Part shown: in pieces, positions 1 to 64,000 of the stretch
Position numbering within the stretch: position 1 is the first letter of the stretch
Layout of the letters: every line of letters begins with the position of its first letter
Source of the DNA: Allomyces arbusculus
Lineage: Eukaryota; Blastocladiomycota; Blastocladiomycetes; Blastocladiales; Blastocladiaceae
Direction of reading: 5' to 3'
Assembly (NCBI GenBank): GCA_027604705.1
Contig: JADHYV010000027.1
Location: 186,001-250,000 of the forward strand
DNA: 64,000 nucleotides
Program-made: the position numbers and the translations under genes
The notes under the pieces: generated by a model
What the model was told of the DNA's origin: nothing
Seen by the model: the letters and a program-made list of their open reading frames with translations, nothing else
The model's database searches: none

Positions 1-81
1 TCGGCCCCAAATTGCTGTCCCCGTCTATGCATTCGTAACCAGGACGGCAGAGAGATAGCAACAATGAATTGTATATGCAGC

Positions 82-1008
82 TCACTCCGACCCAAGATCG
101 CCTTCTGCTGTACCCACATCATCCTCATACTCGACCAACCGCGATTGCAGCACGCGCCCATGCACGCGCGCATTCCCGGCACCTCCAGTATAGACGTCGA
201 GCACTGTATCCCACCCCATCTTCTCGTCGACGACCGGCTTTTTGTGCGGGCTCAAAATCACAAGATACTTCGCACGACGCGCTAGACTCGTGAGTACACC
301 ATACAGTTTGGACGGCGGGTCCATGAGATGCAATGCAAACGAGCACACGACGACATCGTAAACGGGCAAATCCTCGAGACACCCATCGGCAATGTCCTCA
401 AACGACCACGGTCGGCACTCGTCGCGGCCAACGCGGTCAGCATACGCGGGCGCCGTGTACGGATCGCACGCGTCGACGCTCGGTGCACCAGCTCGCGCGA
501 GAATTGGGGTGACGGCAGCAGCTGTTGCGTTACGTCGCGCGACAGCCGCGTTGCTGTTCGCCGGCGGGGCACGCGATCGTGCACTGACCCATGCTTCCAA
601 TGCAATCGTCGCCTCACCCGACCCGGCTGCGAGATCGAGGACGCGCCATGCGCGCGCGCGTAGTGGAACCGGTTCTGGGGCAGAATCGGAAGGCCATCGG
701 CTGTCGTCGTTGGAGTGGCCAGCAACCAGGGCAATTTGGTCGAGAAGGCCCGCAAGGCAATGCTGGATCGCGGCAAAGTGCGGGTTGCGGTACGTGCGAG
801 CGACGTGCCTGTAGTAACCCTCGACGCCCATAGTCCCGTAGTTTTCGCGCATCGAGGAAGATGGGCCGAGGCCAAGCGTGGGCTGCGCGGCGGATCCACG
901 ATTCGGAACGGGCCCACGAGCGTGAATAGGGCCTGCTGACCGGGTCATGGCTGGGCGAGCCGCGGTGCCGGCGCCGTAGCGTGCTGGTGGTGTACTACTC
1001 GAGGACAT
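82..1008 (-). CDS. SAM-dependent methyltransferase, class I fold
   Basis: One uninterrupted frame of 308 residues. Motif I is the glycine loop VLDLAAGSGEAT near residue 122; an acidic strand DACDPYTAP follows, then YDVVVCSFALHLMDPPSKL, the usual post-I and IV/V region of class I methyltransferases. The first 50 or so residues are Ala/Pro/Ser-rich and probably disordered; an internal Met before GVEGYYRHVARTY could be the true start. The substrate cannot be read from the sequence. It diverges from the FIBP gene across 423 bp. Confident of the fold, not of the role. Confidence 0.8.
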   Translation of the reverse strand: MSSSSTPPARYGAGTAARPAMTRSAGPIHARGPVPNRGSAAQPTLGLGPSSSMRENYGTMGVEGYYRHVARTYRNPHFAAIQHCLAGLLDQIALVAGHSNDDSRWPSDSAPEPVPLRARAWRVLDLAAGSGEATIALEAWVSARSRAPPANSNAAVARRNATAAAVTPILARAGAPSVDACDPYTAPAYADRVGRDECRPWSFEDIADGCLEDLPVYDVVVCSFALHLMDPPSKLYGVLTSLARRAKYLVILSPHKKPVVDEKMGWDTVLDVYTGGAGNARVHGRVLQSRLVEYEDDVGTAEGDLGSE

Positions 1009-1431
1009 GTTGCGTGAACTTGTACTGGCGGTCGCGCTGTAGAAGCAACACGATATTGATTGACATCGCAGTCAATCGAAGGAAGTTTTTCGGTGGTGCA
1101 AAAGTGCGGGATGAGCATGTGCGGTCACGCATACCGTTGTGGAGTGGCTCACGTCACTGGCAGCACACGTTTGAGTCAGGTTTTCCGACTTGCAGCTTTT
1201 CCTTTTCCTGATCACTTCGCTGCGAACTCGCCCGCGGCCCCGCGCGCTCAACCGATTTACCAAACAGCCCATGTCGAGGGCTATCGAACTTAGCGCAAGA
1301 ATATCCTGCCAGCAGCTTGAATCAAGAACTTCCAATTCCAGCTCCAATTCCATTTTCTCATGTGATCGCGCGGTGTGGGCATCAAAAGTTGCGATCCCTG
1401 CAGGCCTCAACCACAACAATCCCGAGCAACG
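1009..1431. promoter_or_regulatory. Divergent intergenic region, methyltransferase / FIBP
   Basis: 423 bp between two divergent start codons, so it must carry both promoters. No clear TATA box or repeat stands out. The stretch just before the FIBP start holds short CCAATTCCAGCTCCAATTCC-like direct repeats (about 1330-1352), which may be incidental. Confidence 0.4.
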
Positions 1432-3245
1432 ATGAGCGACTTCACGGCGTTTATCGGCAACGTTATTGATCTCGACCTCGCCGTCTTTGATGACTGGCTC
1501 GCCGGCGTGCGCGGTAAGTCGCCACAAGTCTCGATTCTTTCCGAATTCCAGAATACAGCAAGTAACCAGTTTCCTGCCAGTCCAGGACGCTGTTCTCGCC
1601 CGCCTTCATGTCCTACACTCGCTTGAGCGCCAGGCATCGCTTGCGCGATCGGCACCACCCGCTGCGGGCGCCTCCATGAGCCCCGACGACGGCTCCACCT
1701 CGCTGCCCGACGAGAACGCGGCCGTCAACGCATCTGCGGCGCTCAGTACCGTCCCGAGCCTGATTGCTGAGACCAGTTCCCCTCCACCCTCGCGGAAACG
1801 CGCCCTGACCACTCTCTCCCGCGCATCATCGCAATTACGCGGCATTGTCACGCGCGCCACGGCCAACGCTCACGGCGCGAGCAGCGGCATGACGGCAAGC
1901 ACCTCGGCCTCTTCCCTCTCGTCCACAGCGGCAGACGACGCACCACGACGGTTTCGTGGCGCCAACGGCCTTCGTGGATCCAAGTTGCTCACCGAATTCC
2001 GGCGCGCTGTGACGGGCACGGCGTCGCCGACGTCGACGCCCAATACGTCGGCAGGCACGCTCCCGAATGCATCGACCGCGGTCGCCGGTGTCGACGCTGT
2101 CCGTGCCGCCGCGCGAGCGCAGGCGCTATCGCTGCACGTTGTTTCGCAGTACCGCATCTTCGATTTGATTGAGCCGTACCTGCACCGGCCGCGTGCGTGG
2201 CGTACGCAAATGGTCGTGCCCGTCGCTGTTCGGCAGGAAGTTGTTGACCGATACTATGGGTACGACGATGCGGTCGTGCACGAGCTCCTCGGCAAGAAAC
2301 TCAACACCAAGACGCGACGTGCCGTCGAGGAGGCCGCGGAGCGGTGTGGGGTGCGAGTGGCGGCGGCGCGGCGCGTGTTTGAAAACGTCAAGCGGGTCCT
2401 AAAGCGGTGTGAGGACGTGTGTGAGGACGCGCTCGCTGTCGGCGGCGACGAGGTTGTTGACGCGGTCGTCGACGAGTTTGGTTTGTCACGCGAACTCGCT
2501 TAGTGCGTCGTTTCCCTCGAAGCAGATCGGTTGCCGTGCACCTTGCTCACATTTCGCTGAACCTAGCCGCTACGCCTGCATCATGTACATGACCACGCAT
2601 CGACTCGACGCGACCAAGCGAAAGCTCGCCCCATTCACATGCCGCGACCTGCTCTACGCGGCCGCCGTGTTTCGGCACCTCTGGACGACCGCGCCCGACT
2701 CGACCGGTATCACGACCGCCGCGGCCGAGTCGGCCCTGGCCAATCTCGCGCAGGCCACCAAGGGCATCAAGTCGTACTTTTTCGCATCCAAGGACGTTAT
2801 GGACGAGTACCGCACCGCATCGGGCACTGACCTGCCACTCGCCACGTTCCGGTCGCTCGTGCGCGGCGTATTTGCGATTGGGACGGGACTATCGCAACCC
2901 AAAGACTGGCGCGAGGTACTGGTCGCGATGGTCGAGAAGGTGGTTGAGCCGGGTCTCGCGGCCGTTGGACAGAAACCGACCGAGCTTGCGGCGGTGCTCG
3001 ACGCGCTCGACTCGCGGCTGCCGGTCAGGATCGGGGATGCGGATGAGCGCGAGGGGTATTCGCGGCTCGTGCAGGGGATCAAGTTGGTCGCGGTGAGTAT
3101 GGCCCAGCGGCTCGTGGATGGGGACGCGGCTGATGATGAACGGCCGCTGCGGGTCGCGATTGCAGAGGATGTCGTGGCGCTGAAATTGGGTGGAGAGTGG
3201 TCGGCAGGATCGGCAGCACGCGAGTCGAAAACAGACTTGGGTTAG
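1432..3245 (+). CDS. FGF1 intracellular-binding protein homologue (FIBP)
   Basis: Three exons: 1432-1513, 1581-2502, 2567-3245 (560 residues). The joins restore the family order: MSDFTAFIGNVIDLDLAVFD and DWLAGVR-VQDAVLARLHVL at the N-terminus, VVDRYYGYDDAVVHELLGKK plus a conserved FENVKRVLKR segment in the middle, then RYACIMYMTTHR and FRHLW in the last exon. Intron 1 is phase 1 with a GTAAGT donor; intron 2 is phase 2 with GTGCGT. Human FIBP is about 360 residues; the extra length is a Ser/Ala/Thr-rich insert of about 160 residues encoded around 1650-2090. Animal FIBP binds internalised acidic FGF, which a fungus lacks, so the ancestral role must be something else. Confidence 0.85.
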
Positions 3246-3783
3246 GTTAATAATGAACGATTCGATGTTGTGACGCACTCTTTTGGTTGAAACTCGTTTT
3301 TGTATACAAGAGTGAACGCTCATGCCCATTCGCGCGGCGATGGACTCAAGGAAGTCAGTGAGAACGTCATGTCGTTCGCGTCGTCTAGGAGTTGCGACCA
3401 GAGCAGCCCCACGAAATGATCTCAATGCGGCAAAACTGCAAGATAGACGAATTTAATCAGCTGGACGAATGTGGTCTCTCGCTTGTCGCCCACCGTTTCG
3501 TCAGCGGACGTTTCGACCCCTTCCTCAGCAAATGCTCAACATCGGAGGTCAGGTGGCTGGAGGCGGATGAGGCAAACGACGGCAGGCTGGCTGGTACGTT
3601 CGCCTCCTCCCTCTGTAATTCGCCTGAGCGAACCGGAAAGCATCAGCGCATCCAACATGAGGCGACGGGGTTGTGCAACATCTTTTGGTTCATAGAATGT
3701 TCGACACGCGTCCAATCTCTCTCTCAAACGGCGACGCTCTCCATCAACCCAATCAACGGACCCGGACAAATCGCTGCAACACA
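3246..3783. other. Intergenic, FIBP to first F-box/LRR gene
   Basis: 538 bp. It has short ORFs in several frames without family resemblance. The only feature seen is the ATG-proximal element at its end (listed separately). Confidence 0.4.
3767..3779 (+). promoter_or_regulatory. CTGCAA element just before ATG of first F-box/LRR copy
   Basis: CAAATCGCTGCAA lies 4 nt before the ATG at 3784. It is a three-mismatch version of CAACTTGCTGCAA, found in front of several paralogues. It supports the choice of 3784 over the upstream in-frame Met at 3673. Confidence 0.35.
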
Positions 3784-5217
3784 ATGCCCTCGCCTTCCAC
3801 TTGTATCCAGCCGCGCTCGACACTCGAGACACTTCCAGAATTAGTCCTCGACGGAATTTTTTACCGCCTGGCGCTCATTGACCGCGCCGGACTCTTGAGC
3901 CTCGCGAGCGCGTCCCCCGCATTCTACGCTCCCGCAATCACTGTTGTTATCCAAACTGCAGGCATGCAGTGGTCCCTATTTGCGAACGGCACAACGGCCA
4001 GTTCGCGGTCCATCACATTGAAGTCTGCCACGACGCATGACCATGTGACACCGGGTGAACTTGGCTTGGATAGCATCAACAAGTCTGTGTATCTCATCGT
4101 TGCCGTCAACGAGGAGTCGGCTCCAGCTCAGGTTACTTTAATTGGCCCAATTGCACCGCGACACTTTCGAAGCGTATTCTTGCACGACGAAATGTTCGAC
4201 CTTGTTGCTACGTCTGCCTTCCCGCGTGCGCACGAAGTGCAATGGAAATTTTATGAACAAGAGCCCGCCCGCATTGCCCTTTCTGAGCTTGAACGTATTG
4301 GCGGGTTTCCGCGCTCTGTGACGAAACTGCACGCGTCTCTGGACAGCAAAATTGTTCAGGGTGTGACCAGATTTGTTGAACGGTTCATTGCTCTCGTTGC
4401 AGTGTCGCACGTCAAGTCTATCTGCGTGTATTTCGACGACGATGACTTGGACCTTACTTACGCCATGACAACGTTGCTCACCAGCGGTTTACCACGGGGT
4501 CTCATGTCGCTTTCAGTGGGTGGCCTCACCAAGTTTGGGGAGGAATTCATTGACGAAACGCTCGCGATTTCGTGGCCCGTGTCGCTCACACATCTCGCAA
4601 TAAACCTTGGGCAAAATGGTGAGAACGAGATTGCATATTTGTGCCGCATTCTCGCGACCATTCCTGGAAACGTACCAGCGCTCCAATCGCTCGAGTTCAC
4701 GTGGGCGAAATTGGCGCACCCTCTCCTCTGCGCCCGGATCGTCGCTTCCCTTGCCCCAACGCTCACGTCGTTTTGCCTGTCGGGATTGGATAATGGCGTG
4801 TTGCTGGAGCACCTGCATTCTGTGATTTCGGAGCTTGCAGCCAAGTGCCATGGACTTCAGAAGCTGCATTTTTCATACGCTTTAAATGCCCAGCGCCAGG
4901 ACATGCTTGCGTTTGCTGATTCTACTGTGCCGTTGCTGCGTTTGCTCCCGCTCACTGAACTTGGATTTGCAGAATTCGGTCTCGATGATACGATGCGCGA
5001 TTGCTCTCGGTTTCTTGCTGCGCTCGTCTCGGCGGTGCCAAGGCTTCAGCGGCTCAACCTGTCGGGGAACGGCCTATTGGGTCCTGTTCTGGCACGACTA
5101 GCGGTGCAGTTGTTCTCAGATCTCCAGCAGCTGAACCTGCGGTCGTCGCTCATCAACGCCAATGATTGCGAGCAGTTCCGTGTCCTGAAGCCGTCGCTGA
5201 AAGTCATTTTGTATTGA
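3784..5217 (+). CDS. F-box-like/leucine-rich-repeat protein, copy 1 (intact)
   Basis: Single exon, 477 residues. This entry defines the family blocks. Residues about 10-50 are F-box-like: LETLPELVLDGIFYRLALID, then LASASPAFYAPAI. Next comes a GELGLD...VYLIVAV strand, then LIGPIAPRHFRSVFL, ELERIGGFPRSVTKL, LTSGLPRGLMSLSVGGL, WPVSLTHLAINLG, IPGNVPALQSLE and LAPTLTSFCL. The end is a clear LRR pair, VPRLQRLNLSGNGLLGP and QQLNLRSS, followed by LKPSLKVILY. No signal peptide or membrane segment is evident. An F-box plus LRRs usually means a substrate adaptor of an SCF ubiquitin ligase; this is inference because the F-box is divergent. Confidence 0.8.
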   Translation: MPSPSTCIQPRSTLETLPELVLDGIFYRLALIDRAGLLSLASASPAFYAPAITVVIQTAGMQWSLFANGTTASSRSITLKSATTHDHVTPGELGLDSINKSVYLIVAVNEESAPAQVTLIGPIAPRHFRSVFLHDEMFDLVATSAFPRAHEVQWKFYEQEPARIALSELERIGGFPRSVTKLHASLDSKIVQGVTRFVERFIALVAVSHVKSICVYFDDDDLDLTYAMTTLLTSGLPRGLMSLSVGGLTKFGEEFIDETLAISWPVSLTHLAINLGQNGENEIAYLCRILATIPGNVPALQSLEFTWAKLAHPLLCARIVASLAPTLTSFCLSGLDNGVLLEHLHSVISELAAKCHGLQKLHFSYALNAQRQDMLAFADSTVPLLRLLPLTELGFAEFGLDDTMRDCSRFLAALVSAVPRLQRLNLSGNGLLGPVLARLAVQLFSDLQQLNLRSSLINANDCEQFRVLKPSLKVILY

Positions 5218-5829
5218 TCCTGTCCATAACATTGCCCTGCCTGATCATTCGTTCATCCATTCATTCTCAATCCTGCCTTGTCGGATATCTCGCTTTCAGC
5301 TCACTTCTGATTGCTTCTGCATTTGGACAAAAATGGGGGGGAGGGGGTTCAATATTGTTCCGTTGGTTCACATTTGCGTGTAGTTTTTGGTTCGAACCGG
5401 TTCTTTTTCCTGTTTAGACCGGCCACACCTGGCCTTGCTGTCACGTTTGATCGAAGTTTGCGTGCTATTTTTCCGTGAACCGAACCTGTTCCACCCGAGC
5501 CTAGTATCGGCAGGCCAGCAAAAAACCTGCCCGTCGCGGTCGGTCATGTTCTGCTGCTGCAGCCGTTCGGACCTGGTCGTTGCATGCTGATCGTGCTGCT
5601 TCGCGCAATGGAGGAAGCATCTTTACGCCCATGCCACGCGCACGCTTGCACCCACATTTCATTTCCAGGGAGAAGTTGCCGTGCGCGGAGGGCCGAGAGT
5701 CGGTGTCCGCGCACGACAGATGGGGGCGCGTGCACGGCCTGACAGCGAGCTACCAGCTGCATCGGCGGAGGCTAAAATGGTTACCGATACTCCAACCGCG
5801 CGACCATGCATGGGCGTCCCCATTGTCAT
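5218..5829. other. Intergenic, between copy 1 and broken copy 2
   Basis: About 600 bp. It has a G-run near 5335-5345 and a pyrimidine-rich stretch; no gene recognised. The 5' part of the following broken copy fades out here: its F-box start cannot be found. Confidence 0.35.
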
Positions 5830-6835
5830 GGTGGACGAGGGTGGCTACCGTTGGCCGCACTGGACTTCTGCAACTCGCGCGGGTATCCCCCACGCTCTAC
5901 GCGCCCGCTATTTCTGTTGCTATCCATACCGCGAGCTCGCAGTGGTCCGGGATTTCCACCCGCACGCGGAAGACCAGCTCGCAACAGGGCAGCATGAAGG
6001 CTGCCACGACTTCCCACGATACGACGCCAGGCCGTCTTGGCTTTGAAGCTGAAACCAAGACAGTCTTCCTCATTACTGCCCTCATCAGAGACTCTGCTCC
6101 AGCTCACATCACCGTGATTGGTCCGATTGAACTGCACCATCTTCGAGCCGTGTCGTTGTCCTACGAGACGGTCACTCTCATTGCCAGTACTGCTTTCCCG
6201 CTTGCACGCGACGTGCGCTGGAGCGTTCAGCATCCGGGGCGCGCTGACATTGCCTTCTCTGAACTCGAGCGCATTGGAGGATTCCCGCATTCCGTGGCAA
6301 CGCTGGATGCGTATTTCAGGAGCAAAGTTGCCCAGGGCGTGACTCGTTTTGCCGAGCGGTCCATTGCTCTCATTACATCATCGCGCGTCAAGTTCCTTTC
6401 CATCCACATCAACGATGTATTTGACCTTGCTCCAGCCATGATGCGGACTCTGCTCGCGAGCGGGTTGCCACAGGGTCTTGTGTCGCTTTCCGTGAGCGGC
6501 CTCCGTGAAATTGACGAGGCATTTGTCGTTGAACATGCCCAAACTGTCAAGTGGCCCGCATCGCTCAAGTACCTTGCACTGGATATTGGGTGTGGCGACG
6601 AGATTGACAGCGCCTATCTGGGCCAAATTCTCTGACTGCGCTTGCAGCGGCGGTGCCAAAGCTCAAGCGGCTCAATCTGTCCAAGAACAAACAGTTGGGT
6701 CTTGAAGTGGCACAGCATACTGTGCAGATACTCCCAGATCTCAAGTATTTGGAGTTGCGGTCGTCGCTTGTCAAGGACAATAGCGAATGTGTGAAGTTTC
6801 GTGCCATCAAACCTTCGCTCACGATCATTTTGTAA
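5830..6835 (+). pseudogene. F-box/LRR copy 2, 5'-truncated with internal deletion
   Basis: Close relative of copy 1. Recognisable from GRTGLLQLARVSPTLYAPAI through VIGPIELHHLRAVSL, ELERIGGFPHSVATL and LLASGLPQGLVSLSVSGL to AYLGQIL near 6633, in one frame. The sequence then jumps to a second frame reading ALAAAVPKLKRLNLSKN and ends FRAIKPSLTIIL. The three or four repeats between these blocks (about 390 bp compared with copy 1) are missing, and the junction is out of frame. The first half of the F-box is replaced by unrelated sequence. No GT-AG pair rescues the join, so I call it a deletion, not an intron. Confidence 0.8.
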
Positions 6836-7246
6836 TTTTCATTTTTTCCTCATCACGCTGGCTATTTTCTTAGTTTGCCGACTTCAGAGGACATGGGCCT
6901 CGAATGATGAAAAGTGCGTTTTGGTCAAATCAGGACGCGCTCACTCAGCTTTGCAGACGGCTCGGGCGATGGCTTCAAGTCGCACCGCCAGGCCCTTGCT
7001 TGAATGCAAATTATAAGGTATGATTCAAGTCGTTGCGAGTATATTTCCTCATCTCTCCAGGCGGTCTGAGCTGAGGACGTGAATCGCGCATGAGCCACGC
7101 TTTGGAACAGAGCAACGCTTTGAAAGGCTGGGCACATCAAATCGGCCGAAAAAACAATGGTTGCCCGCATCAAATGTCTTCATTCCTCTGCTTACAACAT
7201 CAGAATTAAAAAAAACCAACAACGCTCGCCCCACGGCGCGGCCGGT
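6836..7246. other. Intergenic, copy 2 to eIF3b 3' end
   Basis: 411 bp between the 3' ends of two convergent units. No gene or strong signal seen. Confidence 0.35.
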
Positions 7247-9496
7247 CTAGTTATCGAGCACCGTGACGATCTCATCCTCGGCCTCGATCGCGAGCAGGGC
7301 GCGCGAGCGGAATTGGATCCACGCATCGAACAAGCGACGGCGCTCCTCGAGTTCGGCCGCCGACAGGGCCGAGCTGGCCGTCGCGTCCTCAATTTCAAAG
7401 TCGCGTGCGTACTGCTTGATGTTCTTGCGCACCTTGGCCTGCTTGTGCTTGGGCAGGAGCGTCGGCGGGCGCGGGCGCCAGAGCGCCTGCTTGAGCTGTT
7501 CGCGCGAGTGCTTGTAGAGCATCGTGCCGCGCACGTCAAAGAGCATGACGCCGTTATCCATGCCCTTGGCCCACATCGTCACCGACGACATGACGTACCG
7601 GCCCGTCGGGTCCCAGGCCACGTCCGACGACCCGTGGTGCTCCGTCGCGGCGAGCAGCTGCACGGGGTCCACCTCCTTGGTCGACGTGACCGTCTTGCCG
7701 TTGACCGACGTCGTGACCGTGGCCGTGTTCGACTCGCCCGCAGTCGCGTCAACGTCGTAGAACTCGAGCACGCCCTGCAAATTGCGCAGACCGGCAAAAA
7801 CAATGTACCGGCCCTTGGGCGACCAGTAGAGCGCGTTCACGGCCTTGCGCTCCAAGGCCTTGACGAGCTTGACGCCGCCCGGCACGACCGAAGCACCCTT
7901 CTTCTCGACGGCGGCCTCAACCTGGTAAATGTGCGCCGTCATCTTGCCCGGCGCGCCCGCGAGCACCGCCTTCAGGTCGAGGTCGGCCGAGACCACGTCC
8001 GAGGTCGTGATCATGGCAAACCGGTTACCGTGCGGCTCCCAGCCAAACGCGACCATGATTTCCTTGACTTCCACCGAATCGGCCGGGTAGTCCTTTTCGC
8101 GCAGCCGGAAGACTTCGAGCGAGACAAACGAGGCCTTGCCCGACCGGTTGGTGCGGTCGACCTTGAAGAGCAGGTAGTCGCCCTGCGACTGAAAGTGAAT
8201 CTTGGCCGAGAGCCCAAAGAAGACCTGCTTGGACCGGTAGACCTGCTTGTTGGGCAGCGACATGAGCGCAAGCTGCGCCGGCTGGTCCGGGCCCGTCTGT
8301 GGAACAAAGTAGGCGATCGTGTACGGCGGCGCCTGTACGCGCTTGTTCTGCTGCTGCTTCTTCTTGCCGGCGCCGTCCTTGGCCGCGGCCTCGTCCTCGT
8401 CGGGCGTGTAGGGCATCCACTCAAACTCGGTGATCCCGGGGATCGGGATCGATTTCTTGTCGAGCAAGCCCATCCCGGGCGCCTCGTAGACGGCGAGCTT
8501 GGCGTTGCCGACAATGCGAGCAAAGTAGGCTTCGTCAAACGACCACTTGAAGAGCGGCCAGGGCACATTTTTGGTCGCGATTTCTTCGGCGCTAAGCGCA
8601 AACGAACGCAAGATATGGCCCGTGCGAATGTCCCAGACAATCACATGGTGGCCCGCCGACTCGGGACCCCACGGCTGCGCCGGGTTCGTCGGCATCGGCA
8701 GCGGCTCGGGCGAGAACGTGACGAGGTACGACTCCTTGGGCGAGAAATCAAGGAAACGCACGCCCGGGTGGTGGAACCGCATGAGGCGGTCCATGGCGGC
8801 GCCGCCCCACAGCGCGATACCCATACGGTGCACCGACGCGAGGTAGGACCCGCGCGGCGACCAGGCAATGTAACCCTCGGTCCAGTTTTCGCGCTCGTGA
8901 ATCACATCCGGACCGTTGGCCTTGTTGCCCCACATGACCGACACGGCCGTCTTGTTGAAGACGGCAATCTGGTCGCGCGCCCCCGCGTCGAGCAGCCAGT
9001 CGCGCAAAAAACCGCGCTCCACGTACTCGGGCGCCTTGCCGAGTGCGCGCTCCTCATCCCACTGGTCGGGCACCGCCGCGTACTTTTCGACATCGGCAAA
9101 CTTGTTGAGGAAGAACGTGTGCGACTTGTCGAACTTGAAGTACTGCAAGTGCTTGAGCGCCTTGTCGGCGTCCGCTGGCGTCGCGAAGTCAACAAAGACG
9201 AAACCCTTGGACTTGCCGGTCGCCGCGTCCATGGGCATCATGAACCCGTGCGGCTGGTCCTTGACGTGCACGCCCTCCTTGCCAAACTGCTTGCGGATCA
9301 CTGTGAAGAGCTTCTCCTTCTTGCCCTCGTCGACGACGGGCACGCCGTCAATCACGAGAATCGTGTCAAACTGGTCGGCCACGTGCACGGCATACTGCTC
9401 CTCGATATCGCCAAAGTCGAGAAACTCGTCGAGCGCGGCATCGTCAGTCAGGTCAATGTCGAGCGGGATCGCGTCAATGTTGAACGCGGGCGCCAT
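7247..9496 (-). CDS. PRT1: Translation initiation factor eIF3 subunit b (Prt1)
   Basis: Intronless, 749 residues, similar to fungal Prt1. An RRM spans about residues 42-125 (TILVIDGVPVV, then SKGFVFVDF as RNP1). A WD40-type propeller follows, with HHVIVWDIRTGHILRSF and DVAWDPTGRYVMSSV-like blades. The tail is helical and charged (LEERRRLFDAWIQFRSRA), which in the family contacts other eIF3 subunits. eIF3b is a scaffold of the eIF3 complex on the 40S ribosome in the cytoplasm. Codon third positions are almost all G or C, as expected for a highly expressed gene, and this creates a very long antisense open frame. Confidence 0.95.
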   Translation of the reverse strand: MAPAFNIDAIPLDIDLTDDAALDEFLDFGDIEEQYAVHVADQFDTILVIDGVPVVDEGKKEKLFTVIRKQFGKEGVHVKDQPHGFMMPMDAATGKSKGFVFVDFATPADADKALKHLQYFKFDKSHTFFLNKFADVEKYAAVPDQWDEERALGKAPEYVERGFLRDWLLDAGARDQIAVFNKTAVSVMWGNKANGPDVIHERENWTEGYIAWSPRGSYLASVHRMGIALWGGAAMDRLMRFHHPGVRFLDFSPKESYLVTFSPEPLPMPTNPAQPWGPESAGHHVIVWDIRTGHILRSFALSAEEIATKNVPWPLFKWSFDEAYFARIVGNAKLAVYEAPGMGLLDKKSIPIPGITEFEWMPYTPDEDEAAAKDGAGKKKQQQNKRVQAPPYTIAYFVPQTGPDQPAQLALMSLPNKQVYRSKQVFFGLSAKIHFQSQGDYLLFKVDRTNRSGKASFVSLEVFRLREKDYPADSVEVKEIMVAFGWEPHGNRFAMITTSDVVSADLDLKAVLAGAPGKMTAHIYQVEAAVEKKGASVVPGGVKLVKALERKAVNALYWSPKGRYIVFAGLRNLQGVLEFYDVDATAGESNTATVTTSVNGKTVTSTKEVDPVQLLAATEHHGSSDVAWDPTGRYVMSSVTMWAKGMDNGVMLFDVRGTMLYKHSREQLKQALWRPRPPTLLPKHKQAKVRKNIKQYARDFEIEDATASSALSAAELEERRRLFDAWIQFRSRALLAIEAEDEIVTVLDN

Positions 9497-9799
9497 CTTG
9501 GACAGGGTATTGCGGGCACTTGGGCGCGACGTTGGCGGGTCAGATCACGGTCACGGCAAGGTCCAGGCGGATCATGGTGGCGACGAAGCGAGGCTGGCAG
9601 ACACGTCGGTCGGTTGTTGACAAGGGCATGTGATGCCGAGTTGTGGAATGATGGATGTGGCAGCCCAGCAGCACACGGCGTTGCTATGCGAGCCAGGGAG
9701 TTACAGGGTTCACCAGTAACTTGCTGCGGGACGCGACCAATCACGATCAACAAATTCGGATTACCCTTGCATGCATTTCTTGCAGGGAGGGCAGGGAGA

Positions 9800-9814
9800 G
9801 GGGGGGGGGGGGGG
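9800..9814 (+). repeat. Poly-G run, 15 bases
   Basis: Uninterrupted G tract within a longer G/A-rich stretch about 300 bp upstream of the eIF3b start. It is C-rich on the eIF3b sense strand. Length may vary between reads, so it is also a possible assembly weak spot. Confidence 0.9.
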
Positions 9815-10174
9815 AGGTTCAAAATGCAGCGTGAGGTGCGCGGGCCCGGCTCTCAGTAAAACGCTGGTCCAGGACTCTTCTCACGCAGCCGGGCGCGCTC
9901 GCCCGAGTCTCCATCAATCGCGGGCCCAGTGGGTACTGGTGTTCGTTCAGGCCGAGGTCTTGCGAAATATTACCGCGAACGATGTCGAACACAATGTCTC
10001 TGCAGGTGGCACGGGCCCTATCCCATCAGCCCTGCGCGCAGTTTTGTCGGTCGGCCGCGTGCAATAATCTTACTGCTTCCTGACAATGATCAACTTGGGG
10101 CGGGACCCGCGTGATCGTGTCCGTGAACTGTCACGGAACACCATCATTGCGCGAAAATGAGAGGGACACGTCGC

Positions 10175-10201
10175 TGTACCGAGCGACATTCGCTCGGTAC
10201 A
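10175..10201. repeat. Perfect 11-bp inverted repeat, 5-nt loop
   Basis: TGTACCGAGCG and CGCTCGGTACA flank ACATT. It is isolated in intergenic DNA about 480 bp beyond the Mam33 stop codon and 680 bp upstream of the eIF3b start. It could form a hairpin or be a dimeric protein-binding site. No surrounding gene or element explains it. Confidence 0.85.
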
Positions 10202-10411
10202 AACACTGGCCATGGCCCAGTGGAGATCTTGTTCACAAGCTTGGGCGTATCACCAGGAAGTTGGGAGACCGCTATGCGTGCGACAACTCCGAGAGGAAGA
10301 GCGCATGCGGGACTGACCATGCATTATCTCACGTCCCTTCACGAACATACACCCGGCCATGGTGACGGACGGATGGATCTCAGCGTGTTTGCTTGTGTCT
10401 CATCTAACCAA

Positions 10412-10500
10412 CTGAACCCAAGTGGAATTGGCTCTGGTTCGTCTGACACCGAGTGGAACGAACTCGTTTGCCTGAGACTAAGTGGAACTCCAGTGGAACT
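10412..10500 (+). repeat. Three-unit imperfect tandem repeat (CTGA-N5-AGTGGAA)
   Basis: Units begin at 10412, 10443 and 10472 (period 31 then 29). They share CTGA..C..AGTGGAA; a further AGTGGAA lies at 10492. The order is CTGAACCCAAGTGGAA, CTGACACCGAGTGGAA, CTGAGACTAAGTGGAA. Non-coding as far as can be seen. Confidence 0.6.
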
Positions 10501-10677
10501 GAGCGAGTGAGACAGTCACATCCGATGCAGGGCGCTCTCGTAGAAACAATAGATAGATTGAATGACGAACACGTCCCACACCCCACCCTCCCACGCCTGA
10601 GCTACGCTAATCTGGCTCCCCTCGGCCCATTGGGACCCGCGTGCCCCTCTCTCCTCGCGTCTAGCGTCGACAGCCAC

Positions 10678-11598
10678 TTACGCGCGGCTCACAAACGACT
10701 TGACGCGGTCGAGCCAGCGCACATACTCGTTCTGCTCCTTGAACTCGACGTACTCCGGGATGAACTCGGCCAGCTCAGCGGTCACGCCACGCGCCTCGAG
10801 GTACGTGTGGAATGCGGCGGCCAAGTTATCATCGAGCTCGTCAAAGACGGGACCAACGTACTGCCCGCGGCGCTTGTAGTCGGCCTCGGCCGTGTCCGCG
10901 ACAGCGAGGACCGGGTCGTCGGTGAACGTGACGTTGGTGATCTGCAGCTGCCCACCCTCGACAATCGTCTGGAACGTGATCGCGCCAGCGTCGGCGCCCG
11001 TCTTCTTGGTAATGGTGATGACGGTCGCGACGGGGAAGTCGTACGCGACCTCGTCGCCGTCGCGCGTGGGCTGCCCGTCGGCGTCCTCGATCGGCTGCGC
11101 GTTGGCAACGTCGTCGATCGAGAAAGTGACCGTGATCCTGTCGGCGGAGGGTAGGAGGTTGCGGGTCAGCAATCTGTGCGTCGTATGGTACGTTGCCGTG
11201 CGAAGGGATCAAACCGTACTTCTCGTTGCCAAACTCGCGCGCCATCACAACCTCGTTGTCGCCCGGGCGGTCCTGGACCTGGAAAATGGCCGGGTCACAC
11301 ACAGACGTCAGTTCTGGCTCATCGGCCCATTTGCACGGACGCAGCGATCACGAACCGTGAACGTCTTGCGCGCCAGGAATTCCGACAGGAACGACGGCAT
11401 TGCGGGCTGCATGTTCTCCTTCTCAAACTGCAGCTCCTTGGCGAGAACATCAACGAGCTCGCTGTCGGTCGCGGCGGCCGACGTGCGGAAAGCAGAGACG
11501 GAGAAGGCGCGGGCCGCAACAGCTGCGGGCGCACAGGTCGCGGGCGCGCGCGCGAGGACGGCAGTCGCAGTGCGCAGGGCGGCGGTGCGGGCAAACAT
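10678..11598 (-). CDS. MAM33: Mitochondrial matrix protein Mam33/p32 (C1QBP family)
   Basis: Three exons on the minus strand: 11598-11356, 11278-11220, 11137-10678 (253 residues). The first 40 residues are Arg/Ala/Ser-rich without acids, a typical mitochondrial presequence. Exon 1 then gives ELQFEKENMQPAMPSFLSEF. The second join produces GNEKITVTFSIDD, matching the GEKITVTFNINN strand of human p32, which decides between two possible donors (GTACGG chosen). The C-terminal helices include YVGPVFDELDDNLAAAFHTY. Family members form acidic doughnut-shaped trimers in the matrix and are linked to mitochondrial translation. Introns are 77 and 82 nt. Confidence 0.9.
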
Positions 11599-12095
11599 GG
11601 TTGGTGTGATGATTGCAGCGAGCACGGGATGTGGGGGGAGAAGTGGTTGGTTGTGCCGGGCTGTGCCGGGTGTGATCAGCGGTTTGTTGCGACTTGCGGG
11701 GAAGGAAGTTGCGATGCAGGCCGATCACAGAACACGTGCACGCATCGGATCAAAGCAACAATGTTTCAATCCCATTCATTTGTCCACTCGCGAGAAACGA
11801 TCGAGTCAAGGGGAAAACCGAGTCGATCATTCGCTGTTCGGAGCGCTTCTGGGGAGGAGGGATAACCGCATCGAGGAGGTGGCTCACCACCGCCCGCTGG
11901 CTGGGATCAAGAGCGGTGTAATGAGAACGCCGGACGGAGTTGCTCGCCGTCCACTGCCGCCAGACTGAGAACGCGCAATCAACAGCGACCCGCGCGTTTC
12001 ACAGGGACGCAAGGTGTCGGTAACATGCCCACCGACGCGAGGAAGCATAAATTTCGGTCACACTCCTGTATTCGGCCGCAAGAACCGGCGGCGAC
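11599..12095. other. Intergenic, Mam33 promoter side / RPA14 3' side
   Basis: 497 bp. Upstream of Mam33 the minus strand reads CGCTGCAATCA about 14 nt before the ATG, resembling the CTGCAA element of the F-box/LRR family. Nothing else recognised. Confidence 0.35.
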
Positions 12096-12644
12096 TCACC
12101 CGTCCATGAACAAGTGCGAGTGCGTAAACTGCAATTGAATCGCGTCGTTCAGGAGCGCCATGTCTAGCGTTCGAGGCTCGCCAGTGTCAGTTGCGAACGC
12201 GGCCACGTGCTGGACCTGAGACAGAACATTACGCACCGACCGTGTCTGGGAACTCGGCAAAGCTCACCATGCGCACGGACCCGTCGGGCTCGGCGACGCC
12301 TGTGACCTCGATAAAATGGGCGCTTGGTGACACGGCCTAGACGCCAAATTCGCGTGGGTGAGCGTGACCGCCTCGATGGAGCTAGTCCGACCGTCAATCC
12401 GGACCTGATTCACATGAACAAGGATTTGAGCACCGTCGGCGGCTTGAAGCGTGAGGTGTTGGCCATTGCTCTGCAGGAGGAGCATGAAATCAGCGCGTGC
12501 ACGGCATTATCGATGGATGGTGCGGGCGTTGCGAACCGGCGCGATGACCTTGCCGGGCACCATGACGGTCTTGGTCACAAACTGCGGCAACATGGTGCCG
12601 TTCACGCGGACGGCGGTCGGCGCGTGTGTTGCGGGTTGTTGCAT
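12096..12644 (-). CDS. RFA3: Replication protein A 14-kDa subunit (Rfa3/RPA3)
   Basis: Small four-exon gene: 12644-12537, 12470-12405, 12336-12237, 12163-12096 (113 residues). The joined protein has the RPA14 OB-fold pattern. VNGTMLPQFVTKTVMVPGKV matches the strand-1 region of human RPA3 (AGMLAQFIDKPVCFVGRL). After it come NGQHLTLQAADGAQILV, FIEVTGVAEPDGSVRMVSF and VDMALLNDAI (human FDLGLYNEAV). RPA14 is part of the trimeric ssDNA-binding complex in replication and repair. The second intron donor (GTCCGG) is the least certain; GTGAAT nearby is the alternative. Introns are 66, 68 and 73 nt. Confidence 0.8.
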
Positions 12645-12710
12645 CGTGACGGGTCGAAATTTGCGGGGAAGGCGCGCTTTGCCGGTGGGGCTGCAGGGCG
12701 CTGACTCGTG

Positions 12711-12884
12711 CTAGTTTCGGTCCAAATCAGGGTCTGCGGGCACTCGTGTCGTGGTGGTCGCAGTCTCAGTCGCGGCAGTCGTCGTCGTTTTACGTCGAGC
12801 CAAAGCAGGCAGCACGAGCAGCACGAGCAGCACGACGACGATGCGAAGGACGGAGCGGTGACTCGATGCCGTTCTGCTTTTCAT
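12711..12884 (-). CDS. Possible small membrane or secreted peptide (57 aa), doubtful
   Basis: A 57-codon frame directly upstream of the RPA14 gene on the same strand: basic start, then RIVVVLLVLLVLPALA (signal-anchor-like), then a Thr-rich tail. The hydrophobic part comes from a short GCAGCACGA-type DNA repeat (about 12808-12841), so it may be accidental. No homologue recognised; it could equally be the RPA14 promoter. Confidence 0.2.
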   Translation of the reverse strand: MKSRTASSHRSVLRIVVVLLVLLVLPALARRKTTTTAATETATTTTRVPADPDLDRN

Positions 12885-13065
12885 CACGCGATCTTCACGC
12901 GGTGGCCGCGAGACGCGAGACGATTTCCGCCGCCAGCCATCGTGTTGTAAGTGGCACCGGGTGAATGCACCACTTGCACCACGATTGCCGCGGCCGCTGT
13001 TCCCCACGTACTTATCGGCAGCACTCGGCGGCCACTTGCTCAACTTGTTACCAACAGCCACGACC
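12885..13065. promoter_or_regulatory. Probable MsrB promoter and leader
   Basis: The non-coding gap between RPA14 and MsrB is 421 bp (12645-13065) if the doubtful peptide is ignored. It must carry both divergent promoters. No motif stands out. Confidence 0.3.
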
Positions 13066-13742
13066 ATGTCTTCAAGCAGTCGCATTTGCGCCGCCGTGCG
13101 ATCTGCGGTTACCTGCTCAACAATCCTCAACAAAGCAGCCATCCGCCCGATCCGCGCACAAACGCTCACCCGACCCGCTCTCGCGCCTTTCCGCATGTTC
13201 GCGACGCGCGCACCTGACACGAACCCGACCGAACCCGTCATCCAGCACGCGCGCCCGCACGTCACGTTCTCTGACGACGAATGGCGGCAACGGCTCACGC
13301 CCGAAGAATTCGTCGTCTTGAGGCGCGGTGGGACCGAGCCCCCCGGAACGGGCGAGTACGTGAAGCACACGGCCGACGGCGTCTACCATTGTACCGGTTG
13401 CGACGCGCCGCTCTACAAGAGCACGACCAAGTTTGATAGCGGGTGTGGGTGGCCCGCGTTCTACGACGCGGTTCCCGGTGCGGTGACGCGGCGCGAAGAT
13501 CGGTCGCATGGGATGATGCGCGTGGAAATGTACGTGTCAGTTTTGTGCTGGGATGAGGGTGCGCCGGGATGGATCTGACGGGTGCGTTTGACGAGCTTTG
13601 AACATCTAGCCGCTGCAGCTCGTGCGACGGCCATCTCGGGCACGTTTTCCACGGCGAGGGGTTCCCGACACCGACCGATGATCGGCATTGTGTCAACAGC
13701 GTATGCTTGTCGTTCACGCCGGCCAAGTCGACCCCCAAGTAG
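13066..13742 (+). CDS. Methionine-R-sulfoxide reductase B
   Basis: Two exons: 13066-13529 and 13610-13742 (198 residues); intron 80 nt, GTACGT donor, phase 2. The join gives [20 protein letters not shown]. The two zinc CxxC pairs are CTGCDAPL and CSSCDGH. The catalytic Cys is in [22 protein letters not shown] and RREDRSHGM are family signatures. It reduces methionine-R-sulfoxide in proteins using thioredoxin. The first 45 residues are basic, Ser/Thr/Ala-rich and acid-free, suggesting mitochondrial import; an internal Met (MFATRAP) could give a cytosolic form. Confidence 0.92.
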
Positions 13743-13895
13743 GCAACAATGAGGCAGTAACGCGCGTACTGATATGGCGTCAAGGGAAGCGGCACATTGG
13801 TTTTTGTGAACGAGCAGCCTCCACTGCGAGGTGTCAGAATACATAACCATTTCGTGAAAGCGAACCAAGTAAATCCGGCGTCTGGAGGAAATGAA

Positions 13896-15148
13896 TTACG
13901 AAACGATCTTGAGCGACGGCTTGAGAGCAAGAAGCATAGCGCAATCATGGTCTTTGAAGCCCGACCCACGCACTTTCAAAAACGTGAGATCAGGGAACAA
14001 TTGCACGACCAACCGCGCAAGTCCAGGACTCAGGCGCCGGTTCCTCGACAGATCGAGCCACTGCAACTTGGGCACGGTTGCTGCAAGTGCAGAAATAAAC
14101 CAAGTCGACTGTTTATCCAAGTTGAGACCAATTTGAAGCAGTCCCAGTTCGTTGAGTGGTAGAGCACGCAATAACGGCACCGCCCTTTCGGCAAGCGCGA
14201 TCAGCACAGGACGCGGCAGCTCCGTTTAGAACGACAAATATAACCGGTGCAAACCGACGCACTTGGACGCAAGTGCCGCCACCACGACGTCAATGTGAGG
14301 AATCTTCAAGTCGGTGCCCAGGCTCCATAGGCAAAATGACGTGAGTGTTGGGACCAGCGCGGCGGCGATCTGGTCGCAAAAGCCAGGTCGGGCCAAGTAT
14401 AGGTCCGTGATCTCGAGCGAATGAAGCGCAGGGACATTTCCAGGCATTGTGGCCAGAATATGGGACATGAACATGCTGCCATGCCCCATCCCGCATCCAA
14501 AATCAATGGTGACATGCTTGAGCGATGTGGGCCACCAGATGGTCTAAACGTTGTCCATCTCCAACACATCAACATCACACAACCCCTTCATTGAGAGCGA
14601 TACGAGACCCAGTGGCACACTTGATGGTCAGAGCCAGTTCCGTCGTCTGCAGAAATCCTCCAATGCGCTCAAGGTTATAAAGAGCGGTGCGAGTAATGCC
14701 CTGTTGCTCAAAAGACAAGTTCATTTCGCGCACATGCGAGAAAGTTGCAGCTGTAATCAAGTCGATCGTTTCATCGGTCAAGAAAAATCCTCGAAGGTGA
14801 CAAAGTGCAATCGGGCCCATCACTGCGACCTGCGTGGCTCGAGTTATGACCCCTGCGTACGTCGCTGTGATGAGGTACACCGACTTGGTGACCAAATCAA
14901 AGCCAAGACGACCCGGTGGCTTATGGGAGCGACGGCGTGGTGGTCTTGAAAAGAGGCAGCCACGTCGCGCTGGCGGTATGGATAGCAACTATGATCGCGG
15001 GCGCATAGAGCATGGGCGACGCTCGCGCGAGTTGCAAGAGTCCAGTGCGGTTGGTCCGGGCCAGTTGACGCAGGAGAACCTCGAGAACCACGAGCGCGAG
15101 CGTCTCCAGCGCCGAGTACAATCGCGAATTGGCGGGAGATGTTGACAT
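13896..15148 (-). pseudogene. F-box/LRR copy 3, full-length but broken
   Basis: Reads on the minus strand from ATG 15148: LALVVLEVLLRQLARTNRTG and LLQLARASPMLYAPAI. The frame changes near 14930 to GRLGFDLVTKSVYLITA, VMGPIALCHLRGFFL and NLERIGGFLQTTEL, and ends at in-frame stops around 14570. It resumes at 14489 (HILATMPGNVPALHSLEI, LVPTLTSFCLWSL), stops at 14226, and resumes in 14207-13896 (VPKLQWLDLSRNRRLSPG, LALKPSLKIVS). At least four disruptions. All blocks are in the original order, so decay was by small mutations. Confidence 0.85.
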
Positions 15149-15153
15149 GTTGA

Positions 15154-15165
15154 TGCTGCAAGTTG
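15154..15165 (-). promoter_or_regulatory. CAACTTGC-type element before ATG of copy 3
   Basis: On the minus strand CAACTTGCAGCA lies 5 nt before the ATG of the broken copy at 15148. Same element as before several intact paralogues. Confidence 0.35.
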
Positions 15166-15348
15166 CTCTTACCCATGGAATTGTGTTGGGGTGGCATGCT
15201 ATCATCTGAGAAAGGGTGTCGAGCGAGAGACGCCCATTGCACGAACTGAGAACGCAAGACTAACCGGCAACCATTCATCAACAATGCTGGCCAGTACCTG
15301 GAGGCATCAAAATTACTTGTATCGTCCACCCGAGCCTTACAATACGCA

Positions 15349-15361
15349 CAACTTGCCGCAT
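15349..15361 (+). promoter_or_regulatory. CAACTTGC-type element before ATG of copy 4
   Basis: CAACTTGCCGCAT lies 3 nt before the ATG at 15365; two mismatches to CAACTTGCTGCAA. It supports 15365 as the start rather than the in-frame Met at 15191. Confidence 0.4.
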
Positions 15362-15364
15362 TCA

Positions 15365-16813
15365 ATGACATCGCCTTCAAGAAAAGTACATTTGCGCTCA
15401 GCCATTGAGACACTCCCGTACGAGATTCTCGAGGCTATTCTCCACAGGCTAGCGCGAACCGACCGCTCCGACCTCTTGCGACTTGCGCAAGCGTCGCCTA
15501 TGCTCTACACACCTGCGATTACAGTTGTCATTCATACCGCCAGCGAGAAATGGGCACTGTTTTCCAACTGCTCCGCAGCTGGCTTGCAACACAGCTCAAT
15601 GAAGTATGCCATGACGTACGACCAGGTGACGCCGGGTTCTCTCGGCATTGACACGAATACCAAGTCGGTGCACCTAATCATTGCCGCCGACAAAGGGTTG
15701 GGTCCAAAGCAAGTTACCGTGATTGGTCCCATTGCGCCGCGGCATTTGCGATTCGTCTTCTTGACCAACGAGACGGCAAGCCTTCTCGCCACCGCTTCAT
15801 TCCCATTTCCGCATGCGCACGACGTGCACTGGAGGATTGGCCAACCGGCGCTCGTTCGCATGGCTCTCTCTGATTTCGAGCGTTTTGATGGGTTCCCGCG
15901 CTCTGTGACAAAGCTGGATGTCTGCATCAGCAGCGAAGTTGTCCAAGTAGTCCCCCAGTTTCCTGAACGGTTTGTTGCCCTTATTGCCGCGTCGCATATC
16001 AAGTCCCTTGATTTTGCTCTCCACGACAACGCTCAAATCAATCATGTCATGACTGATTTGTTGACGAGTGGTTTGCCACGACAACTGGTGTCGCTGTCAT
16101 TGAGCGGCTTGCGTGACATCAAGGAACCGCTTGTTGATGGTAAGCTGGCCGTGTCGTGGCCTGCATCGCTCAAGCAGCTTGTCGTCAATCTTGGGTGCGG
16201 CGACAAGTTTGGGAACGCGTACCTACGCCAATTTTTGTCGACAATTCCTGGGAACCTCCCAGCACTCCAATCGCTCGAGGTAAAGTGGGTGGATTTGAAG
16301 CAGCTTGACCTCTGCTCCCAGCTGGCAGCCGCACTGGTCCCAACGCTGACGTCGTTTCGCCTGCTGGAGTTGGACATGGTCGTACACCTGCAACATTTTC
16401 ATCCAGTGGTGGCGGCGCTTGCAAATCAGTGTCCTGGGCTCCAAAGACTGTATTTCTCGTATTTTGACGACTATGGCCCACGTCCTGGTCTTATGGCATT
16501 TACCAAAACGACTGTGCCACTGCTGCGTTTTCTCCCGCTGCTTAACGAACTCGGCCTCAACAACTTTGGGTTTCATTCGTCAACCAACAAGTATGATCCG
16601 CTGTTTACTGCGCTTGCCGGGGCGGCGCCCAAACTTCAGAAGCTCGACCTGTCGCGTAACAGCATGTTGGGCCCCAAGCTGGCTCGGCTTGCTGTGCAGT
16701 TGTTCCTGAATCTCAAGTGTCTAGACCTGCGTTGGTCGAGTGTCAACAGCATTGATTTCGCTAAGCTTCGCGCCATGAAGCCATCGCTTGAGATCATTTC
16801 AATTCAGTTGTGA
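15365..16813 (+). CDS. F-box-like/LRR protein, copy 4 (intact)
   Basis: Single exon, 482 residues, divergent from broken copy 3 with only 216 bp between the two ATGs. F-box-like start: AIETLPYEILEAILHRLART, then LLRLAQASPMLYTPAI. Middle blocks: GSLGIDTNTKSVHLII, VIGPIAPRHLRFVFL, FERFDGFPRSVTKLD, LLTSGLPRQLVSLSLSGL, WPASLKQLVVNLGCGD. C-terminal LRRs: APKLQKLDLSRNSMLGPKL and LKCLDLRWS, ending MKPSLEIISIQL. Closest in the window to copies 1-3, with a similar block spacing. Function unknown beyond the family inference. Confidence 0.8.
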   Translation: MTSPSRKVHLRSAIETLPYEILEAILHRLARTDRSDLLRLAQASPMLYTPAITVVIHTASEKWALFSNCSAAGLQHSSMKYAMTYDQVTPGSLGIDTNTKSVHLIIAADKGLGPKQVTVIGPIAPRHLRFVFLTNETASLLATASFPFPHAHDVHWRIGQPALVRMALSDFERFDGFPRSVTKLDVCISSEVVQVVPQFPERFVALIAASHIKSLDFALHDNAQINHVMTDLLTSGLPRQLVSLSLSGLRDIKEPLVDGKLAVSWPASLKQLVVNLGCGDKFGNAYLRQFLSTIPGNLPALQSLEVKWVDLKQLDLCSQLAAALVPTLTSFRLLELDMVVHLQHFHPVVAALANQCPGLQRLYFSYFDDYGPRPGLMAFTKTTVPLLRFLPLLNELGLNNFGFHSSTNKYDPLFTALAGAAPKLQKLDLSRNSMLGPKLARLAVQLFLNLKCLDLRWSSVNSIDFAKLRAMKPSLEIISIQL

Positions 16814-17321
16814 TGTCTAATTCTGGCCAGTCACCCTGTTGCTGGTTGTTTGACAAACTCGGCTTCTCCAAGCACGGTGGATTTGCACTTCCTCTTTTCG
16901 AAAACAAGCGTGTCGCGTACATATGCCTCGGCATCAGCCAGCTTAACCTCATTCAGGCAAGGAGTCATACATGTCCGGCCATCGTACCCAACTCATCAGG
17001 ACGAGCACCATGAAACTTATGCCAACTCACGAGAGGCATGACTTCACAAGTAAGACCCGCTTCATGCATTTTGCGCGCTCCAAAGCCATGCGCTTATGTA
17101 GCGCCCGCGACAGAGTCAATGGCCGACAAAACGGCATCTGAGTGTAATCGCTCGATTACACGCGACGCAAAACGCATCTCTAATTTCACATCACGCAAGT
17201 ACACATTGCCTGTCTGCACCTCAAATATTTGCTATCATTTGCTTGCTGCCTACCCCTCACACACTGGCTGCTGGCGAACATGCTTGAGGGTAATCAAGAC
17301 AAAGCGGATCCAAGCCCACTG
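16814..17321. other. Intergenic after copy 4
   Basis: 508 bp. Only short ORFs without resemblance to the family or to neighbours. No repeat or hairpin noticed. Confidence 0.35.
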
Positions 17322-18030
17322 TCACGAAAGGAAGCCGGTTCTGGCTGCTCCACGAATGACAGGATTCTTGAGGTTCATATCCAGACTCGTCACCGTCCCT
17401 GGGTGCCCAATGATGTGCTCGAATTCATAAAGAGCATTCCGCGTGACTGGCCCTTGCGAGATACTCCAGTGCAGGCCATGCACAAAGCGTAGTGCACGCA
17501 TAAGTTTATCGTTTTCGTCAGTCCAGTCAGTGTCTGCAGATGGCGCACCGCCATCATGAGGTACGTACGGGGAGCACGTGAGCTCGTCATAGCCAAGGCG
17601 ACCGGCAAGACTCGCCAAGACATTGCTTGGGTGTTGGGATGCAATTCCTCATGCAGCACATCATGTGTTTGCGGCTCATCCTTGATCAGGCTCCAAAGTC
17701 CAAGGACGTGAGGGCTGGGACGAGCTTAGCAGCAACCCGGATGCAGAGGGGCACATGCGACAGGTCTACGTTCTTGATCACGAGCGATCGAAGCGCTGGA
17801 GAATTGCCAGGAAGAGTCGTCATCACTTTGGCCAAGTATGCGATCCCACCATTATCATTGAGCCCGAAATCCAGTTCGAGCTGTTTGAGCGACAATGGCC
17901 ACGATACAATCTCAACGGCCAGCGTTGCCACGTGTGGAGCGAACTTGAGTCCAAGTCTGATGTGTCGTTTCTCAAGGAATGCTTCCAGCTGCCGTCCCTT
18001 GGCCGACTCGACATGCAGGTTCCCGCACTC
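17322..18030 (-). pseudogene. F-box/LRR remnants, blocks out of order (copy 5)
   Basis: Two family segments on the minus strand in the wrong order. At 17940-17686 lies the middle of the LRR part: WPLSLKQLELDFGLNDNG, LPGNSPALRSLVIKN, LVPALTSLDFGA. Downstream of it, at 17618-17322, lies an earlier block: LAGRLGYDEL, then ALYEFEHIIGHPGTVTSLDM. The order differs from every other copy, so this is either two truncated copies side by side or one rearranged copy. Neither F-box nor C-terminal repeats were found here. Confidence 0.65.
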
Positions 18031-18693
18031 ACGTCGCTTGCCATCATGAGTGCTTGCCTCGCATGGCCACTGCTTGCTGACTCTGGTTTGGCCGCATCCG
18101 CCTGGGCATGCTCGCCGGCTTGCGATTGCACAGGCGAAGAACGTACAGAGTTTCAGGTCCGGTTTTGTCTTAATTGCTTGGCGTGGAATTTGATATGAGA
18201 TCGCGTCACGTGCAACTTGAAGGGCGAACGGCTGCTTCACGCGATTCGATGCTTGCACAACCACGCCGGTTGGGACCCCACTGCGATCGTGATGCGACGA
18301 ATCTGGCACAAAGGAGGGCTATGTTGGCGCCTGAGCCGCCTGTCGGAGTGTCAAGCACCCGGCAATGAGCTTCCACGCACCCTCAATGATGAGGCCCACT
18401 TCTCTGTCGATCTATTCCCCAGGATGGCGTCACGGTTGCCGTCACATTCCATGTGTGGGCAAGATCACTTATGATTTTGAAAAGCAATGTGATCAGCGCG
18501 ACTCCATGATTCAGCACCAAGAAACCAGCAATTTGTGTCGTATCCGAGTCCTTTTTGGGGGCTGCTCTGACGGCACGAAATGGCATGAGAAATGGAATGA
18601 AGCCATATGTTTTCTCTTTGATTTGTGAGCGGAACCTGCGCAATTCATGACAAACTGCCTTGCAAATAAAAACAACTTGAAAAAGGCGCACAA
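18031..18693. other. Gap between two decayed F-box/LRR copies
   Basis: About 660 bp. Minus-strand frames in 18031-18309 run on from the remnant but show no family block. Nothing else recognised; probably further decayed family sequence. Confidence 0.3.
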
Positions 18694-20210
18694 TCAGACG
18701 GACCCAGCCAATGACCCTGACCGCGCCTCTGTGCATGTCACCGCGAGAGGTGTCTGGCGGTAACGAGTCAGGTGCACGATGTCGTTCTCACCCACGGCCG
18801 TCCGGGTCAGAACGACCTTCACGATCTTGGGAAGCGCGGCCAAAGCGAGTTCGACCATGCCTGAACCAAGCTCACGATTACCAGAGATGTCGGGTGTCAG
18901 TAAATTTGGCGCCCATCGTGCAATTGCTGCGAAAACCGCGGCCGTATGATTGGACGTGCTCATACCTCACTGAAGCAACTCCATATCGACGAGATTCGGC
19001 AAGTGAACCAAGAGCTGGGCCGTGGACCGTGCAAACGAGCGCGGGTTATTGAAGGAAACGTCGCGGTACATGCCAACATGAATCTTGGCGGGCGTCGGGC
19101 ACTGTTCAATGATCAAGCAGAGAACGTCGTTGAACGAGGTCAAGGTGTCGAAAAAGGGCCCGGGTTGGACGAGCCACAATGTCATGGACGTCAAGGTTGG
19201 TCCAATGAACCCATGAACGCTGTTGCGAAATACGTCATTGACGAGAGGCACGTCCGAGAGGAAGGTGACTTGAGCGGGACGTTGGGCGAGAGCGACGCCA
19301 AGAAACTTGACGCGAAAATGCCAGCACTGCCTCAGCCGGTTCCCACGTCAAATCGTAGTTCTTGGAGCGATGGCAACCAGGTTACTTTCAGGGGCAAGAC
19401 CTCGCCGACGGAGTAAACAGTCAGCTTACGAAGGCCAATCAGGGACAAGGAGCGCAACGATGCCGGCAAACCAAACTTGAGCAGCATGTCCGTCACTTGC
19501 GACAAGTCGCGGATTCCCACATCTGTCCATGAGGCCTCGGCGTCCTTGTGGACATGGTCGTCAGCTCGCAGCTCGAGAGAACGAAGCCGCGACGCTCCCA
19601 AGAGTGTGGCAAGACACTGCGCGACCATGGAACCAGTCACTCCAGACACGGCATTGCATCCGTACCGCATAGAGAGCAATCCGACACTGCCCAGCCCGCC
19701 TACTTGAATGACCGCATCGAGCATGATGCGTGCCACGTCGGGTCCCACATTGTCCACCGCACGGAATGCGCGCACGGAAGCAGTATCGGAACGAGGTCCA
19801 CCGACTCATGGTTGAGGTCAAGCGACCACAAATGACAATACGCAATCGGTCCGAGAATGCGAGTTGGTTGCTGGTCACTGCGGGTGGAGAGGTCGTTTCT
19901 CGGAGACAAAGAGATAGACGGCGGGCAATGCATTGGAACGTGCGGCATATCCCAGAACGCGCTGCTTGCCGCTCAATGCCTGTTAGTCAGCCAGTTCATC
20001 GGTGTCCAGTCGAACCCACGGGACAGGAGCCGTTTGAATGGCGGCGGAGACGACGGGAATGTAAAGAATCGATGAAGTGCGGGCAAACTCGAACAGGGTC
20101 GCGCGGTCATTGATAATGCGGGACAGGACATTATTCAGGGCCAGGTCGGGCAGAGCTTCGAGCAAAGACGTTGGGGGAGGATGTGGATGCAAATTGGTGG
20201 GCGACGCCAT
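18694..20210 (-). pseudogene. F-box/LRR copy 6, full-length but broken
   Basis: From ATG 20210: LLEALPDLALNNVLSRIIND and SSILYIPVVSAAIQTAP, halting at a stop near 19983. The frame then changes to ILGPIAYCHLWSLDLNHESV (19948-19700) and again to LLGASRLRSLELRADDH, LLKFGLPASLRSLSLIGL and WLPSLQELRFDVG (19775-19332). IGPTLTSMTLWLV follows in 19251-18967, and the C-terminal repeat ISGNRELGSGMVELALAALP in 18963-18694. About four or five disruptions, with block order kept. CGCTGCAATCAGC precedes the ATG. Confidence 0.8.
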
Positions 20211-20403
20211 GCTGATTGCAGCGTATCGCACGCATCGGATGAAAAGTGAAGAGAAAATATGCCGACGACGCCCAAAGGCAGAACAAAGCCGGAAGGCACG
20301 AAGTGAACTCAGGAGTCCACATGACTGTCGAAACTCGAAAAGATGTTTCCTAAGCACCTTCAACATCACAAGCATACGCGCACCCAAGAGAACCAGAAAC
20401 TAT

Positions 20404-21903
20404 TCACGAATACCAAAACACCACATCGAGCGTCGGACGGGTCTGGCGGTAGCACGCGGCCCAAGACTCGTGAATGCCTGTACCTTGCAAAATCAGGCGA
20501 CGCAGCTTGGGCAAGCGCTGGACAATGGGCTCCAGCATATCGGGCTCCAAGCGAAAGTTGTTCATCAAGTCGAGCGAGCACACGTTAGGCACACAAGAAA
20601 TGAGGGCGACAAGCACGGCTGCAGTCCCACGCCCGTGATTCAGCCCAAACGTGAGCAGACCGAAGTCGTCAATCGGCAGCGGCTTCAGGAGCGGCATCGT
20701 ACGGATGGCAAAGCTGAGGAGCTGTCGGGTCGACATGGGCTCAAACGTGCCCAGATGCAACCTGGTCAAGTGCTTGCACGTCGCGGCCGCTTGTTGCACA
20801 AATTTGTGGATGATGGGACCAATCTTGGCAGCGCCAGTGAACGCAATCTTGATTGACGTCAAGTGCGACGAGAAACACCCAAACACGCGCTCCTGGACGG
20901 TCGCAATGTCCATGGGCACATCGAGCAACTGAAGCGAAGACAGACGCACACCCATGCGCTCTGGAATCGTCATGACCGCCGCCGCCGCAAAGTATCCGGG
21001 GCCACCAGTGCCGGAATCGTCACAACTGTCGAACCGCACGCACTTGATCGTTTCCGGCCACGGGACAAAAAACAGCTGAGACTGAGCCGATACGACTGCC
21101 CTCGGGAACATCAAGGGCCCATCAACCATCAGCGACACGAGCTTTGTGGGCATCCCAGCTGTGAGCAACACCTTGGCACGAAGCGCGAGCGTGCCAGAAA
21201 GAGTCGCGTGCGAGCCAAAGAACAGGAGCCGCAGATGCTGGATAGACGACAACTGAAGCATGGCAGCAAGCTGCTTGGTGAAACCGAGCCCGTCTTGACA
21301 ACCCACGGCAGACTGGGAAAGTTTGAGCGTGACCTTGGTCAGCGACGCAGGGAGCCCGCCAACACGCTGGATATCCTCAAGCATGGCGGTTGCGGCATCG
21401 GTTCCCGCGCTCGCGAGGTTCCATGACAAGCTGTACGCATGCGGGAGCACGGAAGGGATAAGCACCGCCGTATCGCGGATCAAGTGCAGCGAGCGGAGGT
21501 GATGCAGCGGGATGGGCCCAATGACGGTGGGCCGGGCATCAGTGGTTTTCGGCTGTTGTTCAGCAACTTCCATGATTAGGTAAACGATCGGCGCAGCGTT
21601 GGCAGGAGCAAGAAAGCCCAAATGGCCAACGTGATCAGCGTTATTCTCATACATATCGTCGGTGCCACTGCACCACACTTGGCCCGATTCGGAGTTGCTG
21701 CACAGACGGCACCAGGGCCCATCGGCGGTGCGGATGGCAGTCCTGATCGCGTCAGCAAAGAACACTGGAGATGCTCGAGCAAAGCGCAACAGCGCTACAC
21801 GGTCGGTTTGCGCAAGACGGCCGAGGATGGTCGATCGGATCACATCAGGTAAAACCTCGAGCTGAAAAGAAGAACCGACGGTGGACGAGGAGGCTGCCAT
21901 CAT
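20404..21903 (-). CDS. F-box-like/LRR protein, copy 7 (intact)
   Basis: Single exon, 499 residues from ATG 21903 (a second ATG follows at 21900). F-box-like block: LEVLPDVIRSTILGRLAQTD, then LLRFARASPVFFADAI. It differs from copies 1-4 by a longer stretch before the GHLGFL strand (CSNSESGQVWCSGTDD). Then VIGPIPLHHLRSLHL, RVGGLPASLTKVTL, LTAGMPTKLVSLMVDG and FSSHLTSIKIAF. The last repeats are weak (VPNVCSLDLMNNFRLEP, LRRLILQGTG), ending TRPTLDVVFWYS. With copy 9 it forms a subgroup that carries a W-C-x-[DL] motif near residue 75. Confidence 0.78.
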   Translation of the reverse strand: MMAASSSTVGSSFQLEVLPDVIRSTILGRLAQTDRVALLRFARASPVFFADAIRTAIRTADGPWCRLCSNSESGQVWCSGTDDMYENNADHVGHLGFLAPANAAPIVYLIMEVAEQQPKTTDARPTVIGPIPLHHLRSLHLIRDTAVLIPSVLPHAYSLSWNLASAGTDAATAMLEDIQRVGGLPASLTKVTLKLSQSAVGCQDGLGFTKQLAAMLQLSSIQHLRLLFFGSHATLSGTLALRAKVLLTAGMPTKLVSLMVDGPLMFPRAVVSAQSQLFFVPWPETIKCVRFDSCDDSGTGGPGYFAAAAVMTIPERMGVRLSSLQLLDVPMDIATVQERVFGCFSSHLTSIKIAFTGAAKIGPIIHKFVQQAAATCKHLTRLHLGTFEPMSTRQLLSFAIRTMPLLKPLPIDDFGLLTFGLNHGRGTAAVLVALISCVPNVCSLDLMNNFRLEPDMLEPIVQRLPKLRRLILQGTGIHESWAACYRQTRPTLDVVFWYS

Positions 21904-21905
21904 TA

Positions 21906-21918
21906 TTGCAACAAGTTG
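21906..21918 (-). promoter_or_regulatory. CAACTTGTTGCAA element before ATG of copy 7
   Basis: One mismatch to CAACTTGCTGCAA, 2 nt before the ATG at 21903 on the minus strand. It supports this start over the upstream in-frame Met at 21981. Confidence 0.4.
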
Positions 21919-22199
21919 GGCTTTCGCAAGGCGTTTGGGCAGCCAACTCGCGCTCAGGTGTTGGCCGGCTGTGGAGAGCATCAGTTGAGCATCAGAGATT
22001 CGGTGGTGTTGAAATATGCACGCATGTCCACGTCATTGATTTCATTTCTCCCCACGCCAACGCAAGGCGCACTCTGCAAGCGCACTCTGTGTAAGCGCAC
22101 TCTGCAAGTCGGCCTGAGTCGGACAAGTGCATCAAATGAACGGACAAGCAAGCAGGGGGCATCAGTGGGGCATGTCAGAATTGACCGAACTGACAAGGC

Positions 22200-23845
22200 C
22201 ACATTCGTTGGGGTTGGATGATCATCGCTTGACAGGTCAAGCGTCGTGAGCTTTGGTAGAATGGTCGCAATCGCAGTCAAGACAAAATCTGCTTTTTTCG
22301 GGCGCCCTGGTCAATAAGCCCAAACAACGCAAAGTCCGTATCGGAAGCGCGGACAAGCGATGGAGGAGGCGAATCACAAACAAGTCGAGATAATCGGGTG
22401 TCGGCGGCGAATGATGCAGATCCAAGTGCAAGGACTCGAGTTACGTACAGGTCATAGCAAGACGATCAATGAGCGCATGGAGCCCCAAATACGTCGTTTG
22501 CCCAGGGCTTTCGGCAAATGAAAACGAAAACGACAACACATCGAAACTGGACGGGCAAGAACTCGAGATGGGAGCTGCGTGAAGGTTGTTGGAACGTAAC
22601 CATTGTTGCAGCAAGTCACAATATGGTGGTGGGCCGGTATTTTTGACCTTGGATTGCAGGCGGTGACGTGGTTTGGAGTCGAAGCTGGCAGCCACGAAGT
22701 CGTGTGCGTGCCACAACTTGTTCGTTTGATGGTTTGCTGGCAGCTCGGATGCAACGACACAAAGCGATGGCGTCCAAGGTGACCTCCAAGACTGGGCTCT
22801 CGGAAGTGACTGTCAGTTTCTTGACTATGGGCAGAATACCGCCAGCTTCGGTGGGCGCGTCGAGCAAACGGCATGCCAACTCTGGATTGTCATGGTGCAC
22901 CGTCGGGTGAAGGTAGTAGCGCTAGGAACGTTCGAGGCTTCGTTGATTGCGGCTGAGTCTGTTTGCGATGAGTTCTCGGCAGATTCGCTTCAAGTTGACG
23001 AGATGGACATGTTGCCACAAGCCATCAGCGTTCCCTTCACCTGAAACGACGCGAAACATCGACGTCTCTCTTTAAATGGATAGCATGAATGTACAGCGAG
23101 GTCTGGGCGAGAGATATGGTAATCGTCCAGCGCAGTCGCAACTTTGCGGATGTGAGAGGGTGCCGTCAGCGCCGCCAAGCGCGCAAAAACGGCAATTCCT
23201 GCAGATTCCTCCATGATCGTACGCTGAAACTGGACGAGCAGCGTCTTGGCCATGGGCAGAAACCCGCCGGCTCGGATGAGTGCATCATGCTGGCGGCAGG
23301 CCGATGCCGTGGTGTCAACATTGCACCGCACATGCCGCACCGTTGGGAGAGCTACAGAAATCAGGCTGAGAGTCGCATCCGTCAAGTACTGCGACCGCGA
23401 TGAGCACGGCGAAATCGGACCAATCACCCTCACATGCTGGAATCGGAGCACAGGCGAAAGAGTGCCTGGGGTACGAGCCATGTTCAATGGTGCTGTTTTT
23501 CCCGCGGCGACAGTGCCTTCAAATTCGACATGACGAGATGAATTGCTGGAGGCTGGTCAACACATAGCAGTAGCCGATTCTCCCTCGTGAGCGCCTCGAA
23601 TCACTTGGCGCGTAGCAACCCCAAATGGCGCGCTATTTTCCATCATCAGAGCCTGCCAAGGATACGAGGCCGTGCGAATGGGGGTCGCAACTGCGGGTGC
23701 GTAGAGGGCAGGCGATGCAAATGCGAGCCGGAGGAGCGAACTGCGGCTGGTGGCGGTCTGTAAGCAGACGCGTAATCGACTCGAGAATGTGGACGAGCAA
23801 GGACTCGAGCGGTGACAGATGAGATTGCGGTTTGGTTGTTGTCAT
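22200..23845 (-). pseudogene. F-box/LRR copy 8, heavily decayed, probably composite
   Basis: From ATG 23845: LSPLESLLVHILESITRLLT (F-box-like) in one frame. VRVIGPISPCSSRSQYLTDA and AGGFLPMAKTLLVQFQ lie in 23487-22990. A second GGILPIVKKLTV block lies in 22900-22616, then LGLHALIDRL and LHLDLHHSPPTPDYLDLF-like LRR text down to 22237, and LPKLTTLDLSSDD at the 3' end. The GG-x-LP-x-x-K block occurs twice, so either two copies have fused or an internal segment was duplicated. More than five disruptions. Confidence 0.65.
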
Positions 23846-23847
23846 TG

Positions 23848-23860
23848 TTGCAGCAAGTTG
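23848..23860 (-). promoter_or_regulatory. Exact CAACTTGCTGCAA before ATG of broken copy 8
   Basis: Exact 13-mer ending 2 nt before the ATG at 23845. Identical to the 13-mers upstream of the Ipk1 and TRIC genes. Confidence 0.45.
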
Positions 23861-24730
23861 CTTGCACGAAGCGGACTTGGGCGAAGAGATGCGGACGAGG
23901 CCTGACTCCTGAGCAGTGAGCGGCAAGAGTCTTGCTCTGATGTTAGGGATTGGACACGATTTGACACAGATTACTTGACAACGTCTTCAGGATCAAATAT
24001 GCCAAGATGGCAAGCTTAGCTCAGACCGACACGACTGTAACATCAACGTTTTGCTTGCATCGAAGCCATGTTCCCCGCTGCAGAATTTTTCGAAGGCAAT
24101 AGTTGTTTGTCCACTGTCTTGCAGTGGCCCCATGGCGATTCAAACGCCAGCCTCACTTTCTATCAGATTTTGTTGGGACCCCGAGCGGCGGCTAAATCCG
24201 GTCAAAGCAGCCATTTTTTTCTCAAGCAATTGACATGACACTGCTGGCGTTCATGGCACAGGGTTCACGCGATACAGAGATCAGAAATGGCGCTGAGAGA
24301 GCGAGATCATATCAACACCATTCTTCAAAGCAGATACAAGCTTGCATATTCCATCTCAGGATCTTCAATCATCGTCGTCGTCGTGCCTCACGATTTTGAC
24401 GACCGGTTTGAGCCGCGAACGTTTTGTCAGCATTTCCGTTTGTCCCAAAAGCTGTGAACGGCAAGGAATGTAAGACCCACACCATTTCTTAGTTCCAGAG
24501 GCGTGTAGGGGCATCATTTGCAAGAGAGCTGGGGTTGCAAGAGAGCTTGGGCAGCAAACTGGAAACTGGAAACTGTAAACTAGTAACCGGGTCGTCGTGG
24601 ATTGTGATTGAAGAAATATGTACCGCCATTCTGTGCTCTTCCAGCATCCTTATCAAGATGGTGTCTCCATTCCATACGTGGCAACGAGGGCAAGTCAATG
24701 GGCCACAAAATGGAACATTGAATATCACTG
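23861..24730. other. Intergenic between copies 8 and 9
   Basis: 870 bp. Near 24530-24590 a short direct repeat (GCAAGAGAGCTTGG and GGAAACTGGAAACTGTAAACT). No family blocks or other gene recognised. Confidence 0.35.
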
Positions 24731-26191
24731 TCAAAACGTTTCCAGCACGAGTTTTGGCCGCTCTCGCTGGAGGTCGAATGCAAATTCGTGCATGCCCGCC
24801 CGTGCCTGGATTTTCAACCGCATGAGGTGCCGGAGAGCATGCACCAGCAACAACACTTGGTCCAGGCAAATCTTGTCGTTATGCAGCAAATCAAGCACCC
24901 GAAGATGCGGCAGGACCGTACCCACTGCCATGAGGAAATCGGCTGATGCGTTTGTTGGTGAAAAGCCCCAGCTCGCAAGACCCATGTCAACAATGGGCAA
25001 TTTTCCAAGAAGTGGAATCGACTCGCGTGCAAGCAGAACGAGGTCGTCGTCATGGATGTTCGAATGGTACGATGAAATGTGCAGCTTGCGCAAAGATGGG
25101 CTGTTTGCGACAATGGCCTCGATAATGACGTGCAAGCCCTTGTGCACACGAACGGCCGCCGCCAGGGAAATAGTGAACGATGTGAGCACGGGCATCAATG
25201 CAGCAACAATGCGGTTTCGAACAAGATCATCCTGCACATTGATGTCGTTCAGATGCAGGTCCACGAGTCCAGGCGGTAGATTCGTGATGAATCGTGTCAT
25301 GAACGCGCCAAACCATCCACTTCCTTGACCAAGTTCCAACCTGAGCGATTGGAGCGTCTTGGGCCACGGCACAGCAACAGGATTAGTCATGCGAGGCGGC
25401 ATATCCATTTCATCTTCGTTGAGTCCAGCCACAGTCAATGACACAAGCGAGTGTTGTGGGAGGCCAGTGAGGAGAAGGTTCATAACGCCATAAACAGCGT
25501 TCTGAACCGAATCACCAGTGCATAGCACGCAAAATTGCAGGTGTCGAACAGACGAGAAAGCCGTGAGCGCGGATACTTGGGCAAAAAGGTCAACGCCAGC
25601 AGGCGTCTCCTGGTCGTCATGAAAAATATCGATGGTGACTGTTGAAACTGATGGCAGCAATCCATTGACTCCTCGAAGAGACTGGAGGAGACGGGACGCC
25701 GTGGCAGCGTCGACGATCAAATCACACAGCAGTTGGTGCACAAATGGAAGCACAGACGGAACAAGCGCTTCCGTGCCAGTGGTCAGGCACATGGTTCTCA
25801 GTCGGTGTGGAGCAATCGGTCCAATGACGGGGGGCCACGAACAACTGGCTGTTGGCATGGTCACAGGGCGGTTGTTTTTCGACGTGACCAGATAGACGGC
25901 AGGAGGACGATGGTCACGACGCTCAAGATAGCCCAAGTGGCTGACTGCGCCAGAGCCCATGTCACACCACACGCGCCCGCTGGTATCATGACAGAGCTGG
26001 AACCAAGTGGTGCTAGCTGTGCGAATGGCAACAGTGACAGCGGGCGTGTACAGGGCCGGTGAAGCGCGCGCAAGCTCGAGCAGGGCGATGCGGTCAGCGC
26101 TTGCCAGTTGAAGAAGGAGCTCATTGAGGACAACCTCTGGGAACATGTCGAGCTTGACTGGGAGCGGCGGGAGGTTGCCACTTTGCAACAT
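24731..26191 (-). CDS. F-box-like/LRR protein, copy 9 (intact)
   Basis: Single exon, 486 residues from ATG 26191. F-box-like block: LDMFPEVVLNELLLQLASAD, then LLELARASPALYTPAV. Then GRVWCDMGSGAVSHLGYL, VIGPIAPHRLRTMCL, LTGLPQHSLVSLTVAGL, WPKTLQSLRLELGQGSG, LMPVLTSFTI and SPSLRKLHISSYHS. The terminal LRR is LPHLRVLDLLHNDKICL, followed by RLKIQARAG. Shares the W-C-D motif and the long pre-GxLG insert with copy 7. The in-frame Met at 26323 would add 44 residues but lies upstream of the ATG-proximal element. Confidence 0.78.
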   Translation of the reverse strand: MLQSGNLPPLPVKLDMFPEVVLNELLLQLASADRIALLELARASPALYTPAVTVAIRTASTTWFQLCHDTSGRVWCDMGSGAVSHLGYLERRDHRPPAVYLVTSKNNRPVTMPTASCSWPPVIGPIAPHRLRTMCLTTGTEALVPSVLPFVHQLLCDLIVDAATASRLLQSLRGVNGLLPSVSTVTIDIFHDDQETPAGVDLFAQVSALTAFSSVRHLQFCVLCTGDSVQNAVYGVMNLLLTGLPQHSLVSLTVAGLNEDEMDMPPRMTNPVAVPWPKTLQSLRLELGQGSGWFGAFMTRFITNLPPGLVDLHLNDINVQDDLVRNRIVAALMPVLTSFTISLAAAVRVHKGLHVIIEAIVANSPSLRKLHISSYHSNIHDDDLVLLARESIPLLGKLPIVDMGLASWGFSPTNASADFLMAVGTVLPHLRVLDLLHNDKICLDQVLLLVHALRHLMRLKIQARAGMHEFAFDLQRERPKLVLETF

Positions 26192-26192
26192 T

Positions 26193-26205
26193 TTGCAGCA
26201 AGTTT
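26193..26205 (-). promoter_or_regulatory. AAACTTGCTGCAA element before ATG of copy 9
   Basis: One mismatch to CAACTTGCTGCAA, 1 nt before the ATG. It is followed upstream by two more TTGCAGC units (to 26222), so the element is partly triplicated here. Confidence 0.4.
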
Positions 26206-26706
26206 GCAGCAATTTTGCAGCTAGTTGCGGGCACAGATGACTTCTGCAAGCTTGTGAGTAGTGTCGAAGTTGCAGGCGGTTGTTCGACAAGATCGCATGC
26301 GGCGAAACAAAACATGCTCTCAAAAAGCGTTAACATGAACAGTGGCAATTCTCCCTGCCCGTAGAGCGTGGCAGTTCAGATCAATATGGTACTGTCGACG
26401 CGCCCATGGTTGGCGAGAATCACCCAAAAGTGAACAACAAGGGCAAGTTGATCTGTACCCGAACAGTCATTGGCGGTATGCCTAATACAAACGTTGACTG
26501 TTGATAGCTGCAACCGACAATTAAATCATCGCTGAGATTTTAGCGTCCCGTATGATTCGCTTGCGAGTGAACTGCAATGATGATGCACTGTGGCAATATT
26601 CTGCCGCTGAACGACAGTTAATTCAAACACGAAGGTGCAGACGACAAAACAAATTGCGCACGATCGTCAGATGGCCAAAAGGAACAGCGGAAAGGCATAG
26701 CAGAGT
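26206..26706. other. Intergenic between copies 9 and 10
   Basis: About 500 bp. AT-richer than the housekeeping regions; no gene or repeat recognised apart from the TTGCAGC units next to 26205. Confidence 0.35.
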
Positions 26707-28090
26707 TCAATAGATAAACTTGAGCGCAGGCTTCGCCTCCTTGAGAATTCCGACCAAGTAATCGTGGTGTTGGTCAAACATTATCACCGCAAGACGCTCC
26801 AAGCACTTGAGGGCAAACACAAGCAATTGCACCATGCCAGGGTTGATTTGGTTGCCTCGAGACAAATCGAGCGAGCGGAGATTGGGTAAAGCTGTGGCAA
26901 ACGCGCCAAAAACATTCGCTGCTGTAGCACCGTTGTCAGAGAACCACCCGCAAAGACTGAAGTCGGAAATGGGCGGTGTGCGTCGGAGTGGAAGTGTGTC
27001 GCGCACACACAACAAGTTCATCGTCACGCAAATGCCGGTGGTTGAGCGATAGGTGCAATTTTTCTAGCTGCGGGCACTTTTTTGGGAGCGCTCGGATAAC
27101 GGTGCAGAGTCCCAATAATGAGCTGCGTGGTCGATCTGGTCTGAACTCGCCCTCGAGCACAACGAAAGCAAAGTGGGCGGCAGGGCGGATCGTGCGTAGT
27201 CCGCCGTTTCCATGTCGCGTAGATCCCTGTTCCACAGCCGGAGCTTGGTGAGCATTGGAAGAGGGTTTGCCAGAACTTGCTGCGTCATGGGCCGTCCCAT
27301 GAAACTGTTGCCAGTGAACTCGACTGCAAGGAGCCGGAGCGTCATTGGCCACCATGGCACCAATGGCTGTGGCGGGCTGGAGGTTGCGTGAGCAGTTTGT
27401 AGTGTTCCAGACCATTGATTTCAAACGTCACCAAATGCGGTGGCAAACCATGCACGAAAATCGTCTCAATACCCGAAATGATACGATCCGCTTCGTCAAC
27501 GTCGTCATTGTCATTCAGATCTGCTTCAACAAACATTTGCAAATGCTGAGCATTGGAAATGGACAAGAAGCCACGCCGCAATCCATTTCGATTGAGAGTC
27601 GGCTTAGAGTCGCAGAAATCCCTTCAAGACGCTCAAAGACGTCGAGCATTCTGTAAGCGGTAGCGACGCTTCGCGGAATCTCCCAGACAACTTTGCACGT
27701 GTGGAAGCACGGCCAGAGCGAGGTTGAGAGTTTGCACGTCAAATCGAAATGACCGCAGCCAGCGCAGCGCAACCGGACCGAATAACGCCTTCGAGGACGT
27801 CTTCGCAAGCATTGCGAGGTAAATGGTTGCGGGTGAGGAGCCGTCGCCCAAGCGACAAACCAGGCCGACTACCAGACTGGTCGTGCACATTCCGACGCTC
27901 CCATTTCTTGTCGGCCCAGGAGTACAGGAATAACCATGACATGCTTGCAGCTCAAATGAGCACGGGCATAGCGGGTGCATAGAAATTTGGGGTCGCTCGT
28001 TCCAGGGCGAGGAGAGCCTTGCGGTCGAAACGCTCGATATGGTGGAAAAGCGAGACTACAGAAAGCGTCTCCATCGTCGATAACGTTAGT
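26707..28090 (-). pseudogene. F-box/LRR copy 10, broken
   Basis: Minus strand, from about 28090: METLSVVSLFHHIERFD then LLALERATPNFYAPAM, ended by a stop near 27952. The middle lies in three other frames: LFGPVALRWLRSFRF, VFERLEGISATLSRLSI, FVHGLPPHLVTFEINGLEH. The C-terminus is LPNLRSLDLSRGNQINPG and KEAKPALKFIY. At least four frame changes. The segment around 27100 (AAHYWDSA) is nearly repeated in copy 11, showing that the two are recent tandem duplicates. Confidence 0.8.
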
Positions 28091-28559
28091 TTGAATTCTT
28101 GGGCGAGAGAGGTAGCGCAGGTCGATGCCATGAGAATGCTTAAAGTCTGGTTTTGTTGATAGTGGTCGAAATGCAATTTCGTCAGTTTGCTGTGGATCCA
28201 GATGTGATAACATCCCGTGCAACGTCGGCAGCGTTTCGAGCTGCAGGGGCAACGTTCAAGCTGCAGGGGCACGCGTAGCTGGGACGTCTGTGTTGGAAAC
28301 GAAGACATAAATGCGATGAATTGGGGTTTGTGTTGGTGGGCTCATCAAGAATGCTCACACCAGGTTGTTAGGTTTCCTTCATCTTCGTCGACATGCATAG
28401 GTGCTTAGACTGGCTCTCGTGAGCACTCGCGCCGGCACTTTCGGTCTGCTTGTCACTCCGCTGTTCTCTTGCTGCACGCATCGCTCATAACATCAAGACT
28501 GTTTTGACCCTCCCTTTGCACCTTCCATCGACGTTCACGAAATGCTAGGCTGCTCTCCT
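28091..28559. other. Intergenic between copies 10 and 11
   Basis: 470 bp. Holds a short direct repeat AGCTGCAGGGGCAACGTTC / AGCTGCAGGGGCACGCG at about 28240-28275. No gene recognised. Confidence 0.35.
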
Positions 28560-29410
28560 CCCTGCATTCTCACACTTTTTGTCTTCCCCATTCCCGCTGT
28601 CCGCATCCATATCCGCGGCCTTGACCTCCCAGGTCAGCGGCTCCACGAATGTGACTTCGTTTTTTGAGGTGATGCCAAAACGAAGATTGTGGTCGCCAAG
28701 ACTCAAACCTAGCGACGGCACGGCATGGTGGAGATCAAAAAGCAACTTTGAGCGTGGGGTTTGCCGCCTTGGCAACCCGGGAAAAGTAGTCCTGGTCTGG
28801 GTGAAGCACGATCACAACAAGCCACTCCAACCGCTTGAGTGCGAGCACGAGCATGTGAAGCAGGCCAACGTCGATTCAGTCGCTGAGGTACAGGTCAAGC
28901 TAACGGAGATGAGGCAAATTTGCGGCAATCGCGCCGAGAATATCAGCTGTGACCCAGTTTACGTCATCGAACCACCGAGAACCAGCGGTACAGAGCAATT
29001 TCCAACTTGACGAGGGGTGGGCACATTTCTGGGAGAGATTCATTGGGCGTGCAGAGTCCCAATAATGGGCGGCCGAGCCGATCATTCGATGACTTCAGGT
29101 TCCTTGCTAACGCAATCGGAAGGAACACGGTGGGAGCGTGCCCGTCAGCAAATTGGACAAAGCCAAGTCAGCCGAGTGGCCATTGATAGGCATTCGCCCA
29201 GGCGCGACGCGTCTTATTCATCCGCAACCATTGCGTTTCAACCATGCGAATAAGTTTGGCTATGGCCGGTGCAAAGAGAACAGGTGACGTGCGAGCAAAC
29301 GCAATGAGTGTCTCACGGTCGGTGCTTGCGAGATGATCCATGACAACGTCGCGGGCGCCATCGGGCAGTGCTTCGAGCTGAGAAGTACGCGTGGCTGAGG
29401 AAGCACATTG
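28560..29410 (-). pseudogene. F-box/LRR copy 11, internally deleted
   Basis: The F-box part survives at 29410-29230: LEALPDGARDVVMDHLASTD, then LIAFARTSPVLFAPAIAKLI. After it the sequence jumps to the C-terminal repeats (ILGAIAANLPHLR at about 28900, then VAKAANPTLKVAF near 28750). Some 250-280 codons of the middle are missing. A shared GTGCAGAGTCCCAATAATG stretch (29047-29065) ties it to copy 10 (27099-27117). Very short; not a functional gene. Confidence 0.75.
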
Positions 29411-29674
29411 ATTGGAGCGGAAGTCGTGAATGTGATCAGTTGGGAGAATTGTGGGTAGGTCAATGAAATGGGTCGATCTTTGAAGGCAAACATGGGCTGA
29501 CAGATCCGTTTGTCCAAGCCAGCACGTTGATGTGAGAAATCAACATCCTAAATCAAGTTTTTCGAAGGCGACAAGCGACTTATGTCGGTGAAGGACGATT
29601 TGAGTGCCTTCGAGATGAACAACATGGCTGAGCATCCTTTGTTTGCAATATCCAATAAGACACGCCAGTCCCAA
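29411..29674. other. Intergenic between copies 11 and 12
   Basis: 264 bp; nothing recognised. Confidence 0.3.
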
Positions 29675-31177
29675 TCAAAACAACGCATCTGGGTTTATCA
29701 GAACCTTGACTTTAGGGAAGACACGGCGCAGGTGGTCGCAATCCGCATCCTTGACCCCCGTGTACCAGACCGCGAGCCATCGCAACTGTGGCAGCATCGC
29801 CAAGAGCGTCTCCACGACAGCGCAATTGATTCCCTGGTTCCGAGTTAGATTGAGCGACTGCAGGCTGGGGGCATGCTTGGCGAGCGCAGCAAACAAAATC
29901 TCTGTTTCCGACTCAGCATCTGCCTCCAGGCCAAAATTAACGAGACCGATATGATCGAGCGGCAGTTTTCGGAGAAGCGGGAGGGTGAAAGTTGCAATCA
30001 TCCCAAGTGACAGCGTGTCGTCCATGTCGGGCAGTTCGAGCTGGAGCCAGCGGAGCGCAGGACACGTTGATGCGAGAGTTTTGATGACAGCATGCACTGC
30101 ACCGAGCATGTCCTCGCTGTTCGCAATCATGAGCCCAAACGATGTCAGCGTGGGTCGAATGCACGCAAGAAGATGGTCGCGCGCGGGTCCAGAGTCTACA
30201 GGCATGTCAAAAAGCTCAAGCATTTCGAGCGCCAGCCTCGATTCCGCCAGCGACGGCAGCATTCGAGTAAGGACCGAACCAAAGACTCCGTCGCCGTTCC
30301 CGAGGTCGAGACTCAGATGCCGCAACGCCCGCCCCCACGGCACGCGAATCAAACGTTGGCGATCTGGGATTTCGCCATCCAAACTGAAATTAAATCCCTT
30401 GATCGAGAGTGTTTCAACAGTCGGCGGCATGCCATGTACCAAGAGCGTTTCGACCGCGTCAACGACACAAGCATCGAAATCCGTATCGTTGGGCGCATCG
30501 ACGAGACTAATGCGCAGCGCCTTGACACGCGAGGAAGCGAGCAGACGCGCCAAATTCCGAATGATCGATTTGCCCACCGTCGCGCCAACCACATCGAAGT
30601 CGACGAATCCCAAAAAAACGGTCAGGTGCGTGACACGATCAGGAAAGCCACCGAGCGCGTCGAGGCAGGCCAAAATAGAACCGGCCAATTCGAGTTCTTG
30701 CAAGTCAACTTGGACGCGATGCGCACGCGGGAGAACTGGTGCCATGAGCGGCATCGTCAACGTATTGATGCACAGTGACCGCAACTGCTTGAGCGGGATT
30801 GGCCCAAGCACAGAGAATCGCATCCAGAGCTCTCGGTGGTTCGGATCATTGTCGAGTTTGGACCAAATCAGGTAAATGTCGAGCGTCGGGCCAGCGCGAG
30901 CATAGCCGAGGTGGCCAATTATGTTGCCCTTGATCGCATGGCTCCAGAGATTGGCCACGCCCGGGTTGCGCCGAGTCCGTGGCAATTCGAGCGGATACCA
31001 CTTCATTGGTGCAGTGCAAATGGCAATGGTGACGGTAAACGCGGAGATTACGGGCGACGCGCGCGCAAGCTGAAGTAGCGAAGCGTGATCGACTTGGGCA
31101 ACATGGCGCAAAACGTCCTCGAGGACAGCGTCGGGAAGCATTTCGAGCGGCGACGGCGCATATTCAGAGGTTGTCAT
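29675..31177 (-). CDS. F-box-like/LRR protein, copy 12 (intact)
   Basis: Single exon, 500 residues. F-box-like block: LEMLPDAVLEDVLRHVAQVD, then LLQLARASPVISAFTV. Then GHLGYARAGPTLDIYLIW, VLGPIPLKQLRSLCI, LDALGGFPDRVTHLTV, RLLASSRVKALRISLVD, LLVHGMPPTVETLSIKG and WGRALRHLSLDLGNGDG. IRPTLTSFGLMI, CPALRWLQLELP, LPLLRKLPLDHIGLVNFGLE and APSLQSLNLTRNQGINC complete the repeats. It is the clearest member for the C-terminal consensus. The last of cluster B before the housekeeping block. Confidence 0.8.
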   Translation of the reverse strand: MTTSEYAPSPLEMLPDAVLEDVLRHVAQVDHASLLQLARASPVISAFTVTIAICTAPMKWYPLELPRTRRNPGVANLWSHAIKGNIIGHLGYARAGPTLDIYLIWSKLDNDPNHRELWMRFSVLGPIPLKQLRSLCINTLTMPLMAPVLPRAHRVQVDLQELELAGSILACLDALGGFPDRVTHLTVFLGFVDFDVVGATVGKSIIRNLARLLASSRVKALRISLVDAPNDTDFDACVVDAVETLLVHGMPPTVETLSIKGFNFSLDGEIPDRQRLIRVPWGRALRHLSLDLGNGDGVFGSVLTRMLPSLAESRLALEMLELFDMPVDSGPARDHLLACIRPTLTSFGLMIANSEDMLGAVHAVIKTLASTCPALRWLQLELPDMDDTLSLGMIATFTLPLLRKLPLDHIGLVNFGLEADAESETEILFAALAKHAPSLQSLNLTRNQGINCAVVETLLAMLPQLRWLAVWYTGVKDADCDHLRRVFPKVKVLINPDALF

Positions 31178-31440
31178 TGCGATTAAGAGCCCTGCTTGCT
31201 AGCTGAAACGATAGCTAGTGGAAGCGTGGCCGAATGGATTGGGTCATCAATGGGGGATGTTGGAGGACAAACCTGGACGTCGCAAGAACTGAGCAGTCAC
31301 GTGCGTTTGTGTCGATCTGGAGCAGTGTGATCGCCTTCTGCCACGCATCTAACTATTTCGAGCCTGGGCTTGCGTGTTATTCCTCGTGAGCAGCCGTAAA
31401 ATGATGTACAGGCATGCGTTCTGGCCTTGGACGCTCCATG
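31178..31440. other. Border between cluster B and the housekeeping block
   Basis: 263 bp between the copy 12 start and the Shq1 stop. No repeat or transposon end that could explain the boundary was seen. Confidence 0.35.
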
Positions 31441-33070
31441 TTATTCATCCTCATCGTCCGAATCCACATCCTCAACCGCAATCTCCCTCGCCAGCGCCTC
31501 CCACTGTTCCAAGCGCCACTCTCGCGTGACCTCCCCATCCACCTCTTTCCCGACCCGCGCCCAAACCTTCTGCCCCACCGTCTCGCCCTCGATCGCGACC
31601 GCCGCCATCATCTTGCGCCACATCATGCTCCACTTGGCGTCACCCATTCCAATCACCCAGTTGAGCAGCGGGTCGATCCAGACCGTGTTGAACACGAACC
31701 GCGTGTCGTCGCGCGCGAGCACGTGGTGGACGGCGAGAAGCGCACGAATCGCGCCACGGCGGCCGCCACGCGCGAGGATGGTGTGGGTGTCGAGGATCGC
31801 GCGGCGCGCGAGGGCGCGGTGCCGGTAGAGCGGGTAGCACAGCGCGCGGCGCGTGAATGCGGTCAGGACGGTGTGGAGCGAGGTGAATTGCTGCGAAGGA
31901 GAGAGGCGAGGTTAGAAATTAGCGAAGGCAGGCAGGATTGAGCAGGGAAAACCATACCTCCATGCAAGACAGCGTCGCGCACACTTTACTCACCATCCAA
32001 GACGCCTCCGGGTTATCACTGATTTCGTCGCCGGCCTCCAAACGCACGGCGAGCGCATAGCTCAAAACAACGTCAATCAGGGCGAGCAGACTCGGACCGC
32101 GATCGGTCTTGGCCACGAGCATCTTTCGCGTCGACCGCTGCACCAAAGCGTCCTGCTCGGCTCGCGTGAACTCCAGTGGCGGCGCCGTCGACGACGAGAG
32201 TGTCAGTCGGTCCATATCGGTGGCAAGAGAGGAGGCATCACCAGTCGTCGTGGTCGGTTTGGATGGGATCTCCACGAGCGACGCGTCAATGGCGGACGCG
32301 GTCAAGGACTTCCACCACGACGCGCTCTTGAGAAGCGACTGGATGTCGTCGTCCTCGACGAAATTTTCCCTGTTTCAGCAAAAATAGCATCAGCCCCACG
32401 CCGTGAGCTACCGAGCTAGCATGAGCGGCACGAACATGTAGTGGTCCTCGTTGAAATCACCGTCCTCGCGCTCAATCCGCGCCGCCGTGCGATCCGCGGG
32501 GCTCGTCGTGTCCGGGTCCGGCACATCGAGCAACTCCGGCAGCTCGTCCTGGTGTGACGCAAACACACCGCGGAACTCGTTGGCAAACCCGTATCGGAAC
32601 CCGACCAGCTCGTCGGTCACCGTCGGATCCGCAGCCGCACCGGGCAAGTGCTGCTCCCACGTCCAGTCCTCGTCGTCCTCCTCCTCATCTTCATCGTCGC
32701 TATCCACGGCCACTTCGTGAATCCCCACACCCGCCTTGGTCCTCTCCTGCTTTTCGCGCTTGCCCGGCGGCACGAGAAGTTGCGGCAATACATCGAGGTC
32801 CTCGAACGTGGTGCCGGGCAATTTTTTCGGAATCGTGATCGTGAACCAGCCGGCATCAATGTCGTATTTCGCCTGGATGCGGTCCTCGGCCTCGGCCTCG
32901 TCGTCAAGGTCGCCACTGAAGTAGACCGACAGGAAATAGGGCTTGCAGTGGAATCGGAAGTTGGGGCCGGCGACGAGCGTTTCGACGTTGGTCGCGCGCA
33001 CGTGCGGGGCCCGGATGCGCAGCGTCACGTCGTCGTTGGTTTGCGTGACGGAGAATTGCGGCGTGAGCAT
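31441..33070 (-). CDS. SHQ1: H/ACA snoRNP assembly factor Shq1
   Basis: Three exons: 33070-32412, 32369-31958, 31890-31441 (506 residues; yeast Shq1 has 507). N-terminal CS/p23-like domain (residues 1-95): MLTPQFSVTQTNDDVTLRI, YDIDAGWFTITIPK, FEDLDVLPQLL. An acidic linker (DSDDEDEEEDDEDWTWE) follows, then the Shq1-specific helical domain: FTRAEQDALVQRS, WMVSKVCATLSCMEQF, RRALCYPLYRHRALARRA and RGAIRALLAVHHVL. Shq1 chaperones the pseudouridine synthase Cbf5 before H/ACA particle assembly. Intron 1 is only 42 nt, the shortest in the window; intron 2 is 67 nt. Confidence 0.9.
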
Positions 33071-33382
33071 CGTGGTAGTGGTTTGATTGGCGTTGGTTGG
33101 TGGATGGTGCAGCAAAATGGAAAGCGGTGAGCAGTGATCAAAGCGATGGTGGAGAATGGTTGACGCGGTCACAGGACTTGTTGCTGGGTGCTGCTTTGGT
33201 CGCTCCATGCTTCTTCCACACGATCTAATCTGACAAGTGGGCGACGCGAGTGAGCGCGGACGAGCCCGGGGCGAGCCACATCCTTTACATTGGGCCTCGT
33301 ATGTTTGCAGAGAGGATGCAAATGTTTGCGACGGTTTATTATCCCACTCCATCCTCTACCCACGCCGCACCAATACCGGCCG
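33071..33382. promoter_or_regulatory. Shq1 promoter region / Ipk1 3' flank
   Basis: 312 bp between two genes on the minus strand. No distinctive motif. Confidence 0.3.
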
Positions 33383-34857
33383 TTACAGCTTCACCCCTGC
33401 CACATCACCCCCGGCCGCCGCGCCATTCACAAAATGCGCGCGAATCTCGCCATCCAGCTCAAACCACTGCGGTACTTTGGCCAGGGCCTTTGGGTCCAGA
33501 TCCAAAAGCACCGCGCGATACACCAACCCCTCTCCACCCGGCAACTGCTTGCACATATCCCCTTCCGGCACCTCGTCGCCCTTGGACACCGTGATGAGCA
33601 TCGAGCAGTCCTTGAGCGTCATCGACAACACGTACTCGGCAAGCAGCTGGAACCGGTCGACGGCAGGCGGCGACGTGCCGGCCTCGACGGCGGCGCGGCG
33701 CGCGAGGTACCGGTCAATCACATCCCGCCACTCATCGAGCAAAATGTGCGGCGGATCGACCGATTGTGCGGCGAGAGCGAGGTATTCAGCGTGCACGTGC
33801 GCCGGGTCGAACTGGTCGAGCGCTCGCTGGTGTGCGCCGAGTGTGCGCAGGACAGGGACCAGGTCCGAGAGAACGGAGGTGAGGAGGGTGGTCAGCGCGG
33901 CGCGTGCGTCGGTGGTGCCAGTGGACATGTCGCACAGCGTATCTACCGCGACCGAGCTCCATTTCGGCGCGGTCACGGGTACAGGCATGCCGTCGACCCA
34001 AACGCGGAGGTTGTTGTGCGGCGTCGCGAGCAGCGCGCGCACCGCGTCTGGTACGGTGGCCTCGTCGAGGAAATCAAGCGGGCAGAGCTGGCTTGGCGCA
34101 TAGTGCGGGTCCTTGGCTGCCTTGAGCTGCTGGTGCATGCAGAACCGGCAGGCCTGCGACCCCGTTGTCGGCGAGGGCGTGCGGACGGGCGACGGCGTGT
34201 GGATTGGTGACGGCGTGCGAGGGGGCGAATTGGGCCGCGCGCACTCAGCCGCGTCCTTGACAAACAGCCACTTGGGCTTAATTTCAATGCACAGCGTGTG
34301 GTCGCCGAGCCGCGCATAGTCGGGCGACAGCAGCGCAATTGGTTGCAAGGGGTCGATGTGCGCGTGGTTCGCACGCTTGGCCGGGCGAGCACCAGCAGCG
34401 TCAATATGGCCCCGGAGCGAGGTGAGGAACGTCGGCGGCAAGCGCACTGGAATGAGCGTCGGCAAGTGAGCGGGAGGAAACAGCGGGTTCACGACGTGAG
34501 TGATGAATGCAGCCATGTCGAGCGCCGAGTGGGCGTTGGGCGCATCAGCGGCAGCGGCGTGCGCGGATTTGGCCACGCGCAGAATAACATGGTGCGTTCC
34601 CAGACGCTTGAGAACCTACAGTGTTCGTGCGCGGTGAGCGACGGGCTCGTGCAAGCAGCCAGGTCGTAGGAAGTTAAAAAAAATACCGGATCCATTGCTG
34701 CCACATCTGTGTCCGCTGGTACGGACGCAGCAACGACCAGATTTGCATTGCCCTCGCCGCGGTACGCCCAAGCTGATGGTTGCATGAGAATTGGCGGCAA
34801 GTCGACGGCCGCTGCGTTCACGGCCGAGTGGACAGGATTAATTGATGTCGAGTCCAT
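33383..34857 (-). CDS. IPK1: Inositol-pentakisphosphate 2-kinase (Ipk1)
   Basis: Two exons: 34857-34687 and 34615-33383 (467 residues); intron 71 nt with a GTATTT donor and a long T run. The first exon carries WAYRGEGNANLVV, the ATP-binding loop of the family. The second has CIEIKPKWLF, the zinc-ligand-like CRFCMHQ, and near the end VLLDLDPKALAKVPQWFELD, the diagnostic DLDxKxxxxxxxxxxLD motif. The enzyme makes InsP6 from Ins(1,3,4,5,6)P5, supporting mRNA export and other nuclear roles. An S/P/T-rich insert (TPSPIHTPSPVRTPSP) sits between the second and third motifs. A CAACTTGCTGCAA element lies 84 nt upstream of the ATG. Confidence 0.92.
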
Positions 34858-34940
34858 GGCGCCGGTGGAAATTAGGGAGGTTGACGACTTCTTGGCAGAA
34901 GCAGGACCTGGTTTAGCGCTAAATTACTAGTTGCAGGAGA

Positions 34941-34953
34941 TTGCAGCAAGTTG
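34941..34953 (-). promoter_or_regulatory. Exact CAACTTGCTGCAA element, 84 nt upstream of Ipk1
   Basis: Exact 13-mer on the minus strand, in the position expected for a transcription start or core promoter. Same sequence and nearly the same distance as before the TRIC gene. Confidence 0.45.
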
Positions 34954-36563
34954 CGCGAGAGAAAACAAAACGTCGAGCCAGCAACGATGAGAGATGGAAT
35001 GGTTGGCGGTGTTGCAACGACTCGACAAGCAACCACAAAGTGGAAGGCAGTGAGGCATGAGCGAAACGTTTCGATGCTGGGCGTATTGTTGAACCAAGGC
35101 CAAGTACACAGCACAACCGCAAACACATGCCGACGGTGTGCATCCCTCCCACTTTTCAACGACCTCAATTTTGCTGGTTGATTTGCATTAGTAAATAACA
35201 CAGACGAGAGGGCATGGTCGGAGGACGCAACAGACACGGTGCAATTGCACTTCTACCAAGGCAAGACAATGGACAAGATCGTCCTGGTGGTGGAGGCTGA
35301 TAAGGCAGAGTCTGGTACACTCTGATGCACCTCTCCGCCGCTAAAGTGGGAACGCTCATGATCACTCATCAAATTCGGGGGTCACTGTCGCTGACTCGGA
35401 TGTGTGCAGCTTGGACCTTGATCACCTTCAGGTCTGCATTGCTGCGGCCCCCTGAATTGACGAGTGTGAAGTGGAGATACTAAGAAGCAGATTCTGTCGA
35501 TGTCCAAACCGTGTCCACGAGAGAGCCATATAAGTAGGTGGCCTGCCTTGCTGACGGCGAGGAAGCCCCTGCTCGCTGATGAGGAAGCTGACACCACGCT
35601 GGCTGAGGATGGGCATGGACCATGGCGTCAGTGGTTGTCCCCTTACACCAGCAGCTGGTGGAAAGCTGATCCGTCAAAATAACCTGTTGACGATATACGG
35701 AACCGGCGCGGCCTCCAGACGAACGAACGAACAAACGAACGAACGAACAAACGAACGAACGAACAAAAGAACGAACCTGTGCAAAGTTCAACACTATCAG
35801 TGAACGTCTCAAACAATGAATCAACACAATTGAATCAAAGAAAGCACGTCATACAAATCCTGGACGAAATGGTACCCGCCCCACCATCCCTGAACGAACG
35901 ATGTCAACAAATTCGGAACCCAAGTGCATCAATCAGTTGGCGCCATGACCCTCCACAAATTTCTGACAAGCCAAGTTCGCCAGACGAACTCCTTCCAATT
36001 GAAATTCCCGCACCACCAGCCCGTGCGTGATCTGACTAAAAGGTTCGATGAAACAGCACGCTGCAATACCGCCGGCTGGAACGATCACTCTGCAAGTCCG
36101 ATTCCTGAACGATGATGATGAAGCAAGCCGCCCCAAGTCCCTTCAAGTCTCTGTAAGTCGACTCTTTGAAATCTATCCATGCCAAACAAGTTCGCTCAAA
36201 CGATCCATCGTCGAGCGAGTCTCTCCTCCTTCCGGCCCCAACGATCCGCACCACCATACGCCGTGACCGAGCGTGAAGGTTTGGCGAATCAAAACGCTGC
36301 AAGACCATGAAACATGCATGGCCAATCCGAGTGGAGAGAGAATTTGAGATTTAGGGCATCACAACGAGTGGCCGTCGTGGACAGAGAGCGATGTGCAGGT
36401 GCCATGGGGATTAGAAACGATTGCGTTGGTGTCTTGGTCTGAGCAATGGCCGACTAGGGCTTCCAGCGAACCCTTCCCAAAAAATGAAATCAACACCACT
36501 ACCGTATTTACTCAGGGCAACAAACAGCGAAGCCCGTCCAAAATCACATCCACCTGCTCCGTC
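34954..36563. other. 1.6-kb gene-poor region between Ipk1 and Pub1/TIA-1
   Basis: No gene recognised. Holds a (GAAC)n microsatellite (35720-35776). AT-richer than neighbouring coding DNA. The many short ORFs show no family resemblance; a decayed gene cannot be excluded. Confidence 0.45.
35720..35776 (+). repeat. (GAAC)n microsatellite
   Basis: About 14 units of GAAC with GAACAAAC interruptions. Creates an artificial Val/Arg/Ser/Phe-rich frame on the minus strand. Confidence 0.9.
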
Positions 36564-38365
36564 TCACGATGCTGCTTGTGCTTCCCCGTCCGTCGTCCCC
36601 GCCGTTGACGGCATCGCACCACTCGTGACCGCCGCCACGGCCGCTGCCGCCTGCGCCGCTGCCGTCGCGGCAGCCGCGGCCGGATCCGCCTGGTTCTGTT
36701 GGCTCAAATAGTACGCGTAGTAGTACTGGTAGTAGGCCTCGGCGGTCGCTTCCGGGTTCGCCGCTGCAACTGCGGCATCCGACGACGCGGCAGCACCGTC
36801 CGTCGCGGGCTGCTGTTGCTGCGGGTCGGCCGCCGCGGCCGCCGCAACCGCCGCTTGCTGCTGCTGCATGAGCTGGATCTGGTACGCGACCGCGGCCTGC
36901 GCCGCCGCCGCGGCCGCCGCAGCAATCGGATCGGATAATGGCGGCAAGGTCGACGGGTCCGGGACCGCCATCGGCGCGGCCGCAGCCGCCGGGTACCCCG
37001 CGGCCGCATAATACGCCGCGTACTGCTGCGCGTACGCCGCCGCGGCGGCAGCCGCCGGGTCCTGCATCGGCGGCATTTGTGCGTACGGGTCAGGGGCGCC
37101 GCCGTGCATGGGCGGCAGCGACGGGCGAGCATCGGCAAACTTTTCCTTACCCCACGAGCACTTGACGCTGCGCCCCATAATATTGGCGCCGTTCAGGTAA
37201 CAAATGGCCATGGCCGCATGCTCATGCGTGTCCATGACGACAAACGCGAACCCACGTTCCGACTGGAGCCGAATCTCGTGCACGAACCCGTACTGCTGGA
37301 AGTACGGGTACAGGTCGGCCTCACGCAGGGCGTGAGCGAGGTTGCCAACGTAGACGGTCACGTTGGTCGCCGGCGCCTGGTGCAGGACCGTTTCGAAGTG
37401 CAGTGATGGTTGGGCCGGGGTCGGCGGCGGGAGGGATCCGCCGCGGCGATCACGGTCGCGGTCGCGATCGTCGGGCATCGGTGCCTGGTTCTGCGATTTT
37501 TGGTTGGCCCAGTTGACGCGGATCGCGCGCGTGCCCAGCCATTCGCCGTTCATCGACGCAATCGCGCGCTCGGCGTCGTGCTTTTCGCGGAACGACAGGA
37601 AGCCGTACCCACGCGACTTGCCCGTGTTGTTGTCCCACATGACGCGCGCGTCTCTGGATTCGGGGAGGTGCGGTAAGTTCGCGCGTTTGAGAATGGTGGG
37701 ATTGGGTGCACAGAACGTACGAGAGCGAGCCAAACGCACTAAACGCCTTGTTGAGCACTTGGTCCGTCACGTCCGAGCTCAGGTCGCCGACAAACACGTG
37801 GAAGTGATCTGAACACAAAATATCCAAGTGAGCGACCAAGCGGCATTAAGGCGATGAGTAGAGAAGGGCCACCTACTTGTCGTGTCCTCGCGTGGTCCTT
37901 GTGTGCCTTGGTGCGCCCAGTTCACTTTCAGTTCCTGGAAAAGAGCGGCAGCAGATGACAGTCAGCGGCAAAGGAACAGGAGCTCGTCTCCATTGGGCCA
38001 GATTCAACGTACTGCGCCCATGATCGACCGCCCGTTCAGCGTCTCGACCGCGGCGAGCGCCGACCTGTGGTCGGCAAAGTCGACGAACCCAAAGTTGAAG
38101 CCGTTGTGCTGGAACTAATGCATCGATCCATGCCGCACTTGTCAGTCTACTATTTCCGGCATCCTGGTCGTCGCTGGAATCATCGTCGCAAACGCACGTT
38201 CTTGTCGGGAATGATCTTGACGTGCACGACCTCGCCCATGGTCCGGAACACATCGGCGAGCATCATTTCCGTGACGCGCGGGTCGAGATTGCCGACATAA
38301 AGCGACTTGTGGTCCTCGTTGGGCGGCGGCATCATGCCGGGAACGCCCATGGGGCCGCGCGACAT
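36564..38365 (-). CDS. TIA-1/Pub1-type RNA-binding protein with three RRMs
   Basis: Five exons: 38365-38198, 38114-38013, 37934-37877, 37808-37721, 37653-36564 (501 residues); introns 83, 78, 68 and 67 nt. RRM1 (residues about 20-96) has SLYVGNLD and FGFVDF. RRM2 (about 112-190) has HVFVGDLS and RGYGFLSF. RRM3 (about 235-305) has VYVGNLA and RGFAFVVM. Linkers such as IMGAELKVNWA and IRVNWANQ are typical of Pub1/TIA-1. The C-terminal 170 residues are Ala/Gln/Pro/Tyr-rich and prion-like, as in stress-granule proteins. The family binds U-rich mRNA to control stability, translation or splicing. Confidence 0.92.
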
Positions 38366-38671
38366 GGTGCGGGGTCGGGTTGAGTTCGTGGGCCGGGTCG
38401 TGAGCGGGGCTGGAAATTGGCGGCAGCAAGGCCGTACGATTGCTGGTGGTCCGCGCTGCGACGGCGTTTGTGGTGGGTTGGAAACGAATTTGCGAGCAAG
38501 GATTTGAGTCTTGCGAAACGGGAAGTGTGAGATAGGCATCCCATGGTTATGAACAGAATCATGTGCCACAGAGGCTGCTCTGGCAGGGGATCACGACGCA
38601 AAAACATACGTGCAAAAATGGACATCTAGAGACGAGAGCAATTCTGCAAGACACAATCAAACAAGCGACGA
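38366..38671. promoter_or_regulatory. Pub1/TIA-1 promoter region, P450 3' flank
   Basis: 306 bp between two minus-strand genes. No motif recognised. Confidence 0.3.
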
Positions 38672-40432
38672 TCAAAGCGCCGCGAGGGGTCGAAGCTGGA
38701 GCGGGATCGGGTCCTCGTTCATGAGCACCATATTGAAGACAATTTTGTCGGGCGCTGGCGCAGGCAAAATCTCGAACCGTCGCAAAAAGTGCGCGAGAAA
38801 GACGGTCATTTCCATCTCAGCAAGGCGGCGGCCGACACACGAACGTGACCTATTATCGCGGGATCAGTTTCCCATCGACGTTGACGCCAGCCATTGGTCG
38901 CGGAACACCAAAACGTACCCAAAACTGAACGGCAAAGACGCAAACGGATGCACGTCCTTGCCATCCCACCGCTCCGGGACAAACTCGTCCGGGTTCGTAA
39001 AGTACCTGTCGCTGCGTGACGTGACCTCCATGGCCATCAAAATCTCGGTGCCCTTGGGCACCGCGTACCCACCCACGACCGTATCGCATGGTGCAAACCG
39101 CGACAGGACTGGCGCAATCGAGTAGACGCGCAACGATTCCTTAATCACGTTCTTCAAGTACTTGAACTGCGCGAGATGCGCTTCCGTCACGGGCGCACTC
39201 GGGTCGGCACCAACGACCGCGACAATCTCGTCGCGCAGCTTAGCCTGCACATTCGGGTGCCGCCCGAGCAGGTTCAGCGTGAAGAGCACCGCGTACTTGG
39301 TCGTATCGAACCCGGCCATCAAAATGTCGACGGCCGACGCGAGCATTTCGTCTCGCGTGAGCGTCGCGTCGCGCCGCAGGACGTGGCCCAGAAACGTGCC
39401 ATCCAGTTTACTCGGGTCGGCCGCGCATTCAGTAAATGTGGTCGCCATAAATTTGGCTGTCAGGTCCATGGACGCCTGCATGGCCTTGAAGTGCGTACGG
39501 ACCGCGGGGGTGAGTTCCATGCGCCATGCGAATTCGGGATGGAGTAAGACAGGGGTCGTGGTCGAGAGAACGCCGTAGAAGGCGTCGACCATTTCGCGAG
39601 CGACTGGGTTCGGCGGGTCGTTGAGGGCGCCGAGAGTCTGGCCGAGAACGATCTTGCTGACGGCTAGGGAATGGATTGAGCTAGTCAGAGCGCTCACTAA
39701 ATGGTGGACAAAATGGAGAGAAACGAACATTCAATCGACCACCGCACAACCAAGTCTTCCAAAGCCACCGTCTTCTTGCCCTCGAGTACCTCCGGCCCGG
39801 CACGACGCAGTTCACGTTCCATCACGTCCATGGCCTGCGCCGTGATCTGGTCCACCTTGGAGCAAAACGCGTGCGCGCTTTTCGGCGGGAAGATGGGCGA
39901 CTGGATCGCGGACCGGAGCCGCTTCCACTCGTCCCCTTGTCTATTTGCATGAGATGCGTTCCACGATGATCAGAACAGCGTTGCGGACCCTCCAGGCAGT
40001 CGCCATGACCACCTACTCCATGACGATCCCCGCCGGGAGGTCGTTCCGCTTCCGGAAATAATCCCATGTCGGCGGGGCCATCCGTTCAGGCGTCGGCCCA
40101 TCGGCGCGGAACACGTCGGCCGTCATATCGGCATCAGCGGTTATGATCGAGTCCTGGTCGGCGCCCGGCATTCGTAAGCGCATGATGGGCCCATACTCTG
40201 CGACCAGTTCCCGGATGATGCGATGCATATTGACGGCCGTATTGCGCGGCTCAACCATGGCCAACTTGAGCGCCGACCCAACGAAGGGTAAGGTCGGACT
40301 GAGCCTCGGGATCGCATCCCAGGACTTGGGCTCAACTGATGCAGCTGTCGCTTTGGTGCGGATGGCCAACGTGTGCGCGACTCGTGCGCTTGCAGCGCGA
40401 CCGACTTGACGGAGTGGATGGGTTAAGATCAT
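38672..40432 (-). CDS. Cytochrome P450, mitochondrial-type
   Basis: Four exons: 40432-40017, 39940-39729, 39663-38919, 38849-38672 (516 residues); introns 76, 65 and 69 nt. Motifs: WKRLRSAI (helix C), RWSIESVSKIVLG (helix F/G region, restored by the 65-nt intron), AGFDTT (helix I), KESLR (ExxR) and FVPERW. The haem loop FSFGSRSCVGRRLAE is completed across the last intron. The start MILTHPLRQVGRAASARVAH is basic and acid-free, like a mitochondrial presequence; the in-frame MAPFLLLLAAA 22 codons earlier would instead give a membrane anchor. Helix F/G wording and spacing resemble the animal CYP11/24/27 clan. Substrate unknown. Confidence 0.9.
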
Positions 40433-40656
40433 TTTTGTTGGTGCGCCAGTTCTTTGCACTTGCTGTGCGGCTGCAAGCAGAAGAAGAAAGGGCGCCATCG
40501 TAGGCCATTGGCGCTGACATGACCTCTTGCATTTGAGGTCCACGTCATTCCTTTTCTGACACTTGATGGAATCGACCTTCTATTTGGCAAACAGTTGAAA
40601 CAAACCGAGAGAAGACGAAGTGGGTACGACGCGCGACAGCAAGATGCTCGCTATAT

Positions 40657-41897
40657 TCACGCTCTTGACTTCTCGACCGTTGTTGCCGACGCGGTGCGGC
40701 GGCAGCCTTGCCCACTGTGCGCGCAGCACCCGCTGCGACGATGGTACGGCGCGCCGTGGTACCACCAGAACGCGAGCACGCCAAACCCGATCCCGAGAAC
40801 CAGACCAGCGAAAACGTCGCGCCACGAATGGCGGTTATCGGCCACGCGCTACACCGACCACACCCGTCGTCAGTGCAAGCCCAAGTCCAAAGAATGCGAA
40901 AGGAGCGCTGTACCGTCACGGCCACCGCCAGCGTCACATAAATCGGCACGACCGCGCGCACCAACCTCATCCCGGCGGTCCCACCGCGCCGCAACCACCA
41001 CTGCGTCAAATACACCATTCCCGCCGCTGGCATCGCCGAGTGACCCGACGGGAATGCCTTGAGCCCCTGGAACAGAATGCGTTGGTTGGTCGTTGTGCAC
41101 GCCGCGAGTGTGATCGCGCCCGTGGTCGCGGGGCGGCACCGGTCGAGCAAGTCTGGGCGCGGTTCTGACGTGACCAGTTTGAGAAACTCGCAGGCAAATT
41201 CGGTGAGTGCCGTGGCCATGAGCAGGCCGACAATGGCGTGCATTATCGGGGCGCGGATCGTGAGCGACCGGGAGGAGAGCAGGTCGGTCGCGATGATGCA
41301 GAGCATCGGGCCGACGATGGCGAGGAGCTGGGGGTCAGATACGACGGGGTTAGTTCGAGTGCGTCTAACAGAGGGTGGAGAGGGTGGAGATTTGTTGCGT
41401 ACCGCCATTTCCACGTCGGTGATCGTGTCGGTGCGCATCGGGTACGAAATCGACACGTCGTCCGTGTGGAAGGAGCTGTGGCCGCGGAATTGATCAGAGC
41501 TGGTCTTCGCGCAAAAATGAACTGGTACGGCTGCAACGAACCGATCTTGGTACACCGGCTTCATGAAGAACAGCGTGAAGAGCGCGCATGCCCACACAAT
41601 CGCGGTCGACCCAAGCTCGACGGCAAAATCGGCGGGAAGCTCGAGATACTTCCATCGCCGCCCAACTCGTGGTCCCGGGTGGACATCGACAGTTGGCCGA
41701 CCAATCCGCTCGTCCAAGCAGCGCGCCTTGGTGCAACGATGCGGCGCGTCGACCTCGTCAAAGCTGGTCGTCTCGGCATGTTCTTTTGTGCCGGATGCTC
41801 GTCCGGGACGACGAATAAGCGGAACATTATCGTCTTGTGCATTGCCGGAATGTTCTCGGGCATTTCCGCTGCCATCGGGATGCTCGAGCTGCGTCAT
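40657..41897 (-). CDS. PAP2-superfamily lipid phosphate phosphatase
   Basis: Three exons: 41897-41403, 41327-40914, 40848-40657 (366 residues); introns 75 and 65 nt. The three phosphatase motifs are present: KLVTSEPRPD, FPSGHSAM and TRVADNRHSWRDVFAG; the third is recovered only after splicing at the GTACAG donor. Hydrophobic stretches fit six membrane helices. Such enzymes dephosphorylate phosphatidate or diacylglycerol pyrophosphate in ER/Golgi or vacuole membranes. The first intron is 75 nt, in frame and free of stops, so an unspliced form would add 25 residues. Divergent from Tom22. Confidence 0.88.
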
Positions 41898-42296
41898 GGT
41901 GCTGTTGAAGTAATCGCAAAGTCGGTCGAGGCGAGAGTCGGAAACGAGCTTGAACAGTTGCTGGAACTGACCAGGACGCGAGCCGGATCTCGTGCGTGGC
42001 CTGCAGCTTGTTGCTCGAGCGAACTGAGATCGAAAGAGAGGGATGAAGAACGAGAGCAGAGACGTTGGCAACGATGGAAGAAGTGGTCGCGAGCCGATCA
42101 AATACGTTCATTCTTGAAGTCAGATGGAAAATCATTTCGGATACAGAGCATCAAACCAGCACGTGATGCTCGTCAACACTTGTCCACCGCCGCCGCTCAC
42201 TGTCGCGATCACGACTGCCGCAGGGATTCGCCGACACCACCACCACCACGCCCGCATCACCCCGCACCCGCACCAACTCCCTGCACTCGCACCAGC
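41898..42296. promoter_or_regulatory. Divergent promoter region, PAP2 phosphatase / Tom22
   Basis: 399 bp between divergent starts. A CCACCACC-rich run just before the Tom22 ATG; otherwise nothing distinctive. Confidence 0.35.
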
Positions 42297-42825
42297 ATGG
42301 TCAAGCTGTCCAACTACCAAGAGGACCTCGAAGGCGTCGACTCGGCCGACGAGTACCAGACGACCGACTACGGCTCCGACGCCGAGTCCGATTACTCGGT
42401 TGCCGACGAGGGTCTGCTCGACCGTATTGCCGCGCTCAAGGACATCGTCGCGCCCGAGACGCGCTACGCGATTTCGTCCAAGGTCGCATCGGCCGCCTCG
42501 TTTGGCAAGGCCGCGGCCAAGTTTCTCGGGAACGCCGCGTGGGTGATCTCGACGACGGCCTTGATCATGCTCGCGCCGCTCGTCATGGAGCTCGAGAAGG
42601 AGACGCAGATGGTCATGTTTGAGAAGGAGCAGCAGATGCGCGACCAGTCGGCGCAGCAGGTACGCACTGCGCGCTCGAGTTGGCCGGTTTGGCCAGGGTC
42701 GCTGACCCATGCTTTTCGATTGCTGGTAGATGCTCGGCACGCAGGGTGGTGCCGCCGTTCCCGGCATGCCCGGTGCGCCCGCTGGCGCCAAGCCCGCCGC
42801 CGGCCTTGTTCCGCCCGGTTTCTAA
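42297..42825 (+). CDS. TOM22: Mitochondrial import receptor subunit Tom22
   Basis: Two exons: 42297-42659 and 42730-42825 (152 residues); intron 70 nt. The cytosolic N-terminus is acidic (DSADEYQTTDYGSDAESDY). Then LLDRIAALKDIVAPETRYAI, the conserved segment before the single membrane helix (about residues 78-97, NAAWVISTTALIMLAPL), then a short Gln/Met-rich and Gly/Ala/Pro-rich tail facing the intermembrane space. Tom22 is the central receptor and organiser of the TOM complex. Confidence 0.9.
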
Positions 42826-43209
42826 ATCCGTTTTGTTTGAGGGTGAGCTTGGTGCCAAAGGAACCCGATCGTTTCGGGTCTCTCCCGCGTGGTCGCACAA
42901 CTGTCGTTTGTTTGCATTTTGTCTCGTTTCTGCGTTTTTTCTTTCGCTGTGTATCTGTTTATTCTTTGGGTGGCCGCCCATCGTGTGGATATAGTCTCTC
43001 CGTTTTTCTTGGCCACGAAACATGGTGGAGAGAACAGTTTGCGAGCGTCGTTTCCATTCCAGGAACCGGCAAGGATAGGTACGGCGAAACGAAGCAAGTG
43101 TATGGAGCAATACTGGACACACCCGACGACGACGATTACGACGACTGCAAAAGACGAAACGAAACGACATCAAACTCCACAACGACCGACACCACACCTT
43201 GGACCGGAT
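42826..43209. terminator. Convergent 3' region, Tom22 / TRIC
   Basis: 384 bp between two stop codons. T-rich on the plus strand directly after Tom22 (TTTTTTC near 42937), fitting transcript ends. No gene seen. Confidence 0.3.
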
Positions 43210-44461
43210 CTAGTTCTGTTTGACCAACTTGTGCTTGCCGCGCGGCGTCAACGGCGCGCGCACCGTCGTCGCCTTCTTGACATTGCTCATCCCCTGCGCG
43301 TCCTCCTCGAGTTCGGCCGCGACCTGCTGCACGACCTGCATCACCGGCGGCACCGGCTGCATGCTCGCCGCCGAACTGCCAAACAGCGCGTTCTTGAGCA
43401 CCTGCAGCACGAGCACCATGACCGCGACCACACACGCGACTCCGCGAGCCTCTTCCCGATCGACCCCCAGTGTCACCGCCGCCGTGTACCCCGTCGCCAC
43501 CACCATAGCCAGGACCACGTCCATCGACACGACGGGCACGCCCAGTTTCCACGACGCCTGCGAAAAGCCGAACGTGCTGTTGAGCAGGCCACCGCCGCAC
43601 CCGCAAAGCGTGCCGCAAATCAGCATTGCCACGTACGAGCCAGGGTGGCGTGCGAGGACCGTGTCGACGCCGAGCCGCGTGATGGCCAGGGCGCGCGCGA
43701 GACCGTCACCGACGGCGCAGGCGAGGTGGGTCGGGAAGGAGATCAGGCGCAGGATCCGGTGCGCCGGGCCGTACCGGAAGAGAAGGTAGATGGCCGTGTA
43801 GATCGGGAGCGTCGTGTTGCTGAGCAGCCAGCCAGGCGGGTGGCCGAGGAGGAAGGCTGTGAGGTTCGGAACGGGTGGAGTGAGGAGAGGTGGAGACCCG
43901 CGTGCAATTCGGAAGGGCGTCAAAGCGTACCGGACAGCGTCGTGCCGCCAAAACTCAGTACGCACATGGCGACTGGGCACCAGAAGCAACATGATGAGTT
44001 CCTGCTGCTCGTGGACCTCATTCATGACCATCACGGGCACGTACCCCACGAGTGCAGCAGGGACACAGACGAGTGGTGGTTCGAGAACAGGCCAAAGCAC
44101 ACGCTAAATCGATCAACTCCCATCATCAGCAACCGCTCCTTAGACCATTTCTCCACAATCCACCGACACAACCGTACCGCGTCGCGTGCAGCGCCGTCAC
44201 ATAACTCACAAACACCCCACCGTAGTTCTCAAGCACCTTTACGCCGAGCTCGCCATACGACGGCACCCGCTTGGCCGCATCGAGGTAAACTTCGAGCGGC
44301 TGTTCGGCCGCCCATGCCGCGGCGGCCTGCGCCTTGATCGTCGCGTCGGCCAAGATTGGACCCGCGATGGCAGCGGCATCACCGGCAAGGACTTCTGCCT
44401 GAGCGAGCCACGAGGCAACGGTCGGTGGGACCACATCGAGAATCGCGGCCGTGTAGTTCAT
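43210..44461 (-). CDS. TRIC-like intracellular cation channel (TMEM38 family)
   Basis: Four exons: 44461-44178, 44103-44045, 43972-43931, 43856-43210 (343 residues); introns 74, 72 and 74 nt. The two short internal exons are required: they give LLHSWVAMCVLSFGG and TTLSAFLLGHPPGW, matching the [24 protein letters not shown] segment of human TRIC-A. Later blocks are ARHPGSYVAMLICG and GCGGGLLNSTFGF, where the human protein has [24 protein letters not shown], and then two more hydrophobic helices. The tail is basic. TRIC channels carry K+ across ER-type membranes as counter-ions for Ca2+ release. Animals, bacteria and archaea have them; a fungal copy is less expected. Confidence 0.78.
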
Positions 44462-44543
44462 GATGGTGGCGGACTGCTTAGTCCGGAGCGGGTGCGGGGC
44501 GATGAACGGGTTGAAGTCGAGGAAAAGCCTGCTGCCGAGAGTG

Positions 44544-44556
44544 TTGCAGCAAGTTG
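44544..44556 (-). promoter_or_regulatory. Exact CAACTTGCTGCAA element, 83 nt upstream of TRIC
   Basis: Exact 13-mer on the gene's strand, about the same distance from the ATG as in Ipk1. Candidate core-promoter or 5'-leader element. Confidence 0.45.
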
Positions 44557-44830
44557 TAGATCAGTGAGGAAGAAAGTTGATGGTGGGAGCCGATTGGTTG
44601 GCCGCCTTCAGAGATCAGATCAGGTCCAGAGAAAAACTCGATCACCAAAGCAAGGCCAGCTGGAGCTTGCTGGATGAGCTGAGGCGACAAGACAACACAC
44701 GAAATCATGAGCGCTGTTTCGACGAAATGGCCAAGAAAAAGACTGCTGTCGCTGTTGGGAATCCAAGCGAGAATCCTGCCACTGTTCCAAAAAGCCGACA
44801 CCAAAACCAAATAATCCTCGAGGCGGGCCA
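44557..44830. other. Gap between TRIC start and DAHP synthase stop
   Basis: 274 bp, both genes on the minus strand. Nothing further recognised. Confidence 0.3.
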
Positions 44831-46423
<1,593 letters not shown>

Positions 46424-46989
46424 GGTTGGTCGAGTCGAGGTGGGGGGCGGAGGCTACTTATATAGTCGGCAGCAAGGCGGGTGCGGGTGGTCGTCAACTT
46501 TGTTGTAGACGGAAACGTAGGAAGAAGTCGGCGACGTTCGTTGGCAAGAGGAGTTGATCAGGAATCGCTGCCGGTGCGTTGGTGCTTGGTGGCGATTGTC
46601 ATTTTGCACGTGGAGGCGACTCTGGTGCCCTGCACAACGACCAAACCTGCAGCGGCCTGGGCCGCGCGCGCCGCAAAGAAATCGCACATGTCGATTTGTG
46701 TGACAGGTTGACCGACGCCCCCCACTCCGCAATGAGGAAGCTGAAAGTTAGGCGCGTGGTGGGCAGTTCACGTGAGCTGGAGCTGAACGGGATGGCAAGC
46801 AAGGTTGGGGGGCGGTGATGGGCGGCTACGACCCAAGGGCTATATGGGGCCTGCGCGGCACAGTTAGCACCGCGCACGAGCATCTGCTATGAAGGTCACA
46901 AAGTCGCCTTCCAAAACGTAGCGGCCGGCCGGCCGGCCAGATCACGCATCATAACATTTATTCCATTTGCGCGTCTCTCAACAACGGGC
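46424..46989. other. Intergenic, DAHP synthase promoter side
   Basis: 566 bp. Contains a (GGCC)4 palindrome (46923-46938). No gene recognised; the part near 46424 should hold the DAHP synthase promoter (TTATATAG at 46457-46464 in plus reading is a possible TATA-like box). Confidence 0.4.
46923..46938. repeat. (GGCC)4 palindrome
   Basis: Sixteen bases of GGCC repeats, self-complementary, about 50 bp beyond the Tfb1 stop codon. Could be a transcript-end hairpin or simple-sequence noise. Confidence 0.8.
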
Positions 46990-49026
46990 CTAGATATGCT
47001 GCAGCGCCCGGTCTATGAGCGTGACCATCTGGTCGCACACGCTGTCGATCACCGCAGCACTGTGCCCACCTGCGGATGCCGACCCGGTGACGCGATCGTG
47101 CCACTTGGTCACCGTCGCGCGGTGTTCGCGAAGAGCCTCGAGCATGCGCTTCTGCTTGTCGGCGTCGGTGCGCAGCGCGCCCCAAAAGTGCCGCAGCAGC
47201 TCGGTCGTGGTCGCAAACATGGCCTCAAGCTCGTGCGCGGTCGTCGGTGCCATGGCCATTTCTACCACGGTCGAAAACATGCGTGAGCCAGAGCATCCCA
47301 AATCCCATCGTCGAGACCCGGCCCGTGGCGTACCTTTCAGCGACCCAACCGGCGCCGGCGCCGCCTGGTCGCGCACACTCTGCATGATCCGCGCCTGCGC
47401 GTGCCGGCACTGTCTGTCGACAATCGACGCGCCCACGTCCAGCCGCACGTCGCGCACAGCGTCCACGAACCGGTGCACTTCGTCACGCCGCACGGGCGCG
47501 GTACTGGCCGCGTGCGTGCGACTGACCATCGTGTGCGGGTGGTCGTGGATAGCGAGCGGAATCTCGTCGCGGTGCCGCGGCGCGTGCAAGTCCTCGAGGT
47601 CGATTTCGGCCTCGAGGTGTTCGGGCGATGCTGCCGAAGCTCGCAGCGGATGCCCGGACGGCTTCTGCTGTTGCTGCGCGGCCAAGAACGAGTGCAAGAC
47701 CTGCTCCGAATGCCGGTTGAACCGGCGAATGATGGGGATCGCCTTGTTTTTGTCCGAGTACTGCATCGTCATGTCGGGCGCGTTGCCGTTTTCCTTGTTG
47801 TAGCCCTCCACAGTCAGCGTTCGTCCTGGCGGTCCGTCTGTGAACAGCGACCAGAAATCGTAACGCACCTCGACCTTGTCCAATTCGGTTGCGGCCAAGT
47901 TGAGCATTGGGTTGAGCCGGTCGACGCGCTCGTCCGACGGCTTCGACTGCTCCGCGTCCTGCCAGCACTGCTCAAACAGCTCGTCGTCGGCGCCTGTCGT
48001 CGCGTTCACCGTGCGCGTGCGGTGGAAAAACTTGGACTGGAAGTACCGCGTCCAAAACTCGGGTTCTGAGAGCTTGTCGGGCACCATCTCCTTGTGCAGT
48101 TTGGCCACTGTGAAAGCAAACCGCACCGTTCTGGGTCAGTCGCATTGTCCCGGAAACCATGCATGCAGGAGAATACCGTACCGGTCGGGTACTGCACGAA
48201 AATTGAGTGGATGATTTGCGGCGTGAGCACGTATTTGACTTCCTTGCCCTCGTTCGTGACGGGCCGCACGTCCGAGAGCCACGCCGAGACGGGCCCGCGC
48301 TGCTGCTTCTTGGTCACGGCAGCGGTTTCCAACAGCCTCTACAAAGATGCGCGCGAGAGTTCAGCGGACCACCGGGAGAGGGATGAACAAAGCGCGGTCA
48401 AGTACCTTGTGCTTGGACCAAAACTCCGTCTCCGAGAGCAATCCACCGCGCACCATGGCCTGATGCGCGCGTGACAGGTGCCGGTGCTGCTTCAGCAGCA
48501 TCGACCGCAACTCCACCTCGTCCTTGAGCGGCAGCGTCGTAAACTGCGCTAGGTCCCCATTTGACGACTGTGATGCTGTCGCATCCGTAGTCGGTCGGCT
48601 TGTTGTAGCAGCGGCGGGCGCGTTGGTCCGCGCCAAGGCAGCGGCAAGAAATGCAACGATCGCATCGCGCACAGCGTCGCGGTCGGGAGGAGAGGTGAAC
48701 GAGAACGTGTGCGCGGTGCCTGAGTGCAGGAGGATGCGGAGCATGATCTTGGTGCCATTACTCTGCTGCTGCGCTATTGGGTGCGCTTTTGTCAGTCAAC
48801 TGCGTGTGTGGTACGACCGAGACGCATCCTCCGTACACTCAATGTCGGATAACTCAATGACGAGCGCGGCAAGACCGTCGGCGTCGTTGGATGCCCACAA
48901 GAGCCGGTGGTCGCTCGTGAGCGTCAAAATGCCGTCCACTTTTTTGAACCGCGCGGGGACGGCGACAACGGCCCCTGCGGCCTGGTTCGGCGACATGCCG
49001 CTCGACGAGGTGGACAAGATCGCCAT
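46990..49026 (-). CDS. TFB1: TFIIH subunit Tfb1/p62
   Basis: Five exons: 49026-48837, 48773-48406, 48338-48182, 48107-47334, 47261-46990 (586 residues); introns 63, 67, 74 and 72 nt. N-terminal PH domain: ARFKKVDGILTLTSDHRLLW, then QSNGTKIMLRILLHSGTAH across intron 1. Two BSD domains: LLSETEFWSKHKRLLE (BSD1) and VPDKLSEPEFWTRYFQSKFF (BSD2), the latter a strong family signature. TFIIH serves transcription initiation and nucleotide-excision repair; p62 is a core scaffold. Intron 4 is 72 nt, in frame and stop-free, so its removal rests on family fit and the GTACGC...TAG borders. Confidence 0.9.
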
Positions 49027-49632
49027 TGTTGCAGGCTCCTCGTGTCTAGATCGATGACTGCAGATCGCGAGGTCAGCGACCCGGCGCTCATGAACGGCCA
49101 GCGTCTGGTAACCCAGCTGCAGCACGCCGTTACGCTTGCTTGATACAAGACGAGTGCTGATGCACTTGTCTTTTGCAGCTAGTCGCGCTCTGTTTACAGA
49201 GGAAAACCGTTGTCCTTGAGTTGATGAACGGTTTCGCCCAAGCCTGCGATGACATGGATTCCTCCGTGAATGACGCGGACTTTGGCGAAATCGTTGAAGC
49301 TCAAGAAATGAACGAGCTGGATTTGCTGGATGTGCCAACTCCGTTCTGATGTTCACCAACAAGTTGTGAATAATGTTTTCCCATGCCGACGCCCATCGCT
49401 GGCACTACAGCGTCGCTCGCCTCGTGACGACGTGAGCCTGGAAATCACAACATTGTCTTCCCAGTTGGGGTGAAATACGGTCAGGCACGCTGTTCTGTCC
49501 AAATGATTCCGGACGACGCGGTGACGGAGACCGCACTTTTATGGTCATTTGACAGCGCCACGACTCGCGTTACGAGTTACCATCACACGGGAGCGGGCCG
49601 CGGGCTTAGGAAGTATCGTGCAAGGGGTATAA
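49027..49632. promoter_or_regulatory. Tfb1 promoter region / Sec11 3' flank
   Basis: 606 bp. No gene recognised. The first 340 bp contain open minus-strand frame continuous with Tfb1 exon 1, but without a conserved sequence. Confidence 0.35.
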
Positions 49633-50389
49633 TTACTCGCGCGTCAGGAGCGCAAACAAGCCCAGCGCGCCCAGCAGCACGACCTTGAGCTCTGGGATAT
49701 CGGTCATGGCAATCGTCAAGTATCCAACGTACGGCGCGTAGCCGTACACTTTCCCCACCACTTCATCGTTCGTGATCCACAACTTGCCCGGCTGATGCTC
49801 GCCATAGAGCGTGTAATCACTGACCCCGTTGTTGTCGCCCTTGGTCAGCAGGTACTGCTTCGCGTCGCCGTCCCTGGGTGGTGCACACAATCCCAGTCCC
49901 GTGTCAGTTCGCGTCGTCTGCGGATGGCGAGATTTCAAGAACGCACAGCGACGTGTGCACGTTCAAAACGCGGTGTACAATCGGAATCTCCTTGCCCTCG
50001 AGCGTATACACGACAATGTCCCCCACTTGGAAATCGGTCGACGGCTTGGCAAGGAAAAGCAGGTCGCCGCGGCCAAACGCGGGTTCCATGGACGCGCTAC
50101 CGATCTCCAATTATCGTGAGCGATCGCACGCGTCGAAGGTCATGGAAATTGCCAGAGAAACGCACGTCAAGACGACGACAATCGGCGACTCGGTGTTGGT
50201 CCACATACTCAATCCTTTCCACATCACGAGTGCCGACGAAATGATGACCAGCACATTGAGGACTTGCAAGAGCGCCTACTTGTTGATCGGCATCAAGCGT
50301 TCATGATCGGGGTGTGGACGGTTGCTGGCGGCGCGTCATGATCTCAAAGTTCACAGTACCTGGCGAAAACTGACAGACAACGGGTTCAT
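49633..50389 (-). CDS. SEC11: Signal peptidase complex catalytic subunit Sec11
   Basis: Four exons: 50389-50360, 50275-50166, 50096-49947, 49873-49633 (176 residues; yeast Sec11 has 167). Exon 1 codes for only ten residues ([10 protein letters not shown]). A membrane anchor spans about residues 12-32, then [19 protein letters not shown] with catalytic Ser49, and [10 protein letters not shown] with catalytic His88. LLTKGDNNG supplies the third conserved acid. The ER signal peptidase removes signal peptides from secretory proteins. Introns are 84, 69 and 73 nt; the acceptor of intron 2 was chosen because it joins VVVLT to ASMEPAF. Confidence 0.92.
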
Positions 50390-50992
50390 GGTCGCCGCTT
50401 TGGCAAAATATGGTACAGGTACACTTTGGCGACGCGTGAAGCTACAGGAGCTCGCGGTTCTACCCGCCTGGTGGTCAGAATTAGTTATACGCGCGGCACA
50501 ATCAAATGCGGTAGAAATCGGTCGCAATGAGGATTGATAGCAACGCGTCGGTGCCCGTCCGCGCGGGATCACTTATGAACGCTCTCTGAATCAATTCCTG
50601 CTCGATGGTATACCTGCAAAGAGTCGCCTTGCAATCAAAGAGGAGTTGTTGTTTTGACGAGTGTCGACAATCAAGCGTGAGTGTGGAATGGTTTGCCACG
50701 ATTTCGCAAAGAAGGCTGAGCCACACCGACTCGCGTTCCTGCCAGCCCCGTCGAGCAGGATGTGATCTCGTTTGAACTGTAGGGCGGAGCATGTCTTCGC
50801 CCATTCCTTTTTGAGCATTTGGACGAGACCAAGGACGGACATTCCCTCATCTTGCCGCCTCGGCCATTTTCCCTGGTTTCAATTGCCGAGTGGGAGGTGT
50901 GTTCCGCTTCCAAAGACGGATCACGCGAGCTGACGAAAAATGAACGCAATTGTATTTTGCGTCAGCTTGAGCTGTCACAAATGAGCTCATAA
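50390..50992. other. Intergenic, Sec11 promoter / start of cluster C
   Basis: 603 bp. No gene, repeat or transposon end seen at this second boundary between the housekeeping block and the F-box/LRR family. Confidence 0.35.
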
Positions 50993-52597
50993 TCACATCT
51001 CCACCTTAACGCTCTCTGATTGGGCGGCCGCCGCACGCCGCGCCCGCTGCGCTTGGTGGATCATTGCCGCGAGTTTCTCTTGGCTTTCACGCAATGGTTT
51101 GGTGTTGCCCGTCATGGCCAAACGCCGGAGGTGGCCGTGTTGGACGAGCGGCATGAGCTGATTTACGATGCCATCGTCAATTATATGGTTCCGCGACAAG
51201 TCAAGCACCAGCAAGTTCGGCACAGCGTTGGCCAAGGCGGCCCAAAACGAGTCAACATCGGCTGTCAGGTCCCACGCGACGAGGGCAAGGGTGTTCAAAT
51301 TCGCCAGACCAGAAAGCTCCGGGATCGCATCCCGCGCAAGCACCGTCAGTTCGTTCCGCTCAAAGAGAATCTTGGGCTCGACGTGAAGTGACAGCAGCCG
51401 AGGGCATTTGCTGGCAATCGCCTGGAAGACGGCGCACAAGTGGCGCGCATCCTTGGGGTCAGGACGCCGCGGATAGTATTGCACTAAACGGAGCGTCGTG
51501 AGGGTCGCTGAAAGAGCGGCAACAATTGCGTCCGTCACATCGCGTTGGTCAAAGTTGGCGCCCGTCACATCGAGCGTGACCAGATTTGGCACCTTGGCCA
51601 CCGCCAGCGACGTCAGCAATTGGGCGACAACCACACTCTCGTTGCCATACGAGTTGCCCACCTTGAGGTAGAAATGGCGCAGCGAAACGGGCCACGCGAC
51701 CGTGTACGGCGTAATCACATCACTGCCGTCCAAGTGCGGACCCCACAGCCCGTCGAGCCGCAAGGTTGTCAAACCGGGTGGAAGACCGTGGTTCATGAGC
51801 CATTGCGAGGCGCTGAGCACAAAGGGCTTGTTCCACTCGCGTGAGTAAATCGAAATGTCAAACGACAGACACAAGTCGCGCACACGCGAGTTGGTGAGCA
51901 AGCGCGCCAAGCGACGAATCGGCACGTCTGCACCAGATGCAGCCAGCATTTTGTCGGCAAATTGCGTCTCTGCGGTCGCTAGAGTCTCCGGCAGGCCGCC
52001 CAGCGCATCAATCTCGTCGAGTATCGCCTCGAGCACGTCCAAGTCGTCGAGGCAGCCCAGCATGACACGTTGCGCGCGAGGGAGCACAAGTGAGATGAGA
52101 TCCAATGTGGCATCGGCCAGATACAGCGACCGGAGCTGGTGGAATGGAATCGGGCCAATTGGCCGGTTTGTGATCTGCTGGTTCAATTCGGCGACATGCG
52201 TGGGATCGGTTCGCTTATTCCAGTCGAACACTGTTGGGATCAGGTAGATGCCGCACAGAGAGCGTGCGGGTGGGCCGTACTTCCAGCAGCGCGCGTTGGC
52301 ATCGCCGTCAACACCCATGCCCAAACTCATGACGTGACTCGTTGAATGCCCAAAGTACGCTTGAGGCTGCCCAGTGGCTGGATCTCCAGTGGCTGGATCC
52401 GTGCTGACCAGTGGCCAAGAAGCAGGCGCGGTACGGATCGCCATGGCAATTGCTGGAGCGTAGAAGCGAGGGGACGTGCGCGCGAGCTGGATTAAAGCGA
52501 CGCGGTCATTGTTGGCAAGGAAGAGCAGTATCAAATCGAGAGCACAATCCGGCAACTCTTCGATAATCGAATGCAGGGGCTGCTGGTTCGCGAACAT
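50993..52597 (-). CDS. F-box-like/LRR protein, copy 13 (intact; type A of cluster C)
   Basis: Single exon, 534 residues. F-box-like: IIEELPDCALDLILLFLAN, then LIQLARTSPRFYAPAI. A feature shared only with copy 16 is DPATGQPQAYFGHS...GMGVDGDA before the strand GIYLIPTVFDW. Then PIGPIPFHQLRSLYL, IDALGGLPETLATA, SREWNKPFVLSASQWLMNHG, TTLRLDGLWGP, WPVSLRHFYLKVG, CPRLLSLHVEPKI and the LRR VPNLLVLDLSRNHIID. The C-terminus is a basic helix (MIHQAQRARRAAAA). The codons for DPATGDPATGQP contain a 15-bp tandem duplication (52370-52400) lacking in copy 16. Confidence 0.8.
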   Translation of the reverse strand: MFANQQPLHSIIEELPDCALDLILLFLANNDRVALIQLARTSPRFYAPAIAMAIRTAPASWPLVSTDPATGDPATGQPQAYFGHSTSHVMSLGMGVDGDANARCWKYGPPARSLCGIYLIPTVFDWNKRTDPTHVAELNQQITNRPIGPIPFHQLRSLYLADATLDLISLVLPRAQRVMLGCLDDLDVLEAILDEIDALGGLPETLATAETQFADKMLAASGADVPIRRLARLLTNSRVRDLCLSFDISIYSREWNKPFVLSASQWLMNHGLPPGLTTLRLDGLWGPHLDGSDVITPYTVAWPVSLRHFYLKVGNSYGNESVVVAQLLTSLAVAKVPNLVTLDVTGANFDQRDVTDAIVAALSATLTTLRLVQYYPRRPDPKDARHLCAVFQAIASKCPRLLSLHVEPKILFERNELTVLARDAIPELSGLANLNTLALVAWDLTADVDSFWAALANAVPNLLVLDLSRNHIIDDGIVNQLMPLVQHGHLRRLAMTGNTKPLRESQEKLAAMIHQAQRARRAAAAQSESVKVEM

Positions 52598-52949
52598 GGT
52601 GGATGGATCTGGCTTGTGGAAGCGTCACATTGGAATCGGTGTGCACGCAAACTGACGAGTGCGTGGGAGCGTGGACGACGTAACGACTGAGCTTGTGGTT
52701 CAGTGGAGACGAAGTGTCGTGTTCGGGTTCACAAATATGGAACCTACAACGAAAGAGGATGCGACGCAGTAATGGTGGCCGTGAAACGGTGCGAACCACT
52801 ACCGGCTGCGTCAAAATGTGAGAATGGTGATACACATCAGGGGCTAAACATGCGCATCAGGACCACTGAGGCGTTGAACACTCAAGCCGACCAGGAACGC
52901 GCTCTTGTGGACAATGTTTGTTCAGGTGCGGCAAATTGCTTGAGGAAAG

Positions 52950-54640
52950 AACGACAAATTGCCGTGAGAAGCAAGCTGTGAAGCGAGAGAACCTGTTCAA
53001 AGTGCGTGGTGAACATGAAAAACCGCCCACAAAGCCCGTCCTCTCTCCACAGCCGTTACGACAAAATCGACGCTGTGTTACTGCACGCCGCTGGACCTGC
53101 ACCATTACAATTGCTCTGGCAAGCATCCCGCGTTCTCTCTTCAAGAACTGCGTGTCGTCCATATCCATGGGCACGACTTTGCCGCCTTCGACGAGTGCAC
53201 GAACAGCATCGCTGCAGCGACTTTGTCGAGACGGCGGTTCTCGGACAGGCAGAGCCGCTGCGGATTCGGCACGCCCATTCCAAGCCCCAAGATTACATTC
53301 CCATCCATGGCCGACAGCCCCCACCGCCGCATGAACAATCCACGAGATGTAGGAGCACGCGCAGCCGCGGAATCGCATCGCCTGCAGGAATGGCGAGCCT
53401 CGCGCGAAATTGCTGCAGATGCACGCGCAGTTGCTGTGTGAGTACTTGGTAGAGAGCGCCGTCATGATCGTACAGAATTCTCTGCGGATTTCATTGATCC
53501 CGCTGTCGCCATGCCCACATACTGCCCACCGGTTCCAGCGCACTGCACGCGAAACGACTTCAGCAACGAGGGGAGAATCGACACAATGGCGTTGGTAATA
53601 AACGTGGCCGGCATCAGTCGGAACAGTGCGAGGGAAGCGGCGGAACAACGTCAGAGGCAACAAGAATTCGAGATAAACCAAGTACACGTTCCGACTCGAG
53701 CTTGAGGTGACAAAAAGCGAGCGACATGCTGTAACAGTTCGACCACAAGGATCCATCTGGACGCCGCGCACGGACAGCGCCGTCAGCATTGTCGTCGAGA
53801 GCTGCAGCACAATCTCACATGCGGAAAAGCCACACTTGAATGTGGTCTTGTTCGGGAACGAAAGCATGCCACGGGACGTGGTGACCTCGAGAACGCAAAT
53901 CCGCGCTAATGCCATCAGGTTCGTGAGCAGCGTCCACAATGGCACGATTTTCTCGTCGCCCATGCCAAACATCAACTCCGGCACGCAGATGGCCAGCTTG
54001 GTAATCATCCGTGAGAATCTCCCAGTTTGCTCAAGGGCATCGAGGACGCGAAGAGGCGTCACCACCGTGTTGGTAATTATCCAACACACTCGCCAGGCAG
54101 TCTCCAAACGCTCGCCGCTTGCGCGAGCGCATACTCCTCGCAAATGTCAAACCCGTGCAACTGGCGAAATGGAATGAGCCGAATGAGAGTGCAGGTACGG
54201 CCCTGAGCAACAATGCACTCAGGCCATCTCGGATTCTGGTCGAGTTTCTCGACTGGGAGTAAGTAGGACTGCTGGGGCAGAACCAAGTGACAACTTTGAC
54301 GTGGCGAGTGCCAGATCGCAGTAGCCGAGGATGCCCACTTGGTCAGTGTCACCAAAAAGAGTGCCCAGCGGGCGACGTCGACGGCGATCCAAATCCGCGA
54401 GCCGAAACCACGAAAAGGGTGCCGTTTGAATCACGATCCGGATGGCGGCGGCGTAGAACGATGGCGACATACGAGCAAGTTAAAACAGCGCGGTTCGGTC
54501 GACGCAAAATGAGCTGACCCAAGATGTTGACGAGCACGAAGGTTGGAACGGTGTCGAGGCGTGATGGCAGGGCCAGAGCCTGGTCAGCGGGTGCCTTGAT
54601 GTTTGGGCAGTGGGAGCCGCTATGAGAAAACGAGAATGAC
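52950..54640 (-). pseudogene. F-box/LRR copy 14, broken
   Basis: Minus strand from about 54600: LPSRLDTVPTFVLVNILGQL (F-box-like), a frame change, then MSPSFYAAAIRIVIQTAPFS and GILGYCDLAL in 54470-54219. VLDALEQTGRFSRMITKLAI and ARICVLEVTTSRGMLSF lie in 54143-53700. The C-terminal repeat NPQRLCLSENRRLDKVAAA is in yet another frame (53338-53141). At least four disruptions. Less similar to copies 13 and 15 than they are to copies 16 and 17. Confidence 0.7.
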
Positions 54641-54941
54641 GGCGAATCGAAGGAGGTCACAAAGAAGGCCGGGAGCTTGGAACGGGAGCTTGTCCATGAC
54701 CCAATGTCAGATGCCGGAAGATGATGGAGACTGGGAGACAGTTCTCCTCCTTTCTGCCGATTCGACATGTTGGCGGGATCAGGGCGAAGCAAGGGTGCAA
54801 GAAAAAAAAAGTCGGTTGATGGTTTGCCTGCGATTTGAGCGTTGGGTCCCGAAATAGTTGGCTCTCGCACGCGAGCGAAAGGCAAGAAATCAGACCATGT
54901 TTTCGATGCCATTTCATCCACCACGTCCAGCGTCGTTGGTG

Positions 54942-56483
54942 TCAGGCCGCATCCACAGCAGCCGCAGCAGCACACCGCTTCTGTCGTGCCCTCTTGATCG
55001 CCGCGGCCACCTGGTCGCGCCCGGAACGATCAACAAGCGTTCCAGTCAAGTTGATGCCCACGACGTTTCCGCGCTCAATCAGCGGCAGGAGAAGCGGCAC
55101 GACTTGGCCAGTAATCCAGCGGTTGTTCGACAAATCCAGGCGCCGCAAGTTTGGAACGGCCGTCGCAAGTGCCAGAAACACGGCCTCGCCCGTGGCCATC
55201 ATACCCCACTCACACAGCGAAATGTCCGTGAGGTTCGCGAGGGTACGGAGCCGCGGAATCACGTCTGCCACCACCGCGGTCCGGTCGACAGCGGACACGG
55301 TGCAGCTGGCTGGAAATAGATGCAACCGCTTGAGATTGGGGCATTTGGCCGCGGCGCCATCGATGAGAGCGCGGAAGCGCGCCGCTAGAATGGAATTATT
55401 GGTCGCAACCGGTACAGCCGGAAAAACAGCGCCGACGCAAAGCACCGTCAGCGACGGCCGCAGGACTGCAATAATGGCGTCCACAATAGATACGGATTCG
55501 GCAACGTTATTTAGAACGAGGGCGTCAAGGTGTGGGAGATCGGCGCCAGAGAGCGACACAAGAAGGTTGACCACATGCACGTCGCCAAACCTGGTCTGCA
55601 AATCGAGCTCAATGCACCGCAGAGACGGTGGCCATTGCACGGCATCGTGAGATCCACGAGCCCACCCCTTGGCAAGCTGAATGCGAAGCGTCGTGAGCGT
55701 CGTCTGCGGAAGCCCCTCATCGAGAAACACGCTCGCAACTGGGATCTGGATGGATAAGGGTGGAGGCCATTCAACGGTTGCCATGCTGCGCCATTGGGCG
55801 CGATCTTGCGTGAAGGTCAGGTTACGGATGCGGGATGCGGCAACGAGGCGGGCAAGTCGTGCCACGACAGCTTTCTCGTCGTCTGCCCATGGCTTGGTGT
55901 CTGGTAGAAGCACATCGACATCGGTCACAGCGTCCGGAATCCCACCAGCGAGCGCAATTGCATCAACTAGAGTGCGACTCGCTGTCACGTCTATCTCCCG
56001 CATGGACCACGCGATGCGGCGCACGTGCGGTAGCGTCGCAACCACAAATGACGGCGTAATATTCTGGCCAATGAACAGGCTCCGCAGGTCGCGCCGCGAG
56101 ATTGGTCCAATAGGGTGGTCATCAACGCGTCGTATGTCCGTTGCCGAAAACACACCAACGGATGGGATCAAGTAGACGGAAGTCTCAAGAGGCAATCGCC
56201 AGGTCGTGATGCATGCGCCAAGCGACCCAACGAGTTCCAAGCTGCCGCGACAGGGAGCAGGTCGTCGCGTCTTTGCATCAACTGTGAGCCAGGACCAGTG
56301 GGCAGGCGCAGTTCGGACCGCGGTGCGGATGGCGGATGCGTAGAGAGCGGGCGACGCGCGGGCAAATTGAATGAGCGCAACACGATCCGTGGTGGCGAGA
56401 CGGTCCATAATCACATTGTGAACAACAGTGGGAAGGGCCTCGATCCATGATTGCGGCAAGTTCGGTTGAGCGTTGGCGGCCAT
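54942..56483 (-). CDS. F-box-like/LRR protein, copy 15 (intact; type B of cluster C)
   Basis: Single exon, 513 residues from ATG 56483. F-box-like: WIEALPTVVHNVIMDRLATT, then LIQFARASPALYASAI. Type B marks: GSLELVGSLGACI, VYLIPSVG, PIGPISRRDLRSLFIGQNI, LPHVRRIAW, RLARLVAASRIRNLTFTQDR, WPPSLRCIELDLQ and VPNLRRLDLSNNRWITGQVV. The C-terminus is a basic/Ala helix (AAIKRARQKRCAAAA). Same blocks in the same places as copy 17. The upstream in-frame Met at 56552 is less likely because family similarity starts after 56483. Confidence 0.8.
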   Translation of the reverse strand: MAANAQPNLPQSWIEALPTVVHNVIMDRLATTDRVALIQFARASPALYASAIRTAVRTAPAHWSWLTVDAKTRRPAPCRGSLELVGSLGACITTWRLPLETSVYLIPSVGVFSATDIRRVDDHPIGPISRRDLRSLFIGQNITPSFVVATLPHVRRIAWSMREIDVTASRTLVDAIALAGGIPDAVTDVDVLLPDTKPWADDEKAVVARLARLVAASRIRNLTFTQDRAQWRSMATVEWPPPLSIQIPVASVFLDEGLPQTTLTTLRIQLAKGWARGSHDAVQWPPSLRCIELDLQTRFGDVHVVNLLVSLSGADLPHLDALVLNNVAESVSIVDAIIAVLRPSLTVLCVGAVFPAVPVATNNSILAARFRALIDGAAAKCPNLKRLHLFPASCTVSAVDRTAVVADVIPRLRTLANLTDISLCEWGMMATGEAVFLALATAVPNLRRLDLSNNRWITGQVVPLLLPLIERGNVVGINLTGTLVDRSGRDQVAAAIKRARQKRCAAAAAVDAA

Positions 56484-56838
56484 GACGCGGAACGGACAGG
56501 CCGACAGACGACGATGACATGAGATTGCGGTGCAGCTGGTAGTTTGCGACAAGTCCGAAGCAGGAACCTGACGCAGTTCGAAAAAAGAGGTGCTGTATTC
56601 ATGGGTGATTTATTTCATCGTGACGGCATGAACGCTTCGCTCGTGACGGGAACAGCAACCTCAGCACCAAACTGGCCCAGTGTGATCTGATCAGAAGGAT
56701 GCCTGGTCGCATTTCCTCCACGTTACTTTTGTCCTCCAAGCTGCGCTTCTGCAACTGCGCGGCGTCCCCACAAATGACACATAGCGTCAATTGCATCTTG
56801 CACTGTGCAAGGCCCATGCCCGACCACGACACCACATA
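56484..56838. other. Intergenic between copies 15 and 16
   Basis: 355 bp; nothing recognised. Confidence 0.3.
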
Positions 56839-58394
56839 TCAAGCCACTTCCAACGCTCCACACTTGTTCTGAACAGCTGCGGCGCGCCGCACCCACTGCG
56901 CCTGCTGGATCATTGCTGAGGGTTGCACGCGGCCTTCACGGGAAAATATGGTGCCCATCATGGCCAAACGTCGGAGGTGGCCGTGCTGGATGAGCGGCTT
57001 GAGCTGATTCACGACCGCATCGTCGAGGTTCTCGTTCTGCGACAGGTCAAGCACCAGCAGGTGGGGTACAGCGTCGGCCAGGGCGACCCAAAAGGAGTGA
57101 TCGGCAGCCGTTAACTCCCACACAACAAGCACGAGCGTGGTCAGATTCGTCATGGCGCGAAGCATTGGGATCGCGTCGCGCGCAAGTACTGCGAGTTCAT
57201 TGCGTTCAAAAAAGAATCTTGGGCTCGACGTGGAGCGACTGAAGCTGAGGGCACTTGTCGGCAATCGCATGGAATACAGGGCAGACGTGTTCCGTATCGT
57301 TGGGTTTGGGGCGCCGTGGGTAATATTGTGCCAAAAGGAGCGTCGCGAGAGTCGCAGGAAGAGCCGCAGCGATCGCGTCCGCGACTATTGATGAGCCAAA
57401 GTTGGCGCCCGTCACATCAAGCGTGACCAATTTCAGGACCTTGGCCGCCACTAGCGATGTCAGCGGCTGCGCGACGACGACGCTCTCGTTCCCATACTCG
57501 TGGCCTAAGTTGAGATACAAATGGCGCAGCGAGACTGGCCACGCGACCGTGTTTGGCGGAATTTCCTCGCCACCGCCAATGTACGGACCCCACAGCCAGT
57601 TGAGCCTCAGCGTCTTCAGCCCGCGCGGGAGACCGTGGTTCATGAGCCATTGCGAAGCGCGGAGCACAGCGGGCTTGTTCCACTCGCGCGAGCGAAGCGA
57701 AACGTCGAACGAAACGCACAACTCGCGCACATTGGATTTCCCCAGGACGCGCGCCAAGCGACGAATGGCCGCGTCGGTCCCCGTTTCAACGATCACCTCG
57801 TCAGTGAAATACATGCCCATTGTAGACAGACTCGTTGGAAGAGGAGAAAAGAGGGCAACTTCGTCGAGTATCGCCTCGAACACGTCCAAGCCGTCAAGAG
57901 AGCCCAAAGTGGCTAGCTGCGCCCGCGGGAGCACAGTCGAGATGAGGTCCAGCGTGGAATGAGCCAGATAGAGAGACCGAAACTGATGGAATGGGATCGA
58001 TCCAAGCGCGCGGTTTGCAGGCTGCTGGTTCATTTCGGCAACATACCCGCGATCATCTTGCCTTTCCAGTCGAGCACGGCTGGGATCAGGATTATGCCGC
58101 GCTTGGTGCGCGCAGGTGGGCCGTACGTCCAGTAGAAGGCGGTGGCATCCCCGTCAACGCCCATCCCCAAACACATGACGTGACTTGAATGTCCCAGGTA
58201 CGCTGGAGGCTGCCCCGTAGCTGGATCCGTGCTGATCAGCGGCCAAAACGCAGGCGCAGCCCGGATCACCAAAGCAATTGCTGGAACGTGGAGGCGAGGG
58301 GACGCGCGCGCGAGCTGATCAGAGCAGCGCGGTCAATGTTGTCGAGGAAATGCAGCGTCGCGTCAAGAGCATGATCCGGCAACTTCTCAAGCAT
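56839..58394 (-). pseudogene. F-box/LRR copy 16, recently broken twin of copy 13
   Basis: From ATG 58394: MLEKLPDHALDATLHFLDNI, then frame change. 58272-58030 gives STDPATGQPPAYLGHS and GMGVDGDATAFYW, near-identical in layout to copy 13, then a stop. 58033-57206 is one long frame (SIPFHQFRSLYL, SREWNKPAVLRASQWLMNHG, WPVSLRHLYLNLG, QSLHVEPKILF). After a last frame change near 57210, 57270-56839 has FERNELAVLARDAIPML and VPHLLVLDLSQNENLDD to the end. Only about three disruptions in about 1.55 kb, so inactivation is younger than in the other broken copies. Confidence 0.88.
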
Positions 58395-59362
58395 CGACAG
58401 GAGCGCTTGGTGCGTGGTCGCGAGTATGGCCGACTTTCCGACGTGCGAATGAATGAAGCTGTGGCGGTGATGGTGCTGGCAGCAGCGTGGACGAGCGTAG
58501 ACAAGAGGGTGGACTGTGTTGCGGTGGTGACGGTCAGAGATGAAAGATGCAGGTAGAGCGTGCGCTTTGGCAGAGCCCAACATAGAGGGCCGAAAATCGA
58601 CGGCGATACAAGTGGACCTGGACTTTGCTGCCACATAGATTTGGATGTGATGAAGCAAGCGGAGCCAAAACAACATGAGCATGATTGGTAACATCCAACT
58701 GCCGGTTTCCTGTCAGGCACCACCATCAGAACACGCTCGGCGCTGCTGCTGCTCTTTGTCGCCGCCACCACGACCGTGAAGAATTACCTCGGCGTTTTTT
58801 TAAGGCGTCGCTGCTCTGGTCACACAATCAAAGATGCCAGCAATGTCAATTGCAACAAAAGAGGGAGCGACGTCATATGCAACAATTGAGGGAAGCAGGG
58901 CCTTCACAATTGTCTAGCGATCCGCCTGTATCAATTATCACAGCAGAGCGAGCTGGAGGACAACTCTGGCGGCAAACAAAAAGTACTCAGCAAAAAACTG
59001 CTCAAAATAAGGTGCGGAAAGGGTCATGATGCAGGAACCGAGATCACCGACTGAATCACTGACCGCGTCAATTTTCCTCCACTTTGTGGAAAGTTGTTGC
59101 GTAACAAAAAAAACAAAAATACTATTCTCTTGTCGTGGGCTGGCCTGCGATGGTGCAATGCCAGCCGCCACCTAGTGGAGACAGGGCTTGTGCGAAAATG
59201 TTCAAGCCAAACATGGAGCGCAACAGGCGATCCTCCTGTCTGCATGAGTGACTTGGTGGGTTGCAAATGTGTAGCCTTGGATTTCAGCGTTGTGACAATG
59301 ATGAATTGCTCTGAACCATGGACAAAGACCAAGAAATGCAGCTCACATCCAGTTCATTCGTG
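58395..59362. other. 0.97-kb intergenic between copies 16 and 17
   Basis: No gene or family block recognised; AT-richer than its surroundings, with A runs near 58970-59000 and 59104-59120. Confidence 0.4.
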
Positions 59363-60955
59363 TCACGACGTATCCGCAACCGAGGCCATGCACCGATTCT
59401 GCCTTGCCGTGTTAATTGCTGCGGTCACCCGGTTGCGCCCAGAACGATCGATCAGCGTCTCGTTCAAATCAATGTTCACAATTGTCCCACGCTTGATCAG
59501 CCGCAAAAGAAACGGCACGACTCTGCGTGTGAGGCAGCGGTTCTTCGACATGTCCAGGCGCTGCAGGTTTGGGACGACCGCGAGCGCCGAATACACGGCC
59601 TTGTCCGTGGCCACCACACCCCATTCGCGAAGCGAAAAGTCTGTGAGGTTTGGGAGATTGCGGAGCCGCGGGAGCACGTTCACAGCAAGCGCGCGACGGT
59701 CGATGGCAGGCACGTCGCGGTCAACCGGGAAAAAGTGCAGTTGCTTGAGATTGGGGGATTTGGCCGCGAGCCCATCAATGAGAGTACAGAGACGAAAAGC
59801 CAAAATGGACGCAATGCCTACGTCCACATCATTTCCACGAGCAGCACCAAAACGAAGATCTACCAGAGACGGACGAAAGACGGAAATCATGGCGGATGTG
59901 ACAGATTCGGACAGGGGCACACGGTTCAGGGTGAGCGTGTCGAGGAGCGGGAGTTTGGAACGAGCGAGGGAGGCAAATAATTGAGCCACTTGAGTTTCAC
60001 AAACGCTATCCTGCAAATCGAGATCAATGCAGCGCAGAGACGATGGCCACGGCACGCAATCTTGTAACCCATGAGCCCATTGCTCTGCGAGATGAATGCG
60101 GAGCGTCATGAGCGTCAACTGGGGTAGCCCAAGTTCCAAAAATGTCTTCGCGATTGGGATACGAATGGGGGGAAATGAAGACCATTCAAAGTCGGTTGCG
60201 GTGCGCTGTGGGGGGCGATCATGCGTGAGCGTCAAATGGCGGACGCGGGATGCTGCAACGAGACGAGCAAGTCGGTCCACGATAGTCGTCTCGCCGACGC
60301 CAGCGTCGGTGCCAGCCCAAGACTTCGTATCGAGCACGCGCACATCAAAGTCGGTTACGGAGGCCGGAAATCCACCAGTACTCTCAATCGCATCGACCAA
60401 AGCGCGGCTCTTTATGATATCCAAATCCTGCAGGCACCACGCAATGCGACGCACGTGCGGTAGCGTCGTGAGCACAAACGATGACACAATGTTCTGGCCA
60501 ATATGCAGGCTACGAAGATCGCGGTACGAGATTGGGCCAATAGGACGGTCGTCACGTCGCGTATCCGCGCAAGTCCAGTTCAGGCCACCAGACTTCGTGT
60601 TGGTCCAATACCGGCAGACTGCTGGGATCAAGAACACGGCCGTTTCGGGCGGCGAACTTCCTGGCTTGAAGCACGCGCCGAGGGACCCAATTAGGCTCAA
60701 TTCACCACGGCAAACAGCGGGTCGCTGTGTTGCAGGATCGACCGTGAGCCATGTCCAGATGGCAGGTGCAGTGCGAATTGCAGTGCGGATGGCGTTGGCG
60801 AAGAAAGCGGGTGACGTGCGGGCCAGTTGAATGAGCGAGGATCGATCGGAGGTGGCGAGATATCCCAGGATCACGTTGTGAACGACGGTGGGTAGAGCTT
60901 CGATCGATGCCAGCTCGTGCGATGGGTTCTGCTGAGCGTTGACAAATGCCATCAT
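59363..60955 (-). CDS. F-box-like/LRR protein, copy 17 (intact; type B of cluster C)
   Basis: Single exon, 530 residues from ATG 60955 (or 60952). Closely follows copy 15: SIEALPTVVHNVILGYLATS, then LIQLARTSPAFFANAI, GELSLIGSLGACF, PIGPISYRDLRSLHIGQNI, LPHVRRIAW, RLARLVAASRVRHLTLTHDR, WPSSLRCIDLDLQ, LPNLTDFSLREWGVVAT and VPNLQRLDMSKNRCLTRRV. It has an extra stretch after VCRYWTNTKSGG. C-terminus AAINTARQNRCMASVA. With copy 15 it forms the best pair of intact paralogues for dating the duplication. Confidence 0.82.
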   Translation of the reverse strand: MMAFVNAQQNPSHELASIEALPTVVHNVILGYLATSDRSSLIQLARTSPAFFANAIRTAIRTAPAIWTWLTVDPATQRPAVCRGELSLIGSLGACFKPGSSPPETAVFLIPAVCRYWTNTKSGGLNWTCADTRRDDRPIGPISYRDLRSLHIGQNIVSSFVLTTLPHVRRIAWCLQDLDIIKSRALVDAIESTGGFPASVTDFDVRVLDTKSWAGTDAGVGETTIVDRLARLVAASRVRHLTLTHDRPPQRTATDFEWSSFPPIRIPIAKTFLELGLPQLTLMTLRIHLAEQWAHGLQDCVPWPSSLRCIDLDLQDSVCETQVAQLFASLARSKLPLLDTLTLNRVPLSESVTSAMISVFRPSLVDLRFGAARGNDVDVGIASILAFRLCTLIDGLAAKSPNLKQLHFFPVDRDVPAIDRRALAVNVLPRLRNLPNLTDFSLREWGVVATDKAVYSALAVVPNLQRLDMSKNRCLTRRVVPFLLRLIKRGTIVNIDLNETLIDRSGRNRVTAAINTARQNRCMASVADTS

Positions 60956-61410
60956 GGCTCGAAACAGACTTGTTGGTGGGATTTTCGGGACAGACACGGC
61001 TGCATGAGCTTGCGGTGCGAAGCTGGTGGATTGCGATCAGTTTGAAGCAGGTCGGATTTGAAGAAGAGAGCCGTGCAGCTGTCCGTTGGCGATGATATAT
61101 ATACGTTTCTGCGAAGCGGTGGTTGCGCGAGACGCTTTACTTTTAGTGCGGGACACACCACGGTTCAAACGTGATCTGACCTCTGACCGAGGAGATCACC
61201 GAGCGCGTCGCCCTTCCTCCACGTTGCCATTGACGACGCCGGCGTTGCGCTTCTGCTGCAAATCGCGCCGACTGCCAACTGCAAGTCGCGGCATTCGAAT
61301 CCCAATTTTTCTTTTCCAGCAGGGCTGCTGCAGCTGTTGCCGCTTGAACCGCAATTTCTTGGCCCGCCAACTTGACCGACCACCCAACCGACCACGAGCA
61401 TCCTTCCACC
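60956..61410. promoter_or_regulatory. Divergent region, copy 17 / EMC3
   Basis: 455 bp between divergent starts. ATGATATATATACG at 61092-61105 is a TATA-like stretch placed about 140 bp upstream of copy 17 and 310 bp upstream of EMC3. Confidence 0.35.
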
Positions 61411-62454
61411 ATGGCGTTTTACGACGGCTCTAAGGCCGTGATCGTGCTCGACCCGGCGATCCGCAACTGGGTTCTGCTCCCGCTTATGGCCATCATGCTG
61501 CTCGTCGGTCTCGTGCGCCACTACGTGACGCTGCTGCTCGCTTCGCCGCCCGGCACGGCCAAGGTCGACTACCGCGACACGCGCCAGACGCAAGCGCTGA
61601 TGCGTTCCGTCAACTTGCGTCGGCACGCGCGCCACCTGCCTCCCGACGCCGTTCGTGCGCGCCGGAGCTACTTCATGGACGCGTTCAAGGCCGGCAAGTA
61701 CTTGAAGGCGACGCCCAAGCCAGTGGCCAACGACGACGGCCCGGCACCGCCGGATATGGCCGGCATGGAAATGGCCATGGATGGGATGAAGAAGAACATG
61801 GCCATGATGGTCCCGCAGGCGCTGATCATGTCATTCCTGTCGGCGTTTTTCTCGGGTTTCTTGCTCAGTACGTTGCGTCGCGTCCTCTGGTTGGGGTTGC
61901 TGGCATTTCGACTGCCGCTGATTGACGAACGCATTTCTCAGTTCAACTGCCGTTCCCGCTCACTGTGCGGTTCAAGTCGATGCTGCAGTCGGGCATTCTC
62001 ACGCCCGACCTCGACGCAACCTGGGTCTCGTCGCTGTCGATGTACTTCATCAGTTTCCTCGGCATGAACCCCGTCTTTGGCCTGATCCTCGGCCAGGGCA
62101 ACGGTATGCTCCTTGTCCACCCCTTTTAGCCCCACTCGCTGCGCTAAATTGACCCTTCACATGAATTTGTTTTTAGCGGCCGACAACTCGCGCGACATGG
62201 CGGCCATGAACCCGCTCGCCGCGTCGGCCAGTGCTAGTGCCACGGGGGCCACCGACATTCCGATGCCCGAGATCCCGCAACAGGGGATGCCGATGCTGCC
62301 CGGCATGGGCGGCGCCGACAAGGGGCTGGAAAAGGCGTTCATGTCCGAGACCGAGTATCTGCAGCTGCTCGATGTCGACCAGGTGCCGTGGATTGGGGAG
62401 GGGATCGAGGACCGTGTCACGGCGTTGCTGACGGCGCGCGTTCAGCGCCGCTGA
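61411..62454 (+). CDS. EMC3: ER membrane protein complex subunit 3 (EMC3)
   Basis: Three exons: 61411-61867, 61942-62103, 62177-62454 (298 residues); introns 74 and 73 nt. Family blocks: LDPAIRNWVLLPLMAIMLLV then GLVRHYVTLL (first membrane helix), TQALMRSVNLRRHARHLPPD, a Met-rich loop, MVPQALIMSFLSAFFSGFLL, QLPFPLTVRFKSMLQSGI and TWVSSLSMYFISFLGMNPVF. LILGQGNAADNSRDM is joined across intron 2. EMC3 is the YidC/Oxa1-like insertase core of the EMC, which inserts tail-anchored and multipass proteins into the ER membrane. The stop is only 77 bp from the convergent next gene. Confidence 0.93.
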
Positions 62455-62531
62455 GTTTGGAAGACAAACATGGGCAAATTTATTTCATGGACAGAATGGA
62501 ACGGTTCCAGGTCGTGATGGGACGAAACGAT

Positions 62532-63419
62532 CTACTCTTCCTCCTCTTCCTCTTCCTCGCCTTCCTCCTCTTCCTCACCGCCCTCCTCGTGCTCTTCCAT
62601 TTCGGCATCCGCATCGCGCCAGCCGCTCCCCTCGAGCAACACCTGCTCGCACAGGTAGGACACGACTGTCTCGACGGCCTCGTTCAGCACCTCCTGCGGG
62701 TAGGGCAGACCGACCGGCGGCACATGGAAGAACAACGCACACCCCTCCTTGCCCTCGCGCTGCGCGGCCTGGTACTGCGACTGGTAATACGTGAAGTCGC
62801 ACAGGTACCGCCCGGCATCTTCCGACTTGCCCACGTTCCACCACTGCGCCAGGTGCTCCACGAGCTGGTTCACATCGAGCGCCGTCTCGTACACCTCCTC
62901 GGCGTCCGGGAACTGGTCTGGCGGGCACGCGCATGCCGCGTCGGACGTCGGGTCCGGCCGCCCGACGGGCCCGCCCTTACGCATCGCGTCCTTGGCCCCT
63001 TCCTCGCCCGCGGTCGCCGTGGGCGCATCCACCTGCCCGACGGGCCGCGCACCGTTCACGTAGACGTTGCGCACATCGACTGATCCGTACCCGCGGTTCT
63101 TGGCGAACCGCTCCACCTTGAATGCGCCGCGCAGGCCCACGCCCACGTTGAGCGAAAAGTCGGGCTCGTAGGTCTCCCACAGGTACGGGATCAGGTCGCG
63201 CACGGGCTCGTACGCGACTTCCACCTTCGGCGCGATCACGACGCGAACGCCAACAGGCGGGGTGAAGGATTCAGCGAGCGCCGTGACGGCAATGTTGGAC
63301 GGGTTGGTCTTGATTTGCAGGAACGGGCCGAACCCGGTCACGACGAGCGTCTTGGCGTCGTCGAGGTCCGTGTCGGGGTGCACGAGGACAATCACGTCGT
63401 GCGCTTGGGTCGCTGTCAT
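62532..63419 (-). CDS. Pyroglutamyl peptidase I (C15 cysteine peptidase)
   Basis: Intronless, 295 residues. Catalytic triad visible: Glu103 (FKVERFAKNRGY), Cys207 (SEDAGRYLCDFTYY) and His232 (ALFFHVPPVGLPY). LVVTGFGPF and TNPSNI are family start motifs. It removes N-terminal pyroglutamate from peptides in the cytosol. Two departures from the roughly 210-residue family length: an insert of about 45 residues rich in Gly/Ala/Asp/Pro (about 130-175, with CACPPDQ) and an acidic tail of about 20 Glu. The in-frame upstream extension to 63761 shows no conservation, so ATG 63419 is preferred. Confidence 0.93.
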   Translation of the reverse strand: MTATQAHDVIVLVHPDTDLDDAKTLVVTGFGPFLQIKTNPSNIAVTALAESFTPPVGVRVVIAPKVEVAYEPVRDLIPYLWETYEPDFSLNVGVGLRGAFKVERFAKNRGYGSVDVRNVYVNGARPVGQVDAPTATAGEEGAKDAMRKGGPVGRPDPTSDAACACPPDQFPDAEEVYETALDVNQLVEHLAQWWNVGKSEDAGRYLCDFTYYQSQYQAAQREGKEGCALFFHVPPVGLPYPQEVLNEAVETVVSYLCEQVLLEGSGWRDADAEMEEHEEGGEEEEEGEEEEEEEE

Positions 63420-64000
63420 GGTGGTGGCGATACTGATGGTCGTGCACGGGGAGCGCGGGATCGACACGATGCAGTTGGGAGACTTGCGGGAGGTCGCGCT
63501 GCCTTGCGTGTGGAGCGAGAACGGATGAAGCCAGAAGTCGTGACTTTGTCCTTCAGGCGTGGTGGCCATTCGTGATGAGGTGCCGCGACGATGCACAGGC
63601 ACAAGCGCCAACCCACACGGGCCACGTCGGCCTTTCCATCGGGCCAAGCCTGTAAAAAGAACCACCGACAATATGTTTGCGCGCTTCGGCCAAAGAAAAT
63701 TCTCGCGCTCGTGCATGCTGTTTCGTGTAAGATCGGCGCCATGCTCCGACACTGAAGGCACATTTGGCCGAGGCCACGGTCACCCCACTTCATGCGATGC
63801 TCCGCGACGTTGGAGGCTGTTACAGGGATCGTGCTCATCCTCCCTCCACGTCAACCTCTCGACCTCGGTCCCGCGGTGCCGGTCCAGCGCTCTGAACCAT
63901 GCTACCAAGTTCCAATCAATATCTTGGGCTGACAAGATGAGAAGAGGGTCTATTTGATGTGGAGTCACGCGCCTTCGAGTCATGAAAGGCCTTGCTTTCC
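63420..64000. other. Terminal intergenic stretch
   Basis: 581 bp upstream of pyroglutamyl peptidase to the window end. Open frames on both strands have no recognisable content. The next gene is outside the window. Confidence 0.35.

Follow-up and report, generated by a model that had tools for sequence, protein, structure and literature searches.

Three clusters of related genes and gene remnants lie in the window (the whole 64,000-nt stretch of Allomyces arbusculus DNA analysed here). They raise the question of what kind of protein the family encodes and why its copies vary so much. Of its members, 8 are intact single-exon genes and 9 have decayed. The eight intact open reading frames (ORFs) encode 486–534 amino acids and are homologous along their entire length in the alignment, with 25–58% pairwise identity on profile columns, and none of the eight needs an intron. 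Searching all six frames with a profile built from these copies yields 39 matches, namely the 8 intact copies and 31 pieces, which were sorted into nine decayed loci by order and strand. In every decayed locus the best piece scores E = 3.6e-12 or better, and weak matches (E = 0.0018–0.0091) make up five of the 31 pieces. A DNA self-comparison adds positions 28716–28976, the tail of copy p7, to the profile pieces. Leave-one-out profiles of seven copies find each eighth copy at E values of 8e-96 to 2e-126, and the family profile finds nothing below E = 0.01 on 20 first-order resampled windows (best E = 0.24) or on the reversed window (best E = 0.41). The 17 members counted in the first-pass annotation are borne out by these searches, but its estimate that the family fills about half the window is too high, as the copies bounded below cover 22,271 bases, or 34.8%.

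3784–5217, forward strand: intact copy A; family start Met at 3784, ORF start possible at 3697
5838–6829, forward strand: decayed copy p1; by profile positions, the F-box-like start lacks its first half and ~120 repeat residues are gone
13902–15145, reverse strand: decayed copy p2; deletions and frame breaks
15365–16813, forward strand: intact copy B; ORF start possible at 15284
17346–17910, reverse strand: decayed copy p3; ~70 residues of repeats survive, with a second, weak piece; the two are out of order
18742–20177, reverse strand: decayed copy p4; five pieces spread over three frames
20404–21900, reverse strand: intact copy C; ORF runs on to 21981
22179–23751, reverse strand: decayed copy p5; three pieces, the last one weak (E = 0.0038)
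24731–26191, reverse strand: intact copy D; AlphaFold2 model, pLDDT 86.8
26713–28080, reverse strand: decayed copy p6; seven pieces spread over three frames, with a single weak one
28716–29398, reverse strand: decayed copy p7; F-box-like start (29207–29398) and C-terminal remnant (28716–28976)
29675–31177, reverse strand: intact copy E; full-length ORF
50993–52597, reverse strand: intact copy F; AlphaFold2 model, pLDDT 78.4
53204–54479, reverse strand: decayed copy p8; three pieces, of which two score weakly (E = 0.0018, E = 0.0032)
54942–56483, reverse strand: intact copy G; full-length ORF
56869–58409, reverse strand: decayed copy p9; nearly full length except for three single-base frame breaks
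59363–60955, reverse strand: intact copy H; full-length ORF

The sequence groups largely track position, as expected from tandem duplication. In the tree, copies A, B, p1, p2, and p3 form one group, and the third cluster supplies every member of another, F, p9, G, H, and p8 (support 1.0 for each). F pairs with p9 and G with H, D pairs less firmly with p5, and the remaining nodes are weak. Recent duplication has been rejected since the best long DNA match between copies in the self-comparison, 1547 columns long, has 74.5% identity, with up to 81% in shorter pieces. In the nine pairs measured dS is at least 0.76, close to saturation for A/B and F/G. Because the closest pair stands at dS ~0.76 and the best long DNA match is so low, turnover of the family looks slow. 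The earlier proposal of birth-and-death evolution is supported by the clusters and by the decay of half of the copies, and the family would have spread by old tandem duplication, followed by decay.

The manner of decay can be followed in the DNA alignment of three of the nine decayed copies, in which gaps that are not a multiple of three make up 1 of 9 in p1, 4 of 10 in p2, and 3 of 6 in p9. In the intact pairs A/B and G/H, all 12 gaps are multiples of three. Introns as the source of the frame breaks have been rejected for p1, p2, and p9 because the aligned lengths leave no space for an intron-length insert. In p9, which has 75% DNA identity to copy F, the three frame-breaking gaps are single-base gaps, and one of them is near a run of six identical bases where an assembly error is possible. 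The low dN/dS ratio (omega) of the F/p9 pair, 0.29 (0.20–0.40, from 270 codons of p9), suggests that p9 broke recently. The C-terminal remnant of p7 matches the end of p6 at 67% DNA identity. The search for a promoter motif shared by the intact copies gave no 8-mer in more than two of the eight upstream regions, a count that random sets of eight equalled or exceeded (2 to 4).

The dN/dS comparison suggested in the first-pass annotation has been run on nine pairs and on 60-codon windows. The pairs, with omega of 0.25–0.45, are under purifying selection. Omega is 0.32 (0.24–0.40) for A/B and 0.37 (0.29–0.48) for G/H. None of the 22 computable windows (of 23, from A/B, G/H, and F/G, with the last codons of each pair not windowed) exceeds 1. 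Neutral evolution simulated 200 times, at 0.3 substitutions per site, gives a copy 7.65 stops on average and never less than one. Since neutral simulations always gain stops, the finding that both copies of a pair are open argues for constraint.

The surrounding genes offer a comparison. Of 20 neighbouring ORFs scanned, 18 have a Pfam match; the ORFs at 82–1008 and 12714–13382 have none. The neighbours match eIF3b, MAM33, FIBP, SHQ1, inositol-pentakisphosphate 2-kinase, an RRM protein, cytochrome P450, PAP2, a TRIC channel, class I DAHP synthase, EMC3, and pyroglutamyl peptidase, and a BSD-domain protein adjoins a weak TFIIH p62 match. Among solved structures, the eIF3b neighbour is closest to 4nox (E = 2e-145), a fungal protein, and EMC3 to 6ww7_C (E = 1.5e-16), a human one. 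Together with the presence of FIBP and TRIC, these relatives would best fit an early-diverging fungus as host. Some neighbours seem to carry short introns, one candidate of 80 bases lying in the DAHP synthase gene. The GC content at third codon positions (GC3) of the eight intact family genes is 0.58–0.70, versus 0.71–0.88 in 17 of the 18 neighbouring ORFs with a Pfam match, the exception being the PAP2 ORF (0.66).

These observations bear on a genomic drift explanation, in which expansion and decay have proceeded largely without an adaptive driver and many of the intact copies are weakly expressed and dispensable. Half of the copies have decayed, the lower GC3 of the family genes would fit if low GC3 reflects low expression, and drift of this kind is described for plant F-box genes (PMC3030570). 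On the other hand, the intact ORFs are open, their omega is well below 1, and their indels preserve the frame at dS of 0.86–1.16. We give drift a little less than an even chance. It concerns why the family varies and is compatible with the reading of the proteins as F-box and leucine-rich repeat (LRR) receptors of the FBXL type, which depends on the evidence given below.

AlphaFold2 models cover two of the eight intact copies, D and F. The copy D model, obtained with a 10-row alignment, has a pLDDT of 86.8 and a pTM of 0.86. Its N-terminus forms three helices (residues 19–32, 34–43, and 45–57), followed to ~130 by short strands that are partly of low confidence (pLDDT below 50 at 109–117). The rest of the chain is built from 12–13 LRRs of the ribonuclease-inhibitor kind as strand-helix units, the strands of which begin at 133, 153, 184, 217, 251, 282, 311, 338, 369, 402, 432, 458, and 482, and an LxxLxL-like pattern is present in most repeats. 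The copy F model has the same layout at lower confidence (pLDDT 78.4). The conserved GPI block sits just ahead of the first LRSLxL strand, and for this reason we interpret it as leading into the first repeat of the predicted solenoid. The VPxLQxLDLSRN block, previously described as final, is followed in the alignment and in the model by more repeat sequence. Hydropathy maxima of 1.3–2.1 over 19 residues, and of -0.6 to 2.7 over 10 residues in the first 40, led to the rejection of secretion or membrane insertion, although this test is a crude one.

Two structural features of FBXL proteins are present in the models. A three-helix domain precedes the LRR in the models of D and F, whose folds have been compared as whole chains, and a ribonuclease-inhibitor-like solenoid is present in the models, in the Foldseek matches (ribonuclease inhibitor, SKP2, FBXL2), and in the sequence matches of the repeats. 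In Foldseek searches of the PDB, SKP1/ASK1-bound F-box/LRR proteins account for 12 of the 50 matches listed for copy D and 10 of the 50 for copy F, as assigned by title, by length, or (for 6wcq) by the name from the PDB profile search; 4i6j is presumably one of them. Among the 50 listed for copy D these are five proteins: SKP2, FBXL2, FBXL17, Dia2, and MAX2/D3. COI1-ASK1 is the first match of copy F (E = 3.3e-07), and TIR1 is likewise among the top structural matches, with SKP2, FBXL2, FBXL17, and COI1. For copy D, chains of NLRP, NLRC4, and ribonuclease inhibitor take the first six places, and F-box/LRR proteins begin at the seventh. The scores are whole-chain ones in which the N-terminus is not isolated, with TM values of 0.21–0.56 for the F-box proteins.

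The sequence evidence is uneven between the two parts. Over the repeats, the PDB profile search gives NLRP1 as the best match (E = 4e-06), then FBXL17 (E = 6e-05), ribonuclease inhibitor, and TIR1, among the best 60 of 71 matches. Together with the models, this makes the LRR assignment secure. None of the eight full copies reaches the Pfam cut-off for F-box, LRR, or any other model. The LRR_4 match of copy G (E = 4.7e-05) is below it, and the F-box-like model matches copy B (E = 0.006, 16.7 bits against a cut-off of 24.3) and none of the other seven. When 12 N-termini are searched, F-box-like gives the strongest match (one N-terminus, E = 0.0003) and F-box matches two (best E = 0.019); the non-F-box matches up to E = 10 are bpX1 in two (E = 0.12) and RskA_N in one (E = 0.048). 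The consensus of the N-termini is no sharper than single members (F-box, E = 0.12), and no F-box protein comes up when the PDB is searched with the N-terminus, either as a profile or as single sequences. The N-terminus nevertheless carries the conserved pattern LP..L..I..L...DR..L..LARASP, and mean entropy is lowest in this F-box-like stretch (1.23 versus 1.66–1.83 in four other stretches). Judged by sequence and predicted fold, it is probably an F-box.

The proposed F-box/LRR architecture is thus upheld by the predicted fold and less so by the sequence, in which the best E is 0.0003 and the full copies stay below the cut-off. The statement that the family cannot be named holds only in so far as no full copy reaches a Pfam cut-off. 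We therefore favor, with good but not full confidence, a divergent, lineage-specific FBXL-type family whose members would act as substrate receptors of SCF ubiquitin ligases. The three N-terminal helices would dock on SKP1 within the ligase, and the curved repeat solenoid would hold a substrate for ubiquitylation.

A scaffold explanation keeps the LRR and drops the SKP1 binding: the three-helix cap would only resemble an F-box, and the proteins would have another role in protein-protein interaction. The sole full-copy F-box match lying under the cut-off, the E of 0.12 for the consensus, and the PDB searches of the N-terminus would all fit such proteins, as would the Foldseek result that chains of ribonuclease inhibitor, NLRPs, and axonemal LRR proteins score at least as well as F-box/LRR proteins. 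The N-terminus, with its conserved pattern, is nevertheless the most conserved part of the protein, and F-box-like is the strongest Pfam match among the 12 N-termini. We regard the scaffold explanation as unlikely, at perhaps a chance in five.

The role in recognising variable targets suggested at first finds no clear support in the tests applied. With concave and helix positions set from the predicted model, and with power limited by the eight old paralogues, mean entropy is 2.08 at 36 concave positions versus 2.14 at 61 polar helix positions (p = 0.70), and versus 1.89 at all 133 helix positions (p = 0.05, borderline). Concave and polar helix positions differ at 24/36 and 36/61 sites in A/B, 16/36 and 32/55 in G/H, 29/36 and 45/56 in F/G, and 30/36 and 46/55 in F/H. 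The entropy comparison and the omega windows give no clear sign of diversifying selection on the LRR face, within that limited power and with positions set from the model, and they lend no clear support to a hypervariable binding face or an arms race in recognition. An NLR-like or self/non-self recognition family with diversifying selection on the concave face is very improbable: the clusters with many decayed copies, the LRR solenoid, the low identity among most copies, the all-helix comparison, and the A/B counts speak for it, but the eight intact copies have no NACHT/NB-ARC or other output domain (Pfam, E up to 10, where HMMER filters drop most matches above 0.1), the omega values are low with no computable window above 1, the concave face is no more variable than the polar helix positions, and in G/H it differs less.

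Among known systems, the FBXL proteins SKP2, FBXL2, FBXL17, and yeast Dia2 are alike in having a helical N-terminus followed by a ribonuclease-inhibitor-like LRR solenoid. They differ in that the F-box of the present family is under the Pfam cut-off, identity is 10–16% in the Foldseek alignments, and there is no sequence match within the F-box part. The plant hormone receptors COI1/TIR1 are alike in that COI1-ASK1 tops the structural matches of copy F, and the second helix of their F-box opens with a D-R pair, as in this family. The viral structure library gives 44 matches at E ≤ 0.001, mostly giant-virus F-box and LRR proteins, taken as fold resemblance only. An alignment of three of the 17 copies and pattern searches found no relatives in prokaryote contigs (genome_contigs, 47 pattern matches) or viral contigs (viral_contigs, 39 pattern matches), collections that say little about eukaryotes; for copy F, one stretch was confirmed in viral_contigs with no distinct locus.

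Birth-and-death expansions of F-box genes have been described elsewhere. According to Hua et al. 2011 (PMC3030570), the plant F-box superfamily contains lineage-specific duplicates and many pseudogenes and shows relaxed purifying selection. The present family is alike in its duplicates and pseudogenes and differs in kingdom; its duplicates are old (dS of at least 0.76 in nine pairs) and belong to one family in one region. The F-box/BTB families of Parachlamydiaceae show a birth-and-death expansion related to ubiquitination and are proposed bacterial effectors, unlike the family here (Domman et al. 2014, PMC4209131). The literature searched, mostly abstracts and including passages of PMC10406608, PMC3030570, and PMC4209131, gives no description of the present family.

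The window thus appears to hold a divergent F-box/LRR branch whose Pfam scores are below cut-offs and whose intact and decayed copies adjoin. Families of this kind may be under-annotated. It is a long shot that these are undescribed lineage-specific F-box/LRR receptors of an early-diverging fungus that act in allorecognition or in defence through ubiquitylation of foreign proteins. Were that so, such a role would by analogy be a fungal parallel to the large plant and nematode F-box expansions, and the family would carry greater weight if expression or population data revealed a recognition role.

The intact copies of the F-box-like/LRR family have a GC3 of 0.58–0.70. Higher values, 0.71–0.88, are seen in 17 of the 18 neighbouring ORFs with Pfam matches. 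The exception is the PAP2 ORF, with a GC3 of 0.66. All eight intact copies use TGA as the stop codon.

5217, 16813, 20404, 24731, 29675, 50993, 54942, 59363: TGA stops of the intact copies

Upstream of two intact copies, G and H, similar stretches have been identified that are separate from the coding match and show 82% identity over ~49 columns. When 8-mers were compared across the upstream regions of the eight intact copies, none was common to more than two of them.

56518-56564 and 61003-61051: upstream stretches alike between copies G and H

A TRIC channel match is found among the neighbours, in a host that is a probable fungus.

43213-44103, - strand: TRIC channel match (E 2e-06)

A long ORF lies antisense to the eIF3b gene.

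7157-9859, + strand: 900-codon ORF
7247-9496, - strand: eIF3b gene

In its own frame, this ORF has a third-position GC of 0.61, versus 0.87 in eIF3b, and it is therefore probably a codon-bias effect rather than a gene.
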